This document shows positions 1 through 64,000 of a stretch of 64,000 nucleotides of DNA, piece after piece. The notes under the pieces are model-generated. The model worked only from the letters and a program-made list of their open reading frames with translations. It was not told the DNA's origin and made no database searches. Position numbers and translations under genes: made by a program. This stretch comes from Clostridia bacterium (GTDB taxonomy: Bacteria; Bacillota; Clostridia; Christensenellales; Borkfalkiaceae), in NCBI GenBank assembly GCA_017407325.1, contig JAFQWV010000005.1:62001-126000 (forward strand), read 5' to 3'. Every line of letters starts with the position of its first letter. Within the stretch, counting starts at the first letter, position 1.

Positions 1-378
1 AATCTTATCGTAAGAAAGAGAAACAGATTCTTTAGACGAGCTTGTTGAAGACGAGCTAGATTTTGAACTAGACTTACTGCTAGTCGATTTCGAGCTTGAT
101 TTCGAGCTTGACTTACTACTTGTCGATTTCGAGCTTGATTTTGAAGAACTATCTTCATTTTTAGAAGATTCTTCCTTTGAATTTTCAACTGACGTTTCTT
201 CTTTAGAATTCTCGACAGTACTTTCAACGCTTTCTTCTTTTTGCGAAGATTTAACTACCGAAACTCTTTCTTCAGAAGAAGATTGATCTCCTGTATCACG
301 AGAAATTTCACAGCCGGATGCAAACACCATAACGGTGCATAGGCAAACGGACAAAATTGCTAAAGCTAATTTTTTCAT
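1..378 (-). CDS. Ser-rich surface lipoprotein, C-terminus outside window
   Basis: The frame is open from an ATG at 378 (GGGGG ribosome binding site about 7 nt upstream) to the window edge, 126 codons with no stop, so the C-terminus is missing. Residues 1-22 are a Lys-Lys start and hydrophobic segment ending in a lipobox ASGC (Cys23), which indicates export and lipid anchoring. After that only a low-complexity Ser/Lys/Glu/Thr linker is visible, with SSSK and STSSK repeats, as is usual between a lipid anchor and an extracellular domain. Cys23 and the leader match the pectate-lyase-like lipoprotein at 771-2309, so the missing domain may be another extracellular enzyme; that is inference. Confidence 0.8.
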   Translation of the reverse strand, partial: MKKLALAILSVCLCTVMVFASGCEISRDTGDQSSSEERVSVVKSSQKEESVESTVENSKEETSVENSKEESSKNEDSSSKSSSKSTSSKSSSKSSSKSTSSKSSSKSSSSSTSSSKESVSLSYDKI

Positions 379-420
379 TTTAACCCCCGTATATTTTTAT
401 GCAATATGCAAGATTTTTAA

Positions 421-770
421 TCCGTCACGCAAAACCTAAGTTTTGCATATCGAGCGCGAACTTTGTTCGCGCATATCGCGTAGCCGTCAGGCTACTACTT
501 TAGTCCCATTTCCGATTTGAACGCAATTTGTCAAAATTGCATATCGAGTGCCGCAGGCACATATCGAGCAAAGCAACGCTTTGCATATCGAGCGCGAGCT
601 TTGTTCGCGCATATCGCGTAGCCGTCAGGCTACTACTTTAGTTTCATCTCCGATTTGAACGCAATTTGTCAAAATTGCATATCGAGTGCCACAGGCACAT
701 ATCGAGCAAAGCAACGCTTTGCATATCGAGCGCGAACTTTGTTCGCGCATATCGCGTAGCCGTTAGGCTA
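421..770. repeat. hairpin array, linker ATATCGA, with a 138-bp tandem duplication
   Basis: This fills the gap between the two lipoproteins. Perfect hairpins (GCAAAAC/GTTTTGC, GCGCGAAC/GTTCGCGC, GTAGCC/GGCTAC, GCAATTT/AAATTGC, GTGCC/GGCAC, GCAAAGC/GCTTTGC; loops 3-4 nt) are joined by a constant 7-nt linker ATATCGA or ATATCGC. A 138-bp unit is tandemly repeated (469-606, 607-744, then a third partial copy from 745 running into the gene at 771). Every copy carries ACTACTTTAGTCCCAT or a close variant, which in the last copy is the end of the lipoprotein coding sequence. No open frame of note. Confidence 0.9.
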
Positions 771-2309
771 CTACTTTAGTCCCATTCCAGAGCCGTAATA
801 AGGCGAAGAAGTTTTTAATTTTGCAAAGCCGTTGTTTGGAAGTGAGCCGTCAGCTTGACGAGGCGCTTTTGCATCTTCTTCAGAAATAGTTACAAAGTCG
901 TCTTTAGTGATTGCCTTATTCATCGTAAGGTCGCCACCGTCGAAGATAAAGTTACAATTCGTTACAGTACCTTTACCTAATTCACCAGCTAAACGATTAG
1001 GCTTTTGAGTACCTTCACCCGTATAGAAAGAAATACAACCTGTAAACGACGTTTGAGAACCGCCGTTTTCAAACATATAATTATACCCGTTATCCCAAGC
1101 AACGCAGTTTTCTAAGATTACGTTGTCAGTATGACTATTTTCGTCAAAACCTTTTACAGAGCCTGTGATATCGCTACCGAAGGCAACGCAGTTTCTTGCG
1201 ATATGGATACCTTTTGAACTACCACCAGTTCCGTTACCACCAAGCTTGATACCGTTTCCGTTACCTGCAGAAGATGGTCTTGAAACACCTTTTTTCGATA
1301 GATAGCTAGCATTTGAGAAATATTCGTCGTTCATAAAGTCTTCTTTATTACCACTTTCCCAAGCCCAGCAGTCGATAAGTTCTACGCCGTAGTCAGTTTC
1401 GTATAAATCCCACGCGTCGTCGCAGTTACGCCAAGCACGACAACCTTTAAAGACGTTACCTTTACCGTTGTGCATTTTGCAAGCAAAGCCGTCAGCATCG
1501 CCGTGGTTATCAAAGTCGTAATTTAAGTATGAGTCACAGTTTTCAATTAAATTATACGCACAGTATTCGCCAGTATTACTGCTACCGTAACCAGATGCGC
1601 TGAAATTGTGTCCAAAGCCGAGTTGAATACCGGTATCCCCGTTGTGATGAAGTACGCAACGGCCGATATAGTTGTAAGAGCCTTCAACCTTAATACCGTT
1701 ATCACCTGCGTGGCAAATTTCTAAGCCTTGAATTTTCCAATAATTACCTTTTAAATAAATACCTACGTACGCTGAATTATTATTTCCGTAAGGTTGATTA
1801 GTAAAGTCTAGAACTACCTTTTTCCAATCTAACGCCTGAATAGTAATAGGCTTATCACTTGTTCCTGACGAAGTTAAGTTAATTCTTGAACTTATATCGT
1901 AAGAACCTTCCATCATAAAGATAGTAGTTCCCGGCTGAGCTTTACTTACAGCAGCTGTCAAAGTTGCAAGTGGGCTACCTTTAGTTCCTGCGTTAGAGTC
2001 GTTACCCGTAGGTGAAACGTAAATATCCCCAACCTTTTCAGCAGGCATATCACCACCTGAAATTATATCTTCTGCAGAAACGCTTGTTTCTACGTTAGAT
2101 TTATCAGTTGTTTGAGAATTTTCTTTATCTTCATTGCTTACTTGAGTTTGAGTATTCGATTTACCACCGTTTTGCGACGTCTCTTTTGAAGAAGTAGTTT
2201 CGCTGTTTGATGAAGTCGAAACGTCATCTGTTTGAATACCGCAACCAGAAATGAAAATCATTGAAAGTGCGGTCAAAACTGCTAAAATTAATAACGTTAA
2301 TTTTTTCAT
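771..2309 (-). CDS. PL9-family pectate-lyase-like beta-helix lipoprotein
   Basis: 512 aa from the ATG at 2309, chosen because an AAGGGG site lies upstream and the protein then begins with a signal peptide; an upstream in-frame start would add 16 non-signal residues. Residues 1-22 plus ISGC lipobox (Cys23), Ser/Thr/Asn-rich linker 25-90, then a right-handed beta-helix from about 95 to the end with the opening YVSPTGNDSNAGT. Polysaccharide lyase family 9 features are visible: Asp273 in DGFACK, Asp297/298/301 in DDAWD and Lys355 in GIKLGG, matching the spacing of the Ca2+ ligands and catalytic Lys of Pel9A from memory of the family. Predicted to cleave de-esterified pectin by beta-elimination at the cell surface. 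A KDG-kinase-like gene at 46505 could act late in the same pathway but is not linked to it. Confidence 0.82.
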   Translation of the reverse strand: MKKLTLLILAVLTALSMIFISGCGIQTDDVSTSSNSETTSSKETSQNGGKSNTQTQVSNEDKENSQTTDKSNVETSVSAEDIISGGDMPAEKVGDIYVSPTGNDSNAGTKGSPLATLTAAVSKAQPGTTIFMMEGSYDISSRINLTSSGTSDKPITIQALDWKKVVLDFTNQPYGNNNSAYVGIYLKGNYWKIQGLEICHAGDNGIKVEGSYNYIGRCVLHHNGDTGIQLGFGHNFSASGYGSSNTGEYCAYNLIENCDSYLNYDFDNHGDADGFACKMHNGKGNVFKGCRAWRNCDDAWDLYETDYGVELIDCWAWESGNKEDFMNDEYFSNASYLSKKGVSRPSSAGNGNGIKLGGNGTGGSSKGIHIARNCVAFGSDITGSVKGFDENSHTDNVILENCVAWDNGYNYMFENGGSQTSFTGCISFYTGEGTQKPNRLAGELGKGTVTNCNFIFDGGDLTMNKAITKDDFVTISEEDAKAPRQADGSLPNNGFAKLKTSSPYYGSGMGLK

Positions 2310-2329
2310 ATTATAAAACCCCTTAAAAA

Positions 2330-2390
2330 TGGCTATGTGCAAAACTTTAATCCACATAGCGCCTATTTTAATGTACCACTATGTGGTACG
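2330..2390 (-). promoter_or_regulatory. paired inverted repeats upstream of the lyase lipoprotein
   Basis: Two inverted repeats lie 20-80 nt upstream of the start: GGCTATGTG/CACATAGC (about 2331-2361) and GTACCAC-3-GTGGTAC (2373-2389). They share the core CCACATAG, so could be operator half-sites or leader hairpins. No convincing -35/-10 was identified in between. Function is inference. Confidence 0.4.
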
Positions 2391-2502
2391 CTTGTCAATA
2401 AAATGAAAAAAATCTCACCGATTTGTCTAATAGATGTTCCGTTTTTTAAATATCCAATTAAATTTTAGAAAAAATTAACACAAGGACAACAAAATTTTGC
2501 AC

Positions 2503-2531
2503 TTGACAACAACACGTTTTAATGATAAAAT
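2503..2531 (+). promoter_or_regulatory. sigma-A-type promoter for the SulP gene
   Basis: TTGACA (2503-2508), 17-nt spacer, TAAAAT (2526-2531), about 40 nt before the ATG at 2571. Confidence 0.75.
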
Positions 2532-2570
2532 ATATTTTACAAAATATATGTCTAATCTGAAGGTAATATT

Positions 2571-4361
2571 ATGCAGAAAAAAACTAGGCGCAAACCTTTT
2601 TCAGGGTACGTAGCGACCTTGAAAAACGAATTTAACGGATATAACGGAAAGAAATTTTTCCAAGACCTAATTGCAGGTATAACTTTAGGCGCGTGCCTGC
2701 TTCCGTTGATAATTGCAGTTGGCGCTCAGAGTGTAAACGTAAGCGTGGTTACGGTTGGAATAGTCGGCGCGATTATAACTTCGGTTTTGTCTAACCTAAT
2801 ACTTACGGTCACAGGCGGGGGGACTTATCAAATTTCTACGCCGTGCTATGCACTTTCGGTCGTCGTTGTAGGAACGACTTATTCAAGCTACGGCTTGCAA
2901 GCAACCTTTTTAGCTTGTTTAATTTCGGGATTACTTCTCTTTATCGCAGGAGTCGCAAGAATTGGCAAGTTCGTTAAATTTATTCCACGCCCAATAATTT
3001 GTGGTTTAACTTTCGGAATAACTTTTACAATCATAGTTTTACAGCTTGGTGGTGCGTTTGGCGTAGCCGTTAACGGGGATAACAACGTTCAAAGACTTAC
3101 TTCATTTTTTACAAATGGAATTAAGGAAATCAACCTGATTAACCTTGCCGTTTTTGGTGGCACGCTATTAATTTTTTCAATTTACCCTAAAAAATGGAAT
3201 AAAGTAATTCCGTCAGCCTTAATTTTAACGATAATTTCTGCCGTGCTTGTTTTTGCAATCAAGCTCGATATCCCGACTGTTGGAAAAATAGAATTTTCTA
3301 TAATAAACAGTCAAAGGTTCAACATTGACGGAACTACTCTAACATTGACGAAAAGCGTACTTTTCCCTGCACTTTCAATATTTGCAATCACTCTTATTCA
3401 AAGCGGTATCGCTGGCGAGCGTTCGTACGACAAAACGGGTAAAGACTTTAACGCAAGCTATCAACTTGCATCACTCGGTCTATCTAATATTATAGTGCCG
3501 TTTTTAGGTGGTATGCCTGTTTCTACAAGTTTTGAAAGCATAGCAGTTTCGCATAAAACGGGTGCTCAAACAAGACTTGCAAATCTGTTTACGGCTATTA
3601 CTTTATTTTTATTATGCTACTTTGGAAAAAACGTTATCGAGTTTATTCCACACGCAACGTTATCTGCAATTTTAATTGTTGCAATGATAAAAATGAACGA
3701 CTATAAGTCGATTATCCACTATTTTAAGAGAAAAGAATACGGCGCGATTGTCATTGCTTTCGTATCTTTTATTTCCGTAATTTTCTTAAGCTTACCACTT
3801 GCTTTCCTAATAGCAATGGTAGTCGCTCTTTTTATCGTATTATACAACACACGCTCGGTGGAAGTTTATGCCGAACTTAAAAAAGACTTAAAAACCGTAG
3901 GCGTAAACGTAACGGGACCTATCTACTTTGCAAGCGTTGACGATTTGATTAATAAGATTAAAGGAATAAATTGCGAATACGACCGTCTTATTATCGACCT
4001 TGGTGGTGTAACGTACGTTGACTCGACGGCACTGCAAAAGATGCTCGACTTTTTAGAAGAACTTAACAAATTTAAAGTTATAAGTTTTTGTGGTACGCGT
4101 ATTAAAGTTTTAAAGGCTATCGCGATCGACGGCTTCTATCAAACGTTTGGTGTAGACAGCTTCTTTAACACCTTCAGCGATGCCTACCGTGAAAAATTCA
4201 AACCTCGCGAAGTAGAAAAGCCAATAGAGTCAACTCCTGCAGAAAGCGAAGAACTTAAAGAAGTTGCAACTACAGAAGAAGAAAAAATTCCTTCTTACGA
4301 AGAACAAACCGTAAAAGCAGACAACGAAGAAATAACTAAGGTTATCCCACCGCAAAACTAA
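2571..4361 (+). CDS. SulP-family anion transporter with STAS domain
   Basis: 596 aa. Residues about 25-425 form the multi-span SLC26A/SulP core, with the family segment GGMPVSTSFESIAVSHKTGA in the second half. Residues about 435-545 are a cytoplasmic STAS domain (LIIDLGGVTYVDSTALQKML), which in this family regulates transport. The last 50 residues are an acidic Glu-rich tail. Expected in the cytoplasmic membrane carrying an anion such as sulfate, bicarbonate or a dicarboxylate; the substrate cannot be read from sequence. Transcribed alone, between its own promoter and a strong terminator, divergent from the lipoproteins. Start supported by GAAGG 7 nt upstream. Confidence 0.92.
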   Translation: MQKKTRRKPFSGYVATLKNEFNGYNGKKFFQDLIAGITLGACLLPLIIAVGAQSVNVSVVTVGIVGAIITSVLSNLILTVTGGGTYQISTPCYALSVVVVGTTYSSYGLQATFLACLISGLLLFIAGVARIGKFVKFIPRPIICGLTFGITFTIIVLQLGGAFGVAVNGDNNVQRLTSFFTNGIKEINLINLAVFGGTLLIFSIYPKKWNKVIPSALILTIISAVLVFAIKLDIPTVGKIEFSIINSQRFNIDGTTLTLTKSVLFPALSIFAITLIQSGIAGERSYDKTGKDFNASYQLASLGLSNIIVPFLGGMPVSTSFESIAVSHKTGAQTRLANLFTAITLFLLCYFGKNVIEFIPHATLSAILIVAMIKMNDYKSIIHYFKRKEYGAIVIAFVSFISVIFLSLPLAFLIAMVVALFIVLYNTRSVEVYAELKKDLKTVGVNVTGPIYFASVDDLINKIKGINCEYDRLIIDLGGVTYVDSTALQKMLDFLEELNKFKVISFCGTRIKVLKAIAIDGFYQTFGVDSFFNTFSDAYREKFKPREVEKPIESTPAESEELKEVATTEEEKIPSYEEQTVKADNEEITKVIPPQN

Positions 4362-4424
4362 TGAAGCTTGCCCTGACGGGCAATGAAGTTATCCTTTGGA
4401 TAATGAAGTTTACTTCGTAAATGA
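4362..4424. repeat. short hairpin array, linker AATGAAGTT
   Basis: Starts directly on the transporter stop codon (the linker follows TAA). Hairpins TTGCCC/GGGCAA (4368-4383), ATCC/GGAT (4391-4401) and TTAC/GTAA are separated by AATGAAGT(T). It runs into the terminator at 4430. Confidence 0.75.
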
Positions 4425-4429
4425 ATAAA

Positions 4430-4465
4430 AATGCGCTCGTCAAAAACGAGCGCATTATTTTTATT
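4430..4465 (+). terminator. Rho-independent terminator of the SulP gene
   Basis: AATGCGCTCGT / ACGAGCGCATT stem (11 bp) with a CAAAA loop, followed by ATTTTTATT. Confidence 0.85.
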
Positions 4466-4474
4466 CTTTCTTCT

Positions 4475-4627
4475 TTATTTATCGCATCTTAGGTATTTTC
4501 TATAAACACAGTCGCAATTTCTGCGCTTTATTTTTTTCTTTTTGCAATTTTCTTCGCATTTATTTTGACTATTTTTATTACAAATAGTGGCAAATAGCAC
4601 GATTATCAATAAATCTTTAGTATTCAT
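4475..4627 (-). CDS. possible small Cys-rich protein
   Basis: A 50-codon frame from ATG 4627 to TAA 4475. It has a short hydrophobic N-terminus (LLIIVLFATIC) and then a very basic, Cys-rich tail with six Cys in all (KCEENCKKKK, RRNCDCVYRK, LRCDK). No ribosome binding site is visible, and the hairpin at 4628-4660 immediately precedes the start, so this may be a chance frame. No family recognised. Confidence 0.25.
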   Translation of the reverse strand: MNTKDLLIIVLFATICNKNSQNKCEENCKKKKIKRRNCDCVYRKYLRCDK

Positions 4628-4660
4628 AATATTAAAAAGCATTAACGCTTTTTCAATATT
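4628..4660 (-). terminator. hairpin downstream of rseP, possible terminator
   Basis: AATATT(G)AAAAAGC / GCTTTTTAATATT nearly perfect inverted repeat with a 6-nt loop, 27 nt after the rseP stop on the minus strand. The T-run falls inside the stem, so terminator function is uncertain. Confidence 0.4.
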
Positions 4661-4686
4661 ATACTATGCAAAACTTTTACTTCTTG

Positions 4687-6177
4687 TTAAATAAATTGTA
4701 AAATATCGAAGAATATTGCAACGCCTAATAAAAGGAACAAACCAACGGTATGAATCATACCTTCAACGTTTCTATTAATAGGCTTACCCCTTACCCACTC
4801 AATCGCGACGAATACTGCGCGTGCACCGTCAAGGGCAGGAATTGGTAAAAGGTTAAATATTGCAACGCTAAAACCTATAAGCCCTGCAATTTCCAAAAGG
4901 AAGTTAAAGCCGTAGGTTGCGTACTGCGCCGTAAGTGAAATCGTACCGATAGGACCTGTTACAGAATTTAGTGGAACGCTACCGTTAAACAAACCAAATA
5001 GAGATTCAAAGGTTAAGCCTATAGTCTTTACAGAGTAAATAAACGGTCTATATAAAAGCTCGCCAAAGCTTAATTTTGCGTTCTCAGTAGAAACTTGATA
5101 GCTATACCCAACAGACTCAATACCAAAAAGTGCTTTAAGCGCCACCAAATCAGTTTTGTCTGCTTCAGAAAAGCCTTCTGGGATAGTTAATTCTACGATA
5201 ACTCTACCGTCGTCGTCTGTTTCGTCGCTAGTAGTCATCCAAATTTCAACTTTGTCGTTATCGTTAAATTTTTCAAGATACGAAAAGAAACTTTCAGTGT
5301 CGTAAATGCGCGTGCCTTTAGAATATTCTTCTCCGTCGTTAAACCTTAATAAATACTCACCACTTGGAATTTGAGAGTTTTCAGTGGTCGTAAACGCTGG
5401 AACCGTACCAACGCCAAGTGAACGGAAAACGTCGCTGTAATCCGTTAGGCTTTCAGGGGTAACGTCACACCTAAGCATAACGTCAACTTTTTCTTTCTTT
5501 CCATCTCTTAAAACTTCAACGGTGACTATATCGTTTTCCTTTTTGCCGTCGAGTGAAGATATCATATCGACCGAGTGATAAATATAATGTCCGTCAATCG
5601 AAGTGATTATATCACCTTTTTGCAAAGAATAGCCTGCCGTTTCGTCAGGTCTGATTTCAGCCGGAGCGTATGCAGTGTGACCAAAAATTGAAAAGTTTGC
5701 AATAACAATAACTAGCGCGAAAATCATATTGAGCGTTGCGCCTGCCAAAAGAACCAAAATTCTTTGCCACGGTGGTTTGTTATTGAACGCATTTTCCGAA
5801 AGAACCTTTTTTGGTTTTTGTTCGATATCAGGCTTATCCCCGTCAATAGCTTCGTTATTCTCACTTTCCTGTTGTTTTTCAAGCTTTTCATTTTCAGCTT
5901 TTACAGTCGAATCGTCCTGGTCTTCACCTTCAAATTCGCAAAAACCACCAAGTGGTAAAACTCTTATAGAAAAGACTTCGCCGTTTTTTAGGTTGCGTTT
6001 GAAAAGCGCAGGTCCCATACCGATAGCAAACTCGTTAATTTTAAATTTAAAAATTTTACCAACGACGTAGTGACCGAATTCGTGAACGGTAATAGTTGCA
6101 AGCAATATCAAAATTGCAACTAAAATCGAGCCTATCGTCGATAAAACGTCTACAAATGCAAGTAGGTTGTTAATCAT
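4687..6177 (-). CDS. rseP: RseP/RasP-type site-2 zinc metalloprotease
   Basis: 496 aa intramembrane M50 protease. The zinc motif HEFGH (His32, Glu33, His36) lies in the first membrane segment, a PDZ region is central, and the third zinc ligand motif is in LLPIPALDGAR near the C-terminus, followed by final membrane segments. A 40-residue charged Asp/Glu/Lys stretch (about 80-130) is inserted before the second membrane segment. In relatives the enzyme cleaves anti-sigma factors and signal-peptide remnants in the membrane. Last gene of the block, overlapping dxr by 8 nt, so translation is probably coupled. Confidence 0.93.
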   Translation of the reverse strand: MINNLLAFVDVLSTIGSILVAILILLATITVHEFGHYVVGKIFKFKINEFAIGMGPALFKRNLKNGEVFSIRVLPLGGFCEFEGEDQDDSTVKAENEKLEKQQESENNEAIDGDKPDIEQKPKKVLSENAFNNKPPWQRILVLLAGATLNMIFALVIVIANFSIFGHTAYAPAEIRPDETAGYSLQKGDIITSIDGHYIYHSVDMISSLDGKKENDIVTVEVLRDGKKEKVDVMLRCDVTPESLTDYSDVFRSLGVGTVPAFTTTENSQIPSGEYLLRFNDGEEYSKGTRIYDTESFFSYLEKFNDNDKVEIWMTTSDETDDDGRVIVELTIPEGFSEADKTDLVALKALFGIESVGYSYQVSTENAKLSFGELLYRPFIYSVKTIGLTFESLFGLFNGSVPLNSVTGPIGTISLTAQYATYGFNFLLEIAGLIGFSVAIFNLLPIPALDGARAVFVAIEWVRGKPINRNVEGMIHTVGLFLLLGVAIFFDILQFI

Positions 6178-7318
6178 TCAAGTCTCCTTTATATTTTTCC
6201 AAAACGAACGATCTAGCAAGTGCGTCTGTTTCGAGTAAATTTTCAAGCGTTACTTCGCGCCGTACAGTTTTTTCTAGCGCGTACAAAACGTAGTCGTATA
6301 TAGATAAATAAGGAATAAGTCCTTTTAAAAACAAATGCACGGCAACTTCGTTTGCAGCACTTAGCGCACACGGATAGTTATCACCAAGCTTGGCACTCTC
6401 TAACGCAAGCTTAAAACAAGGGTATTTGTCTAAATCGACTTTTCTAAAAGTTAAGTTTTTAGATAAAAAGTCGTAACTTTCAACGTCAGTTTTAAGTCTA
6501 TCTGGATAAGATAGTGCAAGCTGAATAGGAATTTCCATTGACGGATACGCGAGTTGACACACAACCGCGCTATCGTCGTATTCTACCATAGAGTGAATAA
6601 TGCTTTCAGGGTGAATTATCACTTCAATTTTTTCAAGTGGACAGTTAAAAAGCCACATTGCTTCCATAACTTCCAAGCCCTTATTCATCATCGTAGCACA
6701 GTCTACCGTAATTTTATCGCCCATAAGCCAATTAGGGTGCTTAAGCGCGTCGCTTGCCGTAACCGACTTTAATTCTTCGTAAGTTTTATCGCGGAAAGCC
6801 CCACCCGACGCTGTTAATATCAATTTTTTAAAAGGTCTATCTTTATCAAGTCCAAGCGATTGCCAAATGGCAGAATGCTCGCTGTCAACAGGTAGAAGCT
6901 TTGCTTTAGGGTGTTTTTTTAATAAATCGGTAACAAGCTTACCACCTGCAACAAGCGCTTCTTTATTAGCAAGCGCAACAGTTTTATCCATTTCGATTGA
7001 CTTTAATACGCACTTAAGCCCACAAAAACCAACGACCGAAACGACGACTATATCGCAATCGGTCGTAATTGCGTGTTCCATTGAATTTTCGCCAAAATAC
7101 AACGTAGTCGAATTAATGCTTTTAATTAAGCTAGCATTTTCAGGGTTTGTAAGCGTGGCTATCTCAGGTTTATATTTTTCAATCTGCTCGGCTAAAAGTT
7201 TTGCGTTACTTCCTGCCGATAAGCTTACTATTTTAAATTTGTCGGGGTGTCTATCGACGCAGTTTAAAACCTGTCTTCCGATAGAGCCCGTACTTCCAAT
7301 CAACGCAATTTTTTTCAT
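6170..7318 (-). CDS. dxr: 1-deoxy-D-xylulose 5-phosphate reductoisomerase
   Basis: 382 aa, normal for the family. N-terminal NADPH motif GSTGSIGRQ, then LPVDSEHSAIWQ and the catalytic/substrate segments LTASGGAF, HPNW and MNKGLE. Catalyses the committed step of the methylerythritol phosphate route to isoprenoids, which supplies undecaprenyl diphosphate made by the nearby uppS. ATG 7318 chosen because AAAGGTGA lies just upstream; a GTG two codons earlier lies inside that site. The genomic partners cdsA and rseP are in the common Firmicutes order. Confidence 0.95.
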   Translation of the reverse strand: MKKIALIGSTGSIGRQVLNCVDRHPDKFKIVSLSAGSNAKLLAEQIEKYKPEIATLTNPENASLIKSINSTTLYFGENSMEHAITTDCDIVVVSVVGFCGLKCVLKSIEMDKTVALANKEALVAGGKLVTDLLKKHPKAKLLPVDSEHSAIWQSLGLDKDRPFKKLILTASGGAFRDKTYEELKSVTASDALKHPNWLMGDKITVDCATMMNKGLEVMEAMWLFNCPLEKIEVIIHPESIIHSMVEYDDSAVVCQLAYPSMEIPIQLALSYPDRLKTDVESYDFLSKNLTFRKVDLDKYPCFKLALESAKLGDNYPCALSAANEVAVHLFLKGLIPYLSIYDYVLYALEKTVRREVTLENLLETDALARSFVLEKYKGDLND

Positions 7319-7334
7319 AATCACCTTTAAGCGT

Positions 7335-7373
7335 TTTTAAAAAATAGCGGAATTTTGTAAAAAAGTTCCGCTA
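7335..7373 (-). terminator. terminator or attenuator between cdsA and dxr
   Basis: On the minus strand TAGCGGAA / TTCCGCTA (8 bp, 13-nt loop) is followed by six T residues, within the 75-nt gap between cdsA and dxr. It may lower expression of dxr-rseP relative to upstream genes. Confidence 0.65.
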
Positions 7374-7393
7374 TAAGTCGTTTATTTGCAATT

Positions 7394-8212
7394 TTATCTT
7401 ATAAACATAAAGAAAATAAATATAAACATTGCACTAAGCATTATGCCGTCAATGCGATCGAGCACGCCACCGTGACCGGGCAGTATTGAGCCCATATCTT
7501 TAATAGTTAATTTTCTTTTAATCGCCCCTTCAATCAAGTCGCCAACGATAGAAACGAGCGAGCCGATTACACCAATTATTACGTAAATCAAAAGTTCGAT
7601 ATACCAAACTTCAGTAAGATGACCTTTTGAATAGCAAGCCCAAACAAGCACAGCACCAATAACACCACCGATAATTCCACCGATTGCGCCACTTATCGTC
7701 TTTTTAGGACTGATATTCGGGCTAAGCTTTCTGCCTTTAAAGAACGAACCGATAAAATAAGCGAACGTATCTGCACACGGCGCAACGATAAACGTTAGTA
7801 GTAGCGCAAGTAGCGAGTGTGTTTCAAAGTTATTCATAAGAATAATTGGAAGTAGCATCAAGTTTGGATAGAAACACGCTAAAAAAGTGTATCCAACGCT
7901 GTCAATTTCCAACTTATCAAACTCAAAAACAAGTGTTAATAGACACAATACGCCAACCGTGAACGCGATAAGTATTGACGCTTTAAAGCCTAAGAATACG
8001 TACGCTGGCAAAAAGCATATCGAAAATGCAATAACTATCGAGCGTTGAAAGAAACTTAACCTATAATCTAACGCTTTAAGCATTTCAAAAGTGCCTACGA
8101 CCGAACAAAGATATATTAAAATGAAAAACAAACGGGTATCAATCAATCTTAATAAGAACGAACCGACTACTAAACCAATTAGCATTACTCCCGTCAATAT
8201 TCTTTTAAACAT
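7394..8212 (-). CDS. cdsA: phosphatidate cytidylyltransferase (CDP-diglyceride synthase)
   Basis: 272 aa with about eight hydrophobic membrane segments and the family signature at the C-terminus: SPKKTISGAIGG and later MGSILPGHGGVLDRIDG. Converts phosphatidic acid plus CTP to CDP-diacylglycerol at the membrane, the branch point for phospholipid synthesis. The start has AAAGGAGAAGT directly upstream. Lies between uppS and dxr as in most Firmicutes. Confidence 0.94.
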   Translation of the reverse strand: MFKRILTGVMLIGLVVGSFLLRLIDTRLFFILIYLCSVVGTFEMLKALDYRLSFFQRSIVIAFSICFLPAYVFLGFKASILIAFTVGVLCLLTLVFEFDKLEIDSVGYTFLACFYPNLMLLPIILMNNFETHSLLALLLTFIVAPCADTFAYFIGSFFKGRKLSPNISPKKTISGAIGGIIGGVIGAVLVWACYSKGHLTEVWYIELLIYVIIGVIGSLVSIVGDLIEGAIKRKLTIKDMGSILPGHGGVLDRIDGIMLSAMFIFIFFMFIR

Positions 8213-8278
8213 ACTTCTCCTTTAAATATATTACTGACTTATCAAAAATATTCAAAGCCACTAAATAATGATATTCAA

Positions 8279-8968
8279 CTAACTTTTACCGTACCTACGC
8301 TCGCGCGTTTTGTACCACTCGATTGCCTTATCAAACTCTTTTTCGTCAAAGTCAGGCCATAAAACGTCCGTAAAATAAAGTTCGGAATAACTTGCCTGCC
8401 ACATTAAAAAGTTACTAAGTCGCTGTTCGCCACTCGTTCTGACAATCAGGTCGGGATCTGGTAAATCTTTAGTATAAAGGTATTTAGAAAGTATTTTTTC
8501 GTCACACTTTCTTATACCGTCAGAAATCATATTATTGACAGCGTTAACAATTTCCGCGCGCGAGCCATAGTTAAAGCAAATATTTACAGTATACGGCGTA
8601 AACTTAGAAGTTTTTTCAATAAGGTCACTAATTGCTTTAACCGTGCGTGGTTTTAAAACGCTGTAATCACCACTTATGACAAGCCTGATTTTTTCGTCAA
8701 GAAGCTTTTTTCCTGCAAGCTTTAAAGCTTTTGACATAAGCGATAAAAGCTTATCAACTTCTTCTTTAGGTCTTGACCAATTTTCAGTGGAAAAAGCGTA
8801 AAAAGAAATTGTTTCAACGCCCGACTTAAAAGCGTGCGCGATAATCTTTTGAAGCGCACCGTAACCTGCGGTATGCCCAGCCGAGCGCGCTTTATGACGC
8901 TTTTTCGCCCACCTGCCGTTACCGTCCATAATAAAGGCTACGTGTTTAGGTAATGAATTTTCACTCAT
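8279..8968 (-). CDS. uppS: undecaprenyl diphosphate synthase
   Basis: 229 aa cis-prenyltransferase. Conserved blocks are FIMDGNGRWAKKR (catalytic Asp), FYAFSTENWSRP and DLIVRTSGEQRLSNFLMWQ, and the C-terminal FDKAIEWYKTRERRYG. Condenses isopentenyl diphosphate onto farnesyl diphosphate to make the lipid carrier for peptidoglycan and other wall polymers. Start overlaps the frr stop by one base (TAATG), indicating coupling. Confidence 0.95.
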   Translation of the reverse strand: MSENSLPKHVAFIMDGNGRWAKKRHKARSAGHTAGYGALQKIIAHAFKSGVETISFYAFSTENWSRPKEEVDKLLSLMSKALKLAGKKLLDEKIRLVISGDYSVLKPRTVKAISDLIEKTSKFTPYTVNICFNYGSRAEIVNAVNNMISDGIRKCDEKILSKYLYTKDLPDPDLIVRTSGEQRLSNFLMWQASYSELYFTDVLWPDFDEKEFDKAIEWYKTRERRYGKS

Positions 8969-9543
8969 TAAACAGTCATTAATTCCTTTTCTTTTTCTTG
9001 TTGAGCCTTGTCGATAATTTCAACGTTTTTAGTCGTTAATTTTTCAACTTGAGCTTCAAAACCTGCGTATTCGTCGTCAGTAATTTCTTTAGCGTTCTTC
9101 ATTTTCTTTAAAGTATCTAAAGTATCACGTCTAACGTTTCTGACTGCAACCTTGCTATCTTCAGCCATCTTCTTGATTTGCTTAACAAGGTCGCGACGGC
9201 GTTCTTCTGTTAAATCTGGGAAAACGAGTCTGATAACGTTACCGTCGTTAATAGGGTTAATACCGATATCAGAAACTTGAATAGCCTTTTCGATAACCTT
9301 TAATAAGCTCTTATCCCAAGGCGCGATAACAAGACATTTACCTTCTGAAACTGAAATGTTACCAACTTGGTTAATCGGTGACATCTGACCGTAATAATCA
9401 ACTTGAACTTTATCTAAAACGTGTGGATTTGCTCTACCTGCTCTGATTGCAAGAAAATCGTTCTTAAGGTAGGTAACTGCTTTGTCCATTCTTTCTTCTG
9501 ACTCGAGTAAAATCATCTCGATTTTTTCCATATCTGCTGCCAT
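8968..9543 (-). CDS. frr: ribosome recycling factor
   Basis: 191 aa from ATG 9543, which has AAAGGAGA 6 nt upstream; an upstream alternative start would run through this site. Residues cover the full RRF fold, including AIRAGRANP near position 35 and LTEERRRDLVKQIK. Releases ribosomes from mRNA after termination together with EF-G. Co-transcribed with pyrH upstream and uppS downstream. Confidence 0.96.
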   Translation of the reverse strand: MAADMEKIEMILLESEERMDKAVTYLKNDFLAIRAGRANPHVLDKVQVDYYGQMSPINQVGNISVSEGKCLVIAPWDKSLLKVIEKAIQVSDIGINPINDGNVIRLVFPDLTEERRRDLVKQIKKMAEDSKVAVRNVRRDTLDTLKKMKNAKEITDDEYAGFEAQVEKLTTKNVEIIDKAQQEKEKELMTV

Positions 9544-9628
9544 AATTATCTCCTTTATCAACAATTTTTAGTAAAGAGTTTGTAAAAAACTCACCCTTTT
9601 ATAGTCAAATAATCGACTTATACGTCGA

Positions 9629-10330
9629 CTATTTAATCAAAGTACCTAAATTTTCGCCACAAACTGCCCTTACGATAGAATCTTTAGTAAAACCGAATGC
9701 AAGAACCTTTACGCCGTTTTCCATACACATAGAAATCGCCGTAACGTCCATAGCTTTAAGACCTTTTTCAATATATTCTATATAACTTATTTCGTCATAC
9801 TTTTTGGCGTTTTTATTTAATTTTGGATCGCTGTCGTAAATACCGTCAACGTTTTTAGCAAGTAAAATTACGTCGGCTTCAATTTCAATCGCGCGAAGCG
9901 CTGCTGCTGTGTCAGTAGAAAAATACGGGTGTCCCGTTCCACAAGCAAAGATGATAACTTCACCGCTTTCTAAGTACTTAACAGCGTTTTTCCTATTATA
10001 CGGCTCGCCAATTTTATCAATGGCAAGCGCAGTTAATACTCTTGTTTTTACGCCGACGCTTTCAAGCGCATCGCTTAAGCATAAAGCGTTCATACAGGTT
10101 GCAAGCATACCCATATAGTCAGCAGTAGTTCTTTCAATGTTTTCGCCTTGACGCCCACGCCAGAAATTTCCGCCACCAACGACAATTCCGACCTTAGCGC
10201 CAGATGCAACGACTTCTTTAATCTGAGCGCAAACGTTTGCTAAAATTTGAGCGTCGTACCCAGTGCCTTTAGCCCCGCTAAGTGCTTCACCGCTTAATTT
10301 TAAAAGTATTCTGTCGTACTTTCTATCCAT
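9629..10330 (-). CDS. pyrH: UMP kinase
   Basis: 233 aa, amino acid kinase fold. Motifs are KLSGEAL (ATP site), VGGGNFWRG and the TADYMGM stretch typical of bacterial UMP kinases; later DVDAILLAK-like and NVDGIYDSDP. Phosphorylates UMP to UDP. ATG 10330 chosen because AAAGGTGA is 6 nt upstream; the nine-codon upstream extension is not conserved. The gap to frr contains one copy of the 12-mer TAATCGACTTAT inside an imperfect inverted repeat. Confidence 0.95.
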   Translation of the reverse strand: MDRKYDRILLKLSGEALSGAKGTGYDAQILANVCAQIKEVVASGAKVGIVVGGGNFWRGRQGENIERTTADYMGMLATCMNALCLSDALESVGVKTRVLTALAIDKIGEPYNRKNAVKYLESGEVIIFACGTGHPYFSTDTAAALRAIEIEADVILLAKNVDGIYDSDPKLNKNAKKYDEISYIEYIEKGLKAMDVTAISMCMENGVKVLAFGFTKDSIVRAVCGENLGTLIK

Positions 10331-10375
10331 TTTATTCACCTTTTGAGGTTTTTTCAATTATGTAGTAACGATAGT

Positions 10376-10412
10376 TATAAAAAGGGGGAACACTATTTAG
10401 ATGTTCCCCTTA
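10376..10412 (-). terminator. terminator after tsf
   Basis: Minus-strand GGGGAACA / TGTTCCCC stem (8 bp, 9-nt loop) followed by CTTTTTAT. It separates rpsB-tsf from pyrH and could lower downstream expression. Confidence 0.75.
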
Positions 10413-10452
10413 TAAAAGTTAATAGTTAGTAGTTAGTAGTCAAAAGTTAAAG

Positions 10453-11112
10453 TTAGTTCTTCATAGCGTTAACTTGAGCAGCAACTTCGTCTGCTAAGTT
10501 TTCGCTCTTTTTCTCTAAGCCTTCACCCATTTCGTAACGAACGAAACGACGGATAGCAATCTTTTCACCGATAGTAGCAGTTGCTTCCATAACGAGTTGT
10601 TCGATAGTCTTAGAAGGGTCTTTAACGAACTTTTGATTTAATAAGCAGTTATCGTCGTAGAAACTCTTAATTCTGCCTTCAACCATCTTATCAACGATTT
10701 TTTCAGGCTTGCCTTCAGCGATTGCTTGAGCGCGAAGAATTTCTTTTTCCTTAGTTAAAACTTCTGCTGGAACTTCAGCACTAGTTAAGTAGATTGGGTT
10801 AGAAGCAGCGATGTGTAAGCAGATGTCGTGTGCAAGGTTCTTGAATTGGTCGCCACGGGCAACGAAGTCGGTTTCACAGTTGATTTCAAGTAAAACGCCA
10901 ACCTTACCACCCATGTGGATATAGCTGTCAACGATACCTTCAGCGGCAATTCTACCAGACTTTTTAGCAGCCTTTGCCATACCCTTTTCTCTTAAATAGT
11001 CTATAGCCTTTTCCATATCACCGTTAGTTTCGGTAAGAGCAGCCTTGCAGTCCATCATACCACAGCCCGTTCTTTCACGGAGTGCTTTAACGTCTTGTGC
11101 AGTAAAACTCAT
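10453..11112 (-). CDS. tsf: elongation factor Ts
   Basis: 219 aa, shorter than the roughly 290 aa E. coli form, as in several Firmicutes. N-terminal UBA-like segment with [15 protein letters not shown] (residues about 12-26), then the [10 protein letters not shown] motif that contacts EF-Tu. Exchanges GDP for GTP on EF-Tu. Good ribosome binding site (AAGGAG), 39 nt after rpsB, with which it is certainly co-transcribed. Confidence 0.95.
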
Positions 11113-11151
11113 TTTTATTTCTCCTTCTATATTAAGATTAATTTTCGATTA

Positions 11152-11925
11152 TTATTCAGAAACCGTATCGTCAGCTTTTTCTTCAGTAGCTTCAGCCTTT
11201 TCAGCTTGAGCAGCTTGGCGCATAGCGATAACAGCGTCTTCACCTTGCTTACCTTCGATTACAGCGTCAGCAATGATAGATGCGATAAGCTTAACAGCTT
11301 TAATAGCATCGTCGTTAGCAGAGATAACGTAGTCAACCATATCAGGGTCGCAGTTAGTATCAGTGATAGCAACGATAGGGATATTAAGCTTTCTAGCTTC
11401 TTTAACAGCGTTAGCTTCGCAGTTAGGGTCAACGACGAACATAATGTCAGGTAAAGTTCTCATTTCGCGAACGCCACCAAAGTTAGCTTGTAACTTTTCT
11501 CTGTCGTCTTTAAGTTTGATAACTTCTTTCTTAGGAAGAAGATCAAATTCACCAGTCTTTTCCATATTGTCAAGCTTGTTAAGTCTTTCAACGCTTGAAC
11601 GGATAGTGTTGTCGAAGTTAGTGAGTGCGCCACCTACCCAACGAGAGTTGATGTAGTACATACCGCAACGTTCAGCTTCTTGTTGAATAGCTTCTTGAGC
11701 TTGCTTTTTAGTACCTACGAATAAAACGGTCTTGTTTTCTTTAACAGCATCTGCAACAAATCTGTATGCGCTTTCGATAAGCTTCATAGTGATTTGAAGG
11801 TCGATAATGTGAATTCCGTTTCTGTCGCCGTAGATGTACTTCTTCATCTTAGGGTTCCATCTTCTCGTTTGGTGTCCGAAGTGAACGCCAGCTTCGAGAA
11901 GTTGTTTCATAGTAGTGATTTCCAT
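11152..11925 (-). CDS. rpsB: 30S ribosomal protein S2
   Basis: 257 aa. Begins with the family segment [19 protein letters not shown] and contains [19 protein letters not shown] and [11 protein letters not shown]. The last 25 residues are an acidic Ala/Glu tail. First gene of the block, preceded by ACGGAGGT and a long leader. Confidence 0.97.
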
Positions 11926-12046
11926 AAAATATACCTCCGTTAATCATCCTTGCACCGCTTTTTTAGTGGGAAACTGCTTTCCGACACGATTTTTTTTGAA
12001 AGCAACGGTAACCACGCTTAGTACAAGTGTGAATTTTAGCCTATGT
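11926..12046 (-). promoter_or_regulatory. rpsB leader, possible autoregulatory 5' UTR
   Basis: About 115 nt of untranslated leader separates the likely promoter from rpsB. Short inverted segments are visible, but I could not match it to the known S2 leader structures by eye. Autoregulation by S2 is known in other bacteria; here it is inference. Confidence 0.35.
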
Positions 12047-12075
12047 ATTGTAACATACTTTACAAACTTTTGCAA
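12047..12075 (-). promoter_or_regulatory. promoter for rpsB-tsf
   Basis: Minus-strand TTGCAA (12070-12075), 17-nt spacer, TACAAT (12047-12052). A second candidate lies upstream, TTGACA (12124-12129) with a 19-nt spacer to TATTAT (12099-12104). Confidence 0.6.
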
Positions 12076-12147
12076 ACGATTTTACGCCTTTTATCAATAT
12101 AATAAAAGGAAATTTGAAAAATTTGTCAATTTTGCGATTTTTATAAG

Positions 12148-12275
12148 ATGATTTGAAGGCAAGCCTTCATGATTTGAGCGACAGAAGTCGCTCGTGATTT
12201 GAAAGTAGAACTTTCATGATTTGCAAATCAAAATGATTTGCATTATTGTCGTGCAATTTTTCAAAAATTGCCAAA
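12148..12275. repeat. hairpin array, linker ATGATTT, with cap motif
   Basis: Hairpins at 12155-12168 (GAAGGC/GCCTTC), 12176-12193 (GAGCGAC/GTCGCTC), 12201-12215 (GAAAGT/ACTTTC) and 12223-12241 (GCAAATCA/TGATTTGC) are joined by ATGATTT or GTGATTT. It ends with ATTATTGTCGT and a final hairpin (12253-12271). Read on the minus strand this is cap hairpin, ACGACAAT, then hairpins with linker AAATCAT or AAATCAC. Confidence 0.85.
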
Positions 12276-12311
12276 TCCAATATATTTTTACAAATACTTA
12301 TACATATTTAA

Positions 12312-12440
12312 GACGGAGCGCGTAGCGTTCACGACCACAATGAAAAAACTTGTTTTTTCAAATCATGCAATCTGCTTGCGGATTGCAAATCACGCTAACT
12401 TTCAAGTTAGCAAATCACGCAAGCGAAGCTTTGCAAATCA
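12312..12440. repeat. hairpin array, linker AAATCAT, opposite orientation
   Basis: Starts with GAGCGCGTAGCGTTC, then ACGACCACAAT, then hairpins GAAAAAA/TTTTTTC, GCAATC/GATTGC, GCTAACTT/AAGTTAGC and an imperfect GCAAGC/GCTTTGC, joined by AAATCAT or AAATCAC. The final linker overlaps the stop codon of the M6 protease (TGA at 12438-12440). Its first 55 bp are nearly identical to the array at 47612. Together with 12148-12275 it fills most of the 512-bp gap between rpsB and the protease. Confidence 0.85.
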
Positions 12441-14519
12441 TCCTTGTCTTTTGCGTTTGCGCAAAAACGTAGAAACCGTAACCGCAAGCACCCCAACCAC
12501 AAGCGTTGCAACCAAAATCACGATTGCAACTTTAAAAAATACACTGTCGAAAAACTTTTCAAAAAAGTCGTCGTCTTTTGCCGTCTTAACAACACCCACA
12601 AACTTAACAATCTCGTTCTCACCGTCAGAAATTAGCGCGTAAATTACCGTGTTTTCTTTAATATCAAGCTTAGATTTTTTAAACGAAATTGGCGTAGACT
12701 GTGAAATAACCGTGTTATAGCCCTTCATTTTGCCTGTTTTTATCTCGCTTGCGCTAGGTAAAATTTTTGCGCGAATACCGTCATCAGACGAATAAATAAG
12801 CGAGTCTTGATATTCAACGGCAAGCAAAGTTACACTTCCTTTTCTTGCGCCAGAAGTCCAACTTACCTCCGTTTTATTGTCTATTGTTTTAGAAAGTGAA
12901 AAACTGTCACTGTTTGAAATTTGAGTTGAAAGGTCGTCAAACTCTATATCAAAAGTTACGCTTGAAGCGTCTTCAGATAACTTTATATTACTAAGCGCGA
13001 CACCACTATTAACTTTATCACCGTAGAATATTGTCGTATTGTAATAAGTCAAAAACGCGCCTAATATACCTGACGGGTGATAAGTGTGCAAGGTATTTTC
13101 AACAATTTTATTAGTCCCAAAAATATCTTTTACGTACGTATGCCCGTCTATAACGGTTTTTCCGTTTAATATAGCAAGCGAATCGCCCATATCGTTTTTA
13201 ACTTTTTCGCCTGCGCCCTCGCGATAGATATAAATTTCTTCGCTATCTTTTGGCGTGTACATATTGCCGTAAGGAATTTTTGAATAATTTCCACTCTCGT
13301 TTAAAAATCCGTTTTTCTCGTTTACTCGATAAATAATCAAACCGCTTTCAGATAAAAGGCTGTCAAACCCGCCACCTTGGTTAGAGCGCATTTCAAGCAT
13401 AAAGTACTCACCCGTTTTTGCGTAATCGTTTAAAACGAGTTTATACGCTTTAACAGCATCGTCACTCGTCACGGCGTTAAGCGTATACGAGCCACTTTCT
13501 TCAACAGGTAAAATATTTACCCCTTCAGAAAGCCAACCAAGCTTTTGTCTGTTGTATACAAGTGACATTTGCGGTATAGGTAAAGTTGATCCTAAAATAT
13601 CCAATTCACCGACGGACTCGTATCCCGAAATTGTATACGAATAATAGTCGTAAAGTCCTAGCGTATGGTAAAATTCGTGACACAAAACGCCAATGTTCGA
13701 AAGCCCTTCAAAGTTACCCGAAAGCTCGTATCTGTCTAAATATTCAGTCGTCAAAAAGTTGTATTTATTTACCTTAAGTCCGTCTATATACACGTTATTA
13801 GCAAGTTTTTTAATATTTTTATCGTAATAACCTGCTGGCACAAAGTTGTTTGCGTTGACGAGTTCTTCAGTTAAATTGTACGCCATAGTCATATGTGGCC
13901 ACAAAATTCCGTTCCACTCAACTTCGTCTGAATTAGCAATATTTACTATAAAAGTAACCGAATCTATAACCCCGTCGCCGTCACTATCTGCGTTTGTTAA
14001 TTTTGCGTTAATTTTTGAAGCGACTTCGCGTAGCAGTTCTTGCTCTCTAACCGTGCGCTCGATATGCTCAACTGCGTTAGAATAGTTCGGAGAAACTGCG
14101 CTACCGTTATAAAAATATCTATTATCGTAACCGAGTGGATTAATTTCTTCATAAGAGTTTGTCGAAAGATTGTACTCACTAAACCTTGGCATGTAGTATT
14201 CCATTGGTTTTTCAATGGTAACAGCACTCTCTCCACTTATAAAAGAAGTCGTAACCGAAAGAGAATTTAAGCTTGACTTTAAAAAGTAGTTTTTTAAAGA
14301 AATTTCAGAAGTATTATACATAGCGTCAAGTTTTGAAAGATAACTAGCGCTTGGAAAGCTGTCATCTCCTTCAAAGCGTATCAAAACGACGTTGTTAGTC
14401 ATCTCAAGAGTCTCATTTTCGACTACTTCATCTGCATAAGAAATTGGTGGCGTGCTAAAAAATAAAAAAGCAGCCACAATAATCGTTATTAAGTTGAAAA
14501 TTAAAATTTTCACTTTCAT
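12438..14519 (-). CDS. secreted, membrane-anchored M6-type metalloprotease
   Basis: 693 aa from ATG 14519. Residues 1-29 are a signal peptide. The zinc site HEFYHTLGLYD (His281, Glu282, His285, Gly288, Asp291) has the HExxHxxGxxD pattern of the M6 immune-inhibitor-A-like family. A preceding DSDGDGVIDSVTFIV segment resembles a Ca2+-binding loop. The C-terminus has one membrane segment (about 650-680) and a short basic tail RKRKRQG, so it should stay attached outside the cell. The start has no proper ribosome binding site; instead a promoter -10 ends 6 nt before the ATG, suggesting a leaderless mRNA. Substrate unknown. Confidence 0.85.
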   Translation of the reverse strand: MKVKILIFNLITIIVAAFLFFSTPPISYADEVVENETLEMTNNVVLIRFEGDDSFPSASYLSKLDAMYNTSEISLKNYFLKSSLNSLSVTTSFISGESAVTIEKPMEYYMPRFSEYNLSTNSYEEINPLGYDNRYFYNGSAVSPNYSNAVEHIERTVREQELLREVASKINAKLTNADSDGDGVIDSVTFIVNIANSDEVEWNGILWPHMTMAYNLTEELVNANNFVPAGYYDKNIKKLANNVYIDGLKVNKYNFLTTEYLDRYELSGNFEGLSNIGVLCHEFYHTLGLYDYYSYTISGYESVGELDILGSTLPIPQMSLVYNRQKLGWLSEGVNILPVEESGSYTLNAVTSDDAVKAYKLVLNDYAKTGEYFMLEMRSNQGGGFDSLLSESGLIIYRVNEKNGFLNESGNYSKIPYGNMYTPKDSEEIYIYREGAGEKVKNDMGDSLAILNGKTVIDGHTYVKDIFGTNKIVENTLHTYHPSGILGAFLTYYNTTIFYGDKVNSGVALSNIKLSEDASSVTFDIEFDDLSTQISNSDSFSLSKTIDNKTEVSWTSGARKGSVTLLAVEYQDSLIYSSDDGIRAKILPSASEIKTGKMKGYNTVISQSTPISFKKSKLDIKENTVIYALISDGENEIVKFVGVVKTAKDDDFFEKFFDSVFFKVAIVILVATLVVGVLAVTVSTFLRKRKRQG

Positions 14520-14525
14520 AACCCA

Positions 14526-14553
14526 ATTATACCACAAATTTATTAAATTTCAA
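14526..14553 (-). promoter_or_regulatory. promoter of the M6 protease, implying leaderless mRNA
   Basis: Minus-strand TTGAAA (14548-14553), 16-nt spacer, TATAAT (14526-14531), then only six bases before the ATG. Transcription would start at or next to the A of the start codon. Confidence 0.7.
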
Positions 14554-14589
14554 TGAAAAACGGCAATAATTAATGCGTTTTCTACAAAA

Positions 14590-14598
14590 TTAGTCGAA
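14590..14598 (+). promoter_or_regulatory. candidate Spo0A box before spoIIE
   Basis: TTAGTCGAA matches the Spo0A box TTTGTCGAA at 8 of 9 positions and lies about 80 nt upstream of spoIIE, whose homologue is activated by Spo0A~P in Bacillus. Single imperfect site. Confidence 0.4.
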
Positions 14599-14678
14599 TT
14601 TTTATTAAAAAACAAAAAATATCGCAAGTTTCTTAAATTAATATGAAAAAAATGATAACTATATAAAGGAGTATTGTC

Positions 14679-16937
14679 TTGAATAAGAATCGGCTATTAC
14701 TTGTAAATATTTTAAAATACACGGTAATTTTGATATGCTTTTTGTCGCTAAACAGCGTAATTGACGGAGTGTTTTTCGCATACTCTCTCTACATAGGACT
14801 GCTTTACGCGGGGTTTTCACCGATAGCGTTATCTCTTATGTATTTAGCAAGTTTTTTGGTATTCAAATCTTATCAAACCTTGCTGTTTGGACTAATACAC
14901 GCAATACTTTTTTGCGGGCTGTTTCTTCTTTATAAAATTAAGAATCAAACGCCTAAGCTTGAGATTGTGCTATATTTTTTAGCAAGCGTTCTTCCGTACG
15001 TTCTTTTCGGCGAGAATTTAACCCAAAAGCTTATCTATTCGGCGATTATCTGCCTTTTTTCGTTTATTTCAACCCAAGCCGTGTCAATACTAATAACGAT
15101 AAAAAATCGTGCAAAACCGGAAATTTTCCCCGCCCTTTGCTTTTCGCTAATTTTCGTTATTACGTCAGTTGGATTTATTAATATTTTCGGTGTAAACGCT
15201 TTTAAAGCATTCTCAGTTTTAGCAATTTTATTTTCACAAATTTGTTTCGAAAAATATACTCCCTACCTAATAAGTGGCATACTTTCTGCACCGCTTGCAA
15301 TTACCCAAACTGCACCAGAATATTTTTGCATATTGTTTTTATGGTTGATGCTATCTGTTATATTTGCAGATAAAAGCAGATTTTTCTCTGCAACCGGCAT
15401 CATTTTTGCAGAATTTATATCAGCTTACTTTTTAAACGTCTACCCGTCTTATCAACCGACAGATTTACTTTTTGTTGCAATACCTGCAATAATTTATGCT
15501 TTTTTACCGGGCTTTATATTCAAAAGCATTAAAGAGTTTTTGAACCTAAACCCAAAAGAGCTTCTTTACTATAACTACCTTAACAGAACGCGAACAAGTT
15601 TATCACAAAAGCTTTACGAAATAAGTGGAGTATTTTTTCAAATGAAGTCTGCACTTTACGAGCTGAAGTCTTCAACCTTATCACGTCAAGAAATTACCAA
15701 AAAAATTACTGCGGAAACTATTTCAAACGTGTGCAAGGGTTGTACTTTTTACGAGCGTTGCCAAATGAAAAAACAACCAAACGAGGAGGTTTTTAACTCT
15801 TTTATATTAATAGGTCTATCTAAAAACAGACTAACACTTTTCGACCTTCCACGCACTTTTACGGAAGTTTGCGGTTATCCAAACAGCATAATTTTTGAAG
15901 TTAATCGACTTATTGGCGAACATTTAGATATTATTAAGCAATCTGAAGACGTTTTACACTCTAAACAAATCGTATCCACCCAAACAAATTCTTTGGGCGA
16001 AATTTTAAAAAATTTAGCCTTTGATTTTTCTAAAACTTTCTTACCTGATAAACTCGCTGAAAAGACTTTAGTTGAAGGATTAAAACGACGTGGATTTTTT
16101 ATAAGTGGCGCACTTATCTTGGGCGAAGGCGAATATGCCGAAATCCATATTTTTACAAATGAAAAAACGTTTAAAAACCCTCGCTTTTTAGAAGCGCTTT
16201 CAAACATAACAGGCGAAAAACTTTCATTCTTTTCAATAACACCTTTTAACGACGACTTAATACTTGTCGGCGCAAAGAAAAGCCCGCCACTTGATGCAAT
16301 TTTTGGTATATCATCATCTCCGAAAACCGGCTCGACGTATTCAGGAGATACACACTCTTTGATAAAAATTAGCGAAGGCAAGTTTTTAATAGGCCTATCT
16401 GACGGAATGGGAAGCGGAGAAAACGCAAGAAACGTTTCAACTGCAACTTTAAACTTAATCGAAAGCTTCTATCGTGCAGGACTTAACCACGATTTAATAC
16501 TCGACTCGGTAAATAGCATTTTAACGCTATCAAGCAGTGAAAATTTTTCTGCAGTAGATCTTGCAGTTTGCGACCTTTATAGCAGAAAGTGTGATTTTAT
16601 TAAAATCGGCGCACCTTACGGATTCGTCGTAAATGAAACGGGCGTGCGCTTTATAGAAGGTGCGTCACTTCCTATTGGAATACTAGACGAGCTTCGCCCG
16701 TCATTTTTGGAACTACCTATCTCTAGTGGCGACGTTTTAGTTTTAATGAGTGACGGAATAACCGATGCTTTCGGATCGTCAGTAGAAATTACCGAGTTTT
16801 TATCAAGAGCAAAGCTTAAGAACCCACAAAATTTAGCAGACAGCATTGTCGAGACCGCAATAAATTTATCCGGCGGTAAAAAATGCGACGATTTAAGTTG
16901 CGTTTGCGTTAGGTTAATTGATAAAATTGCAGTTTAA
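14679..16937 (+). CDS. spoIIE: stage II sporulation protein E (PP2C phosphatase)
   Basis: 752 aa. Residues 1-290 are a run of membrane segments, the centre carries CKGCTFYERC typical of SpoIIE, and residues about 530-750 are a PPM/PP2C serine phosphatase domain with LSDGMGSGENA and LVLMSDGITDAF (metal-binding Asp). In spore formers it sits at the asymmetric septum and dephosphorylates SpoIIAA to activate sigma-F. Start is TTG at 14679 with AAAGGAG 8 nt upstream. Slightly shorter than the 827 aa Bacillus protein. One exact copy of the 12-mer TAATCGACTTAT lies inside the gene (15902). Confidence 0.93.
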   Translation: MNKNRLLLVNILKYTVILICFLSLNSVIDGVFFAYSLYIGLLYAGFSPIALSLMYLASFLVFKSYQTLLFGLIHAILFCGLFLLYKIKNQTPKLEIVLYFLASVLPYVLFGENLTQKLIYSAIICLFSFISTQAVSILITIKNRAKPEIFPALCFSLIFVITSVGFINIFGVNAFKAFSVLAILFSQICFEKYTPYLISGILSAPLAITQTAPEYFCILFLWLMLSVIFADKSRFFSATGIIFAEFISAYFLNVYPSYQPTDLLFVAIPAIIYAFLPGFIFKSIKEFLNLNPKELLYYNYLNRTRTSLSQKLYEISGVFFQMKSALYELKSSTLSRQEITKKITAETISNVCKGCTFYERCQMKKQPNEEVFNSFILIGLSKNRLTLFDLPRTFTEVCGYPNSIIFEVNRLIGEHLDIIKQSEDVLHSKQIVSTQTNSLGEILKNLAFDFSKTFLPDKLAEKTLVEGLKRRGFFISGALILGEGEYAEIHIFTNEKTFKNPRFLEALSNITGEKLSFFSITPFNDDLILVGAKKSPPLDAIFGISSSPKTGSTYSGDTHSLIKISEGKFLIGLSDGMGSGENARNVSTATLNLIESFYRAGLNHDLILDSVNSILTLSSSENFSAVDLAVCDLYSRKCDFIKIGAPYGFVVNETGVRFIEGASLPIGILDELRPSFLELPISSGDVLVLMSDGITDAFGSSVEITEFLSRAKLKNPQNLADSIVETAINLSGGKKCDDLSCVCVRLIDKIAV

Positions 16938-16992
16938 TCGACTTATAGACATTTTTTTTCATTTTTCTCCTTGCCTAAGTGGCAAAAAAATA

Positions 16993-17030
16993 TGCGTGAA
17001 AGAGTTTTTCTCTTCACGCAATTTTTTTAT
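16993..17030 (+). terminator. terminator of spoIIE
   Basis: TGCGTGAA-AGAG / CTCT-TCACGCA hairpin followed by ATTTTTTTAT; it abuts the stop of the convergent gene at 17031 and may serve both. Confidence 0.85.
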
Positions 17031-17561
17031 TCAGTTTTCAGTATCGTCGTCATTAGAGTCAAAGTCACAGCAAGATAAAATAAACGAAACAACGTTTTCA
17101 ATATCGCTTTCGTCAATGATTGAAGAAAGATTTTCTTTCAAAATTTCTTTTAATTCATCGCTAGTTGCAGTTTTGCAACTAGCGATTTTTTCCAAAATAT
17201 TATCCACCACTTCATCAAGTTGTTCACTTAAAACTATGCTAGACAAGAGTTTTTCAAGTTCCTTTTTGATATCACCATTATCCATAAACGCAAATTTTTT
17301 GACAAAAAGTGAAATTATCGCAGATAGTCCACCACAGGTTATCGCATTAGCGATTTCTAAATAAATAGCCCCATCAAGCGAAATTACTGCAATGATTAAA
17401 TAAACGCCTACGCCAATGATAAAAGAAAGAAAGATGAAAATTTTGTTAGAAAGTTTTAATAATTTTTTAAAAATGAATGAAAGGGCGCAAGCAATACATG
17501 CCGAAACTACAATTTCCCCACTGTATTTTGATAATAAACCGACGATGTTTATTTCCTGCAT
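17031..17561 (-). CDS. small membrane protein of unknown function
   Basis: 176 aa, not recognised. About three hydrophobic segments (residues roughly 14-34, 42-63 and 68-95) and then an acidic, helical C-terminal half rich in Glu, Leu and Ser (about 105-176), probably cytoplasmic. Strong AAAAGGAGA ribosome binding site. Monocistronic and convergent with spoIIE. The 17562-17835 gap upstream has no array or clear gene. Confidence 0.65.
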   Translation of the reverse strand: MQEINIVGLLSKYSGEIVVSACIACALSFIFKKLLKLSNKIFIFLSFIIGVGVYLIIAVISLDGAIYLEIANAITCGGLSAIISLFVKKFAFMDNGDIKKELEKLLSSIVLSEQLDEVVDNILEKIASCKTATSDELKEILKENLSSIIDESDIENVVSFILSCCDFDSNDDDTEN

Positions 17562-17835
17562 AGTTTAGTCTCCTTTTTAGGGGACTAAAAATAATCTTGC
17601 AAACGGATTTTTTTTAAACTTTTAATTAAATCAAGCCGTTTTCTGAATTTGTTTTTAAACGGATATAACGCACACTTAATAATTTTTAACCCCCTTTGAT
17701 TTCCAAGCGCACATCTATTTTACCACCAAATTTTCATTTGTCAATAGTCTTCTGCCAACGAATTTTTTCTAACAAAAAAGGCTTTCAATAGCTCGATTAA
17801 TACATATTTTATAAAATTTTAAAAATACTTTAAAT

Positions 17836-19284
17836 ATGAATTTTGAAAGAAACATTGAAAAAAATGAGAAAATTCTAAAAGACGAACTTTCTAGCGACGA
17901 CGTTATTTTTTACAGCTTTTCTTATCACGAAAAAAGCTGTTTTGCCGTGTACGTTGACTCTATGGTGGATAAGCAAGTTTTAGGCGACTTGGTTATTCGC
18001 TCTATTTTAGAGCTCGAAAAAGATAAAACTATTGACGATATAAAAACTACTCTATCTAATCCAGAGTGCAAAACGCAAGAAAAAATTGAAGATGCCGTTG
18101 ACGACGTTTTAAACGGTTGTGCAATAATTTGTATCGACGGCGAAAAGAAAGCCTTATCAATCGACTTAAAAAAGTTCGACTCGCGCGCTGTTTCCGAACC
18201 ACCTACCAGCGCAGTTTTAAAAGGTCCACGCGAAGGCTTCACTGAATCTATGAAAACAAACCTTTCTTTAATTCGTAGACGAGTAAAAAGTAAGGACTTA
18301 AAGATTGAATATCTAACTTGTGGTAAATACTCTAAAACTCAAATTGCAATAGTTTACGTTGACTCAATTTGCGATTTAAATATAGTAAAAGCGTTAAAAG
18401 AAAGAATAAACTCGCTCGACATTGACGGAATATGCGATAGTTCGTATATATCAACTCAGATAGTCGAAAATAAAACTTCACTTTTTAAACAAGTTGGCAA
18501 CACGGAAAAGCCAGATATCTTAATGGCAAAAATGCTTGAAGGACGAATCGGGATACTTTGCGACGGCTCGCCTATCGCACTTACCGTTCCGTACCTTCTG
18601 ATTGAAGACTTCCAAAGCTCTGACGATTATTTTAAGTCTTATTACCGAGCAAACACCGAGCGCATTTTACGATTAATTTCCGTAATATTTGCAATCTATC
18701 TTCCAGCGCTATTCGTTTCGGCTCAACTTTTCCATTTGCAGATAATACCACTTAACTTTTTATTAACTATTGTAAACAGCATAAAAGGAATACCTCTCTC
18801 TCCAAGCTTTGAGATGTTTTTTACGCTTTTAATATTTGAAATGCTAAACGAAGCAAGTATCCGTATGCCAAAATACGTGGGCATGGCGCTATCTATCGTC
18901 GGGGCGCTCGTCGTTGGCGATACTGCTGTAAGAGCAGGTATTGTTTCCACACCAACTATTATGATAATGGCTCTTAGTGGAATTTGCATATACACCGTTC
19001 CAGAACTTGTAGATACCGTTACTTTTTTACGACTTATATTTTTAATAGTCGCAGGTGCAAGTGGTGCGTATGGAATTTTACTTCTTACCTGCTTTATAGT
19101 TATTTATTTATGTGCGACTGAAAACTTTAACGTCTCCATTTTAGCACCGTTTGCTCCACTTGTAAAAAACGACCTAAAAGACACTTTCTATATGACGTAC
19201 GTTCATCGAATGGATAAGCGACCACTATCGTTAAAGCCAAAAAACAGAACGCGCAGAAAATTAAAAAACGAGGAGGGAAAATAA
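17836..19284 (+). CDS. gerKA: spore germinant receptor subunit A (GerA family)
   Basis: 482 aa. Soluble N-terminal half (1-265) followed by membrane segments containing FEMLNEASIRMPKYVGMA and VGDTAVRAGIVS, both hallmarks of the GerA/SpoVAF family, and a basic C-terminal tail. Forms the germinant receptor with the B and C subunits in the inner spore membrane. First of a three-gene operon. The ribosome binding site is weak and no clear sigma-F or sigma-G promoter was identified, although CATATTTTA upstream resembles a forespore -10. The gerK name is by type; the germinant is unknown. Confidence 0.9.
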   Translation: MNFERNIEKNEKILKDELSSDDVIFYSFSYHEKSCFAVYVDSMVDKQVLGDLVIRSILELEKDKTIDDIKTTLSNPECKTQEKIEDAVDDVLNGCAIICIDGEKKALSIDLKKFDSRAVSEPPTSAVLKGPREGFTESMKTNLSLIRRRVKSKDLKIEYLTCGKYSKTQIAIVYVDSICDLNIVKALKERINSLDIDGICDSSYISTQIVENKTSLFKQVGNTEKPDILMAKMLEGRIGILCDGSPIALTVPYLLIEDFQSSDDYFKSYYRANTERILRLISVIFAIYLPALFVSAQLFHLQIIPLNFLLTIVNSIKGIPLSPSFEMFFTLLIFEMLNEASIRMPKYVGMALSIVGALVVGDTAVRAGIVSTPTIMIMALSGICIYTVPELVDTVTFLRLIFLIVAGASGAYGILLLTCFIVIYLCATENFNVSILAPFAPLVKNDLKDTFYMTYVHRMDKRPLSLKPKNRTRRKLKNEEGK

Positions 19285-20379
19285 ATGTCCCACACTATTA
19301 AAAACGATATAAAGCTTCGCCAAGTAGCACTGGTTTTTTTAGCGCTTATGCCCGTTACGAAAGTTTTAATGCTACCGTCAATCGTTGCAGATTTTGTTGG
19401 CGAGCAAATTTGGCTTCCGATAACACTTAATCTATTATTTGATGCGCTAGTCGTGTTTTTAATTTTAAAACTCGGCGAGCGTTATCCTAATCTGACTTTC
19501 TATGAGATAGCAGAAAAAAACCTAGGAAAAGTAGCTTCAAAAATTCTTTTCTTTTTTATTGGTGCGTTTTTCTTTTTAAAATCGCTCGTTCCGATTTTAG
19601 AGCAAAAGCATTTTATCGACAACACGTTATACGAAGTTTTTCCAAACTTTATATCATTTTTTCCACTTATGTTTTTAAGTGCGTACGCTTGTTTAAAAGG
19701 GCTTAAGGTTTTAGGAAGATGTGTAGATATTTGCGTGTTTTTTACCGTTATAGGTCTTTTAGTTATAATTTACTTTTCAGTAAGCACTTGTGATATAACT
19801 AATCTTTTTCCAATTTTTCAAAAACCACACTATAACACGGTTAAAGCTATGTTTTCAAGTGTTATTTGGTTTACGGAAGGCGCGTATATGCTACTTTTTT
19901 TAGGCAAATTTAACAATGAAAAAAACGGAACTATAAAGATAATGACTTGCTTTTTAATAGGTAGCGTCTTTGTCGTGGCAATCGCAGTTATATTTTACGG
20001 TATATTCGGTCCAATCGCAAACACACAAGTTTTTGCCGTGTCCGATATGACTATTTATACAACAAAAATTATAAACATCGGTAGATTCGACTACCTTGCG
20101 ATATTTATGCTGTTATTTTCAAAAATTTTCGCAGTTTGTCTTCCAGCGTACACGTCAACCAAGTTTTTTGAAAAATGTTTTTCACTTGATAAAGCCTTAA
20201 TACCCGCACTTATCGTAAACGGCTTACTGCTTGTCGCAATATTTGTATTCAAAGACAAATTCCTAGCCGTTTTAGACTTTTCAAATAAATATCTTAATTG
20301 GTATTTCGTGTTAATGGGCTATTTAATGCCTATCGTTTTCTATTTAGTTTTAAGAAGGAGAAAAAGTGAAAAAGTTTAA
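19285..20379 (+). CDS. gerKB: spore germinant receptor subunit B (permease-like)
   Basis: 364 aa and about ten membrane segments, with the GerAB/endospore germination permease features IKLRQVALVFLALMPVTKV at the N-terminus and LIFPIFQ-like loops. Belongs to the APC transporter fold and is thought to bind the germinant or conduct ions. Starts immediately after gerKA with a GAGGAGGG-type ribosome binding site and overlaps gerKC by 14 nt. Confidence 0.9.
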   Translation: MSHTIKNDIKLRQVALVFLALMPVTKVLMLPSIVADFVGEQIWLPITLNLLFDALVVFLILKLGERYPNLTFYEIAEKNLGKVASKILFFFIGAFFFLKSLVPILEQKHFIDNTLYEVFPNFISFFPLMFLSAYACLKGLKVLGRCVDICVFFTVIGLLVIIYFSVSTCDITNLFPIFQKPHYNTVKAMFSSVIWFTEGAYMLLFLGKFNNEKNGTIKIMTCFLIGSVFVVAIAVIFYGIFGPIANTQVFAVSDMTIYTTKIINIGRFDYLAIFMLLFSKIFAVCLPAYTSTKFFEKCFSLDKALIPALIVNGLLLVAIFVFKDKFLAVLDFSNKYLNWYFVLMGYLMPIVFYLVLRRRKSEKV

Positions 20380-21559
20380 AACTCGTATTATGATAATCGT
20401 TGCCGTTATCGTTGCAATTTTATATTTTACGGGCGACTTTTCGCTTATTGATATACAAAAGACTGCGATAATAGTAGCACTCGGTATCGATAAAAAAGAT
20501 AATTCTTATGAAGTCACCGCCCAAATTGCTATTCCGCAAGCAACAGATCAAAGCTCGCAAAACAACGATGCAATGGTTTCAGCCGAAGGCGACACCGTCT
20601 TTCAAGCCATTGACAATATCGGAATAAAAACAGGTTGGCAACCTAAGCTTTCCTTTTGCGACCTAATAGTTTTCGGATCGGGTGTAAACGACGACGAACT
20701 AATCGCACTTATCGACCACGTAATTGCTTCACAAAAATTGCAAAATTCAGCGCAAATTGCAAAATGTGAAAACACGGCAAAGGAAACGCTTTCACACACT
20801 ACTGCACTTGACGCAATCTCATCTTTTGCAATTCAAAAAATACTTCTAAAAAACACTCTAAAAGTAAACACCGTTTCAAGAAGTAACGTTCGCGAGTTTG
20901 CAATAATGCACTACTCACCGTCAAATAGCGCGTTTATGCCACTTATTAAAGTTGAAGAAGGAAGCTTAGACGGACAGGAAAACTCAAGCTCGTCACAAAT
21001 GACCGCATCAACAGGCTCTAGCGATACGCCGTCAAAAAGTAGCGAAGGCGAACAGAAAAACGTAATATACGATGCAACTACTACACTAGTTTTTTCAAAC
21101 GGCAAAAAAGCTTGCGAGCTTGAAAAAGAAGAAACGTTACTTTTTAATCTGCTTCTAAAAAGAGTAGACGAGTCATATCTCTCAGTCGAAACACCTAACG
21201 GAAAGGTCCTTTTGTCTATCACAAAAAGCAAACATAAAATTACGGTGGATTTTTTAGAAAAACCAACCGTAAACGTAAAACTTGATTTATCCGTAACGCT
21301 AATAGATAGCGAAAAAACACGTGAAAAAGACGTTTTCGAAAAAGAAATCGTCAGCCCTGAATATTTAAAACTTGCAACCGAAAAAGTCACTGACGATTTA
21401 ACTAAACTTTATGATAAACTCTCTCGTGCAAACGCCGACGTTTTAAGCGCAAAAAATTACGTCTATAAATTCAAACACTCAAAGTATAACAGCGTCAAGG
21501 ATTTAGCACTTTCAAACTTTAATTTCAACCCGATAGTATCTGTTAAAAGTTTAGATTAA
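20366..21559 (+). CDS. gerKC: spore germinant receptor subunit C, lipobox lost
   Basis: 397 aa Ger(x)C protein: opening segment DIQKTAIIVALGIDK (equivalent of E.LA.V..IGID), the central domain and a C-terminal third-domain repeat. GTG start at 20366 with AAGGAG upstream. Relatives carry a lipobox Cys just after the first hydrophobic segment (typically GCWD). Here the equivalent position reads FTGDFSLID, with an Asp codon (GAC) where Cys is expected, so the protein would be held by an uncleaved N-terminal membrane segment rather than by lipid. A Ser-rich insertion is at about 205-225. Confidence 0.88.
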   Translation: MKKFKTRIMIIVAVIVAILYFTGDFSLIDIQKTAIIVALGIDKKDNSYEVTAQIAIPQATDQSSQNNDAMVSAEGDTVFQAIDNIGIKTGWQPKLSFCDLIVFGSGVNDDELIALIDHVIASQKLQNSAQIAKCENTAKETLSHTTALDAISSFAIQKILLKNTLKVNTVSRSNVREFAIMHYSPSNSAFMPLIKVEEGSLDGQENSSSSQMTASTGSSDTPSKSSEGEQKNVIYDATTTLVFSNGKKACELEKEETLLFNLLLKRVDESYLSVETPNGKVLLSITKSKHKITVDFLEKPTVNVKLDLSVTLIDSEKTREKDVFEKEIVSPEYLKLATEKVTDDLTKLYDKLSRANADVLSAKNYVYKFKHSKYNSVKDLALSNFNFNPIVSVKSLD

Positions 21560-21563
21560 AAAA

Positions 21564-21612
21564 AGCAGACGTACAAGACCAAAAATCTTGTACGCTGCTT
21601 ATCTTTTTTTTG
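21564..21612 (+). terminator. terminator of the germination operon
   Basis: AGCAG.CGTACAAGA / TCTTGTACG.CTGCT hairpin followed by a run of eight T residues. Confidence 0.85.
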
Positions 21613-21800
21613 TGAAGTTTTTGCTTTTTGCAAAAGTGAAGTTGTGATTTCTCACAGTGAAGTTGCGCGTTAAAAAACTTGCAGTGAAGTTTAGTTTGCC
21701 ATCAATTTGCCGTCAGGCAAAACTTCACTCACGGAGTGAACTTCACTATCGAAGATAACTTCACTATCGTAGATAACTTCACTTGCCCAAAAGGCAAACT
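21611..21800. repeat. hairpin array, linker GTGAAGTT switching to AACTTCAC
   Basis: Left half: hairpins TTTGC/GCAAA, TGTGA/TCACA and TTTGCC-GTCA-GGCAAA joined by GTGAAGTT. Right half: CACTC/GAGTG, TATC/GATA (twice, loops GAA and GTA) and TTGCC/GGCAA joined by AACTTCAC, the reverse complement. The linker therefore flips orientation near 21715. Fills the gap between gerKC and pfp. Confidence 0.85.
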
Positions 21801-21833
21801 TAGTCAGCACGCATTAACCGTGCTATAGCGCGA

Positions 21834-23078
21834 TTATTTCTTTTCAACCCTAACTTTTTTAAGCTTTGCAAAGCGAGGCAGTCCGTTTTCAAGCGGTGCT
21901 TTTGCATCACCTTGAATAAGTGGTAAGCAGTAATCAATAAACTCTTTTGATACACCCGTTCCGTCGTTTATAATCCACTCGATAGGGAACGCCTTTTCGG
22001 TGTTTGCCGCAAGCTCTAACGGCATAAGTTTATAGTTGATTTTATACTCGTCACCTTCTACTCTTTCGTAAACGACCATCTTGTCGGTGTCGCCGCTTAC
22101 CGCAGCTTTAACCGCTTCGCGACCAGCCTGGCACGCTTCTTCAACGTCAACTCTACTTGCCAGGTGCGCACCGCATCTTTGCATTAAAGAAAATTCTATT
22201 GCGCGTGTTTTTATTCCAATTCTTTGCTTAATAACGCCGGCAAGAAGTCCACACACGCCACCAAGTTGAGCATGTCCAAATAAGTCGGTAGTTGAAGTCT
22301 GGAACTCGCCAACGTATTTTCCGTCAGCAAACTTAATACCTTCAGAAACGACTACTATGCATTGGTTATTATTCTTTTCTAAAACTGTTTTTACGTCGTC
22401 AACAAATTTATCCATATCAAACGGAACTTCAGGAAGATAAATAAGGTCAACCGAGTGAGAGTTTATATTAGATAAAGCGGCAGATGCCGTAATCCAGCCT
22501 GCATTTCTACCCATTGCTTCTACGATACAGCACATACCCGTATCGTAAACTTTTGCGTCAAGCGCAAGTTCTGACATAGTGGTAGCAACGTATTTTGCAG
22601 CGCTAGCGTATCCCGGGCAGTGATCCGTTCCGTAAAGGTCGTTGTCAATAGTTTTTGGAACGCCTATAACGTTACAATCCCAGCCTGAATTTTTCATAAA
22701 CTTAGAAATCTTGTTGCAAGTATCCATACTGTCGTTACCACCGTTATAGAAGAAGTAACGAACGTTGTATTTTTTGAACACCTCTAAAATTCTTTCGTAG
22801 TCCGTTTTGTCAACTGTAAAATCTTTAAGCTTATAGCGAACCGAGCCAAGAGCAGACGACGGAGTATACTTTAAAAGTTCAAGTTCTTTTTCATCTTCTT
22901 TTCTGATGTCGTAGAAGTTTTCGTCAAGTACGCCACGAATACCGTGAATAGCGCCGTAAACTTCGGTGATGTTTCCTTGCTGTAAAGCTTCCATAAATAC
23001 GCCTGCTGCACTTGAGTTTATTACCGAAGTAGGTCCACCCGACTGAGCAAATACGCATGCTCCAACTAAATTTTTCAT
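21834..23078 (-). CDS. pfp: PPi-dependent phosphofructokinase
   Basis: 414 aa. Two residues decide the phosphoryl donor in this superfamily: here GGNDS (Asp where ATP enzymes have Gly) and PKTIDNDL (Lys where ATP enzymes have Gly), both indicating pyrophosphate. Other motifs are QSGGPTSVINSSA and EAMGRNAGW. Interconverts fructose 6-phosphate and fructose 1,6-bisphosphate reversibly in glycolysis. Directly downstream of pfkA, both on the minus strand. Confidence 0.92.
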   Translation of the reverse strand: MKNLVGACVFAQSGGPTSVINSSAAGVFMEALQQGNITEVYGAIHGIRGVLDENFYDIRKEDEKELELLKYTPSSALGSVRYKLKDFTVDKTDYERILEVFKKYNVRYFFYNGGNDSMDTCNKISKFMKNSGWDCNVIGVPKTIDNDLYGTDHCPGYASAAKYVATTMSELALDAKVYDTGMCCIVEAMGRNAGWITASAALSNINSHSVDLIYLPEVPFDMDKFVDDVKTVLEKNNNQCIVVVSEGIKFADGKYVGEFQTSTTDLFGHAQLGGVCGLLAGVIKQRIGIKTRAIEFSLMQRCGAHLASRVDVEEACQAGREAVKAAVSGDTDKMVVYERVEGDEYKINYKLMPLELAANTEKAFPIEWIINDGTGVSKEFIDYCLPLIQGDAKAPLENGLPRFAKLKKVRVEKK

Positions 23079-23134
23079 AATAACTCCTAAAAAACCGTTA
23101 ATAATCGACTTATACAGCGATTTTTGGTTTTGAT

Positions 23135-24097
23135 TTACCTTCCTAAAATTTTTGCCATTTCGTAAAGTTTTTTATCAATCTTTCTTTTCTTTGACAAAGC
23201 AACGGCAATATCTTCGTCAAAAATTTTGTTATTCTTAATACCTACGACTCTGTTTTTCGCGCCTTCTAATAAAAGCTCGACAGCGTGTACTGCCATTTTC
23301 GTTGCCCAGAGCCTATCGAACATTGTCGGCGAGCCACCACGCTGGATATGCCCTAAAGTCGTAGTGGTAATCTTTACTCCTGCCTTTTCGCTAAGTTCTT
23401 TACAAACGGCGTCACGATCGCCTGCGCCTTCTGCAAAAACTATCATGTTCGAAGTTTTTCCACGCTTTTGACTTTTTCTTAAGTCAGCAGCAATCTCGTC
23501 TAAATCATACTCGATTTCCGGTATCAAAATATGCTCTGCACCACCACAAATCCCTGCGTACAGCGCGATATCCCCACAGTGTCGCCCCATAACTTCAAGC
23601 AAGCTAACACGCCCGTGAGAGCCCATAGTGTCGCGCAAACTATTAATCGCCCAAAGCACCGTATTTACCGCAGTATCAAAACCTAAGGTATAATCGGTGT
23701 ATGCCAGGTCGTTGTCAATAGTCCCCGGGATTCCAATAATATTAATTCCACAAAGCTCTGAAAACTCTTTGCCCCCTCTGAACGTTCCGTCACCGCCAAT
23801 AACGACAAGGTCGGTTATTCCGTACGCAGAAAGCGTTTCATAAGCCTTTTCCATGCCATCTTTCGTCGTAAATTCTTGTGAGCGCGCAGTTTTTAGAAAA
23901 GTGCCACCACGCTGAATTTTGCTTGAAACTGAACGCGAGTTTAAAAGCTCTATACTGCCGTCTATCAAACCTTGATAGCCGCGGCGCACGCCGTAAACGT
24001 CTATATCTTTTGAAATCGCATATCTGACGACTGCACGAAGGCAGGCGTTCATACCGGGCGCATCACCGCCACTTGTAAGCACTGCAATTTTTGTCAT
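23135..24097 (-). CDS. pfkA: ATP-dependent 6-phosphofructokinase
   Basis: 320 aa, the usual length. Motifs TSGGDAPGMNACLRAV, IGGDGTFRG and GIPGTIDND carry the Gly residues of ATP-dependent enzymes; EVMGRHCGDIAL and IQRGGSPT complete the fructose 6-phosphate site. The 57-nt gap to pfp contains one TAATCGACTTAT 12-mer. Having both donor types side by side suggests glycolytic flux can be switched between irreversible and PPi-linked modes. Confidence 0.95.
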   Translation of the reverse strand: MTKIAVLTSGGDAPGMNACLRAVVRYAISKDIDVYGVRRGYQGLIDGSIELLNSRSVSSKIQRGGTFLKTARSQEFTTKDGMEKAYETLSAYGITDLVVIGGDGTFRGGKEFSELCGINIIGIPGTIDNDLAYTDYTLGFDTAVNTVLWAINSLRDTMGSHGRVSLLEVMGRHCGDIALYAGICGGAEHILIPEIEYDLDEIAADLRKSQKRGKTSNMIVFAEGAGDRDAVCKELSEKAGVKITTTTLGHIQRGGSPTMFDRLWATKMAVHAVELLLEGAKNRVVGIKNNKIFDEDIAVALSKKRKIDKKLYEMAKILGR

Positions 24098-24195
24098 AAA
24101 GTTCTCCTTTATTGTAACATATAAAAATGGTCTTGACTATACTTTTTATGAAATTTATTGTAAAAATTTGCATATTTTGGTAAATTGACGCGATT

Positions 24196-27100
24196 TTAAT
24201 CAATTTCCTTAATTAAAATATCGTCTTTATCAACAAATGCGGTAAGCTCTGCAATTAAACCTTTACAAACCCTGCACTTTTCAGTCATGCGATAATTTTT
24301 TCCGTCAATTTTAAAGTAGACTTCCGCCTCACCCGGATAACCGATTAACGTTTCGATAATCTCATCCTTATCCTTTACGGTATCGTCGTTTAGGACTACA
24401 CATATAAATTGTCTTTTTGTTTTAGGTTTAACGATTTCAACTTCTTCTTGCTTGTCGTTTTCCGTAAAAATTTCGAGTTTATCAACACATAGCGAAGGTT
24501 TTTCTTCGTCACGAAGTTGAATTTTACCATACACGACTACAATCGCATCTTTTTCAAGCTTATCTTTAAATCTATCATAAACTTTCGGGAAAAGCACGCC
24601 TTCAATTTGGTTATACGCGTCTTCAAGCGTTATAAACGCCATACTTTGACCGGTCTTTGTTGTCTTTTTACTAATAGCAGTTATCATGCCACCCATTGAA
24701 ACCTGCTGACCGTCAGATAGGTCCGGATAAGTTCTTACGCCGTCTTCGTCTTCCTCAAAATAATCGAGCGCTTCCAGCGAAAAGTTAAAGCGTTTAAACT
24801 TATCAATGTAATTTTCAAGTGGATGACCTGATACGTAAACGCCCAAAACTTCCTTTTCCATCATAAGCTTATGCTTTAAATCGTACTCAGAAACTTCAGG
24901 ATAATTGACTTCGAGCGTAGTTTCTTCAAGCATAGTTCCAAAGAAGCTAAGTTGCTCGCTGTCGCGTTGCTTAGCGATAAGCGAAGCCCTGTCAATAAGT
25001 TCACCACTTACGCAAATAAGCTTTGAACGCGCTATTTTAAAGCAATCGAAAACGCCTGCGTAAATCATATTTTCAACGAGCCGTTTGTTAAGTGCAGTCT
25101 TGTCAACGCGCGAAATAAAATCTTCAAAAGATTTATAGTCGCCGTTTTCTTCGCGCTCTTCTATAATACTCTTAATCGCTGCGTGACCTACACCCTTTAA
25201 CGCCACTAAGCCTATTCTAACGCATCCGTTTTCAACCGAGAAAAATTGCTTACTCTTGTTGATATCAGGTGGCAGTACCTTTATTCCACGTTCTTTTAAA
25301 TATAAAACGTACTTAGTAATTTCTTCAATACTGTCGATACGGTTATTTAAAATTGCCGCCAAAAATTCTTGTGGATATAACGCCTTTAAATAAGCCGTTT
25401 GATACGCAAGTACAGCGTACGCTGCTGCGTGCGACTTGTTAAATGCGTAACTTGCAAAGCTTTCCATTTCTTCAAAAATATCTCGTGCAACGTCTTCGGG
25501 AACTCCACGGTAAACCGCACCTTCGATAACGATATTACCGTTTTCGTCCTTTTCGCCATAGATAAAAAGCTGTTTTTGCTTTTCCATTTCTTTGGCTTTT
25601 TTCTTACTCATAACGCGTCGGATAATATCGGCTTGACCAAGCGTGTATCCCGCCATTTTCTGAACGATCGCCATGACCTGTTCTTGGTAAATAATCGTTC
25701 CTGAAGTAACCTTCAGAATACTTTCAAGCATTGGGTGCTTGTACACGATTTTATCAGGATTGGCTCTGTTTTCCATATACTGTGGAATAGAATCCATAGG
25801 TCCCGGACGGTATAGTGAAATTCCTGCGATTATATCTTCTAAGTTATTAGGCTTTAGGTCGCGCATGAACTTTTTCATACCGCCAGATTCTAACTGGAAC
25901 ACTGCATCGGTGTCGCCACTCGAAATTAAATCGTAGGCAACTTTTTCGCTGTAACCAATCTTATTAAAGTCGATTTTAACTCCGTGCTGTTCGTAGATAT
26001 AATCGCACGCTTTTTTAATATCGGTTAAAGTTCTAAGTGCTAAAAAGTCCATCTTGAGCATGCCAAGTTGCTCAATCTCGACCATGTTAAATTGCGTAAC
26101 GATATCTTCGCCACTTCTGGCAAGTGGAACGTTTTCTTTGATAACTTTATTACAAATAACGACGCCTGCTGCGTGCATAGAAATATTTCTCGGCATGCCT
26201 TCAAGCTTCATAGCCATGTCGATTACCATTTTCAGCGTTTCGTCACTTTCGTAAATTTCAACAAGGTCTTTAACAGCTAAGCTTTCGCCGTGTTTTCCTA
26301 GCTTTAACCCCAAAGACTGTGCTATAGACGACTTTCCGTCTAAAAGTTTGGTAATTCTGTTTACGTCGTTAAACGGAATTTTATAAACTCTCGCAACGTC
26401 TTTTATCGCAGCTTTTGATGCCATAGTACCAAAAGTAGCAATCTGCGCTACGTTATCGTAGCCGTATTTTTTGCGAGCGTATTCAATAACTTCTTGACGC
26501 CTATCCGTACAAAAGTCAACGTCAAAGTCGGGCATTGAAACGCGCTCGCGATTTAAAAATCTTTCGAAAAGTAAGTCGTACTGAAGTGGTTCAACGTCCG
26601 TAATTCCCATAGAGTAAGCAATAATACTACCTACACCCGAGCCACGCCCCGGTCCTACCGGAATATCGTTTTCTTTTGCATAGTTAATGTAATCCCAAAC
26701 TATCAAATAATAATCCAAAAAACCCATGTCAGCAATGGTTTTAAGTTCGTATTCAAAACGCGTTCTGATAGTTTCGGTAATTTCAGGATATTTCTTTTGT
26801 AAACCACGTTCGGCAATCTCGCGAAGGTATTCGTACTGAGTTTTTCCGTCTGGCGGTGTATACATTGGCGTAAGAGACGCGTCTCTTTTTGGCGAGCCGT
26901 CTTTATTAAACTCAAACACACTGTCAACGCATTTTTCGGCAATTTTTACCGTGTTTTCGATAGCTTCAGGGACGTTTTCAAAAAGACTAAACATTTGGTC
27001 GCCGTCTTTAAGATAAAACTCGTCAGTTTCAAAGCGCATACGAGTCGGATCGTCCATCGTCTTTTTCGTGTTTATGCAAAGCATAACTTCTTGCATTTTT

Positions 27101-27735
27101 GCATCTTCTTTACGGATATAGTGAACGTCGTTCGTTGCAACGAGCCCAATATCAAGTTCGCGCGCAAGTTTAATAAGTAGTGGATTTACTCTTTTTTGAT
27201 CGTCAATGCCGTGGTCTTGCAACTCAATATAATAATCGTCACCAAAATGCGATTTCATTTCTAAAGCGTGCTTTTTCGCAGCTTCGTAGTTACCACTAAG
27301 AAGAAGTCTTGGTAGCTTTCCAGCTAGGCACGCAGAAAGACAGATTACACCTTCAGTATGCTCGAAAAGTGTTTTATAATCACAGCGTGGTCTGCCGTAA
27401 AACCCGTCAACGTAAGCTATCGAGTCAAGGAGAATAATGTTTCTGTAGCCAGCGCGATTTTTTGCAAGCAAAACAAGGTGATCAGGCTTTCCGCTCGACA
27501 CCGTTTTATTCGTAAGGTCTTCACACATATAAAGTTCGCAACCAACGATTGGTTTTATTCCGTTCATACGTGCAAGCTTAGAAAAGTTAAGCGTTGCAAA
27601 CATATTTCCGTGGTCGGTTATTGCAAGCGCAGTTTGTCCAAGCTCCTTACAGCGCTCGAAAACTTCACTCGTTTTCGTTGCGCCGTCGAGTATACTAAAT
27701 TCTGTATGAACGTGTAAATGAACGAAGTCCTTCAT
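24196..27735 (-). CDS. dnaE: DNA polymerase III alpha subunit (DnaE type)
   Basis: 1179 aa. N-terminal PHP domain opens with FVHLHVHTEFSILDGA; the palm active site is PDFDVDFCTDRR near residue 400; helix-hairpin-helix and an OB-fold (GMITAISKKTTKTGQSMAFI) lie in the C-terminal third. Replicative polymerase; Clostridia usually also have PolC. Ribosome binding site AAGGAG. Read from lepA and hemW upstream, with pfkA following after about 100 nt. Confidence 0.95.
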   Translation of the reverse strand: MKDFVHLHVHTEFSILDGATKTSEVFERCKELGQTALAITDHGNMFATLNFSKLARMNGIKPIVGCELYMCEDLTNKTVSSGKPDHLVLLAKNRAGYRNIILLDSIAYVDGFYGRPRCDYKTLFEHTEGVICLSACLAGKLPRLLLSGNYEAAKKHALEMKSHFGDDYYIELQDHGIDDQKRVNPLLIKLARELDIGLVATNDVHYIRKEDAKMQEVMLCINTKKTMDDPTRMRFETDEFYLKDGDQMFSLFENVPEAIENTVKIAEKCVDSVFEFNKDGSPKRDASLTPMYTPPDGKTQYEYLREIAERGLQKKYPEITETIRTRFEYELKTIADMGFLDYYLIVWDYINYAKENDIPVGPGRGSGVGSIIAYSMGITDVEPLQYDLLFERFLNRERVSMPDFDVDFCTDRRQEVIEYARKKYGYDNVAQIATFGTMASKAAIKDVARVYKIPFNDVNRITKLLDGKSSIAQSLGLKLGKHGESLAVKDLVEIYESDETLKMVIDMAMKLEGMPRNISMHAAGVVICNKVIKENVPLARSGEDIVTQFNMVEIEQLGMLKMDFLALRTLTDIKKACDYIYEQHGVKIDFNKIGYSEKVAYDLISSGDTDAVFQLESGGMKKFMRDLKPNNLEDIIAGISLYRPGPMDSIPQYMENRANPDKIVYKHPMLESILKVTSGTIIYQEQVMAIVQKMAGYTLGQADIIRRVMSKKKAKEMEKQKQLFIYGEKDENGNIVIEGAVYRGVPEDVARDIFEEMESFASYAFNKSHAAAYAVLAYQTAYLKALYPQEFLAAILNNRIDSIEEITKYVLYLKERGIKVLPPDINKSKQFFSVENGCVRIGLVALKGVGHAAIKSIIEEREENGDYKSFEDFISRVDKTALNKRLVENMIYAGVFDCFKIARSKLICVSGELIDRASLIAKQRDSEQLSFFGTMLEETTLEVNYPEVSEYDLKHKLMMEKEVLGVYVSGHPLENYIDKFKRFNFSLEALDYFEEDEDGVRTYPDLSDGQQVSMGGMITAISKKTTKTGQSMAFITLEDAYNQIEGVLFPKVYDRFKDKLEKDAIVVVYGKIQLRDEEKPSLCVDKLEIFTENDKQEEVEIVKPKTKRQFICVVLNDDTVKDKDEIIETLIGYPGEAEVYFKIDGKNYRMTEKCRVCKGLIAELTAFVDKDDILIKEID

Positions 27736-27780
27736 AGTTTCTCCTTAAAATATAGTCGTATAAGTCGATTAACAGGCTTT

Positions 27781-28890
27781 TTAATCCATAAATTGAATTA
27801 TAATATTATTTTGAACGTACAAATATTCGTCTTTTATCTTGATGCAATCTTCATAAATTTCAAGGTACGGCATAAGCATTTTTACCCTATCAGAAAACCT
27901 TACCATAAACTTTTCGCCAAACCTTTCTTCGTATTCAGAAAAGACAATTCCGCGCGTAGTTCTAAGTGCAAGCATAATAAATTCGAACTTTCTTTCGTCA
28001 CCTTCAATGTTTTCGCTAAAAATTTCAGGGTACTTGTCGTTTAATAAAAGATGAATATATTCGTCAATTTTAGAAGTGTTAGTAAACCTTCTTTCGTCTA
28101 TAAAGCTTGACGCGCTTACACCAAAACCGATATACTCTCCACGTAGCCAATAGTTAAGATTGTGTCTTGAAAACTTGCCGTCTTTGCAAAAGTTAGACAC
28201 TTCGTATCTCGAAAAACCAAGAGTACTTAAAAGCTTGACCGAAAAATCATAAAAATCTGCAACTTCGTCTTCACTAGGAAGATCGCCGTTAAGATATTTC
28301 GAGTACATTATAGTACCTTCTTCTGCCTTTAAAGAGTACAAAGATATATGACTTGCGCCAAGGTCGTTTGCAAGACGAATACTTTTTTCGATTTGGTCTT
28401 TAGTTTGGTTTTCAAGCCCAATCATTATATCAACACTGACGTTTTCGCCGTCTAAAAGTTTCATAGCGCTGACAAAATCGTCGGTTGTATGTATACGGTT
28501 AAGCCTTTGTAGCATACCGTCGTCAGCGCATTGAAGTCCAACGCTGAAACGGTTTATGCCTGCTTTTTTGTAAAGCTTAACCTTTTCTTCGGTTATAGTC
28601 CCCGGATTTAATTCTAAAGTAATTTCGGCGTTTGGTTTAATTTTAAACTCTTGACTAATAAGCTTCATCGCGCCGTAAATAAATTTTTCGTTTACAAACG
28701 ACGGAGTCCCGCCACCAAAATACACCGTATCAAAAACCTTGTCCTTAAGCGTTTTTGCGCGATACTTAATTTCTTTATACATAACGGCAAAATAGGCTTC
28801 ACACTTACCTATCTCGCGTGGGTAAGATGCAAAGTCGCAATAAGTACATTTTTGAGCGCAAAAAGGAATATGAATATAAATTCCAGCCAT
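27781..28890 (-). CDS. hemW: HemW-type radical SAM protein
   Basis: 369 aa. The radical SAM cluster motif CAQKCTYCDF (CxxxCxxC) is at about residue 12, preceded by IYIHIPFC; later ITLELNPGT, RFSVGLQ and HNLNYWLRGEYIGFG, typical of the HemN/HemW family. HemW members are heme chaperones rather than coproporphyrinogen dehydrogenases. Sits directly after lepA, a pairing seen widely in Firmicutes. One ATAAGTCGATTA 12-mer is in the downstream gap (27760-27771). Confidence 0.92.
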   Translation of the reverse strand: MAGIYIHIPFCAQKCTYCDFASYPREIGKCEAYFAVMYKEIKYRAKTLKDKVFDTVYFGGGTPSFVNEKFIYGAMKLISQEFKIKPNAEITLELNPGTITEEKVKLYKKAGINRFSVGLQCADDGMLQRLNRIHTTDDFVSAMKLLDGENVSVDIMIGLENQTKDQIEKSIRLANDLGASHISLYSLKAEEGTIMYSKYLNGDLPSEDEVADFYDFSVKLLSTLGFSRYEVSNFCKDGKFSRHNLNYWLRGEYIGFGVSASSFIDERRFTNTSKIDEYIHLLLNDKYPEIFSENIEGDERKFEFIMLALRTTRGIVFSEYEERFGEKFMVRFSDRVKMLMPYLEIYEDCIKIKDEYLYVQNNIIIQFMD

Positions 28891-28923
28891 AAAACCCTTC
28901 CTATAACACGATTATTAGCAATT

Positions 28924-30735
28924 TTAGTTATCGCTATCAATTTTCAAAATGGACATAAACGCTTCTGACGGAATTTCTACCGTACCGAGTTTACGCATTT
29001 TCTTTTTACCTTCTTTCTGTTTTTCCAAAAGCTTTTTCTTACGCGTGATATCACCGCCGTAACACTTAGCTAAAACGTCTTTTCTAAGCGCTTTTACAGT
29101 TTCACGCGCGATAATCTTTCCTCCTATTGCAGCTTGAATAGGAATTTCAAACATTTGGCGTGGAATAACTTCTTTCAGTCTTTCCGCAATTGCTCTACCA
29201 CGAGCGTACGCCTTATCCTTATGAACGATAATTGCAAGCGCGTCGCACGGATCGCCGTTAAGATACATATCAAGTTTTACAAGCTCACTTCTTTCGTAGC
29301 CTTCTATCTCGTAGTCAAACGATGCGTAACCACGCGTTCTTGATTTTAATCCGTCGAAAAAGTCGAACACAATCTCGTTAAGTGGAAGCTTATAATTAAG
29401 TTTAACGCGCTTTTGGTCAAGATAAGTCATATCGCGCATAACACCACGCTTTTCTTGACACAAATCCATAATCGCGCCAACGTATTCAGGTGGTGAATAA
29501 ATGTTTGCGCAAATTATAGGCTCTTCCATATAATCGACGCCACTCATATCAGGAAGGCGCGACGGATTTTCAACTTCTAGCATGGTTCCGTCTGTTAGAT
29601 ATACTTTATACGAAACACTTGGCGCAGTCGTAATAATTTCTAAGTCGAACTCACGCTCGATGCGTTGCTGTATAATTTCCATATGAAGTAGACCTAAAAA
29701 TCCACATCTAAAGCCGAAGCCTAGCGCAGTCGAATTTTCAGGCTCGAAAGTCAGTGCCGCATCGTTTAATTTTAATTTCAAAAGTGCTTCTTTAAGGTCG
29801 TTAAACTTGCTTCCGTCAAGTGGATAAACACCCGAGAACACCATAGGAAGCGCCTTTTGATAGCCGGGGCACGGCTCGCACGTTGGGTTTTCAACCGTAG
29901 TAATCGTATCGCCAACTTGAGTATCTTCTACACTTTTAATACTTGCCGTAACGTAACCAACTTCCCCCGAAGTCAGTTCCTTTTGAGGTAGCAAATCTGG
30001 ACTGAAAACACCAACTTCAACGACGTCAAAAGTCTTGTCTGACATAAAAGTTCTTATCTTCATACCAGGTCTTACAACACCTTCCATAACGCGAACGAAA
30101 CAAATTACGCCCTTAAAATTATCGTAGTACGAGTCAAATATAAGCGCTTTAAGTGGCGCATCGTCACAGGATACGGGTGGCGGTAATTGCTCGACGATAC
30201 CTTCTAAAACTTCTTCAATATTTATACCGCTCTTTGCCGAAATTCTCGGTGCGCGCGACGCGTCTATACCGATAACCTCTTCAATCTCAGTTGCAACTTC
30301 GTCACACCTTGCGCTCGGTAAGTCGATTTTGTTTAGTACCGGCATAACTTCAAGGTCGTTATCAACGGCTAAATAAACGTTAGCGAGCGTTTGTGCTTCT
30401 ACACCCTGCGACGAGTCAACGACTAATATTGCCCCCTCACACGCAGCAAGCGAACGTGAAACCTCATACGAAAAGTCAACGTGACCAGGAGTATCAATCA
30501 GGTTAAAAACGTATTCTTTGCCGTCTTTTGCGGTATAATACATGCGTACAGGGGTAAGTTTTATGGTAATTCCCCTTTCGCGCTCAAGGTCCATAGAATC
30601 CAAAAGTTGATCTTTTAAATCTCTTTGGGAGACTTGCCCTGTCATTTCAATAAGACGGTCGGCAAGCGTGCTTTTACCGTGGTCGATATGCGCAATTATA
30701 CAAAAATTTCTAATGTTTTCCTTTTTTAAAGCCAT
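28924..30735 (-). CDS. lepA: elongation factor 4 (LepA GTPase)
   Basis: 603 aa. GTPase motifs [14 protein letters not shown], the DTPGHVDF segment and NKIDLP; the LepA-specific C-terminal domain ends near [32 protein letters not shown]. Back-translocates ribosomes under stress. AAAGGAAAG ribosome binding site. First gene of the lepA-hemW-dnaE-pfkA-pfp run. Confidence 0.96.
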
Positions 30736-30900
30736 ACTTTCCTTTTTGCCAAAAAGTCAAATTAAATTAAAGCCAAAATATCAATTTAATCTACACTCTT
30801 ACGGCAATGCTAAATATTTTTGCGTTATATTATCCCATTTTAGTAGTATATAATATTATTACATATTTAATATAAACAGTCAAGCGTTTCGGGGCGATAT

Positions 30901-31070
30901 AATGTAGCCTTACGGCTATGTATAGTGAAATCCGATTTAAATCGGGTGAAATTGCAACCTGTCGGTTGCAGTGAAATTTTACCTTGCTTTTTGCGCAAGG
31001 TAAAGTGAAATTCAACTTTTTAAAAAAAGTTGAGTTATTGTCGCGCAATTTTGCGTAAAGCAAAATTGCC
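30901..31070. repeat. hairpin array, linker GTGAAAT, with cap motif
   Basis: Hairpins TAGCC/GGCTA (30905-30918), CCGATTT/AAATCGG (30932-30945), TGCAACC/GGTTGCA (30953-30970), TTTACCTTGC/GCAAGGTAAA (30978-31004) and TCAACTTTTT/AAAAAGTTGA (31012-31033), joined by GTGAAAT. It ends with ATTGTCGC and a cap hairpin GCAATTTTGC/GCAAAATTGC (31045-31069). Read on the minus strand the polarity matches the array at 12148. Confidence 0.85.
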
Positions 31071-31116
31071 AGCATAACATATAATTTTTTCTAAGGAATA
31101 CTTAATTATAAAATAT

Positions 31117-31162
31117 GACGGCTAAGCCGTCAATTTATGCAAAATTATATTTTGCAATTCAT
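31117..31162. repeat. short hairpin array, linker AATTTAT
   Basis: GACGGC-TAA-GCCGTC (31117-31131), AATTTAT, GCAAAAT-TAT-ATTTTGC (31139-31155), AATTCAT. With 30901-31070 it occupies most of the lepA-GDPD gap (30736-31218); the rest shows nothing else recognised. Confidence 0.75.
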
Positions 31163-31218
31163 TTATTTGATTTGCCAAAAACTAAAAAATATATTACAAT
31201 AAACTTAAAGGAAAATTT

Positions 31219-31941
31219 ATGAAAACAAGATTACAAAAAGACAGTTGGCTATTAACTACGCCTATAATACACCGCGGATATATTACTGAAACTACGCCTG
31301 AAAACAGTTTGGGAGCGTTTCAAAAAGCAATAGAGCTTGGTCACCCTATCGAATTTGACGTTCAAATGACAAGTGACGGCCGTCTTGTTTGCGTGCACGA
31401 CGACAACCTAAAAAAACTTACAGGTTTTGACGGCGACGTCAGAAAAACAGATTATGAAACGATTAAAAAACTGCGACTTTTAAGCACTCAATATTCTATT
31501 CCCGACTTTAAAGAAGTTTTAGACCTTGTAAATGGACAAGTCCCACTTTTAATAGAAGTAAAACACCAATTAAAAGACGGTATTTGCGAAAAAATTGTAA
31601 ACGAACTTAAAAATTATAAAGGCGAGTTTGCATTAGAAAGCTTTAACCCAACTTATATGAAAAAATTCAAAAAACTTGCGCCAAAGTTTTTGCGTGGTAT
31701 GCTCGGTACGGTAGTCAAATCAGGCTTAGGATTTTTTATCGACAAAGCTATGAAATTTCTGCCACTAAACTTTCTCGTAAAACCCGATTTTATATGTTAT
31801 AACGTAAAAAACCTGCCTATAAGTCGATTAATAAGCAATAATTTGCCAATAATTGCGTGGACGGTTACAACCGAAGAAGAAAAAATCATCTCAAAAAAAT
31901 ACGCAGTAAATTATATATTTAACAATAAACGAGAATTATGA
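31219..31941 (+). CDS. glycerophosphodiester phosphodiesterase
   Basis: 240 aa GDPD-family TIM barrel. Catalytic motifs: IIHRGYITETTPENS (His, Arg, Glu), EFDVQMTSDG (Glu, Asp) and VCVHDDNLKKLTG (His). Hydrolyses glycerophosphodiesters to glycerol 3-phosphate plus alcohol. No signal peptide, so probably cytoplasmic. AAAGGAAA site upstream. Overlaps the following XRE gene by 4 nt. Confidence 0.9.
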   Translation: MKTRLQKDSWLLTTPIIHRGYITETTPENSLGAFQKAIELGHPIEFDVQMTSDGRLVCVHDDNLKKLTGFDGDVRKTDYETIKKLRLLSTQYSIPDFKEVLDLVNGQVPLLIEVKHQLKDGICEKIVNELKNYKGEFALESFNPTYMKKFKKLAPKFLRGMLGTVVKSGLGFFIDKAMKFLPLNFLVKPDFICYNVKNLPISRLISNNLPIIAWTVTTEEEKIISKKYAVNYIFNNKREL

Positions 31942-32138
31942 AAATAGGAACGAAGATTAAAGAATTAAGAATTGAAAAAGAGTTATCTCAAACTGAACTT
32001 GCAAAGTTAGTCGGAGTTAGTCAAAAGGCTGTTGACTATTGGGAACGAAACGTAAACGAACCTAAAGCAAGTTATATAATAGCACTTGTAAAGATTTTTG
32101 AAATTACTTTCGACGAATTTTTCAGCGATATAACGTAA
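31938..32138 (+). CDS. small XRE-family DNA-binding protein
   Basis: 66 aa, a single helix-turn-helix domain: TKIKELRIEKELSQTELAKL and VGVSQKAVDYWERNVNEP. The start overlaps the GDPD stop (ATGA), so the two are translationally coupled. Probably regulates its own operon; target unknown. Confidence 0.85.
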   Translation: MKIGTKIKELRIEKELSQTELAKLVGVSQKAVDYWERNVNEPKASYIIALVKIFEITFDEFFSDIT

Positions 32139-32140
32139 AA

Positions 32141-32168
32141 AGCAGTAGCTAACGCTACTGCTTTTTTG
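32141..32168 (+). terminator. terminator after the GDPD-XRE pair
   Basis: AGCAGTAGC-TAAC-GCTACTGCT stem (9 bp) followed by TTTTT. Confidence 0.85.
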
Positions 32169-32170
32169 AT

Positions 32171-32310
32171 GAATTGCAAATTTGCATAAATTAACGGCTT
32201 TTGCCGTCATAAATTTAACGCATAAGCGTTCATAAATTGCAACCTTGGTTGCATAATATCTATGCAAAAACTCGTTTTTGCAATTTATGAAAACGAAGTT
32301 TTCAATTTAT
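32171..32310. repeat. hairpin array, linker ATAAATT switching to AATTTAT
   Basis: Hairpins GCAAA/TTTGC (32176-32185), ACGGC/GCCGT, AACGC/GCGTT and GCAACC/GGTTGC (32239-32252) are joined by ATAAATT; after 32263 GCAAAAAC/GTTTTTGC (32264-32281) and GAAAAC/GTTTTC (32289-32303) are joined by AATTTAT, the reverse complement. Confidence 0.85.
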
Positions 32311-32319
32311 CTATAAAAA

Positions 32320-32599
32320 GACTTAGAAACAAGCAAGACAAGGCTCGGTCGGGCAACCCGACTGCTATGTTTTTGTCTTTATTTTCTCTTCGTGTTTCTA
32401 TGATTAAAAAGACTTAGAAACAAGCAGTTCAAGGCTCGCAAAGTTTAACTGGATTGGATTAGCCTTTTCTATGATTAAAAAGACTTAGAAACGAGTTAGG
32501 CTAGGCTCGCTTAGGTTGAGCGGATTGGATAGACCTTGTCGGTCATCCAAGTCGTGAAACCTAAGCAGAAACGACGCATAACGAAGTTTATAAGGCTTT
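32320..32599. repeat. three diverged units of a ~125 bp structured repeat
   Basis: Units start at 32320, 32411 and 32482, each opening AAAAAGACTTAGAAAC. The third is nearly full length and shares an identical 46-nt core (32513-32558) with both copies at 53032-53278. The core folds as TTGGATAGACC / GGTCATCCAA with one bulge. The first two units keep the ends but differ internally. No open frame. Lies directly downstream of galE on the other strand. Confidence 0.8.
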
Positions 32600-33607
32600 T
32601 TAAAAGCCGTTAGGGTTTTTAATCTGCCAGTTTAGAGCGTGAGCGCACATTTCATCAATTCCGTACTCTGCGGTAAAACCAAGTTTTTCTTTTGCTAAAG
32701 ACGCGTCGGCGTAGCAAATAGCAACGTCACCTGGGCGACGGTCGACGATTTTATAAGGAATTTCTTTTCCGAGCGCTTTTGAAAATGCTTTTACTAAATC
32801 TAAAACGCTATAACCGTTACCCGTTCCGAGATTGACGATTAAAAGCCCCCCGTTTTCAATCTTATCAACAGCTAAAACGTGTCCTCGCGCAAGGTCGACT
32901 ACGTGAATATAGTCGCGAACGCCCGTTCCGTCGTGAGTTGGATAATCGTTACCGAAAACACTTAGATACGGGAGCTTTCCGATAGCAACTTTAGTAATAT
33001 AAGGCGCCAGGTTATTAGGAATACCGTTAGGGTCTTCGCCAATAAGCCCAGACGGATGTGCGCCGATAGGATTGAAATAGCGCAAAATCGTAATATCCCA
33101 CTCTTTATCACTGTTATACAAATCTTTTAAAATGTACTCAATGAAAAGCTTCGTGCTACCGTATGGGTTTGTCGTTGAAAGTGGAAAATCTTCGGTGATA
33201 GGAACGGTTTTCGGATCGCCGTAAACGGTTGCCGACGACGAGAAAACTAATTTTTTACAGCCGTATTCGCGCATAACTTCGATAAGCGCGATAACACCAC
33301 CGATATTGTTTTTATAATATTCGATAGGCTTTTGAACAGATTCGCCAACAGCTTTAAAACCTGCGAAATTAATAACGGCAAAAATTTCGTTCTCCTCAAA
33401 AATTTTACGCATGCAAGGCTTGTCGGCAATATCGTATTGATAGAACTTAACCTTTTTGCCCGTAATTTCCTCTACGCGCTTTACCGCGTTAAATTTACTG
33501 TTAGAAAGGTCGTCGCAAATAATAACTCCGTAACCGTTCTGTAAAAGTTCAACGGCAGTATGCGAGCCTATAAAACCTGCGCCACCTGTTACTAAAATGT
33601 TTTTCAT
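32600..33607 (-). CDS. galE: UDP-glucose 4-epimerase
   Basis: 335 aa from ATG 33607, which has TTAGGAG upstream; an upstream start would extend through the terminator. NAD motif TGGAGFIGSH at residue 6, catalytic YGSTK (Tyr/Lys of the SDR family) and FNPIGAHPSG typical of GalE. Interconverts UDP-glucose and UDP-galactose for surface polysaccharide and galactose use. Downstream of glyA but separated from it by a perfect terminator hairpin. Confidence 0.95.
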   Translation of the reverse strand: MKNILVTGGAGFIGSHTAVELLQNGYGVIICDDLSNSKFNAVKRVEEITGKKVKFYQYDIADKPCMRKIFEENEIFAVINFAGFKAVGESVQKPIEYYKNNIGGVIALIEVMREYGCKKLVFSSSATVYGDPKTVPITEDFPLSTTNPYGSTKLFIEYILKDLYNSDKEWDITILRYFNPIGAHPSGLIGEDPNGIPNNLAPYITKVAIGKLPYLSVFGNDYPTHDGTGVRDYIHVVDLARGHVLAVDKIENGGLLIVNLGTGNGYSVLDLVKAFSKALGKEIPYKIVDRRPGDVAICYADASLAKEKLGFTAEYGIDEMCAHALNWQIKNPNGF

Positions 33608-33624
33608 ATTAACTCCTAATTTAT

Positions 33625-33659
33625 AAAATTGCGCGATAATCGACTTATCGCGCAATTTT
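33625..33659 (-). terminator. terminator after glyA with 12-mer loop
   Basis: Perfect 15-bp stem AAAATTGCGCGATAA / TTATCGCGCAATTTT with loop TCGAC; the loop and flanks form one exact TAATCGACTTAT. Downstream T-run on the minus strand is TTTTAT. Confidence 0.85.
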
Positions 33660-33667
33660 TAGTGTTT

Positions 33668-34903
33668 TTAGTTGTAAAGTGGGAAACGAGCGAGAAGCTC
33701 TTTAACTTCAGCTTTTACTTCCTTAACGGCAGACTTACCTTCTTTGATAATTCTCGTAATCATGTTAGCAATTTGAATCATTTCAGCCTCTTTCATACCA
33801 CGGGTAGTAACGCTTGGCGTACCAATTCGAACGCCAGATGCAACTGACGCCTTTCTCTTTTCGTTTGGAACGGTGTTCTTGTTTACCGTAATGTTTGCTT
33901 TTTCTAAAAGCTCTTCAAGATCTGCACCCGTCATATCAATTTCAGAAAGATCGAGTAGCATTAAGTGGTTGTCCGTACCGTTTGATACGAGCTTGATACC
34001 ATTTGCAGTAAACGTATCTGCCATAGCTTTTGCGTTTTTAACGATTTGCTCTTGATAAGCCTTAAATTCTGGGGTTAATGCTTCGCCGAACGCAACAGCC
34101 TTACCAGCGATAACGTGTTCGAGTGGACCACCTTGCATACCTGGGAATACTGCAGAATTGATCTTCTTAGCATATTGTTCTTTACACATAATAACGCCAC
34201 CGCGTGGACCGCGTAAAGTTTTGTGAGTAGTAGTAGTTACGATATCAGCATAAGGTACCGGACTTGGGTGTAAACCTGCAGCAACCAAACCTGCAATGTG
34301 CGCCATATCTACCATTAAGAGTGCGCCAACTTTATCAGCGATTTCTCTGAAACGCTTAAAGTCGATAATTCTCGGATAAGCGCTTGCACCACAAACGATC
34401 ATTTTTGGCTTGCATTCTAGTGCAATCTTTTCAACCTCGTCGTAGTTAATAGTTTCAGTAACGCTGTCAACACCGTAAGGAACGATGTTAAAATATTTAC
34501 CACTCATATTAGCCTTGTGACCGTGAGTTAAGTGTCCGCCGTGAGGAAGACTCATACCCATAATAGTGTCGCCAGGCGTTAAGAGTGCAAAGTAAACTGC
34601 TTGGTTAGCACTTGCACCGCTGTGTGGTTGAACGTTAGCGTGTTCACAACCGTAAATAGCCTTTAATCGTTCTATAGCAAGGGTTTCTACTTCGTCAACG
34701 AACTTGCAACCACCGTAATAACGGTGTCCGCTGTAACCTTCTGCATACTTGTTAGTAAGCACGCTACCAACAGCTTCTAAAACTGCAGGAGATACGAAGT
34801 TTTCACTTGCGATAAGCTCTATCGTGTTTCTTTGACGTTTAAGTTCTTTGTTTACCGCTGAAAAAACTTCAGGGTCTTGTTTCTTGAGTATTTTGTAGTT
34901 CAT
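33668..34903 (-). CDS. glyA: serine hydroxymethyltransferase
   Basis: 411 aa. PLP lysine motif [13 protein letters not shown] near residue 225, plus [16 protein letters not shown] and [13 protein letters not shown]. Makes glycine and methylene-tetrahydrofolate from serine. A promoter TTTACT-17-TATAAT lies about 45-70 nt upstream on the minus strand. Confidence 0.96.
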
Positions 34904-34945
34904 TTTAAAAACTCCCTATTTTATTTTCGAAATTTAACTTATTTG

Positions 34946-34974
34946 ATTATACCCGATTTTTACTTTTAAGTAAA
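34946..34974 (-). promoter_or_regulatory. promoter for glyA
   Basis: Minus-strand TTTACT (34969-34974), 17-nt spacer, TATAAT (34946-34951). Confidence 0.6.
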
Positions 34975-35008
34975 CCTAATTTAAGTGGTTTTAACGTATT
35001 TTTCAAAA

Positions 35009-35206
35009 TTATTTGATTTTAAGATAAAGCCTGCAATGACAAAAACCTTCAAAATTTTCGTCAGCAATCTGGTCTTTAAACTCTTGACACATACATTTAT
35101 TTTCTTCAAGTTTTCCAAGTTTGCAAGGACAATACCCGTCTTTTTTTGCCAAGCCTTCTCTGATTCTTTGAACTACTTCGTTATCAGGATTTAATACAAC
35201 TTTCAT
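35009..35206 (-). CDS. ferredoxin-thioredoxin reductase catalytic-chain-like protein
   Basis: 65 aa from ATG 35206 (AAAGGAGA upstream; a longer start would add 12 residues across that site). Six Cys occur in three pairs: CPC (26, 28), CMC (38, 40) and CHC (56, 58), the arrangement of the FTR catalytic beta subunit, which carries a [4Fe-4S] cluster next to a redox disulfide. It is far shorter than plant FTR-beta and no variable chain is adjacent. Probably a small redox partner for thioredoxin-like proteins; that role is inference. Confidence 0.78.
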   Translation of the reverse strand: MKVVLNPDNEVVQRIREGLAKKDGYCPCKLGKLEENKCMCQEFKDQIADENFEGFCHCRLYLKIK

Positions 35207-35321
35207 AATTTTTCTCCTTTTTAATGAAATTATGTACGCCACTTAACGTAATTATACAAAAAAAATAGTCGTTAATCAAGTTTTTAAACGCTTTTTTAAC
35301 GCCAAAACCAAAACTTTTCCC

Positions 35322-35350
35322 TTGACAATAATTGATAACTGTCTTATACT
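35322..35350 (+). promoter_or_regulatory. promoter for glnN
   Basis: TTGACA (35322-35327), 17-nt spacer, TATACT (35345-35350), 33 nt before the start. Confidence 0.75.
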
Positions 35351-35383
35351 ATAATATATTATATTTCGCTTCGGAGAAATGCT

Positions 35384-37474
35384 ATGGAAAGAATTGACGA
35401 AATTTTTGGCAGTCTGGTTTTTAACGATAAGGTTATGAAAGAACGTCTTCCTAAGGACGTTTATCTTGCTTTGCAAAAAACCGTACACCAAAACACTGAG
35501 CTAGACGCAAAAACCGCAACCGTAATTGCCGATGCTATGAAGGATTGGGCGATAGAAAACGGTGCGACTCACTTTACGCATTGGTTCCAACCTATGACAG
35601 GCATCACCGCCGAAAAGCACGACAGTTTTGTCGAGCCTGTATCGGGTGGCGGATGTATTTTGCGTTTTAGTGGAAAATCACTTATCCGTGGCGAAGCGGA
35701 CGCGTCAAGTTTCCCATCTGGTGGATTACGCGCAACTTTCGAAGCGCGTGGTTACACTGCGTGGGACCCAACGAGTTATGCGTTTATCAAAGACGGAAGT
35801 CTTTGTATACCTACGGTATTCTGTTCTTACGACGGTAGCACGCTTGACAAAAAAACACCACTACTTCGTTCGAACCAAGCTATCAATCGCGAAGCGTTAA
35901 GAATTTTAAAACTGTTCGGAAGTGACGCTAAAAAAGTTGACGTAAGCGTTGGCGCAGAACAAGAATATTTTTTACTTGACAGAAAAACTGCAGAAAAACG
36001 CCTTGACATTATGATTTGCGGAAGAACGCTTTTCGGCGCGCGCGCACCTAAAGGTCAAGAGCTTGACGACCACTACTACGGCTCAATCAAGCACCGCGTT
36101 TCTGAATATATGAAGGACTTGGACCACGAACTTTGGATTCACGGTGTTCCTTCAAAAACTAAACACAACGAAGTTGCGCCTGCTCAGCACGAACTTGCAC
36201 CAACCTATGGCGAAGCTAACCTTGCAACCGACCACAACCAACTTACTATGGACTTTATGAAATCGGTTGCGCGCCGTCATGATATGATTTGCTTGCTTCA
36301 CGAAAAACCGTTCAACTCGGTCAACGGTAGCGGTAAGCACAACAACTGGTCGCTAACGACCGATACGGGCGTAAATTTATTAGAACCGGGCAAAACCCCT
36401 TACGAAAACGCACAATTTTTACTATTTTTAACAGCTGTAATTTCTGCTGTTGACGAATATCAAGATTTACTTCGCGCGTGCGTAGCGTCTGCTGGAAACG
36501 ACCACCGTTTGGGCGCAAACGAAGCGCCACCTGCTATCGTTTCAATTTTCTTGGGCGACGAACTTACCGATATTTTACACGCTATCGAAGAAGACGAAAG
36601 TTACTTAGGAAATAAAAAACAAGTTCTTGAAATTGGTGTAGATTACCTTCCAAAATTCAAAAAAGACACGACCGACAGAAACAGAACGTCACCTTTTGCA
36701 TTTACCGGCAATAAGTTCGAATTCCGTATGGTTGGCTCGTCGTCGTCTATTGCAGAGCCTAATATCGTTTTAAACACTATCGTTGCGGAAAAACTTTCCC
36801 AGTTTAGCGATATTTTAGAAAAAGCAACCGACTTTAAGTCAAGCTTAAACGAACTTATTAAAACTAATATCAAAAAGCATAAACGCATACTTTACAGCGG
36901 TAATAACTACGCAGAAGATTGGGTTAAAGAAGCCACTTCCCGCGGACTTAGCAATCACAAAACCGCAGTTGACGCTATCCCAAGTTTTATCACCGATAAA
37001 AGCGTAGAATTATTTACTAAACACGGAGTATTTTCTAAGCAAGAGCTTTTCTCTCGTTGCGATATTATGCTTGAAGCGTACTATAAAACTATCGCTATCG
37101 AAGCATACACTATGCTCGATATGGCGTCTAAAAACGTTATCCCTGCTTGCTTTAAGTATGAAAAAACACTTGCAGAACTTATCTCTATGAAGGAAAATAG
37201 CGTTTCTGGAATTTCTTGTAAGGCAGAAGAAAAACGCTTGAAAGTTATTTCAATGCTTACCGACAAGCTTTACGACGCAACCGAAAAACTTTCAAAAGAT
37301 TTAACTTACCAAGACAAGCACTACGGCGTTTACGAAACGGCAAAATTCTTCAGAGATACGATTTTAGCCGATATGGAAACCGTCAGATCTTTTGCAGATG
37401 CGCTCGAACCAATCGTAGCAAAAGAATACTGGCCTTTCCCAACGTATTCCGACCTACTTTACAGCGTTAAATAA
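35384..37474 (+). CDS. glnN: glutamine synthetase type III
   Basis: 696 aa, characteristic of the large GSIII family. Conserved segments include GGCILRFSGKSLIRGEADASSF-like opening of the GSIII N-domain (about residues 85-105), GAEQEYFLLD (Glu ligands), KTKHNEVAPAQHELAP (His/Asn site) and EKPFNSVNGSGKHNNWSL. Makes glutamine from glutamate, ammonia and ATP in the cytoplasm. Ribosome binding site CGGAGA. Transcribed alone from a strong promoter to the hairpin at 37487. Confidence 0.95.
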   Translation: MERIDEIFGSLVFNDKVMKERLPKDVYLALQKTVHQNTELDAKTATVIADAMKDWAIENGATHFTHWFQPMTGITAEKHDSFVEPVSGGGCILRFSGKSLIRGEADASSFPSGGLRATFEARGYTAWDPTSYAFIKDGSLCIPTVFCSYDGSTLDKKTPLLRSNQAINREALRILKLFGSDAKKVDVSVGAEQEYFLLDRKTAEKRLDIMICGRTLFGARAPKGQELDDHYYGSIKHRVSEYMKDLDHELWIHGVPSKTKHNEVAPAQHELAPTYGEANLATDHNQLTMDFMKSVARRHDMICLLHEKPFNSVNGSGKHNNWSLTTDTGVNLLEPGKTPYENAQFLLFLTAVISAVDEYQDLLRACVASAGNDHRLGANEAPPAIVSIFLGDELTDILHAIEEDESYLGNKKQVLEIGVDYLPKFKKDTTDRNRTSPFAFTGNKFEFRMVGSSSSIAEPNIVLNTIVAEKLSQFSDILEKATDFKSSLNELIKTNIKKHKRILYSGNNYAEDWVKEATSRGLSNHKTAVDAIPSFITDKSVELFTKHGVFSKQELFSRCDIMLEAYYKTIAIEAYTMLDMASKNVIPACFKYEKTLAELISMKENSVSGISCKAEEKRLKVISMLTDKLYDATEKLSKDLTYQDKHYGVYETAKFFRDTILADMETVRSFADALEPIVAKEYWPFPTYSDLLYSVK

Positions 37475-37486
37475 TTTAAAATTACA

Positions 37487-37522
37487 AAAACCGTGCAATT
37501 GATACGTTGCACGGTTTTATTT
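37487..37522. terminator. bidirectional terminator between glnN and trmL
   Basis: AAAACCGTGCAA / TTGCACGGTTTT stem (12 bp), 8-nt loop, T-rich on both strands. Confidence 0.85.
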
Positions 37523-37524
37523 AT

Positions 37525-38016
37525 TTATCTTTTTGGGATTTCGCCTTCGGTTTTAAGGTCGAAATAATCGTTTTGGCGAAGGGCTTCGTACAAAGCGATT
37601 GCAACCGAGTTTGAAAGGTTTAGCGAGCGCGCGTCGGAAATCATTGGGATTCTAAGCGTGTGGTCGTAATATTTTTCTAAAAGCGGTTCAGGAAGACCTT
37701 TAGTTTCTTTTCCAAAAACCAAAAAGTCGCCGTCGGAAAATTTTGCATCTGAGTGGCGAAGTTTAGCCTTAGTTGAAAGAAAATAGAAATTACTTCCGTT
37801 ATAGTGTTTTTCCATAACTTCTTCGATACTGTCGTAATAATGAATTTCCGTTAAGTACCAATAATCAAGTCCAGCGCGCTTAAGATATTTATCGCTGGTA
37901 TCAAACCCGAGCGGACGGACAAGGTGTAAAACGCTTCCAGTTGCCGCGCAAGTTCTTACGATATTTCCCGTGTTTTGTGGAATTTCAGGTTCAACCAAAA
38001 CTATATTAAGTTTCAT
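37525..38016 (-). CDS. trmL: tRNA (cytidine/uridine-34 2'-O) methyltransferase
   Basis: 163 aa SPOUT protein, close to the 157 aa E. coli TrmL. Opening VLVEPEIPQNTGNIVRTCA, then LVFGKETKGLP and the knot motif IPM..ARSLNLSNSVAIALYEALRQ. Methylates the ribose at the wobble position of tRNA-Leu. Last gene of the spoVT-spoVB-yabN-dus run. Confidence 0.93.
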   Translation of the reverse strand: MKLNIVLVEPEIPQNTGNIVRTCAATGSVLHLVRPLGFDTSDKYLKRAGLDYWYLTEIHYYDSIEEVMEKHYNGSNFYFLSTKAKLRHSDAKFSDGDFLVFGKETKGLPEPLLEKYYDHTLRIPMISDARSLNLSNSVAIALYEALRQNDYFDLKTEGEIPKR

Positions 38017-38036
38017 AATTATCTCCTATCCGAATA

Positions 38037-38678
38037 CTATTTTTTAATCTCTCCACGAGTTTTTACCGTGTATTCGGTATATTTTCTTTTTGTACAAAGT
38101 AATGCGCTTGCGCATTTTTCGTTTGAATAAAAGCTAAGTTCGCCGTTGGGCGCGCACATAATAACGGTATCACCACAAAAATAGCAAATGGAAATACCGT
38201 ATAAAAAAGATAGTGATTGACATAGAAAATCAGCCCTAAACTTTAAAAAGTCGCCCGATAGCGCGATTATTGCGTCACATTCGCAGTCAGAGAAGCATTT
38301 TATAGCGTCGACGTTACAAATATCGTCGACCAAAACGCCAAACCTACCTTTATCGGTATTATAAATTTTATAGCCGTGCGAGACGGAAATTTTATCTGAA
38401 TTTTTAAAATTTGAATCGCTTATTCCTAAAATCTTTCCGTCGTACGAACACACCACCGACCTTCGCTTAAGTCCGTAGCTGTCGGTATCGACGCCAAAAA
38501 AACAAACTGCGCCAAGGGCTTTTGACGTCTTTGCCATATCGCTTAGCGTTTGGCTTTTTCCTGCAAGCTCGCTTTTAAAGCTTATCTCTGAAAAAGCCCC
38601 GAACCCAAAAAGCGCGATATCTACGTCGCCAACAAAATCTTTATTTTTACTAAATCCAACTTTAAGTTTATTTACCAT
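38037..38678 (-). CDS. degenerate nitrilase-like protein
   Basis: 213 aa, tentatively carbon-nitrogen hydrolase superfamily. The order of elements fits: IALFGFGAFSE (possible catalytic Glu region), RRSVVCSYDGKILGISDSNF (the strand turn and Lys region) and FGVLVDDICNVDAIK (region of the catalytic Cys). The protein is shorter than typical nitrilases (about 260-300 aa) and the Lys and Cys do not fall in clean consensus contexts, so activity is doubtful. Start has only a weak AAGG 3 nt upstream. Sits between dus and trmL. Confidence 0.5.
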   Translation of the reverse strand: MVNKLKVGFSKNKDFVGDVDIALFGFGAFSEISFKSELAGKSQTLSDMAKTSKALGAVCFFGVDTDSYGLKRRSVVCSYDGKILGISDSNFKNSDKISVSHGYKIYNTDKGRFGVLVDDICNVDAIKCFSDCECDAIIALSGDFLKFRADFLCQSLSFLYGISICYFCGDTVIMCAPNGELSFYSNEKCASALLCTKRKYTEYTVKTRGEIKK

Positions 38679-38712
38679 AGCCTTATATGGTATTCAAAAA
38701 GTTTATTTTTTG

Positions 38713-39657
38713 TTAGCCGAAATCAAGTTCGTTTAAAATTTCTTTAACTTCGCTAATCTTAGTTGCGCTAAAAATTCTAAGTTTTGCTTGCTTAGAATTT
38801 TTAAGTCCCGCTACGTAATAGGCAAGCTGTTTTCTTAAATACCTTACGGCAAATTCTTCGTCTATTTCTTGCAAAAGTAGGTCTATATGTCGAAAAACGA
38901 CCGTTTTTTTATCAATTTCAGAGTTAATATTCAAAATCTTCGAAAAAAGTAACGGATTAAAAAGCGCACCGCGAGCAAGCATAATTCCGTCAGCGCCAGT
39001 TTTTTCAATCAAATTATCTGCATCTTTTTTTGTAAACACACCACCGTTTGCGATAACGGGAATTTTTGCGTTTTGCTTTATGGTTTTTATAAGGTTATAA
39101 TCGACTTCACCGCTATAATAATCGTCGCGACATCTTCCGTGAACGGTAATAAGGCTTGCGCCGGCATCTTCTACCCTTTTGGCAAGTTCTATCGCAGTAT
39201 TTTGTCCCTTTTCTACACCCGATCGCATTTTTACGGTAATAATTTTACCGCTTTTCACGCACTCAGAAACGATTTTTTCAGCAAGGTCTAAATTATTTAA
39301 AAGCGCGCTACCTTCTCCGTTATTAAAAACCTTCGGAACGGGACAACCCATATTGATATCGACGATATCAAATTTTTCCAGGTCGTAACTTTCGCAAGCA
39401 GAGCGCATAATTTCAGGGTCTGAACCGAACAGTTGAACGGCAGGAATTTTTTCGAGCGTGGAAATTTTCAAAAGGTCTCGCGTTGCTTGATTGTTATATT
39501 TTAACCCTTTCGCACTTACCATTTCGGTAAAGGTAACACCTGCTCCAAGTTCTATACAAACTTGTCTGAACGCCCTATCAGTAAAGCCAGCAAGTGGAGC
39601 AAGAAAAAGGTTATTATCGGTCGTTAATCGACCTATTTTGAGACTTTTTATTTCCAT
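38713..39657 (-). CDS. dus: tRNA-dihydrouridine synthase
   Basis: 314 aa FMN-dependent TIM barrel. LAPLAGFTDRAFR at the N-terminus, catalytic Cys in INMGCPVPKVFNNGEGSALL, VKMRSGV, ITVHGRCRDDYYSG and PVIANGGVFTKKDA. Closest in style to DusB of Firmicutes. ATG 39657 preferred over a TTG three codons earlier because it follows the yabN stop (TAAAATG). Confidence 0.92.
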   Translation of the reverse strand: MEIKSLKIGRLTTDNNLFLAPLAGFTDRAFRQVCIELGAGVTFTEMVSAKGLKYNNQATRDLLKISTLEKIPAVQLFGSDPEIMRSACESYDLEKFDIVDINMGCPVPKVFNNGEGSALLNNLDLAEKIVSECVKSGKIITVKMRSGVEKGQNTAIELAKRVEDAGASLITVHGRCRDDYYSGEVDYNLIKTIKQNAKIPVIANGGVFTKKDADNLIEKTGADGIMLARGALFNPLLFSKILNINSEIDKKTVVFRHIDLLLQEIDEEFAVRYLRKQLAYYVAGLKNSKQAKLRIFSATKISEVKEILNELDFG

Positions 39658-39658
39658 T

Positions 39659-41011
39659 TTAGTCAATTAAACTTTCTACGTATTTTTCACAGTCGAAATC
39701 TTTTTCAGTTTTAGCAAATTCGCTTACGAAATTATCAACGGCAAAATACAAACTTTCTTCACCGTCAACGCCAAGCTTTTTCAAAATCAAACACGCTAAA
39801 AAGAGTAAACTTCCCGAATTTTTTACTACGTTTTCGCCCTTTTCAAGTTTTTCTAAAATTTCATTAATTGCATGTTTTATACTGCTAAATGTTGCGTCGA
39901 TTTTTTGATATTTTGAAACGCGTTTGATAGACTTTTGCGTTCTTAAAAGCGCAGGAAAACTTTTTGGAACGTCTAAAACGTAATCGCTAGGCGTAGAAAA
40001 ACCTTTTTCGATTTGCTTATTTTTATCCCAAACGTCTAAAGCGCCAGACGCGTTAGTTACTTTATCTTTTCCAAAAATATGCGAGTGACGGAAAATAAGC
40101 TTAGCACACTCGTCACTTAGCGCGTCAGTTTTTGAAAACGCACCACGTTCTTTTGCAAAAATTAAGTGAAACACAGCCTGAAGTATTACGTCGCCAATTT
40201 CTTCGCAAATTTTGTCGTCGTCAGATTGATCGATAGCGTCGGCAAGTTCATAGCACTCTTCAATAAGATTTTTTCTTATGCTTTCAGGCGTTTGCTCCCT
40301 ATCCCACGGACAACCGTTTGGCGCGCGCAAAAGCTCGACGATATCAAAAAGGTCGTCAAAATCAAAACGGGTTTTTTCAAGTAGTGGTATTTCGTCTACA
40401 ACGACAGCAGTTGAATAATCGTATGAAATAAACCTATCAAGCTCGTATAAGCTTATAAGTTTTGGCTGTTTATCGATATATAGCCACACTTTTTGCTCTT
40501 CACCGATAAATTCGGAAAGTTTAATTTTCCACTCGCTAGCAAGAACGAAATTGTCTAAATCGAATATAACGAGCGGAAAGGTAAAGCGCGAAAATTTATC
40601 TAAGTCATACGCTGAATACGCCGAAAAACTAGGGGAAGCGATACCGCAACGAGTTAGCGCGTACTTAGCCTTTGACACGCCTTCGCAAACGCACGCGTTT
40701 TTATGCTTTTTTAAAATAATCTTGCACGAGCTGTCTTCGCTTACCGCGCCGTCAACGAGATAGCAACAAGATTTTTCTTTTGATAAAGATAAAACTCTTT
40801 TTGCTAAGTTTTTTGAAAGAGTGTCAAAATTTCTCGATTTTCTATACTCGTCGTCTAAAGAAATATAGCTAATTCCTTGTTCTTTTAAAAACTTTACAGA
40901 CTCGGCAAGTTCCGTTCTTACGATAACGCACTCTGACGATTTGATTTTTTCAAATGCTGAAAACGATAAATCACCGCTATTTATACCTAATCCGATTAAA
41001 GTCAGTTCCAT
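39659..41011 (-). CDS. yabN: YabN-like tetrapyrrole methylase / MazG fusion
   Basis: 450 aa from ATG 41011 (AAAGGTTT upstream). Residues 1-190 are a tetrapyrrole-methylase-like domain starting ELTLIGLGINSGDL; residues about 205-440 are a MazG nucleotide pyrophosphohydrolase with LRAPNGCPWDREQTPES, the EE..E and EEIGD metal-binding motifs and FRHSHIFG. Hydrolyses (d)NTPs to monophosphates. Order spoVT-spoVB-yabN is the same as in Bacillus subtilis. Confidence 0.92.
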   Translation of the reverse strand: MELTLIGLGINSGDLSFSAFEKIKSSECVIVRTELAESVKFLKEQGISYISLDDEYRKSRNFDTLSKNLAKRVLSLSKEKSCCYLVDGAVSEDSSCKIILKKHKNACVCEGVSKAKYALTRCGIASPSFSAYSAYDLDKFSRFTFPLVIFDLDNFVLASEWKIKLSEFIGEEQKVWLYIDKQPKLISLYELDRFISYDYSTAVVVDEIPLLEKTRFDFDDLFDIVELLRAPNGCPWDREQTPESIRKNLIEECYELADAIDQSDDDKICEEIGDVILQAVFHLIFAKERGAFSKTDALSDECAKLIFRHSHIFGKDKVTNASGALDVWDKNKQIEKGFSTPSDYVLDVPKSFPALLRTQKSIKRVSKYQKIDATFSSIKHAINEILEKLEKGENVVKNSGSLLFLACLILKKLGVDGEESLYFAVDNFVSEFAKTEKDFDCEKYVESLID

Positions 41012-41012
41012 T

Positions 41013-42314
41013 TTAAACCTTTTGTGCGATTTTTTTATAAGAAACAAAATTTCTTACCTTTATAATATACAACAAATTGAAAATAGTCGCAACCAAAAAG
41101 CAAGTTATATCCGAAATTGCCAAGCCGTAAATTCCAAAACCTAGTTTTGGAACGAGCAAAATTACCGTCAAAATCTTTACCGCCACCCCAACGCCTAAAG
41201 ATAAAGGCGGAACAAATTGCGCGCCTACTGACACTAAAATAGAATTTAACGTTTGCAAAATTGACAGTAGCACTATTTGAATTGACGAAATTTTTAGTAA
41301 ATTTACCATAAGCGCGCTTTCTTTTTCGTTTAACTTTGAATAAAGAATATTAACCGCCGTTTTTGAAAAGAAAAAAACTGCTAACATTGAAAGCGCGCTA
41401 AGAAGTAACGTGTAAAGTATTAACTTCACCTTTAATTTATGATTTGATTTATTTTTTGCAATCTGTGGAATACCACTTACCGCTAAGCCGTAGCAAACCG
41501 CAACGGGAACGCCTATTAAAGATTCTACACCGCCAGAGTATATTCCGTACTGAGCAGTTGCAATTTCCGTTTCAAGTGGTAAAAGATTGATAACCAGAAA
41601 ACTGTCGACAGTTCTTGCAAGTGGAATTAATATACTCGAAAGCGCAATTGGAAAAACCGTTTTTACAATTTCGCTTAGCCTAATACCGTCACCGCTAGAT
41701 TTTATATTTTGTCTTTTATACCTTATATAAATATAACCGAGCGATAAAAACTCGCTTACGGTTACTGCCAGACAGCATATACTTGCAAGTAGCATAGCCG
41801 AGCCTTTTACAAAAGATAAAACGGTTAACGCGACGATAAGTTTAATAACCTGCTCAATAATCTGACTAAGCGTCGTCGGTAGCATATCAGATAACCCTTG
41901 AAAATATCCACGATAGCAAGATATAATAGACACTATAAATACCGACGGTGAAAGCGCGATAAAAGAAAGGAACGCATCGCTATTTCCTTGTAGCCTAGAT
42001 ATTGGTTTACACAGTAAAAGCATAAACAAAGTTCCGACAAATCCTATTAAAGAAAAGCATTTAATCGACTTATATAAAACCTTTTTCGGATTTTTACCTT
42101 CTGCAATAAGCTTTGAAAGCGCGTTTGGAACGCCCGTTGACGAAAAGGTCAGCAAGATAGAATAAAAGGGAAATACCATCTGATAAATCCCTAATGCACT
42201 TGGCCCTATTAAGTTCGTTAAAGGCACGCGGTAAAAAGCCCCGATAAGTTTCACAAAAACCGAACCTACCGACAAAATAAGCGCGCCTTTTAAAAGAGTT
42301 TTTTCTTCTTTCAT
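41013..42314 (-). CDS. spoVB: SpoVB-type polysaccharide/lipid II flippase
   Basis: 433 aa MOP/MATE superfamily membrane protein with about 14 segments. KGALILSVGSVFVKLIGAFYR at the N-terminus and GPSALGIYQMVFPFY are typical of SpoVB/YabM. In spore formers it is needed for spore cortex peptidoglycan. ATG 42314 overlaps the spoVT stop by 4 nt (ATGA), so the two are coupled; an upstream start would overlap spoVT further. Contains one TAATCGACTTAT at 42062. Confidence 0.9.
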   Translation of the reverse strand: MKEEKTLLKGALILSVGSVFVKLIGAFYRVPLTNLIGPSALGIYQMVFPFYSILLTFSSTGVPNALSKLIAEGKNPKKVLYKSIKCFSLIGFVGTLFMLLLCKPISRLQGNSDAFLSFIALSPSVFIVSIISCYRGYFQGLSDMLPTTLSQIIEQVIKLIVALTVLSFVKGSAMLLASICCLAVTVSEFLSLGYIYIRYKRQNIKSSGDGIRLSEIVKTVFPIALSSILIPLARTVDSFLVINLLPLETEIATAQYGIYSGGVESLIGVPVAVCYGLAVSGIPQIAKNKSNHKLKVKLILYTLLLSALSMLAVFFFSKTAVNILYSKLNEKESALMVNLLKISSIQIVLLSILQTLNSILVSVGAQFVPPLSLGVGVAVKILTVILLVPKLGFGIYGLAISDITCFLVATIFNLLYIIKVRNFVSYKKIAQKV

Positions 42315-42850
42315 GAAAATTGTCTTTGTAAAAAATCTTCGCAGAATTTGCAAACCGAAACGTCTTCTTGAGTGATTTTATCGTTTTTAGAAAGAAGCAC
42401 GATAGCACCTAGCGCATCGCCTTGACAAAGAATTGGAACGATTAATTCTGACGTAAAGCCACTTGGATCAAAATCGGTAATCGCCGTTAAGCTGTCCCCG
42501 TCTTGCGAGCAATTTTTAACGGTTTTTCTCATAAGGATTGTCTTTTCAAGTTCGAGTGATATCCTTTTTTTATCAAAATCTTTACAGCTTTGCCCTTTCG
42601 AGTATAAAACTTCGTCCATATCGCAAATCAACACCGTTTTCCCCGTTTGAAGATTAATAGCTTCGCACAAGTCTTTTGAAAAACTTTCTAAACTGTTAAT
42701 CGGCGAATATTTTTTAAGCAAAAGTTCACCGCTGTCGGTATAAATCTCAAGTGGATCGCCAACGCGAAGGCGTAAAGTCTTTCTTATTTCTTTTGGAATA
42801 ACGACTCTTCCGAGTTCGTCAATTCTTCTTACAATTCCTGTTGCTTTCAT
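42311..42850 (-). CDS. spoVT: stage V sporulation protein T (transcription factor)
   Basis: 179 aa. N-terminal swapped-hairpin AbrB DNA-binding domain (KATGIVRRIDELGRVVIPKE, LRVGDPLEIYTDSGE) followed by a GAF-like C-terminal domain, the SpoVT arrangement. Modulates late forespore sigma-G genes. AAAAGGAG upstream. Heads a six-gene run. Confidence 0.93.
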   Translation of the reverse strand: MKATGIVRRIDELGRVVIPKEIRKTLRLRVGDPLEIYTDSGELLLKKYSPINSLESFSKDLCEAINLQTGKTVLICDMDEVLYSKGQSCKDFDKKRISLELEKTILMRKTVKNCSQDGDSLTAITDFDPSGFTSELIVPILCQGDALGAIVLLSKNDKITQEDVSVCKFCEDFLQRQFS

Positions 42851-42918
42851 AATTTTCTCCTTTTTAAGTAGTATTTTAATCTTTTGGGAAAATTATGTAA
42901 AATTTACAAAAAAGCAAC

Positions 42919-42947
42919 TTGAAGTATTGATATTTTTTTGCTATACT
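42919..42947 (+). promoter_or_regulatory. promoter for the XRE/zinc-ribbon regulator
   Basis: TTGAAG (42919-42924), 17-nt spacer, TATACT (42942-42947). It would give a leader of about 115 nt. Confidence 0.5.
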
Positions 42948-42979
42948 AAACTCAACTAATAATAATCGAGATTTTCACT

Positions 42980-43018
42980 CTACTAATGGTTTACTGCTCC
43001 TCACTAAACCAACGGTAG
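42980..43018. promoter_or_regulatory. interrupted palindrome in the regulator leader
   Basis: CTACTAATGGTTTA (42980-42993) and TAAACCAACGGTAG (43005-43018) pair at 11 of 14 positions around an 11-nt centre. Between promoter and start, so a candidate autoregulatory operator or RNA hairpin. Confidence 0.45.
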
Positions 43019-43068
43019 GTGTACTTTATTTGAAAAAGTGGTTATACTGTATTAGAAGGAGGTAGCCT

Positions 43069-43674
43069 ATGAATCAAATAAAAATAGGGAAATTTATTGC
43101 CGAGTGCAGAAGAAACAAAAATTTAACTCAGTTGCAGTTGGCGGAAAAACTGAATATCACCGACAAGGCGGTGTCAAAGTGGGAAAGAGGCATAGCGTTG
43201 CCCGATACTTCCATTATGCTTGAACTTTGTGATATTCTAAGCATCAATGTAAACGAATTATTAAGAGGAGAAAAAAGTATGCAAAACGACAAACAAACAA
43301 ATGAACAACTTTTGCTTGATATGGCAAAAGAATTAGAACTTAAAAACAAAACCGTTTGGAAATCAATGTGGGTAATTATGATTGTAAGTATGATTGCCAT
43401 GTTTGCAGGTATACTTATCGCCGCATTTATGATGCCCGAAGGAGTTTGGCAAGTCTTAACAATTCTTGGGCTTTGCATCGTATTTTTAATACCGTGTTTC
43501 TATGCGTTAAAACTTGAAGTAAGCGTAGGTGCTTACAAGTGCAAAAATTGCGGTTACGAAATTGTGCCTACTTATTCAGAAGCACTTCGAGCAATGCATA
43601 GTGGAACTACCCGTTACTTAAAGTGTCCTAATTGCCAAAAACGCACTTGGTGCAAAAAAGTATTAAAGAAGTGA
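43069..43674 (+). CDS. XRE-type membrane-linked regulator with zinc ribbon
   Basis: 201 aa. Residues 1-65 are a helix-turn-helix (LTQLQLAEKLNITDKAVSKW), residues about 98-148 hold two hydrophobic segments, and the C-terminus is a zinc ribbon with CKNCG and CPNC. This layout is common in Clostridia, where the protein senses something at the membrane or through the ribbon; no ligand is known to me. Strong GAAGGAGG ribosome binding site. The gene is isolated between spoVT and adhE. Confidence 0.82.
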   Translation: MNQIKIGKFIAECRRNKNLTQLQLAEKLNITDKAVSKWERGIALPDTSIMLELCDILSINVNELLRGEKSMQNDKQTNEQLLLDMAKELELKNKTVWKSMWVIMIVSMIAMFAGILIAAFMMPEGVWQVLTILGLCIVFLIPCFYALKLEVSVGAYKCKNCGYEIVPTYSEALRAMHSGTTRYLKCPNCQKRTWCKKVLKK

Positions 43675-43679
43675 TTGCA

Positions 43680-43719
43680 AACTATTAAAAACCGCGCTAT
43701 AGCGCGGTTTTTAATAGTT
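43680..43719. terminator. bidirectional terminator, perfect 40-bp palindrome
   Basis: 20 + 20 bp perfect inverted repeat with no loop bases (centre CTATAG), arms ending in A5/T5 runs, between the XRE gene and the convergent adhE. Confidence 0.85.
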
Positions 43720-43720
43720 T

Positions 43721-46318
43721 TTAGACTTTTTTGTTCGTTCCGTAATAAGCGTTTAGATACATCTGCTTTATTTCGCTAAGAAGCGGATAGCGCGGATTTG
43801 CGCCAGTGCATTGGTCGTCGAAGGCAAGTAGCGTCATTTCGTCTAACTTTTCTAAAAACGCCTTTTCGTCGGGAACGTAGTCGGAAATTTTTTCTTTTAT
43901 ATCTATCTTTTTCTTAAGGTCGTTTATATGCTTGATTAAACTTTCAAGTTTTTCTTCGTCGCTATCTCCACCTAGCCCAAGTTCGGTTGCAATAAGCGCG
44001 TACTTTTTAAGAGTATTAGGATATTGATACTGAGAAAAAGTCCCCATTTTAGCGGGAATTTCTTCTGCGTTAAAGCGAATAACCTGCTCGATTAAAAGTG
44101 CGTTCGCTAAGCCGTGCGGAAGATTGAAAAATGCACCGAGCTTGTGCGCCATAGAGTGACAAACACCTAAAAATGCGTTCGCAAAAGAAACACCTGCCAT
44201 ACTCGCTGCATTTGCCATTTTTTCGCGCGAAATCTCGTCAGAGCCATTTTGGTATGCACGCGGTAAATGCTCGAATATTATTTTTAACGCTTGAAGCGCA
44301 AGTCCGTCTGTAAAATCGGTTGCAAGCATTGAAACGAGCGCTTCGAGAGAGTGAATAAGCGCATCAATTCCAGATGCCATTGTCAAGCTTTTTGGAGAAG
44401 TTAAATGAAAATTAGAATCTACTATTGCCATATTAGGCATAAGCTCATAGTCGGCAAGTGGATATTTAACGCCCGTTTTTTCGTCGGTGATAACGGCAAA
44501 CGGCGTAACCTCCGAGCCAGAGCCTGCGCTTGTCGGAATAGCAATAAAATAGGCTTTTTTACCCATTTTATTAAACGTATAAACGCGCTTTCTTATATCC
44601 ATAAACCTTAGCGCCATATCGGAAAAATCTGCGCTTGGGTTTTCGTAAAGCACCCACATAATTTTTGCCGCGTCCATAGCAGAGCCACCACCGAAAGCAA
44701 TAATACAGTCTGGAGAAAACGCGGTCATTTCTTTTGCGCCAAGTCGCGCACTTTTTAGCGTTGGATCTGGTTCAACTTCATAAAAAACTGTATATTCTAT
44801 ATCTAACGATATAAGCTTTTCGGTAATCGGTTTAAGGTATCCGTTTTTAAATAAGTGGCTATCCGTGACGATAAACGCGCGTTTTTTGCCTAAAACTTGA
44901 CTTAGCTCGTCAAGAGCAAACGATAGACAGCCTTTTTTAAGATAGACTTTTTCAGGAGTCCTTAGCCACAACATATTTTCGCGCCTTAAAGCAACCGTTT
45001 TAATATTTAACAAATGTTTTACCCCCACGTTATCGCTTACTGAATTTCCACCCCACGAACCGCAACCAAGCGTTAGACTTGGCGCAAGTTTAAAGTTATA
45101 CAAATCCCCTATTCCACCTTGCGCGCTCGGAGTGTTTACGAGTATTCTTGACGTTTTCATTTTCTCAGAAAAAGCAGATATTTTCTCCTTTTCGTTTTCG
45201 TCTATATAAATTGACGAAGTGTGACCTAAGCCGCCGAACAAAACCAAGCTTTCCGCAAGAGAAAAAGCGTCGAAAATATCGTCTGCTTTATACATTGCTA
45301 AAATCGGAGAAAGTTTCTCGTAAGAAAAAGGCTCAATCTCGCCAACTTTATCAACTTCGCCTATTAAAATTTTAGTGTTTTTTGGAACTTTAATATCGGC
45401 AAGTTTAGCAATATCGACTGCCGATTGCCCGACTATTTTAGAATTTAACGAACCGTTATCAAGAATTATTTTTCTAACTTTTTCAACTTCGTCACCCTTT
45501 AAAAAATAGCAACCACGCTTTAAAAATTCGTCTTTAACCGTGTTATAGACCGATTTATCGACGATAACCGACTGTTCTGACGAGCAAATTAGCCCGTTGT
45601 CGAAAGTTTTCGAGTGGATAATAGAATTTACCGCAAGAACCAAATTTGCCGACTTATCAATAACGGCAGGAACGTTTCCAGCGCCTACGCCGATAGCAGG
45701 CTTTCCGCTTGAGTACGCCGACTTTACCATGCCAGCTCCACCTGTTGCAAGTATCATATCTGCTTGTTTCATAAGCTCGTTACTAAGTTCAAGCGTTGGT
45801 TCATCTATCCAAGAAATGATACCTTTTGGCGCGCCAGCTTTTACCGCGCTTTCGAGCAAAAGTTTTGCCGTTTTTATAGTTGACTCTTTTGCGCGTGGAT
45901 GTGGACTTAGGATTATCGCGTTTCGCGTTTTTAGACAGATTAAAATTTTAAAAATCGTAGTAGACGTTGGATTCGTGGTAGGTATAATTCCAGCAACTAC
46001 GCCTAACGGCTCGGCAATTTTTTGGATACCGGAAGATAAATCTTCTTCGATAACTCCACAAGTTTTTACGTTTTTGTAAGCGTTGTAGATATATTCTGAT
46101 GCGTAGTGATTTTTAATAACCTTGTCTTCAAAAACGCCCATACCCGTCTCGTCAACGGCAAGGCGCGCAAGTTCTAATCTGTGATTTATCGCGCAAGTTG
46201 CTACCGCGTGGAAAATTTTATCTACCTTATCTTGCGAAAAAGTCGAAAATTTTAATTGCGCGTTGCGAACGGATTTTACCATTTTTTCAATTTCACTTAC
46301 TGCGTTTTTTATACTCAT
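43721..46318 (-). CDS. adhE: bifunctional acetaldehyde-CoA / alcohol dehydrogenase
   Basis: 865 aa. Residues 1-440 are the aldehyde dehydrogenase with its catalytic Cys in NGLICSSEQSV; residues about 455-865 are the iron-dependent alcohol dehydrogenase with AFGGGSAMDAAK and the metal motif CHSMAHKLGAFFNLPHG. Reduces acetyl-CoA to ethanol, regenerating NAD+ in fermentation; forms spirosomes in relatives. Typically under the redox repressor Rex, but no full Rex box was found upstream. AAAGGGG ribosome binding site. Confidence 0.96.
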   Translation of the reverse strand: MSIKNAVSEIEKMVKSVRNAQLKFSTFSQDKVDKIFHAVATCAINHRLELARLAVDETGMGVFEDKVIKNHYASEYIYNAYKNVKTCGVIEEDLSSGIQKIAEPLGVVAGIIPTTNPTSTTIFKILICLKTRNAIILSPHPRAKESTIKTAKLLLESAVKAGAPKGIISWIDEPTLELSNELMKQADMILATGGAGMVKSAYSSGKPAIGVGAGNVPAVIDKSANLVLAVNSIIHSKTFDNGLICSSEQSVIVDKSVYNTVKDEFLKRGCYFLKGDEVEKVRKIILDNGSLNSKIVGQSAVDIAKLADIKVPKNTKILIGEVDKVGEIEPFSYEKLSPILAMYKADDIFDAFSLAESLVLFGGLGHTSSIYIDENEKEKISAFSEKMKTSRILVNTPSAQGGIGDLYNFKLAPSLTLGCGSWGGNSVSDNVGVKHLLNIKTVALRRENMLWLRTPEKVYLKKGCLSFALDELSQVLGKKRAFIVTDSHLFKNGYLKPITEKLISLDIEYTVFYEVEPDPTLKSARLGAKEMTAFSPDCIIAFGGGSAMDAAKIMWVLYENPSADFSDMALRFMDIRKRVYTFNKMGKKAYFIAIPTSAGSGSEVTPFAVITDEKTGVKYPLADYELMPNMAIVDSNFHLTSPKSLTMASGIDALIHSLEALVSMLATDFTDGLALQALKIIFEHLPRAYQNGSDEISREKMANAASMAGVSFANAFLGVCHSMAHKLGAFFNLPHGLANALLIEQVIRFNAEEIPAKMGTFSQYQYPNTLKKYALIATELGLGGDSDEEKLESLIKHINDLKKKIDIKEKISDYVPDEKAFLEKLDEMTLLAFDDQCTGANPRYPLLSEIKQMYLNAYYGTNKKV

Positions 46319-46382
46319 ACCCCTTTCCTTTTCATTTTTAACAAAATTTCGTTTATTTAAAATTATTGCCTTTACCTTGTTT

Positions 46383-46412
46383 ATTATACTAAATTTTACC
46401 TTAAAAAAACAA
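46383..46412 (-). promoter_or_regulatory. promoter for adhE
   Basis: Minus-strand TTGTTT (46407-46412), 18-nt spacer, TATAAT (46383-46388), giving a leader of about 60 nt. Confidence 0.5.
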
Positions 46413-46504
46413 ATAAAAAAATTAAAAATTTGATAAAATATATATACAAAACAAAAAAATCGTGGTATACTATATGAAAAATAATACTTTAGTAGGTATT
46501 TAAA

Positions 46505-47539
46505 ATGAAAGACGTTAAAAACGAAAGATTTATAACTATGGGAGAATTGCTTTTAAGACTTTCTCCACCAAACTATGAAAAAATCAGAACTACCGACGAA
46601 TTTAAGGTAACTTACGGTGGTGCAGAAGCAAACGTTGCAGCATCACTATCTAACCTTGGCGTTGACAGCTCGTACTTTACGATAGTTCCAGACTCACCAA
46701 TAGGAAAAGCGGCGATAAGATATCTTCGCTCGTTTGACGTGCACTGCTCACCGTGTCTTTATTCTGACAAAGGAAGAATGGGCATATACTTTTTAGAAGA
46801 AGGCTTTGGCGTTCGCTCGTCGAGAGTAACTTACGACAGAGAAAATTCTGCGTTCTCGCTTTTTGATTTTTCGACTATCGACTTTAAAGAAAAATTAAAG
46901 GGCTATACTTGGCTACACCTAAGCGGCATCACCCCACCACTATCGAAAAACTGTCGCGACCTTATTTTCTATGCGTTAAAAGCCGCAAAAGAGCTTGGAC
47001 TTACGGTAAGCTTTGACTGCAACTTCCGTTCGGCTTTATGGGAATGGCAAGAAGCGCGCGACTGCATTACCGAATATCTTCCGTACGTTGACGTGCTTTT
47101 TGGTATCGAGCCTATTAACCTATTAGATGAAAACGGAAAAGACTTAAAAGACGGACTTTCTATGAATCCAACCTACAAAGAACAAGACCGCATTTTCCGT
47201 GAACTTTATAAGCGTTATAAATTCAAGGCAATCGGAAGACATATCCGCTACGTCCACTCCGGTAGTGAAAACTCGCTTAAAGCGTTTATCTGGTACAACG
47301 GCGAAACTTACGAAAGCCGTACTTTCAGATTTAATATTTTAGACCGTGTCGGTGGCGGTGATGCGTTCGCAAGTGGTATGATTTACGCGATAATGCGCGA
47401 TATGAAGCCTGACGATATTGCTAACTTTGCAGTAGCGTCGTCTGTAATTAAGCACACAATCCACGGCGACTTTAACCTTAACGACAACGAAGAATCAATT
47501 CAAACAATCGTAAATCAAGAATTTGAAATAAAACGCTAA
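46505..47539 (+). CDS. PfkB-family sugar kinase, 2-keto-3-deoxygluconate kinase-like
   Basis: 344 aa ribokinase fold: TYGGAEANVAASLSNLG (substrate site), VSFDCNFRSALW and the anion-hole/base motif RVGGGDAFASG near the C-terminus. The layout best resembles KdgK, which phosphorylates 2-keto-3-deoxygluconate at the end of pectin and alginate breakdown, but fructokinase cannot be excluded. No Entner-Doudoroff aldolase is adjacent. A PL9 lyase is 44 kb away in this window, so a link is only suggestive. Confidence 0.8.
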   Translation: MKDVKNERFITMGELLLRLSPPNYEKIRTTDEFKVTYGGAEANVAASLSNLGVDSSYFTIVPDSPIGKAAIRYLRSFDVHCSPCLYSDKGRMGIYFLEEGFGVRSSRVTYDRENSAFSLFDFSTIDFKEKLKGYTWLHLSGITPPLSKNCRDLIFYALKAAKELGLTVSFDCNFRSALWEWQEARDCITEYLPYVDVLFGIEPINLLDENGKDLKDGLSMNPTYKEQDRIFRELYKRYKFKAIGRHIRYVHSGSENSLKAFIWYNGETYESRTFRFNILDRVGGGDAFASGMIYAIMRDMKPDDIANFAVASSVIKHTIHGDFNLNDNEESIQTIVNQEFEIKR

Positions 47540-47611
47540 ACGCGTTAAAAATGTAAAATAATCGACTTATTTAACGACTTTTGCGTTTTTTGTCAATTAA
47601 AATAATACGTT

Positions 47612-47737
47612 AATCACGGAACGCGCTAGCGTTCACGACCACAATGAAAAACTTGTTTTTTCAAATCATGCAACAACGTTGCAAATCATGCTAACTGACA
47701 AGTTAGCAAATCACGCAAGCAATGCTTGCAAATCATC
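47612..47737. repeat. hairpin array with cap, linker AAATCAT
   Basis: Cap GAACGC-GCTA-GCGTTC (47619-47634), ACGACCACAAT, then GAAAAA/TTTTTC (47646-47662), GCAAC/GTTGC (47670-47682), GCTAACT/AGTTAGC (47690-47707) and GCAAGC/GCTTGC (47715-47729), joined by AAATCAT or AAATCAC. It ends 25 nt before the HIT gene start, so it may be part of that gene's 5' region. The gap from 47540 also holds a TAATCGACTTAT at 47559. Confidence 0.87.
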
Positions 47738-47761
47738 AAGTAATTTTAGGAGAAAATAATT

Positions 47762-48187
47762 ATGAAAGATACAAATTGCGCATACTGTATGCGTGGTGAA
47801 CTTTTAGATAAATTTGGCATTTTCGTTTGCGACTTGGAAGTTTCGTCTTTAATTCTTTTTAAAGAACAGTCTAAGCGCGGTAGATGTATCGTAGCGTACA
47901 AAGACCACGTTAGCGAAATCGTAAACATATCCGATAGCGAAAGAGACGCTTTTTTCAAAGACGTTAACCGTGCGGCAAAAGCAATTCACAAAATTTTTGC
48001 GCCGGATAAGCTCAATTACGGTATGTACGGCGACACGGGTTGTCACCTACATATGCACCTTTGCCCTAAATACTCTGGTGGTGACGAATGGGGTGGAATT
48101 TTTCAGATGAATCCACAAAAAACTTATCTTGAAGACGCTGAATACCAAAAAATGATTGACGACCTAAAAAAGGAATTAGGCAAGTAA
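47762..48187 (+). CDS. HIT-family nucleotide hydrolase
   Basis: 141 aa. The histidine triad is HLHMHLCPKY (His-x-His-x-His-phi-phi) at about residue 96; the start NCAYCMRGELLDKFGIFVCDL has a CxxC pair often seen in zinc-binding HIT proteins. Likely hydrolyses AMP-lysine-like or dinucleoside polyphosphate substrates. Start supported by TTTAGGAGA; downstream gene follows after 17 nt. Confidence 0.9.
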   Translation: MKDTNCAYCMRGELLDKFGIFVCDLEVSSLILFKEQSKRGRCIVAYKDHVSEIVNISDSERDAFFKDVNRAAKAIHKIFAPDKLNYGMYGDTGCHLHMHLCPKYSGGDEWGGIFQMNPQKTYLEDAEYQKMIDDLKKELGK

Positions 48188-48204
48188 TTTTTTAAAGGAA
48201 GATT

Positions 48205-49431
48205 ATGGCACATAACGTTATTGTAGAAGCAAAAAGATGCTTAAATTGTAAAAACCCACAGTGTATGAAGGGTTGCCCTATTTCAACTAATATTCCAAGC
48301 TTTATCTCGACATTACTAAGTGGAAATATACAAAAGGCCGGAAAGCAACTTTTTGATAACAATCCACTATCAGTCGTTTGCTCGATGGTATGTAACCACG
48401 AAAAACAATGTCAAGGACATTGCGTTTTGGGAATTAAAGGTCACCCCGTTGAAATTAGCACGATTGAAAATTACGTTTCCGAGCGTTATCTTGACAATTT
48501 AGAACTTGAAAAAGCAGAGCCTAACGGAATAAAAGTTGCCGTCGTTGGCGCAGGCCCTGCCGGTATTACCATTTCTATAAAAATGGCTCAGCTTGGTTAT
48601 GACGTAACCGTATTTGAAAGCAAGCCTAAAATTGGTGGCGTGTTGCGCTTTGGAATACCTGAGTTTAGACTTCCAAAGTCTATTTTAGATCGCTATGAAA
48701 AGCTTATGCGAAAGCTCGGCATTAAAATCAAGCCAAACATTACTATCGGTAAGACTTTTGGCGTTGAAGAGCTATTCCGCGACGGATTTAAAGCAATTTC
48801 TATCGGTACGGGCGTAACGTATCCGAACACTTTGAATATTAAAGGCGAAACACTTGCGCACGTTCATTATGGCGTGCATTATTTAAAAAGCCCTGAAAGT
48901 TACGTTTTAGGTAATAATTTAGTCGTTATCGGTGGCGGTAACGTAGCGATGGACGTTGCCAGAACTGCTATGCGCCAAGGCGTAAAAAACGTTAAAATTA
49001 CTGTTCGCTCGAACAACTTATCTGCAAATAAAGAAGAGTCGGAATACGCCGAAATTGAAGGCGCAGAATTTATGTATAACCTAGCCCCTATTGAAATTAC
49101 CGACGACGGAGTTATATTTAAAAAGACGGTAACGAGCGAAGACGGAAAAGTTAATTACACTGATGAAACTTACCTTGAAAAGTGTGATAGCGTTATAATT
49201 TGTATATCTCAAAAACCGTCTAACCTGATTTTAACGCAAACGAAAGGTCTTGAAATAAACGAAAAAGGTCTTGCAAAAATCAGCCCTGACGGCGTTACGT
49301 CAAGACCTGGAATTTTTGCATCTGGCGACGTTGTTAAAGGCGCAAAGACCGTTGTTGAAGCAGTTGAAACTTCTAAGCGAGTTGCTCTTGCAATGGACGA
49401 ATATTTAAAAAGTTTACCAAAAGATAATTAA
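48205..49431 (+). CDS. GltD-like NADPH-dependent flavin oxidoreductase
   Basis: 408 aa. N-terminal Cys-rich domain (CLNCKNPQCMKGCPISTNIP; then CNHEKQCQGHC) expected to bind two [4Fe-4S] clusters, then FAD motif VAVVGAGPAGI and NAD(P) motif VVIGGGNVAMDVARTA, ending with a FAD-binding GIFASGDVV. This is the layout of glutamate synthase small subunit and related stand-alone enzymes. No large GltB subunit is nearby, so it may serve another electron-transfer role. AAAGGAAG upstream. Confidence 0.9.
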   Translation: MAHNVIVEAKRCLNCKNPQCMKGCPISTNIPSFISTLLSGNIQKAGKQLFDNNPLSVVCSMVCNHEKQCQGHCVLGIKGHPVEISTIENYVSERYLDNLELEKAEPNGIKVAVVGAGPAGITISIKMAQLGYDVTVFESKPKIGGVLRFGIPEFRLPKSILDRYEKLMRKLGIKIKPNITIGKTFGVEELFRDGFKAISIGTGVTYPNTLNIKGETLAHVHYGVHYLKSPESYVLGNNLVVIGGGNVAMDVARTAMRQGVKNVKITVRSNNLSANKEESEYAEIEGAEFMYNLAPIEITDDGVIFKKTVTSEDGKVNYTDETYLEKCDSVIICISQKPSNLILTQTKGLEINEKGLAKISPDGVTSRPGIFASGDVVKGAKTVVEAVETSKRVALAMDEYLKSLPKDN

Positions 49432-49439
49432 AAAAAGTA

Positions 49440-49468
49440 GCGCGATAACACGGTTATCGCGCGTTTTT
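49440..49468 (+). terminator. terminator after the GltD-like gene
   Basis: GCGCGATAAC-ACG-GTTATCGCGC stem (10 bp) followed by GTTTTTG. Confidence 0.85.
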
Positions 49469-49543
49469 GTATAAATTTTTGCTATAAAAATATACAATTC
49501 GTCATAATTTAATAACAATTTAGCACCGTTAAAAATTTAGGTA

Positions 49544-49572
49544 TTGACACTATGTTTTCTTTGTGTTATAAT
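49544..49572 (+). promoter_or_regulatory. consensus promoter of the Glu-Pro repeat gene
   Basis: TTGACA (49544-49549), 17-nt spacer, TATAAT (49567-49572); start codon at 49607 follows AAGGGG. Confidence 0.85.
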
Positions 49573-49606
49573 TTTTAGCGTATGAAATCTTTTTAAGGGG
49601 TAAAAA

Positions 49607-50491
49607 ATGGAAGAAGAAATAAAGAACCTTGACGATATGGCTAGCGAAAATCTCGAAGAGCCTATCGAAGAACCTATCGAAGAGCCTATCGAAGAGCCTA
49701 TCGAAGAGCCTGCAGAAGAACCAGCTGAAGAACCTGCGGAAGAGCCTACGGAAGAGCCTGCCGAAGAACCTGCGGAAGAACCTATCGAAGAACCTGCCGA
49801 AGAGCCTACGGAAGAACCTGCAGAAGAACCTACGGAAGAACCTGCCGAAGAGCCTACGGAAGAACCTGCTGAAGAGCCTGCAGAAGAACCTACGGAAGAA
49901 GAAATAGAAGAGCCTGCGGAAGAACCTGCCGAAGAGCCTGCGGAAGAACCTATCGAAGAACCTGCCGAAGACTCTATCGAAGATCCTACGGAAGAAGAAA
50001 TAGAAGAACCTATTGAGGAACAACCTGTAAAACCTGCAAGAGAGTTGCCTGTTTTTGAAGAAGATGAAGAAGACGATAACGACGATTTTGTTCCAGCGCC
50101 AATTCATACAAGACCAAGACGCTTAGATGATGAGGACTTAGACAGAATGTTCGAGCCGGTTGATGAAGACGAACTTCCTAAAAAGAAAACGAAAAAGAAG
50201 AAAAACAAGAAAAAGAGAAAGGCAATGGACCCTACGGTACAACCTGTCAAGGCAGGAAAGCTATTTATAGCACAATTGCTTATTAAAATTCCAATTATCG
50301 GCATCATTTTTGCACTTATCTTTGCAGTTAACAAAAAAGCAAACAAGAATATCAGAACTTATGCAAAGCTTGCATTTTTATGGCACGCAATCGGACTTGC
50401 ATTATTTATATTCTTCTTGGCAACAGACGGATTCGGCTACTTAATCAGTTGGATATTTGATTTGTTTAATATAAAAGGAATTAAATTCTAA
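49607..50491 (+). CDS. Glu-Pro tandem-repeat protein with C-terminal membrane segments
   Basis: 294 aa. Residues about 14-145 consist of roughly 30 tetrapeptides EEPx where x is Ile, Ala or Thr, encoded by 12-nt GAAGAACCT-type repeats. A charged linker with a Lys-rich stretch (KKKTKKKKNKKKRK, about 194-207) follows, then hydrophobic residues 218-285 with two or three membrane segments. No family recognised. The acidic repeat may form an extended rod; number of repeats could vary between strains. It is a single-gene unit with its own consensus promoter. Confidence 0.75.
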   Translation: MEEEIKNLDDMASENLEEPIEEPIEEPIEEPIEEPAEEPAEEPAEEPTEEPAEEPAEEPIEEPAEEPTEEPAEEPTEEPAEEPTEEPAEEPAEEPTEEEIEEPAEEPAEEPAEEPIEEPAEDSIEDPTEEEIEEPIEEQPVKPARELPVFEEDEEDDNDDFVPAPIHTRPRRLDDEDLDRMFEPVDEDELPKKKTKKKKNKKKRKAMDPTVQPVKAGKLFIAQLLIKIPIIGIIFALIFAVNKKANKNIRTYAKLAFLWHAIGLALFIFFLATDGFGYLISWIFDLFNIKGIKF

Positions 50492-50519
50492 TAAATTGCA
50501 ATCGTCGATTGCATAAATT
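50491..50519. repeat. single hairpin unit with ATAAATT linkers
   Basis: ATAAATT, GCAATC-GTC-GATTGC (50498-50512), ATAAATT. It starts on the final base of the stop codon of the preceding gene. Confidence 0.7.
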
Positions 50520-50546
50520 AATTAATCGTTTATCCGTTAAGAAAAT

Positions 50547-50599
50547 TTTTGTTAAATTTAGATAAAGTACTTAACAAAACTAAAAATTTGTGTTATAAT
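50547..50599 (+). promoter_or_regulatory. promoter with overlapping inverted repeat
   Basis: TTAACA (50571-50576), 17-nt spacer, TATAAT (50594-50599). A 9-bp inverted repeat TTTTGTTAA (50547-50555) / TTAACAAAA (50571-50579) covers the -35, a good repressor-site geometry. Confidence 0.65.
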
Positions 50600-50631
50600 T
50601 ATGACGATAATAAAATTTTCGGAGAAATAAC

Positions 50632-50862
50632 ATGAAAATTTATAAAGTTGTACCATATGCTGGCACGGTAGTTTTAAGAAAAGGAGAACTCGCTCAAGAT
50701 GCAGTCGTAAGATATTTCGACGTTATCAATCAAGAGTGTGTTGACGGTTGGGAATTTTTAAACCTTTGCCCTATCACCGTTACAAGACGACTTGGAAGAT
50801 TGAGATCTCGCAATGAAACGTATCATGCGTTTATCTTTACTAAGGAACAAATAGACGAATAA
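50632..50862 (+). CDS. DUF4177-like small protein
   Basis: 76 aa, starting MKIYKVVPYAGTVV and including DGWEFLNLCPITVTRRLG, the W-E-x-hydrophobic layout of small DUF4177-type beta-rich proteins. Cytoplasmic and without a signal peptide. GGAGAAATAAC precedes the ATG. Family call is tentative and function unknown. Confidence 0.65.
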   Translation: MKIYKVVPYAGTVVLRKGELAQDAVVRYFDVINQECVDGWEFLNLCPITVTRRLGRLRSRNETYHAFIFTKEQIDE

Positions 50863-50864
50863 TT

Positions 50865-50905
50865 AAAAGCGATTTGCAAAAAATTTTGCAAATCGCTTTT
50901 TTTAC
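50865..50905 (+). terminator. terminator after the DUF4177-like gene
   Basis: AAAAGCGATTTGCAAAA / TTTTGCAAATCGCTTTT, a 17-bp stem with a 2-nt loop, then TTT. Confidence 0.85.
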
Positions 50906-50988
50906 GGCTAATTTTAGGATATTACTGCTTAGACGGTAATATTTTTTTTGACAATTTTTGTATGGTACAAATTTTTAACTAAAAAGTG

Positions 50989-51017
50989 TTGTAATTTGTC
51001 GAATTTTGTTATATAAT
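50989..51017 (+). promoter_or_regulatory. lipid cluster promoter with Spo0A-box match
   Basis: TTGTAA (50989-50994), 17-nt spacer, TATAAT (51012-51017). The spacer contains TTTGTCGAA (50995-51003), an exact match to the Spo0A box consensus. A box between -35 and -10 would be expected to repress; that is inference, and one such 9-mer is expected by chance about once per window. Confidence 0.5.
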
Positions 51018-51100
51018 GATAAGCAAGTTTATTATTACATAAGTAATGGTATAAGATAGTGTATTTAGTAGCGCGCGTAGGCACGCGTAAAGGTTAATAG

Positions 51101-53017
51101 ATGAAACTAACTAACGTAGGTAATTTTAACGATATCGCATCTTTTGTAAAAGACAAAACGGAAAGATTTTGCAAAGAAGAAAAGACTTTAAAGTCGCTTT
51201 TTTATTATATGTTTTCCGAAAGGGATAATATTTTTTCTGAAACAAGCGACGGTTTTCGCATAAAAAAGACGACGTACGGCGAATGTTTTGACAGCATTTT
51301 GCAAACTATCCCCGTTTTGAAAGAAAAAATAAAAGCGCCTAAAAACTCAATAGTTGGGTTATATTTACAAAACTCACCCGATTTTATCAAGTTACTATGG
51401 GCAATTTTGGGCGCAGGCTATCGCCCACTTCTTATGAATTTAAGACTTTCTAAAAGCGTTTTAGAAAACATTTTAAAAGATAATAACGTAGCTTGTGTAA
51501 TAACTGATAGCGAAGTTTTTTCTATTGAAACTATAACGATTTCAGAAATTTTAAACTTTCAAAGTGAAAAAACTACCGACGTTTCAGACTTTTCTGACGA
51601 AATAATTTTTATGTCAAGTGGAACGAGCGATAGTGTTAAACTCTGTTTTTATAACGGAGAAAACTTTTTTTATCAAGTTTGCGACAGCTTGACAATTATT
51701 GAAAACTGCCCTGACATAAAAGAGCATTACGAAGGCGAGCTTAAGCAGCTTTGCCTGCTACCTTTTTATCATATTTTCGGATTTGTAGCAGTATATATCT
51801 GGTTCGGATTTTATTCAAGAACTTTCGTGTTTTTGAAAGATTTATCCCCTGAAACGCTTGTAAACACCATAAAAAAGCATAAAGTAACGCACGTTTTTGC
51901 TGTTCCACTTGTTTGGGAAACCGTTTACAAAAAAGCACTTGGCGTTATAAAATCGCGTGGTGAAAAGACTTATTCTAAGTTTAAAAAAGGCCTGAAAATC
52001 TCGTTAAAGGGTGGGTTTTTAGGAAAACTTATCCGTAAAAATGCGCTTAAAGAAGTGCGCGACAACATTTTTGGCGAAAGCATAAAATTCTTAATCAGCG
52101 GTGGTAGCAGTATCAAAAAAGAAGTGCTTGAATTTTTTAACGGCATTGGCTATCATATGGCAAACGGATACGGTATGACCGAAGTTGGGATAACGTCGGT
52201 TGAACTTTCGTCAAAATCTAACGTTTTATGCTCTGGAACTATCGGAAAGCCGTTTACTTATTCTAAATATGAAATTGATAAAAACGGCGAACTGTTGATA
52301 AAAAGTAAAACTCGCGCGTTTAAAATCGTAGAAAATGGCGTTGAAAAAACAACTGATTTCGACGAATTTTTCAAAACTCGTGACTTAGCACGACTTGACG
52401 GTAATAGATACTTTATTGACGGCAGATTAGACGATTTGATTATTGCAAGCGACGGCGAAAATATCAATCCACAAATAATTGAAACTAATCTAAATATCCC
52501 CGACGCAGACGGTTTTTCAGTATTTTGCGACAAAGACAGTCAACCGATACTTTTAATTAGTTCAAGAAGTTGCAACACTAAAGAAAAATACGACTTTCTT
52601 TACAAAAAAGCAACCGAAAGTTTAAAAGTGCTACACCTTGAAAAAGTCGTTAAAAAAATAGCGATTACGAAAGATTCGTTAATGTTAGGAAACGAATTTA
52701 AAGTCAGTCGCAAAAAACTTGCAAAGCGCTATGATAACGGTGAAATAACCGTTATCGGTGAAAATCCTAAGGCTTTTGAAAATATTTCAGACGAGCTTGC
52801 CACCGAAATAAAAGATATTTTCTCAAGGGTTTTGAAAAAGCCTATAAGCGAAATTGATATAAACGCCGACTTTTTCATCGACCTTGGTGGTACGAGCTTA
52901 GATTATTTTGAGCTTTTAAACGAAATAAAATTGAAATATTCAACTGATATTCCTGAAAACAACGGAAAAACATTGTCAACCGTAAAAGAATTTTACGAAT
53001 TTATAAAAAATATTTAA
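51101..53017 (+). CDS. acyl-AMP ligase with fused acyl carrier domain
   Basis: 638 aa. Adenylation domain motifs: FMSSGTSDSVK (P-loop, residues 170-180), YGMTEVGITS, and DGNRYFIDGRLDDLII (hinge). Residues about 565-638 form a carrier domain with FIDLGGTSLDYFELL, the Ser being the phosphopantetheine site. Predicted to activate a fatty acid with ATP and load it on its own carrier. First gene of a co-oriented run extending to 60330. Start has AAAGGTTAATAG upstream. The substrate cannot be read from sequence. Confidence 0.88.
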   Translation: MKLTNVGNFNDIASFVKDKTERFCKEEKTLKSLFYYMFSERDNIFSETSDGFRIKKTTYGECFDSILQTIPVLKEKIKAPKNSIVGLYLQNSPDFIKLLWAILGAGYRPLLMNLRLSKSVLENILKDNNVACVITDSEVFSIETITISEILNFQSEKTTDVSDFSDEIIFMSSGTSDSVKLCFYNGENFFYQVCDSLTIIENCPDIKEHYEGELKQLCLLPFYHIFGFVAVYIWFGFYSRTFVFLKDLSPETLVNTIKKHKVTHVFAVPLVWETVYKKALGVIKSRGEKTYSKFKKGLKISLKGGFLGKLIRKNALKEVRDNIFGESIKFLISGGSSIKKEVLEFFNGIGYHMANGYGMTEVGITSVELSSKSNVLCSGTIGKPFTYSKYEIDKNGELLIKSKTRAFKIVENGVEKTTDFDEFFKTRDLARLDGNRYFIDGRLDDLIIASDGENINPQIIETNLNIPDADGFSVFCDKDSQPILLISSRSCNTKEKYDFLYKKATESLKVLHLEKVVKKIAITKDSLMLGNEFKVSRKKLAKRYDNGEITVIGENPKAFENISDELATEIKDIFSRVLKKPISEIDINADFFIDLGGTSLDYFELLNEIKLKYSTDIPENNGKTLSTVKEFYEFIKNI

Positions 53018-53031
53018 TTTAAAAATTAAAT

Positions 53032-53278
53032 GGCTTAGATACAAGCAAGAGAAGGCTCGCTGAGGTTGAGCGGATTGGATAGACCTTGTCGGTCATCCAA
53101 GTCGTGAAGCCTAAGCAGAAACGCACTATTGCGCCGTTTATAAGACTTTTAAAAAAGGCTTAGATACAAGCAAGAGAAGGCTCGCTGAGGTTGAGCGGAT
53201 TGGATAGACCTTGTCGGTCATCCAAGTCGTGAAGCCTAAGCAGAAACGCACTATTGCGCCGTATATAAGACTTTTAGG
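53032..53278 (+). repeat. two tandem 125-bp structured repeats
   Basis: Copies at 53032-53156 and 53157-53278 are nearly identical, with a 46-nt core (53063-53108, 53188-53233) shared with 32513-32558. Each copy can fold: outer GCTTAG / CTAAGC, inner TTGGATAGACC / GGTCATCCAA. They fill the gap between two genes of the lipid cluster, and the second copy ends at the ribosome binding site of the transporter gene, so the RNA would be part of its leader. Strand chosen by the mRNA. Confidence 0.85.
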
Positions 53279-53288
53279 AGAAATAAAT

Positions 53289-55199
53289 ATGGTAAAATCA
53301 CTAGACAAAAAATGGAAAGAGTTTCTATACGCTTTCACCGGCTTTGGACCTAACTTTTTAATGGTCCTTATGGGCGCGTACTTTACAGACGCGATAAACC
53401 CTGCTGCGCTTGGAATGACTCAAACGCACCAAGCAATCGCGCAAGGCACGTGCTTTATTTTGCCTGCAATATTCCCTATTTTATACGCACTTGCAAAGGC
53501 GTTTGACGGAATTATTGACGTACCGTTTGCACACATAACGGATACTTTATCCACTAAGTGGGGCAGAAGAAGACCAGCGATTGCAGTATGTATGATTCCT
53601 ATGGCTTTAGCGTATGCAATGCTTTGGCTACCTATCGGCGGTGCTAGTGGACAATTATTAAATACTATCTGGATATTTTTCTGGTGTCTAGTATTCTTCT
53701 CAACCTACACTATGTGCTTAATCGCGTTCTACGGCTCGTTATCAACGACTTGCTGTGACGAGCCACAAAGATTGAGAGTATCGGGCTACAAGTCGTTTTT
53801 TGACACTATTTCATACTGTTTAGTATACGCACTTGTTCCACTTCTTTTAGACGGATTAAACGTAAATATTGACAAGTTCGCCTTATTTTCGTTACCGCTT
53901 ATGGCAACGATTACCATTCCGCTATTTTTAATTAAAGAAGGCGAAAAGTACGGTTATCCTGAAAACGACGGACTAAAACCAGAAAAGCTTTCAATAATAC
54001 AAAGTATCAAACTTACTTTCGGAAACAAGCTTTATATGCGTTTTCTATTAGTACATAGCTGTACTTTCTTTGGACTTCAAATGTTCCTTGTAGGTATGAA
54101 CGCAATGCTTATCGGTGGTATGGGCTTTAACGGTGGACAAATGGCGCTTGCAAACACCTGCGCGTTTGCGCCTGTTCCTATTATGCTTTACCTATTTAAT
54201 AAGTTAAAAGCAAAAAAAGGCTTGCGCTTTACCTACCAAACATGTCTAATTTCGTTTGCTATTGCGATAATGAGCTTCTTTATCGGCTCGAATTTCGTAG
54301 TTGGATACAACAATAAAGCCCTTCAAATGATTATTGCTTGCGTTGGTGGTGTCTTCGGAAGTTGGTCGATTGGTGCGTTCTTTATGATGCCGTTACTCGT
54401 TCCTGCACAAATTTCAAGCGTTGAAGAAAAAGTCACCGGACAAAATCACTCGGCAATGTACTTTGCAGCGCAAGCACTTGTAACAAGTATTATAGGTGCG
54501 ATTTCAGGCTCGCTTATCTACGAAGTTATAAAAATGCTATTCATTTCAAAGGACGCTAGCGGTATCGTTTGGGCTGAAAACCAATTAACAGCCTCGGAGC
54601 TTTTCGGGGTAAGCGAAGCAAGCGTGTTCAACCTTGGCACGATGCTCGTTCCGTTTATCGTTAGTTTCGTTTGCATTTTAGGCTTTATTTGGGCGTTCAA
54701 AATGCCAAAAGATTACAGCCCACACCTTGTTGCAAAAGAACTTAAAAAGCAAAATCCGTCTTTAGATATTTCCGCTTACGAAACGCCTGAAAGCGATAAC
54801 GTAACACAAGAAAAAGGCGAAATTTTGTTCGTACAAATAGGTTTATCAATATTATCTGGATTTATCTTTGGGTTTATCTGGACGGCGTTTTTACTTAAGT
54901 CGCTTAAAGAACTTATCGACAGCAAAAAGACGGCTTTAAAATGGATATTGTCTTGCTTTGTTCCATTTGCAGGAATTTACTTTACGGTAAAAGCGCACAA
55001 AGCGTTAGATGAAAAATTAAAGTCAAGCGGCAAAAAGGCTTGTGGAAACGTAGTATTACATATTATTTTGGGAATACTTTTCCCACTACTTTCTATAAAT
55101 ATCATTTCGTTAAGTTTATTACAAACAAGTATAAACAGACTTTATAACCAAGACGAAATGGGCGAAAGTCAAGTAACTCAAGAAAAGGTTTCAGCGTAA
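53289..55199 (+). CDS. GPH/MFS-type transporter with C-terminal extension
   Basis: 636 aa from ATG 53289 (TTAGGAGAAAT upstream; a longer frame would run through the repeat). Residues 1-510 are a 12-segment transporter of the glycoside-pentoside-hexuronide type, with GAKAFDGIIDVPFAH-like LAKAFDGIIDVPFAHITD and STKWGRRRPAI. Residues about 540-620 add two or three further membrane segments. In the lipid cluster it could move a lysolipid or lipid headgroup, as LplT does in E. coli; a sugar is equally possible. Overlaps the next gene by one base. Confidence 0.8.
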   Translation: MVKSLDKKWKEFLYAFTGFGPNFLMVLMGAYFTDAINPAALGMTQTHQAIAQGTCFILPAIFPILYALAKAFDGIIDVPFAHITDTLSTKWGRRRPAIAVCMIPMALAYAMLWLPIGGASGQLLNTIWIFFWCLVFFSTYTMCLIAFYGSLSTTCCDEPQRLRVSGYKSFFDTISYCLVYALVPLLLDGLNVNIDKFALFSLPLMATITIPLFLIKEGEKYGYPENDGLKPEKLSIIQSIKLTFGNKLYMRFLLVHSCTFFGLQMFLVGMNAMLIGGMGFNGGQMALANTCAFAPVPIMLYLFNKLKAKKGLRFTYQTCLISFAIAIMSFFIGSNFVVGYNNKALQMIIACVGGVFGSWSIGAFFMMPLLVPAQISSVEEKVTGQNHSAMYFAAQALVTSIIGAISGSLIYEVIKMLFISKDASGIVWAENQLTASELFGVSEASVFNLGTMLVPFIVSFVCILGFIWAFKMPKDYSPHLVAKELKKQNPSLDISAYETPESDNVTQEKGEILFVQIGLSILSGFIFGFIWTAFLLKSLKELIDSKKTALKWILSCFVPFAGIYFTVKAHKALDEKLKSSGKKACGNVVLHIILGILFPLLSINIISLSLLQTSINRLYNQDEMGESQVTQEKVSA

Positions 55200-55852
55200 T
55201 GTGGACTTTTATAGTTAACTGGTTCGTTAAAATTACGGCGTATATCCCCCAAAAAATAGTTTTTCGAACGAAGGTTTATTATCAGGACAAAAGCGCGCAA
55301 TCAAGAAAAATCAAAAAGCAAGCGATAGTCGTTTCAAATCACCGCTCGCTTATGGATTTTGCAATGCTTATGTTTTTGTTCCCTTTCAGAATATTAAGGT
55401 GCGTAGTTGCAGAGATAATGTTTAGAAAAAACTTTCTGTTTACCTTCTTTTTAAAGTCTATGGGAGCGATTAAGGTTGAGCGCGAAATTCACGATTTTTC
55501 GTTCTTGGAAAAATGCGAAAAACTGCTAGCGAAAAACCGCGTCGTAGAAATTTTTCCCGAAGCTCGACTTCCTAAAAAAGGCGAATCTTTACCACTTGAG
55601 TTTAAACCAAGCACTGTCTACCTTTCACTATCTAGTGGTGCGCCTATTATCCCCGTTTTTACCGACGGAAACTATTTTACTAAAAAGAGAAATCGCGTAA
55701 TCGTTGGCACGCCTTTTTACTCGCGCGAGTATTACGACGAAAGTCTTACGGAAAAAGAAAATATTCAGATTATAACGAATAAATTAAGAGAGAAGATTAT
55801 AGAACTTGAACATGAACTCAGCAGAAAAATTGAACGACAACACAAAAACTAA
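55199..55852 (+). CDS. PlsC-family 1-acylglycerol-phosphate acyltransferase
   Basis: 217 aa. Catalytic NHxxxxD motif SNHRSLMDF (His48, Asp53) and the second block EIFPEARLPKKGE with the acyl-acceptor Glu; PlsC uses acyl-ACP or acyl-CoA to acylate a lysophospholipid. Starts in the stop of the transporter gene (TAATG). Overlaps the next acyltransferase by about 40 nt in a different frame. Confidence 0.88.
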   Translation: MWTFIVNWFVKITAYIPQKIVFRTKVYYQDKSAQSRKIKKQAIVVSNHRSLMDFAMLMFLFPFRILRCVVAEIMFRKNFLFTFFLKSMGAIKVEREIHDFSFLEKCEKLLAKNRVVEIFPEARLPKKGESLPLEFKPSTVYLSLSSGAPIIPVFTDGNYFTKKRNRVIVGTPFYSREYYDESLTEKENIQIITNKLREKIIELEHELSRKIERQHKN

Positions 55853-56528
55853 AACTAAAGAAAAACCAAAGAAAAAGAAGAAAATCGGAAATTTTTTCTA
55901 CGATTTCGTTAAAGTTACAGGCGCAATCCCTACCCTTTTTTGGGCAAGAGTAAAAGTTATCGGAGCAAACGGCAAAAAGCCTAAGAAAATTAAAGGTGGC
56001 GTGCTTATTTCGTCTAACCACGTAAGCTTTCTAGACCCGATTATCGTGCATTGCGCGTTTTGGTATCGCCGTATTCACTCGCTTGCAACTACTGATTTAT
56101 ACAACACTAAAATGAAAGATTTTTTCTTTACGCGCATGCACTGCATACCCGTAGACAAAAAGAATTTCAGTATGCGCTCACTTCACCAAGTTTGCGACAC
56201 TTTAAAAGAAAATAAAGCTGTTCTGATTTTTCCTGAAGGTCAAGTAAACCGTAACGCAAATGAAATTTTATGCTTTAAGTCGGGCGCCGTGTTAATGGCA
56301 CACAAAAGCCAAAAGCCCGTTCTTCCTATCTTAATAATAAAAGCAGAAAAATGGTATAAACGTCAAGTCGTTTTAGTTGGCGAACCTATCGACGTTTATA
56401 AAGAGTGCGGCGAGCATCCCACCATGGAAGATCTTAACAAAATTAGCCAAAAAATTCACGACGAAGAAGCAAAACTTTACGAGTATTACCAAAGTTTAAA
56501 AAATAAGAAAAAGAAAAAGGATAAATAA
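55812..56528 (+). CDS. second PlsC-family acyltransferase
   Basis: 238 aa from ATG 55812; a TTG two codons earlier is possible. SNHVSFLDPIIVH (His-x4-Asp), a Lys-rich N-terminus, IFPEGQVNRNANE and FKSGAVLMAHK match lysophospholipid acyltransferases. Divergent from the preceding PlsC, so the pair may set different acyl positions or acceptors. Ends 2 nt before the next gene. Confidence 0.88.
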   Translation: MNSAEKLNDNTKTKTKEKPKKKKKIGNFFYDFVKVTGAIPTLFWARVKVIGANGKKPKKIKGGVLISSNHVSFLDPIIVHCAFWYRRIHSLATTDLYNTKMKDFFFTRMHCIPVDKKNFSMRSLHQVCDTLKENKAVLIFPEGQVNRNANEILCFKSGAVLMAHKSQKPVLPILIIKAEKWYKRQVVLVGEPIDVYKECGEHPTMEDLNKISQKIHDEEAKLYEYYQSLKNKKKKKDK

Positions 56529-56530
56529 TT

Positions 56531-58027
56531 ATGACGGTATTTGATAAATATACTGACGAAAAAACCTTATCAAAAATAGTTGACTACGACAGCGTTAGCC
56601 ATATGTGGCAAAGCGTTGTAAAAGAATATGCAACGAACGTTGCTGTCGTTGATAAAAAGGAATACACTTTCTCAGAAATAGAAGACGAGGTTGCTCGTTT
56701 TCGCGCTCTGCTTTCAGAAAAAGGCGCAAAAAAGGGCGACAGAGTGGGTATTTTTGCACCTAACGGAATCGAATTTGTAAAATCATACCTTGCAGTAACG
56801 ACTTTAGGCATGGTGGCGGTGCTTCTTCCCCCACACCTTGACGAGATGACAGTTTTTGGTTGTTCGTTAAAATTTTCACTATCTTTTCTTATTTATGATG
56901 AAACAACGAGCGACCGTATCGGGATTTTACAATCGAAAAACCCGAAGGTTACTTGCATTATTGATACGGAAACTTCTGAAAATAAAAAAGACCTTGTTTT
57001 AATGGATAAGTCGTCGCCTAGCACCGTTTTATTTACGGGTGGAACTACGGGAAAAAGCAAGGGCGCACTACTTTCTAACGGCGCGATTATGCGTGGAACT
57101 AAGAACGGTTGCTACGGTTTTAAAACCGTGTTTGAAGAAAAGTATTTCTTGGTTTTACCGCTTACACACGTTTTCGGGCTTGTGAGAAATCTTCTTACTT
57201 CACTGTACACGGGAAGTTCAATTTATATTTGCAAAAACAATAAAGAAATGTTCAGAGAAATCGCCGTATTTAAGCCTACTATGATGGTTATGGTTCCGGC
57301 ACTATGCGAAATGGCGCTAAATTTATCTAAGCAGTTTGGCAAAAATATGCTCGGTAGCGATTTAAAATACGTTATCGCTGGCGCAAGCCAAGTATCGCCT
57401 TATCTTATCACAGAATACAAGAAATTGGGGATTACCCTACTTCCGGGATACGGCTTGACGGAAAGTGCTAACCTTGTAAGCGGTAACCCTGAAGCTGAAT
57501 ACAAACCAAGCTCGGTAGGCTTTATCTACCCGGGTATGGACTGTAAAATCGTCGACGGTGAACTTTGGCTTAAAGGCGTCAATATGATGGACGGCTACGT
57601 TGGCGACGAAGAAGAAAACAAGATTGCCTACTCTGAAGACGGCTATTTCAAAACGGGCGACCTTGTCAGAATTGACGAAGAAAACTTTATGTATATCGTA
57701 GGTAGAAAGAAAGAAGTCATCGTTCTACCATCAGGCGAAAATATATCCCCACAAGAGCTTGAATCAAAATTCTACGCGCTTGACGCCGTTTCTGACTGTA
57801 TGGTATACGAAAATAACGGACTACTTGCCGTTCAGATTTTACCACGTGCATCAGTCTTAAAGACAAACGGTATTGAAAACGTTGAAGAATATTTTAAAAA
57901 GGAATTACAAAAAATAAACGAATCACTTCCAAGTTTTGCGCGCATTAACCGACTTGTTATTCGCCAAACAGACTTCGTTCGTTCAAAGAGTATGAAAATT
58001 GTGAGAGATCAAAATGACGAGAACTGA
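56531..58027 (+). CDS. acyl-CoA/acyl-ACP synthetase, AMP-binding
   Basis: 498 aa ANL superfamily. VLFTGGTTGKSKGALLSNG (P-loop) near residue 160, GYGLTESANLVSG, GYFKTGDLVRIDEENFMYIVGRKKE (hinge/ATP), and a conserved C-terminal Lys region (FVRSKSMKIVRD). Lacks its own carrier, and directly upstream of a free ACP that overlaps its end by 14 nt, so probably loads that ACP. Confidence 0.88.
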   Translation: MTVFDKYTDEKTLSKIVDYDSVSHMWQSVVKEYATNVAVVDKKEYTFSEIEDEVARFRALLSEKGAKKGDRVGIFAPNGIEFVKSYLAVTTLGMVAVLLPPHLDEMTVFGCSLKFSLSFLIYDETTSDRIGILQSKNPKVTCIIDTETSENKKDLVLMDKSSPSTVLFTGGTTGKSKGALLSNGAIMRGTKNGCYGFKTVFEEKYFLVLPLTHVFGLVRNLLTSLYTGSSIYICKNNKEMFREIAVFKPTMMVMVPALCEMALNLSKQFGKNMLGSDLKYVIAGASQVSPYLITEYKKLGITLLPGYGLTESANLVSGNPEAEYKPSSVGFIYPGMDCKIVDGELWLKGVNMMDGYVGDEEENKIAYSEDGYFKTGDLVRIDEENFMYIVGRKKEVIVLPSGENISPQELESKFYALDAVSDCMVYENNGLLAVQILPRASVLKTNGIENVEEYFKKELQKINESLPSFARINRLVIRQTDFVRSKSMKIVRDQNDEN

Positions 58028-58268
58028 AATTATTGAAAAACTCAAAGAAGTGCTTATTATGGCACTTGGAAATAACGCTGACGCGTTAGAAACTTGGACT
58101 GAAGAATCTTCGCTTACCACCGATTTAGGTCTTAATTCGGTTGGTATATTATACGTCGTTATCGCTATTGAAGAATTTTTCAATATTCGCTTTGATGACG
58201 TTGGCTTTAACGACTTTTCTACCGTTAAAAGCGTAATTGATTACATAGAAAAAAAGGTAAACGAATGA
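58014..58268 (+). CDS. acyl carrier protein
   Basis: 84 aa. Phosphopantetheine attachment in DLGLNSVGIL (Ser42), four-helix layout and acidic composition. Dedicated to the cluster rather than the housekeeping ACP, which would normally sit with fab genes. Overlaps the synthetase upstream and the PPTase fusion downstream (ATGA, 4 nt). Confidence 0.9.
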   Translation: MTRTEIIEKLKEVLIMALGNNADALETWTEESSLTTDLGLNSVGILYVVIAIEEFFNIRFDDVGFNDFSTVKSVIDYIEKKVNE

Positions 58269-59266
58269 TTTGGACTTTAAACGAGCCTTGCCGTGGCGAT
58301 ATGATAAGGGTAAAGCTTGGCAGTATTTATCATTACGGAATTTTTGTAAGCCCTGATGAAGTTATCCAATTTGGTTTGCCCCCTTCTGCGCGCCCAAACT
58401 TAAAAGACAGCGAAGTCGAAGTTTTATCGTCGGATATCGAAACCTTTTTGCAAGGTGGATTCGTCGAACGCGCAGAGTATGATAAAAAAGAGCGTAAAAC
58501 CATAAAAAGTGTAGAAGAAATCGTAAAAACTGCTAAAAGTCGTATCGGTGAAAAAGGTTATAGCATTTTATATAATAACTGCGAACACTTTTGCTATCAA
58601 GTTGTTTTTGGAAAAAGTTTTTCTTCGCAAACTGACAACGTGAGAAAACTCTTTCATAGCATGCCAATTTTAGACGTTTATATCGCAACTATTCCAGAAA
58701 ATGGCAAACTTGAAAAAGTGTACCCAAAACTTCGCCAAAAAGAAATTTCTGCGTGCAAAAACGAAACCGTTAAAAAGGAAAAGTATTACGCGTGGAAGCT
58801 TTTAGAATACGCACTTTTTCGAACTTTCGGACTAAAAATTCAAGACCAAAAATTCGAAAAAACAGATAACGGTAAATGGATTTGTGAGAATTTTGAGTTT
58901 TCTATTTCCCATTCATACTCTCAAGTCGCAGTTGCTATCTCTCGCGACAAGGTTGGCGTGGATATTGAACTTTTAAAGGCAAGAAAAACGGAAAAGCTTT
59001 CTGAAAAAATATTAACCGATACTGAGCTTGACGAATTTAACGGTTTATCTATAGACGAAAAAGACGAGTTTATCATTTTGAAATGGTCTGAAAAAGAAAG
59101 CCTTTTCAAAATGGCTGGTGACGGAGTTTTTTCGCCTAAAAGTCTATCCCCTTCAAAAGATTTAGTAAATTCGCAAATAATATCTTTAAACGGCGAGAAT
59201 TTTGCTTTGTCAATTTCAAGCAAGCACTTAAACAAACTTCGCCTTTACCAAAATATCAATCTATAA
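58265..59266 (+). CDS. LRAT-like domain fused to Sfp-type phosphopantetheinyl transferase
   Basis: 333 aa. Residues 1-135 look like an LRAT/H-rev107 domain of the NlpC/P60 superfamily: GDMIRVKLGSIYHYGIFVS (His23) and NNCEHFCYQVV (Cys106) give the His/Cys catalytic pair; these enzymes transfer acyl groups from lipids. Residues about 170-330 are an Sfp-type PPTase: FSISHSYSQVAVAIS, VGVDIE (Asp233, Glu235) and WSEKESLFKMAGDG (Trp274, Lys277, Glu278). The fusion links ACP activation with lipid acyl transfer in one protein. I know of no characterised fusion of this kind. Confidence 0.82.
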   Translation: MIWTLNEPCRGDMIRVKLGSIYHYGIFVSPDEVIQFGLPPSARPNLKDSEVEVLSSDIETFLQGGFVERAEYDKKERKTIKSVEEIVKTAKSRIGEKGYSILYNNCEHFCYQVVFGKSFSSQTDNVRKLFHSMPILDVYIATIPENGKLEKVYPKLRQKEISACKNETVKKEKYYAWKLLEYALFRTFGLKIQDQKFEKTDNGKWICENFEFSISHSYSQVAVAISRDKVGVDIELLKARKTEKLSEKILTDTELDEFNGLSIDEKDEFIILKWSEKESLFKMAGDGVFSPKSLSPSKDLVNSQIISLNGENFALSISSKHLNKLRLYQNINL

Positions 59267-59268
59267 TT

Positions 59269-60330
59269 ATGTCAAAAAAGAAATCAAAAAAGAAACTTAT
59301 TGCGGCAATACTTGCCACGACTACGGGTTTTAGCGGTCTTATGATAGGATCTTCTATCATTGCATACGACGCGTGCTTTCCTAAATTTTCAAGACCTGAC
59401 TATGCAATCTACGCAGGCAATTACTCTTACGAGTATTATAAAGACACCCTATATCGCGACGAGTTTTATTTCCCGTCAGACAAAAACGATTTATCAGCAT
59501 ATTTTTATCCGACAAGCTCTGAAACGGAAAAAGGTATGGTAGTTTTTGCACACGGTTTTAAGTCGGGTGCAGACGATTATTTGCCTATTATAGAATATCT
59601 AGTAAACAACTCTTACAGCGTGTTTACCTACAACGCTACCGGTGTTTACGAGTCGGGTGGCGATTCTCAAACGGGTATGTGCCAATCGCTTGTAGACCTT
59701 GATTATGCGCTTAAATTTATTAAAAATAGCGCGCTATATAGCGATAAACGCCTATTTTTACTCGGTCACAGCTGGGGTGGTTACGCGTGCGCTTCAGTTC
59801 TTGCGCTTCAAGATAACGTCTTAGCGTGCGCGCTTATTGCACCTATGTATAACGGTGCGACTATTATGCTGGAAAAAGGAGCAGAATACGTCGGTCCGCT
59901 TGCGTCAATGCCAAAACCGATTTTTTCAGCGTATCAAAATATTTTGTTTGGAAGCTACTCTAAGCTTAACGCTGTAAAAGGTATTAATTCAACTAATATA
60001 CCAGTCTTTATCGCGCACGGCGTAGACGACACGACAATAAGATATCAAACTCAGTCGGTAATTTCGCATAAAGATGAAATTACAAACGAAAACGTCACCT
60101 ACTACACTACAAAAGGAATATTCGGCGGTCACGACAGTATTTGGCACTCGCTTGAAGCAAACCTTTACAAACTCGAAGTTGAAAGCGAACTAAAACTTTT
60201 ATCTATGCAAAATAAAAAACTCTCTTACGAAAAGAAGGTCGAGTTTTATAAAACAGTCGATAATAGGCTTTATAGCGCGGTTAACGAAGATTTAATGAAT
60301 AAAATTTTAAGCGTTTTTGCTAGTGCTTAA
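59269..60330 (+). CDS. membrane-anchored alpha/beta hydrolase
   Basis: 353 aa. Basic N-terminus then one membrane segment (about 10-32), so the enzyme faces outward. VVFAHGFKSGADDYL (oxyanion region), nucleophile elbow LGHSWGGYA (Ser168), AHGVDDTTIRY (Asp about 251) and GGHDSIW (His about 288) complete the triad. Could act on lysolipids or esters entering the cluster's pathway. Starts 2 nt after the previous stop without a clear ribosome binding site, consistent with coupling. Confidence 0.85.
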   Translation: MSKKKSKKKLIAAILATTTGFSGLMIGSSIIAYDACFPKFSRPDYAIYAGNYSYEYYKDTLYRDEFYFPSDKNDLSAYFYPTSSETEKGMVVFAHGFKSGADDYLPIIEYLVNNSYSVFTYNATGVYESGGDSQTGMCQSLVDLDYALKFIKNSALYSDKRLFLLGHSWGGYACASVLALQDNVLACALIAPMYNGATIMLEKGAEYVGPLASMPKPIFSAYQNILFGSYSKLNAVKGINSTNIPVFIAHGVDDTTIRYQTQSVISHKDEITNENVTYYTTKGIFGGHDSIWHSLEANLYKLEVESELKLLSMQNKKLSYEKKVEFYKTVDNRLYSAVNEDLMNKILSVFASA

Positions 60331-60340
60331 AGGAGAAAAT

Positions 60341-60811
60341 ATGTATCAATGTAGAAAATGCGGAAAGCAACTTACTTATGAAGCAGAATATTGTAGCAAG
60401 TGCCTTGAAGAAATAAACGCTTCTAAAAAAGCAACTTCATCTGGCGAAATTAAACCTAAAAAACAAAAAGGTCGCGTTATGGACGGTTTTGGGCCAGCGC
60501 TAACCGGAGCGATTTTAGGCACTGTCGGTTTTTCACTTATAATGTTTTGTTTTATCGCTGCAGACTTAGCAGTTGGAACACGACGCAGTTTTATGCAAGT
60601 TAGTGCTTGGCTTTTGTGGGTTTTTGGTTTGATTTTAACAATTCCGTCAGTTATTCTCGGAATCAATTCTATTAAGTGTTTTGTAAACGCAAAACGAAAA
60701 AACCGCAAAAAACCTATCCCTGCTCTTATTATCGGTATAGATACGGTTGCCACTTCGGCAATGGCATCACTTTACTTGTTAATAGCACTTGCTGTATTAA
60801 CTGCTATTTAA
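60341..60811 (+). CDS. zinc-ribbon membrane protein, paralogue 1
   Basis: 156 aa from ATG 60341 (AGGAGA upstream). N-terminal ribbon CRKCGK...CSKC (residues 4-23), basic linker, then hydrophobic segments at about 55-78, 88-110 and 130-155, with PIPALIIGIDTVATSA. Related to the next three genes. Possibly DUF4190-like. Function unknown; position downstream of the lipid cluster may be incidental. Confidence 0.72.
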   Translation: MYQCRKCGKQLTYEAEYCSKCLEEINASKKATSSGEIKPKKQKGRVMDGFGPALTGAILGTVGFSLIMFCFIAADLAVGTRRSFMQVSAWLLWVFGLILTIPSVILGINSIKCFVNAKRKNRKKPIPALIIGIDTVATSAMASLYLLIALAVLTAI

Positions 60812-60860
60812 AAATATAATAAACGGCGTATAAGTCGATTAAACTAAAAGGAGAAATATT

Positions 60861-61487
60861 ATGCATTGTAGAAATTGTGGCAAAGAACTTGATACTGAAG
60901 CAGAATTCTGTAACAAATGTCTTACTAAGTTCGACGACTTCGGTGACGATGGCGAAAAAATTGTTGAAAACCTGGAAAACGAAAAAACTTTCAAGCAAAC
61001 TGCGACAGATTCATCTAACCAAAGCACACCTATAACTTACCAACAAAAAAATTCAACATCTTCTCAACCACAAGGCAGTATTATGGCAGGTTTTGGTTTA
61101 GCACTAACAGGCTCTATTTTAAGTGTTGTCGGCTTTACCTTAATTATGTTTGGATTTTCTATTGCTTCTATGTTAAATGAAGCCGTATTCGTCCCAGCTG
61201 AAACAATTAGTTATTTTGAATCAATTTTGAAAGATATGATTATTATAGCAGAAGAGAGTTTTGAAAGCTTAAAAACTACTGCTTGGTTTATGTGGATTTC
61301 TGGTTTAGGTGTATCTATTCCTTCACTTATATTCAGTATAAAATCTATTATACGTTTTGCAGTAGCAAAACGCAAAGATTTAAAAAGACCAATCCCTGCG
61401 TTTGCTATTGGAATTGAAACTATTGCGATGTTAGTTATTGTTTTATATTTTGTATTGGTATCGTTAGAGATGCTACTAAGTATTTAA
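60861..61487 (+). CDS. zinc-ribbon membrane protein, paralogue 2
   Basis: 208 aa. CRNCGKELDTEAEFCNKC ribbon, an acidic DDFGDDGE segment, a Gln/Ser linker and three membrane segments with PIPAFAIGIETIAML. First ~110 nt including the ribosome binding site are nearly identical to the gene at 61939. One ATAAGTCGATTA 12-mer is in the gap before it (60830). Confidence 0.72.
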   Translation: MHCRNCGKELDTEAEFCNKCLTKFDDFGDDGEKIVENLENEKTFKQTATDSSNQSTPITYQQKNSTSSQPQGSIMAGFGLALTGSILSVVGFTLIMFGFSIASMLNEAVFVPAETISYFESILKDMIIIAEESFESLKTTAWFMWISGLGVSIPSLIFSIKSIIRFAVAKRKDLKRPIPAFAIGIETIAMLVIVLYFVLVSLEMLLSI

Positions 61488-61557
61488 TCGACAACTTGTA
61501 ATAATTTTGAAATATTTATAAGCAAAAATATAATTAAACTAAAAGGAGATTTAAATT

Positions 61558-61908
61558 ATGTCAAAATCAAACGTTATGCTCGGCTTTGGTAAAGCCCTTG
61601 CATCTGTAATCGTAGGTTTCGTGGGGTATATTTTCACCTTCATTTCATTGGGTGTTACTGTTGGTATAAGTGAAAACGCAGGAAGTGGTTTCGAAGGAAC
61701 TTGTATAGCGCTCGTCTTATTTGCTCTCGCTCTAGTAGTAGTTTCTCTTGTATTTGGTATAATGTCAATTGGAACTTTTAGACAAAATAAGTCAAGCAAA
61801 AACGGAAAACCTATTCCAGCACTAGTTATGGGTATTGTTTCTGTGATAGTATCTTCATTAGATGCTTTCATTTTACTTATCAACTTCTTAATTATCTTTT
61901 CAATATAA
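61558..61908 (+). CDS. related membrane protein without zinc ribbon
   Basis: 116 aa. Begins MSKSNVMLGFGKALAS, aligning with the post-ribbon part of its neighbours (MAGFGPALTGTIL), and ends with PIPALVMGIVSVIVSS. So it is either a truncated paralogue lacking the N-terminal ribbon or a distinct short member. Three membrane segments. AAAGGAGAT upstream. Confidence 0.68.
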   Translation: MSKSNVMLGFGKALASVIVGFVGYIFTFISLGVTVGISENAGSGFEGTCIALVLFALALVVVSLVFGIMSIGTFRQNKSSKNGKPIPALVMGIVSVIVSSLDAFILLINFLIIFSI

Positions 61909-61938
61909 CAAATTAAAAACTATCAAAGGAGAAATATT

Positions 61939-62559
61939 ATGTATTGTAGAAATTGTGGCAAAAAACTTGATACTGAAGCAGAATTCTGTAACGAATGTCT
62001 TGCTAAGTTCGACGACTTCGGTGACGACGGCGAAGAAGTTGTTGAAAGTAAAAATGAAGTTGAACAAACTATAACTGACTCAACTTATTCTTACAGCTCA
62101 CAGGTAGCTTATCAACCGGAAAAAAGAACTCAAGCACAGCCTGAAGGCAGTATTATGGCAGGCTTCGGACCAGCGCTAACGGGAACTATTTTAAGCATTT
62201 TTGGAATAGTCTTTATAATGGTTACTTTTATCCTCTCAACTTCTTTAGGTGTTTGCGAAATCGTAACTGATGCGTTTATTCAAAACGCCCCTGCAAACAG
62301 CGACGTTTTATATTTAACTATTGACGAATTTAACGTACTTAAAGGCACAACCTGGATTATGTTTTTAATTTCTTTAGGCTTACTTATTCCGTCACTCATA
62401 CTTGGAATAAAATCAATAAAAACTTTCGTTAAAGCAAAACGCGAAGGTTTAAGAAAAAAGCCTATCCCAGCACTTGCTATGGGAATAGAAACGACGGCAG
62501 TTACCGGCTTTGGAATTCTTTACGCTTTTCTAACACTTATTATGCTATTACTTATCTAA
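61939..62559 (+). CDS. zinc-ribbon membrane protein, paralogue 3
   Basis: 206 aa. CRNCGKKLDTEAEFCNEC ribbon, acidic segment, Gln/Ser/Tyr linker and three membrane segments with PIPALAMGIETTAVT. Very close to the gene at 60861 in the first 37 residues but quite different afterwards. Confidence 0.72.
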   Translation: MYCRNCGKKLDTEAEFCNECLAKFDDFGDDGEEVVESKNEVEQTITDSTYSYSSQVAYQPEKRTQAQPEGSIMAGFGPALTGTILSIFGIVFIMVTFILSTSLGVCEIVTDAFIQNAPANSDVLYLTIDEFNVLKGTTWIMFLISLGLLIPSLILGIKSIKTFVKAKREGLRKKPIPALAMGIETTAVTGFGILYAFLTLIMLLLI

Positions 62560-62572
62560 AACACAAAAAATA

Positions 62573-62612
62573 GCGGTAATCGACCTATAGGTCGATTACC
62601 GCCTTTTATTTT
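62573..62612. terminator. bidirectional terminator between the ribbon genes and rsmE
   Basis: 15 + 15 bp perfect inverted repeat GCGGTAATCGACCTA / TAGGTCGATTACCGC followed by CTTTTATTTTT. It includes a near copy of the 12-mer. Confidence 0.88.
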
Positions 62613-63325
62613 TATAATTCACTTAAGCCACTCATAACGAGTGCTGTTAAGATTATCGAGCAGGTTTCTGCCCTTAAAATTCTTTTGCCAAGGTACACGG
62701 TTTTAAACTGTAAAGATTTTGCAAGTTCAAACTCTTTTTGAGAAAAGCCACCTTCGCTTCCTACGACTATCGCAGTCGAGCCGTCGATATTTTTTAAATC
62801 AACTTCTGTTTCGTCAGCAAACTCGCACGCAAAAAACTTGTTTTTATAATTGTTCGCAAAACTTAGCGCGCTTTCAAGGTCTTTTGCATATTCAACGCTA
62901 GGCGCGATTGCGCGTTTGCATTGCTTAGACGCTTCAACCGCAACCTTATTTAGCCTTGAAAGTTTGTTGTCGTTTATGTATGCCGACGAAAACTCGCTTG
63001 AAAAAACGACTATTTTCTTAACGCCAAGCTCGGTTGCTTTTTGCACTACAAGTTCCGTTTTATCCCCTTTAAGGTATCCGCAAATTAAAATTACGTCTTC
63101 TTGAGTTTCCGTTTCAGAAAATTTTTTATCGTAAACGCTTGCGATAAAATCTTTTTTATTAATCTTATCAACCTTTGCAAAATACTCGTACCCCGAATTA
63201 TCGCAAAGAATTATATCGTCCCCTTCTTTTATTCTTAAAACGTTTATAGCGTGACGAAATTCTTCGTCTGAAACAGTAACGAAATCTTCAATTTTATCCA
63301 CAAAAAATCTTCTTAAATCTGCCAT
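62612..63325 (-). CDS. rsmE: 16S rRNA m3U1498 methyltransferase
   Basis: 237 aa SPOUT enzyme: RRFFVDKIEDFV at the N-terminus, HAINVLRIKEGDDI in the PUA-like part, and the knot motif AIVVGSEGGFSQKEFEL, LGKRILRAETCSI. Methylates N3 of U1498 in the decoding region. The ATG lies 6 nt after a TATAAT, without a ribosome binding site, suggesting a leaderless message. Confidence 0.94.
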   Translation of the reverse strand: MADLRRFFVDKIEDFVTVSDEEFRHAINVLRIKEGDDIILCDNSGYEYFAKVDKINKKDFIASVYDKKFSETETQEDVILICGYLKGDKTELVVQKATELGVKKIVVFSSEFSSAYINDNKLSRLNKVAVEASKQCKRAIAPSVEYAKDLESALSFANNYKNKFFACEFADETEVDLKNIDGSTAIVVGSEGGFSQKEFELAKSLQFKTVYLGKRILRAETCSIILTALVMSGLSEL

Positions 63326-63331
63326 ACTTTG

Positions 63332-63360
63332 ATTATATCATTTTGAAAAACTAAAATCAA
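63332..63360 (-). promoter_or_regulatory. promoter of rsmE, implying leaderless mRNA
   Basis: Minus-strand TTGATT (63355-63360), 17-nt spacer, TATAAT (63332-63337), then six bases before the ATG at 63325. Confidence 0.7.
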
Positions 63361-63370
63361 CTGAATATGC

Positions 63371-63486
63371 AAATGATTTGAAGGCAAAGCCTTCATGATT
63401 TTGCAAGCCTATTGCTTTGCTCGATGTGCAACCTAAAGGTTGCTCGATATGCGCGAACAAAGTTCGCGCTCGATATGCAAAGTTTA
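63371..63486. repeat. hairpin array mixing ATGATTT and TCGATAT linkers
   Basis: GAAGGC/GCCTTC (63380-63394), ATGATTT, imperfect GCAAGC/GCTTTGC (63403-63420), TCGATGT, GCAACC/GGTTGC (63428-63443), TCGATAT, GCGCGAAC/GTTCGCGC (63451-63469), TCGATAT. The 63451 hairpin and its linker are the exact reverse complement of those in the array at 421-770. It abuts the stop of the next gene. Confidence 0.87.
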
Positions 63487-63494
63487 TTTCAAAA

Positions 63495-64000
63495 TTACGC
63501 ACCTTTTTTACCAGGCGTTCCGTTTTCTGCTCGAGTTATACCATCCCCATACAGTCCACCAATACCCCCACTACCGCCATCGGCACCAGATATTTCCCAT
63601 GCAGTATTATTGGCATCCCCGCCGTCACCGCCGTCTCCACCTCGGCCACCCGCGCCGACATGTCCTTCTACACAAATTATTCCCAAAGATATAACAGAAT
63701 CATCTATTGTGACTACAACTTCAGAGCAGGTTCCGCCCTTTCCTCCATTTCCCCCGTCGCCACCTTTTCCTAATCGAGCACTTCCTAAATAAGCCATATT
63801 GTCATCAGCACCATTTCCACCTCGGCCACCCGCAGCCCCCGAGCCTCCGTCGCCAGCGATTAGTGTTGTGGTTGAAAATTGAGATGTAGTAATTGTTCTG
63901 CATTTAATAGCGCTAGCGCCGTTACCACCATTGCCGCCGTTAGAGCCGTTTAATCCCGGTTCATCATTATTCGAACCATCTTTGCCCTTTGAACCTGTTG
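63495..64000 (-). CDS. glycine-rich repeat surface protein, N-terminus outside window
   Basis: Open for 168 codons from the window edge to TAA at 63495; an internal Met at 63797 is not the real start because the frame continues upstream without a stop. Composition is GGxGG blocks alternating with beta-strand-like segments that each carry a Cys (KCRTITTSQFSTTT, TCSEVVVTIDDS and IICVEG). This resembles the Gly-rich domains of Firmicutes surface or adhesin proteins; the codons use GGT/GGC/GGA mixtures. N-terminal domains and any anchor are not visible. Confidence 0.75.
   Translation of the reverse strand, partial: TGSKGKDGSNNDEPGLNGSNGGNGGNGASAIKCRTITTSQFSTTTLIAGDGGSGAAGGRGGNGADDNMAYLGSARLGKGGDGGNGGKGGTCSEVVVTIDDSVISLGIICVEGHVGAGGRGGDGGDGGDANNTAWEISGADGGSGGIGGLYGDGITRAENGTPGKKGA

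Follow-up and report, generated by a model that had tools for sequence, protein, structure and literature searches.

Tagged hairpin arrays dispersed in a Clostridia genome and across its order: possible REP-like repeats acting as folded single-stranded DNA

The closest described systems are the REP, REPIN and BIME sequences with TnpA-REP (RAYT). Like the arrays presented here, they are short intergenic palindromes, each preceded on one strand by a conserved tag, often with short loops and arranged in inverted pairs; REPs are reported to be read strand-specifically as single-stranded DNA (ssDNA) (PMC8266576, PMC3116915, PMC3733652). The REP tag is the tetranucleotide GTAG ahead of the hairpin, whereas the arrays have several types of TCAY/TCGA tag, hairpin sequences that vary within an arm, several hairpins per arm and a genome without a Y1 transposase match. 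Other REPs are tagged with CGTC, apparently without a dedicated transposase according to the available part of PMC3733652, in whose main text the terms 'Firmicutes' and 'clostrid' do not occur. These are also tagged palindromes, and the innermost hairpin of the arrays is flanked by GACGG/CCGTC (the search expression itself demanded GACG), but the other hairpins carry TCAY/TCGA and the arms are multi-unit. Integron attC sites are, as far as the available sources go, likewise folded ssDNA hairpins preferring one strand, but the arrays have no gene cassettes and their units span only ~17–37 nt. MITEs share the inverted terminal arms, the many copies and the usual absence of genes; in contrast, the arms of the arrays are strings of variable hairpins and target duplication was not seen. 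CRISPR arrays also alternate a constant short repeat with variable units, but their repeats are 24–48 nt long with non-repetitive spacers, whereas here the repeats are linkers of 7–9 nt, the variable units are palindromic and the arrays are short and dispersed.

The sequence belongs to a Clostridia bacterium with a small genome, and the window is the whole stretch analysed, 64,000 nt of contig JAFQWV010000005.1 (GCA_017407325.1). The original prediction had proposed eleven blocks of hairpins joined by linkers, and direct reading finds such strings at 11/11 coordinates. A strict, linker-blind finder (at least three perfect hairpins, stem of at least 5, linkers of 5–10 nt differing by at most 1) returned 8 chains for the window and none from any of 20 dinucleotide shuffles, an excess over shuffled sequence that bears out the proposal. 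The chains lie in blocks 421 (3 chains), 4362, 12148, 12312, 30901 and 47612; block 32171 was recovered only in a looser run, and blocks 21611, 31117, 50491 and 63371, with too few or imperfect units and linkers of the same kinds, fail both runs. Across the genome, the exact type A and type B patterns match 36 and 71 times, respectively, with 0 matches for the reversed control. DNA that was not picked via the linker, window counted, holds 17 strict chains in 284 kb, which extrapolates to about one hundred chains per genome; the hundreds envisaged are not supported by this count. Hairpins are variable (~10–28 nt), linkers are constant, and each hairpin is followed by a linker and not by the T-run of an intrinsic terminator. 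The hairpin-plus-tag units agree with a REP-like description, namely palindromes of 20–50 nt, mostly intergenic and in many copies. With a crude ORF mask, 8/39 elements of this genome and 23/46 of other genomes fall within ORFs.

In two-armed elements, the two arms enclose a core and their linkers are reverse complements of each other. Since this holds for blocks 12148 and 12312, they form one element of 295 nt; the arms of a second element are 30901 and 31117, and a single block contains both arms at 21611 and at 32171. Six of the eleven blocks thus belong to two-armed elements, and the other five are single arms or units. The earlier interpretation is supported in part; the inverted two-armed arrangement, the TCAY/TCGA tag common to the linkers and the difference between the strands escaped it. 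The loci in the window are as follows.

421 to 790, plus strand: type B arms, linker ATATCGA; chains 429–495, 523–633 and 661–771 in a 138-nt direct repeat.
4362 to 4425, minus strand: short array, linker TGAAG (minus strand: CTTCA), directly past an ORF stop codon and ahead of a terminator-like hairpin.
12148 to 12442, no strand assigned: complete two-armed type A element, whose predicted fold is described below.
12148 to 12241, minus strand (the tag strand): outer part of its left arm, RTGATTT linkers.
12242 to 12312, no strand assigned: the innermost hairpin of its left arm (linker GTCG) plus the AT-rich core.
12313 to 12441, plus strand: its right arm, AAATCAY linkers.
21611 to 21806, no strand assigned: type D element with two arms, GTGAAGTT followed by AACTTCAC, adjoining a terminator-like hairpin with T-run (direct reading).
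30901 to 31170, no strand assigned: chimeric element, with a type C arm (GTGAAAT) at 30901–31033, a core and a short type E arm (AATTTAT/AATTCAT) at ~31117–31161.
32171 to 32310, no strand assigned: two-armed type E element (ATAAATT ... AATTTAT), past a terminator-like hairpin.
47612 to 47740, plus strand: half element, a single type A arm just upstream of the ORF start at 47762.
50491 to 50519, minus strand: lone unit of type E at the ORF 49607–50491 stop codon.
63371 to 63482, minus strand: one type A unit, then a type B arm (TCGATAT).

The predicted ssDNA fold of 12148–12442 (z −7.0) has the linkers of the two arms paired and hairpins flanking them. Half and chimeric copies also occur and, as the arms of chimeric elements do not pair, arm-to-arm pairing cannot be essential. 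The tag strand reads outward from the core in type A and B arms and inward in type F arms.

The TCAY/TCGA tag is present in 82/93 chains, a sample partly gathered by linker, against a letter-shuffle maximum of 21. On one strand, each arm is a row of mostly perfect mini-hairpins, every one of them preceded by such a tag. Pairing in the stems is nearly perfect, with 19 internal mismatches in 2022 pairs from 330 units (units with fewer than 4 pairs being excluded and at most one mismatch allowed per unit). In type A, the hairpin at a given position is retained, with compensatory changes, and in type B the hairpins are taken from a reused palette, so that the claim that hairpin sequences differ freely applies to type B and not to type A. 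Because hairpin length varies while the linker is constant, the tag is evenly spaced only in a folded strand.

The loops and stems are asymmetric on the tag strand, a feature compatible with putative ssDNA recognition. Among 237 distinct hairpins read on that strand, the 107 loops of 3 nt comprise 45 GNA and 1 TNC, and the 89 loops of 4 nt comprise 35 GNNA and no TNNC; TTTA occurs 12 times and TAAA twice. Paralogous copies are not independent in these counts. The GNNA loops are mostly not the RNA motif GNRA (24 distinct GNYA versus 11 GNRA). The same bias is seen in DNA picked without the linker (GNA 5 and TNC 0 of 19; GNNA 12 and TNNC 0 of 26), and it is far weaker in terminators of own and related DNA (GNA 4 and TNC 0 of 39; GNNA 8 and TNNC 7 of 138). 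With DNA parameters, 47% of the 4-nt loops rank among the most stable 10% on the tag strand and 5.6% on the other strand, compared with 21% and 16% on the two strands of terminators; 3-nt loop energies are uninformative, since the Vienna DNA set gave the C-G-closed triloops shown a single value. No C-G closing pair is found in 16/58 GNA loops, and the share of GNA loops is lower in own DNA (18/60) than in relatives (40/76). GNA and GNNA loops form extraordinarily stable DNA mini-hairpins, according to the available part of PMC4686876. Being on the tag strand, mostly not GNRA and weak in terminators, these loops point to one strand folding as DNA. Stable loops could serve RNA too.

Families of the order have linkers in common but not hairpins. 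Type F is present in 26/297 genomes of the order and in 0/397 elsewhere in the phylum; the type B pattern is found in 10 genomes, in four of which (G151, G095, G145 and G152) inspection by eye reveals no clear palindrome. The strict finder gave 0 chains at five relative loci (L031–L035) and 4 in ~679 kb of further relatives, three of them from G019. Between sister species, hairpins turn over as whole units at orthologous loci. Such a comparison also uncovered a nested second array, and the gene pair that has two arrays in G099 has neither in G165 or G190. Some loci are orthologous, and thus part of the spread is inherited. By eye, no target-site duplication was seen in type A flanks, and no precise empty site was found among the loci compared. 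Terminator-like sites lie beside 15/39 own elements versus 37/195 random noncoding points, and beside 12/46 elements of other genomes versus 29/215 random points, in a crude test that misses long-loop terminators. Type F was scored by another test: one end is often directly past terminators, with 30 arms scored as 'after T-run plus ATCC', one of which (L324 minus) is by eye the opposite end. Carriage by phages was discarded: among the viral loci listed, 2 of 198 pattern matches had stems of at least 5.

The search for a co-occurring enzyme gene, suggested with the prediction, returned 0 matches in the genome (assembly 95% complete) for the Y1_Tnp, RVT_1 and IS110 domains, the three enzyme families covered as candidates for a related autonomous transposon. 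Reverse transcriptase and IS110 were accordingly rejected as drivers. So was the Y1 transposase, the RAYT domain, which occurs in 6/26 type F genomes versus 103/271 others (p 0.14, no enrichment); moreover, 9 Y1 loci from 7 array-bearing genomes have no type F or B array (one has an unrelated CTCGT chain, and some flanks are short). DUF559 was dismissed as the autonomous gene: its sole copy, between type A arms in L040, lies inside its own CCTTCCCCTC repeat and is therefore read as a nested insertion. The genome has three tyrosine recombinase matches. Rfam gave 0 matches in the window, a scan of that type on six array loci gave three tRNAs only, and such arrays are not described in the titles and abstract openings listed by literature searches, in keeping with the initial statement that they match no nameable repeat class.

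The best reading is that of REP-like, strand-specific ssDNA repeats copied by a putative enzyme. More precisely, dispersed and often two-armed repeats would act as folded ssDNA, recognized and copied to intergenic sites by a putative strand-specific recombinase or transposase, a tentative proposal, at slightly below an even chance; we infer mobility of the repeats. Against it stand the empty enzyme searches, the lack of Y1 enrichment, the type A flanks without visible target duplication or precise empty site, the opposite reading directions of type A/B and type F arms, and the non-pairing arms of chimeric elements. The hairpins would set the spacing of the tags and display them in ssDNA, and the enzyme may read tag plus hairpin by analogy with TnpA-REP reading GTAG plus hairpin; copying would act in trans, and units may be lost by slippage between tag repeats. 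Two of the roles first suggested, relics of a hairpin-copying element and protein-bound DNA sites, fit the oriented single-strand signature and the unit turnover, but the enzyme or protein was not found. In a possible but rather doubtful variant, which would be a new kind of mobile DNA, a short tag together with any hairpin stable as DNA would form the unit of transfer, a putative ssDNA enzyme adds, removes or swaps hairpins, and elements are seeded beside terminators; whole hairpins being swapped between fixed tags, structure would be inherited and sequence free.

Selected, immobile structures serving the host, namely cruciforms or protein-bound sites for the nucleoid, gyrase or insulation between transcription units, are an unlikely explanation. 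They agree with the predicted fold of the whole element, a series of linked four-way junctions, with the terminator-like neighbours and with orthologous presence in sister species, but cruciforms use both strands equally, yet the loop bias sits on one strand per arm, and with variable hairpin lengths the tag spacing varies in duplex DNA; half and chimeric copies, and the two species that lack arrays between the orthologous genes, also argue against them. Still less probable is a purely mutational origin, where fold-back synthesis on ssDNA perfects quasi-palindromes and linker slippage moves units, with neither function nor enzyme. The rarity of mismatches and the type B palette suit this origin, and self-priming could also favour DNA-stable loops on one strand; it leaves unexplained the constant tags common to families, the dispersal to unrelated loci and the two-armed design, and arrays would be expected to collapse. 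An RNA function, with hairpin arrays in 3′ or 5′ untranslated regions stabilizing or regulating transcripts, is very improbable. Some arrays do lie past stop codons (4362, 50491) or ahead of a start (47612), and G·T outnumbers A·C on the tag strand (10 versus 3, one-sided p 0.046), but G·T pairs are rare (10/2022), GNYA prevails over GNRA, TTCG occurs once in 114 four-nt loops, the tag strands of the two arms are opposite, and by eye a promoter-like site is found downstream of the copies in L030 and L044, the L030 copy being placed between a terminator and the next promoter. The suggestion of RNA stabilizers at 3′ ends is thus disfavoured by the DNA-type loops on one strand, the rare G·T pairs and the L030 copy.

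Tagged hairpin arrays would represent a mobile repeat of new design. If the ssDNA reading is true, a Clostridia-related order has a widespread repeat system with hairpin loops apparently chosen for DNA folding, which would be an unusual genomic trace of single-stranded DNA working in chromosomes. The same reading predicts a new hairpin-reading enzyme, and the arrays would give tagged substrates for finding it.

In the window (G000:C24:62001-126000, part of a genome of 1,587,846 bases in 28 contigs that is 95% complete), a linker-blind finder detected eight hairpin chains against none in 20 dinucleotide shuffles (1-kb blocks). Fifteen more genome stretches (298 kb, selected in part around pattern matches) gave 33 chains against one in five shuffles of each, and 17 chains were found in the DNA picked without a linker match (the window and 11 stretches, 284 kb). 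Exact patterns applied to the whole genome matched 36 times for type A, 71 times for type B and twice for type F; the reversed control pattern gave 0 matches in the same genome. Five related loci, one in Pumilibacter muris and four in Clostridia MAGs, were found at 48-56% on one 1179-aa protein. The wider sample holds one genome per species, mostly as fragmented assemblies, and paralogous copies of the arrays are mutually non-independent.

Types A and B share one arm design, GACGG-hairpin-CNCGACC-hairpin followed by a linker and three hairpin-linker units, some copies having units missing. A full element of these types consists of an AT-rich core between two head-to-head arms, and half copies are single arms; around the core, type A/B arms and type F arms have opposite polarity. 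For the complete type A element at 12148-12442, the predicted single-stranded DNA fold has an energy of -60.2 kcal/mol (z -7.0) that none of 200 shuffles equals. In this model, the linkers of both arms would pair and the hairpins protrude on either side, forming a chain of four-way junctions. Folded alone, the right arm is less clean (z -4.1), as longer pairing displaces some hairpins. Chimeric elements also exist, joining type B to A (locus L044) or type C to B (L048), which shows that arms are exchanged and that arm-to-arm pairing is dispensable.

Within the arms, pairing is retained while sequence changes. When 8 A1 and 12 A2 arms of type A were compared (one further arm being excluded), 352 of 356 stem cells were paired, with double changes at many positions; position 5 of A2 hairpin 5, for example, is G-C in five arms, A-T in four, and C-G, T-A and G-T in one each. 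In type B (14 arms, compared with linkers preset by regex), hairpins are drawn from a palette and their order varies. Over 330 units of all types, 2022 pairs contain 19 internal mismatches (10 G.T and 3 A.C among them), a count that understates the true rate since units with fewer than 4 pairs were excluded and at most one mismatch per unit was permitted. TCAY or TCGA lies on one strand of the first linker in 82 of 93 distinct chains, a sample consisting partly of loci fetched by pattern; letter shuffles average 10.5 and never exceed 21. By our own reading, the unselected set carries this tag or the variant TCGC in 14 of 17 chains.

The loops are asymmetric when read on the tag strand. Among 107 distinct hairpins with 3-nt loops, 45 are GNA and one is TNC; among 89 with 4-nt loops, 35 are GNNA and none TNNC, and TTTA, a favoured DNA loop, occurs 12 times against two for TAAA. 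Within an element the tag strand switches from one arm to the other, so this asymmetry cannot be a product of locus strand bias. In 347 terminators from own and related DNA, taken as control, GNA accounts for 4/39 and TNC for 0/39 loops, and GNNA for 8/138 versus 7/138 for TNNC. With all hairpins counted, the GNA preference is weaker in own DNA (18/60) than in relatives (40/76). The closing pair is C-G in 201 of 294 hairpins and in 42 of 58 GNA loops. In the 5′ stem halves, A makes up 32% of the bases and T 11%. Passages of PMC4686876 describe DNA mini-hairpins with GNA or GNNA loops and G-C pairs as extraordinarily stable. The RNA class GNRA is a minority of the GNNA loops (11 versus 24 GNYA; one-sided p 0.02). 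By ViennaRNA energies, 47% of the 4-nt array loops on the tag strand rank in the most stable tenth as DNA and 5.6% on the other strand, versus 6.7% and 0% as RNA; the corresponding values for terminators are 21, 16, 5.8 and 7.2%.

Of the order's 297 genomes, 26 carry type F, spread over 11 of 126 genera and, by our count, 7 families; it is present in none of 397 genomes elsewhere in the phylum, own genome excluded (Fisher p 1.4e-10). The type B pattern is found in 10/297 genomes, with palindromes recognized by eye in own genome, G099, G256, G165, G267 and G064; G048 and G256 also carry types C and D. The type A pattern gave no match in 60 relatives, and sampled stretches of the window's genus (G001-G006) yielded one weak chain. 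Tags are thus common to several families, and the observed hairpins differ.

Turnover is visible between species. At one tRNA locus of four sister species, F arms differ by entire hairpins and the second arm is absent in two. At another locus, the F end is separated from the terminator T-run in one of three species by an additional array whose tag is different, making this a candidate filled site. Two G099 arrays are absent from the same gene pair in G165 and G190, where the site is not cleanly empty. F arms start directly after a T-run and ATCC in 30/70 cases by regex (29 by eye), versus 19/1400 random windows of the same loci; the remaining F arms are, by eye, mostly opposite ends. A terminator-like site adjoins 15/39 own elements versus 37/195 random noncoding points, and 12/46 elements versus 29/215 points in other genomes. 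Locus L328 (2370-2930, G117) contains a tandem duplication, at ~97% identity, of an entire F element together with its terminator and tRNA-like flank. In L101 (about 1560-1680, G278), the terminator is followed by an array bearing yet another tag, which reads TGTACATCATG on one strand, and then by the F end. The outer hairpin of F elements (L098, L099, L114, L328, L352 and others) is partly complementary to a core stretch, the two changing together between elements by eye; a second conformation is possible.

Other repeats were seen as well. One of ~125 nt, with a core like ACTTAGAAACAAG...AAGGCTCG, lies at 32304-32601 and 53016-53276 of the window and recurs in own genome, adjoining arrays in places, as in loci L039, L041 and L046. 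The short repeat TAATCGACTTATA / TATAAGTCGATTA, possibly a regulator site, occurs in both orientations at about 3702, 9610, 16935, 23102, 27759, 31818, 47558 and 60829 of the window, some copies inside ORFs and others in inter-ORF gaps. The single DUF559 match of own genome (L040 8400-9400, G000:C11) is enclosed by its own repeat, CCTTCCCCTC...GAGGGGAAGG, and flanked by two type A arms. A 12-bp tandem repeat at 49595-50074 of the window overlaps ORF 49607-50491.

Taken as a whole, the facts fit a repeat functioning as one folded DNA strand. As hairpin length varies and the tag is constant, the tags would be evenly presented only after the hairpins fold. Among working systems, REP hairpins, tagged with GTAG, come closest; passages of PMC8266576 describe their strand-specific reading by TnpA-REP. 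REP membership fails on the tag, which differs, and, in own genome, on the enzyme, which has no match there; our committed reading is therefore that the arrays work like REP and are not REP. An enzyme acting in trans would copy the arrays, and slippage would be the route by which units are lost.
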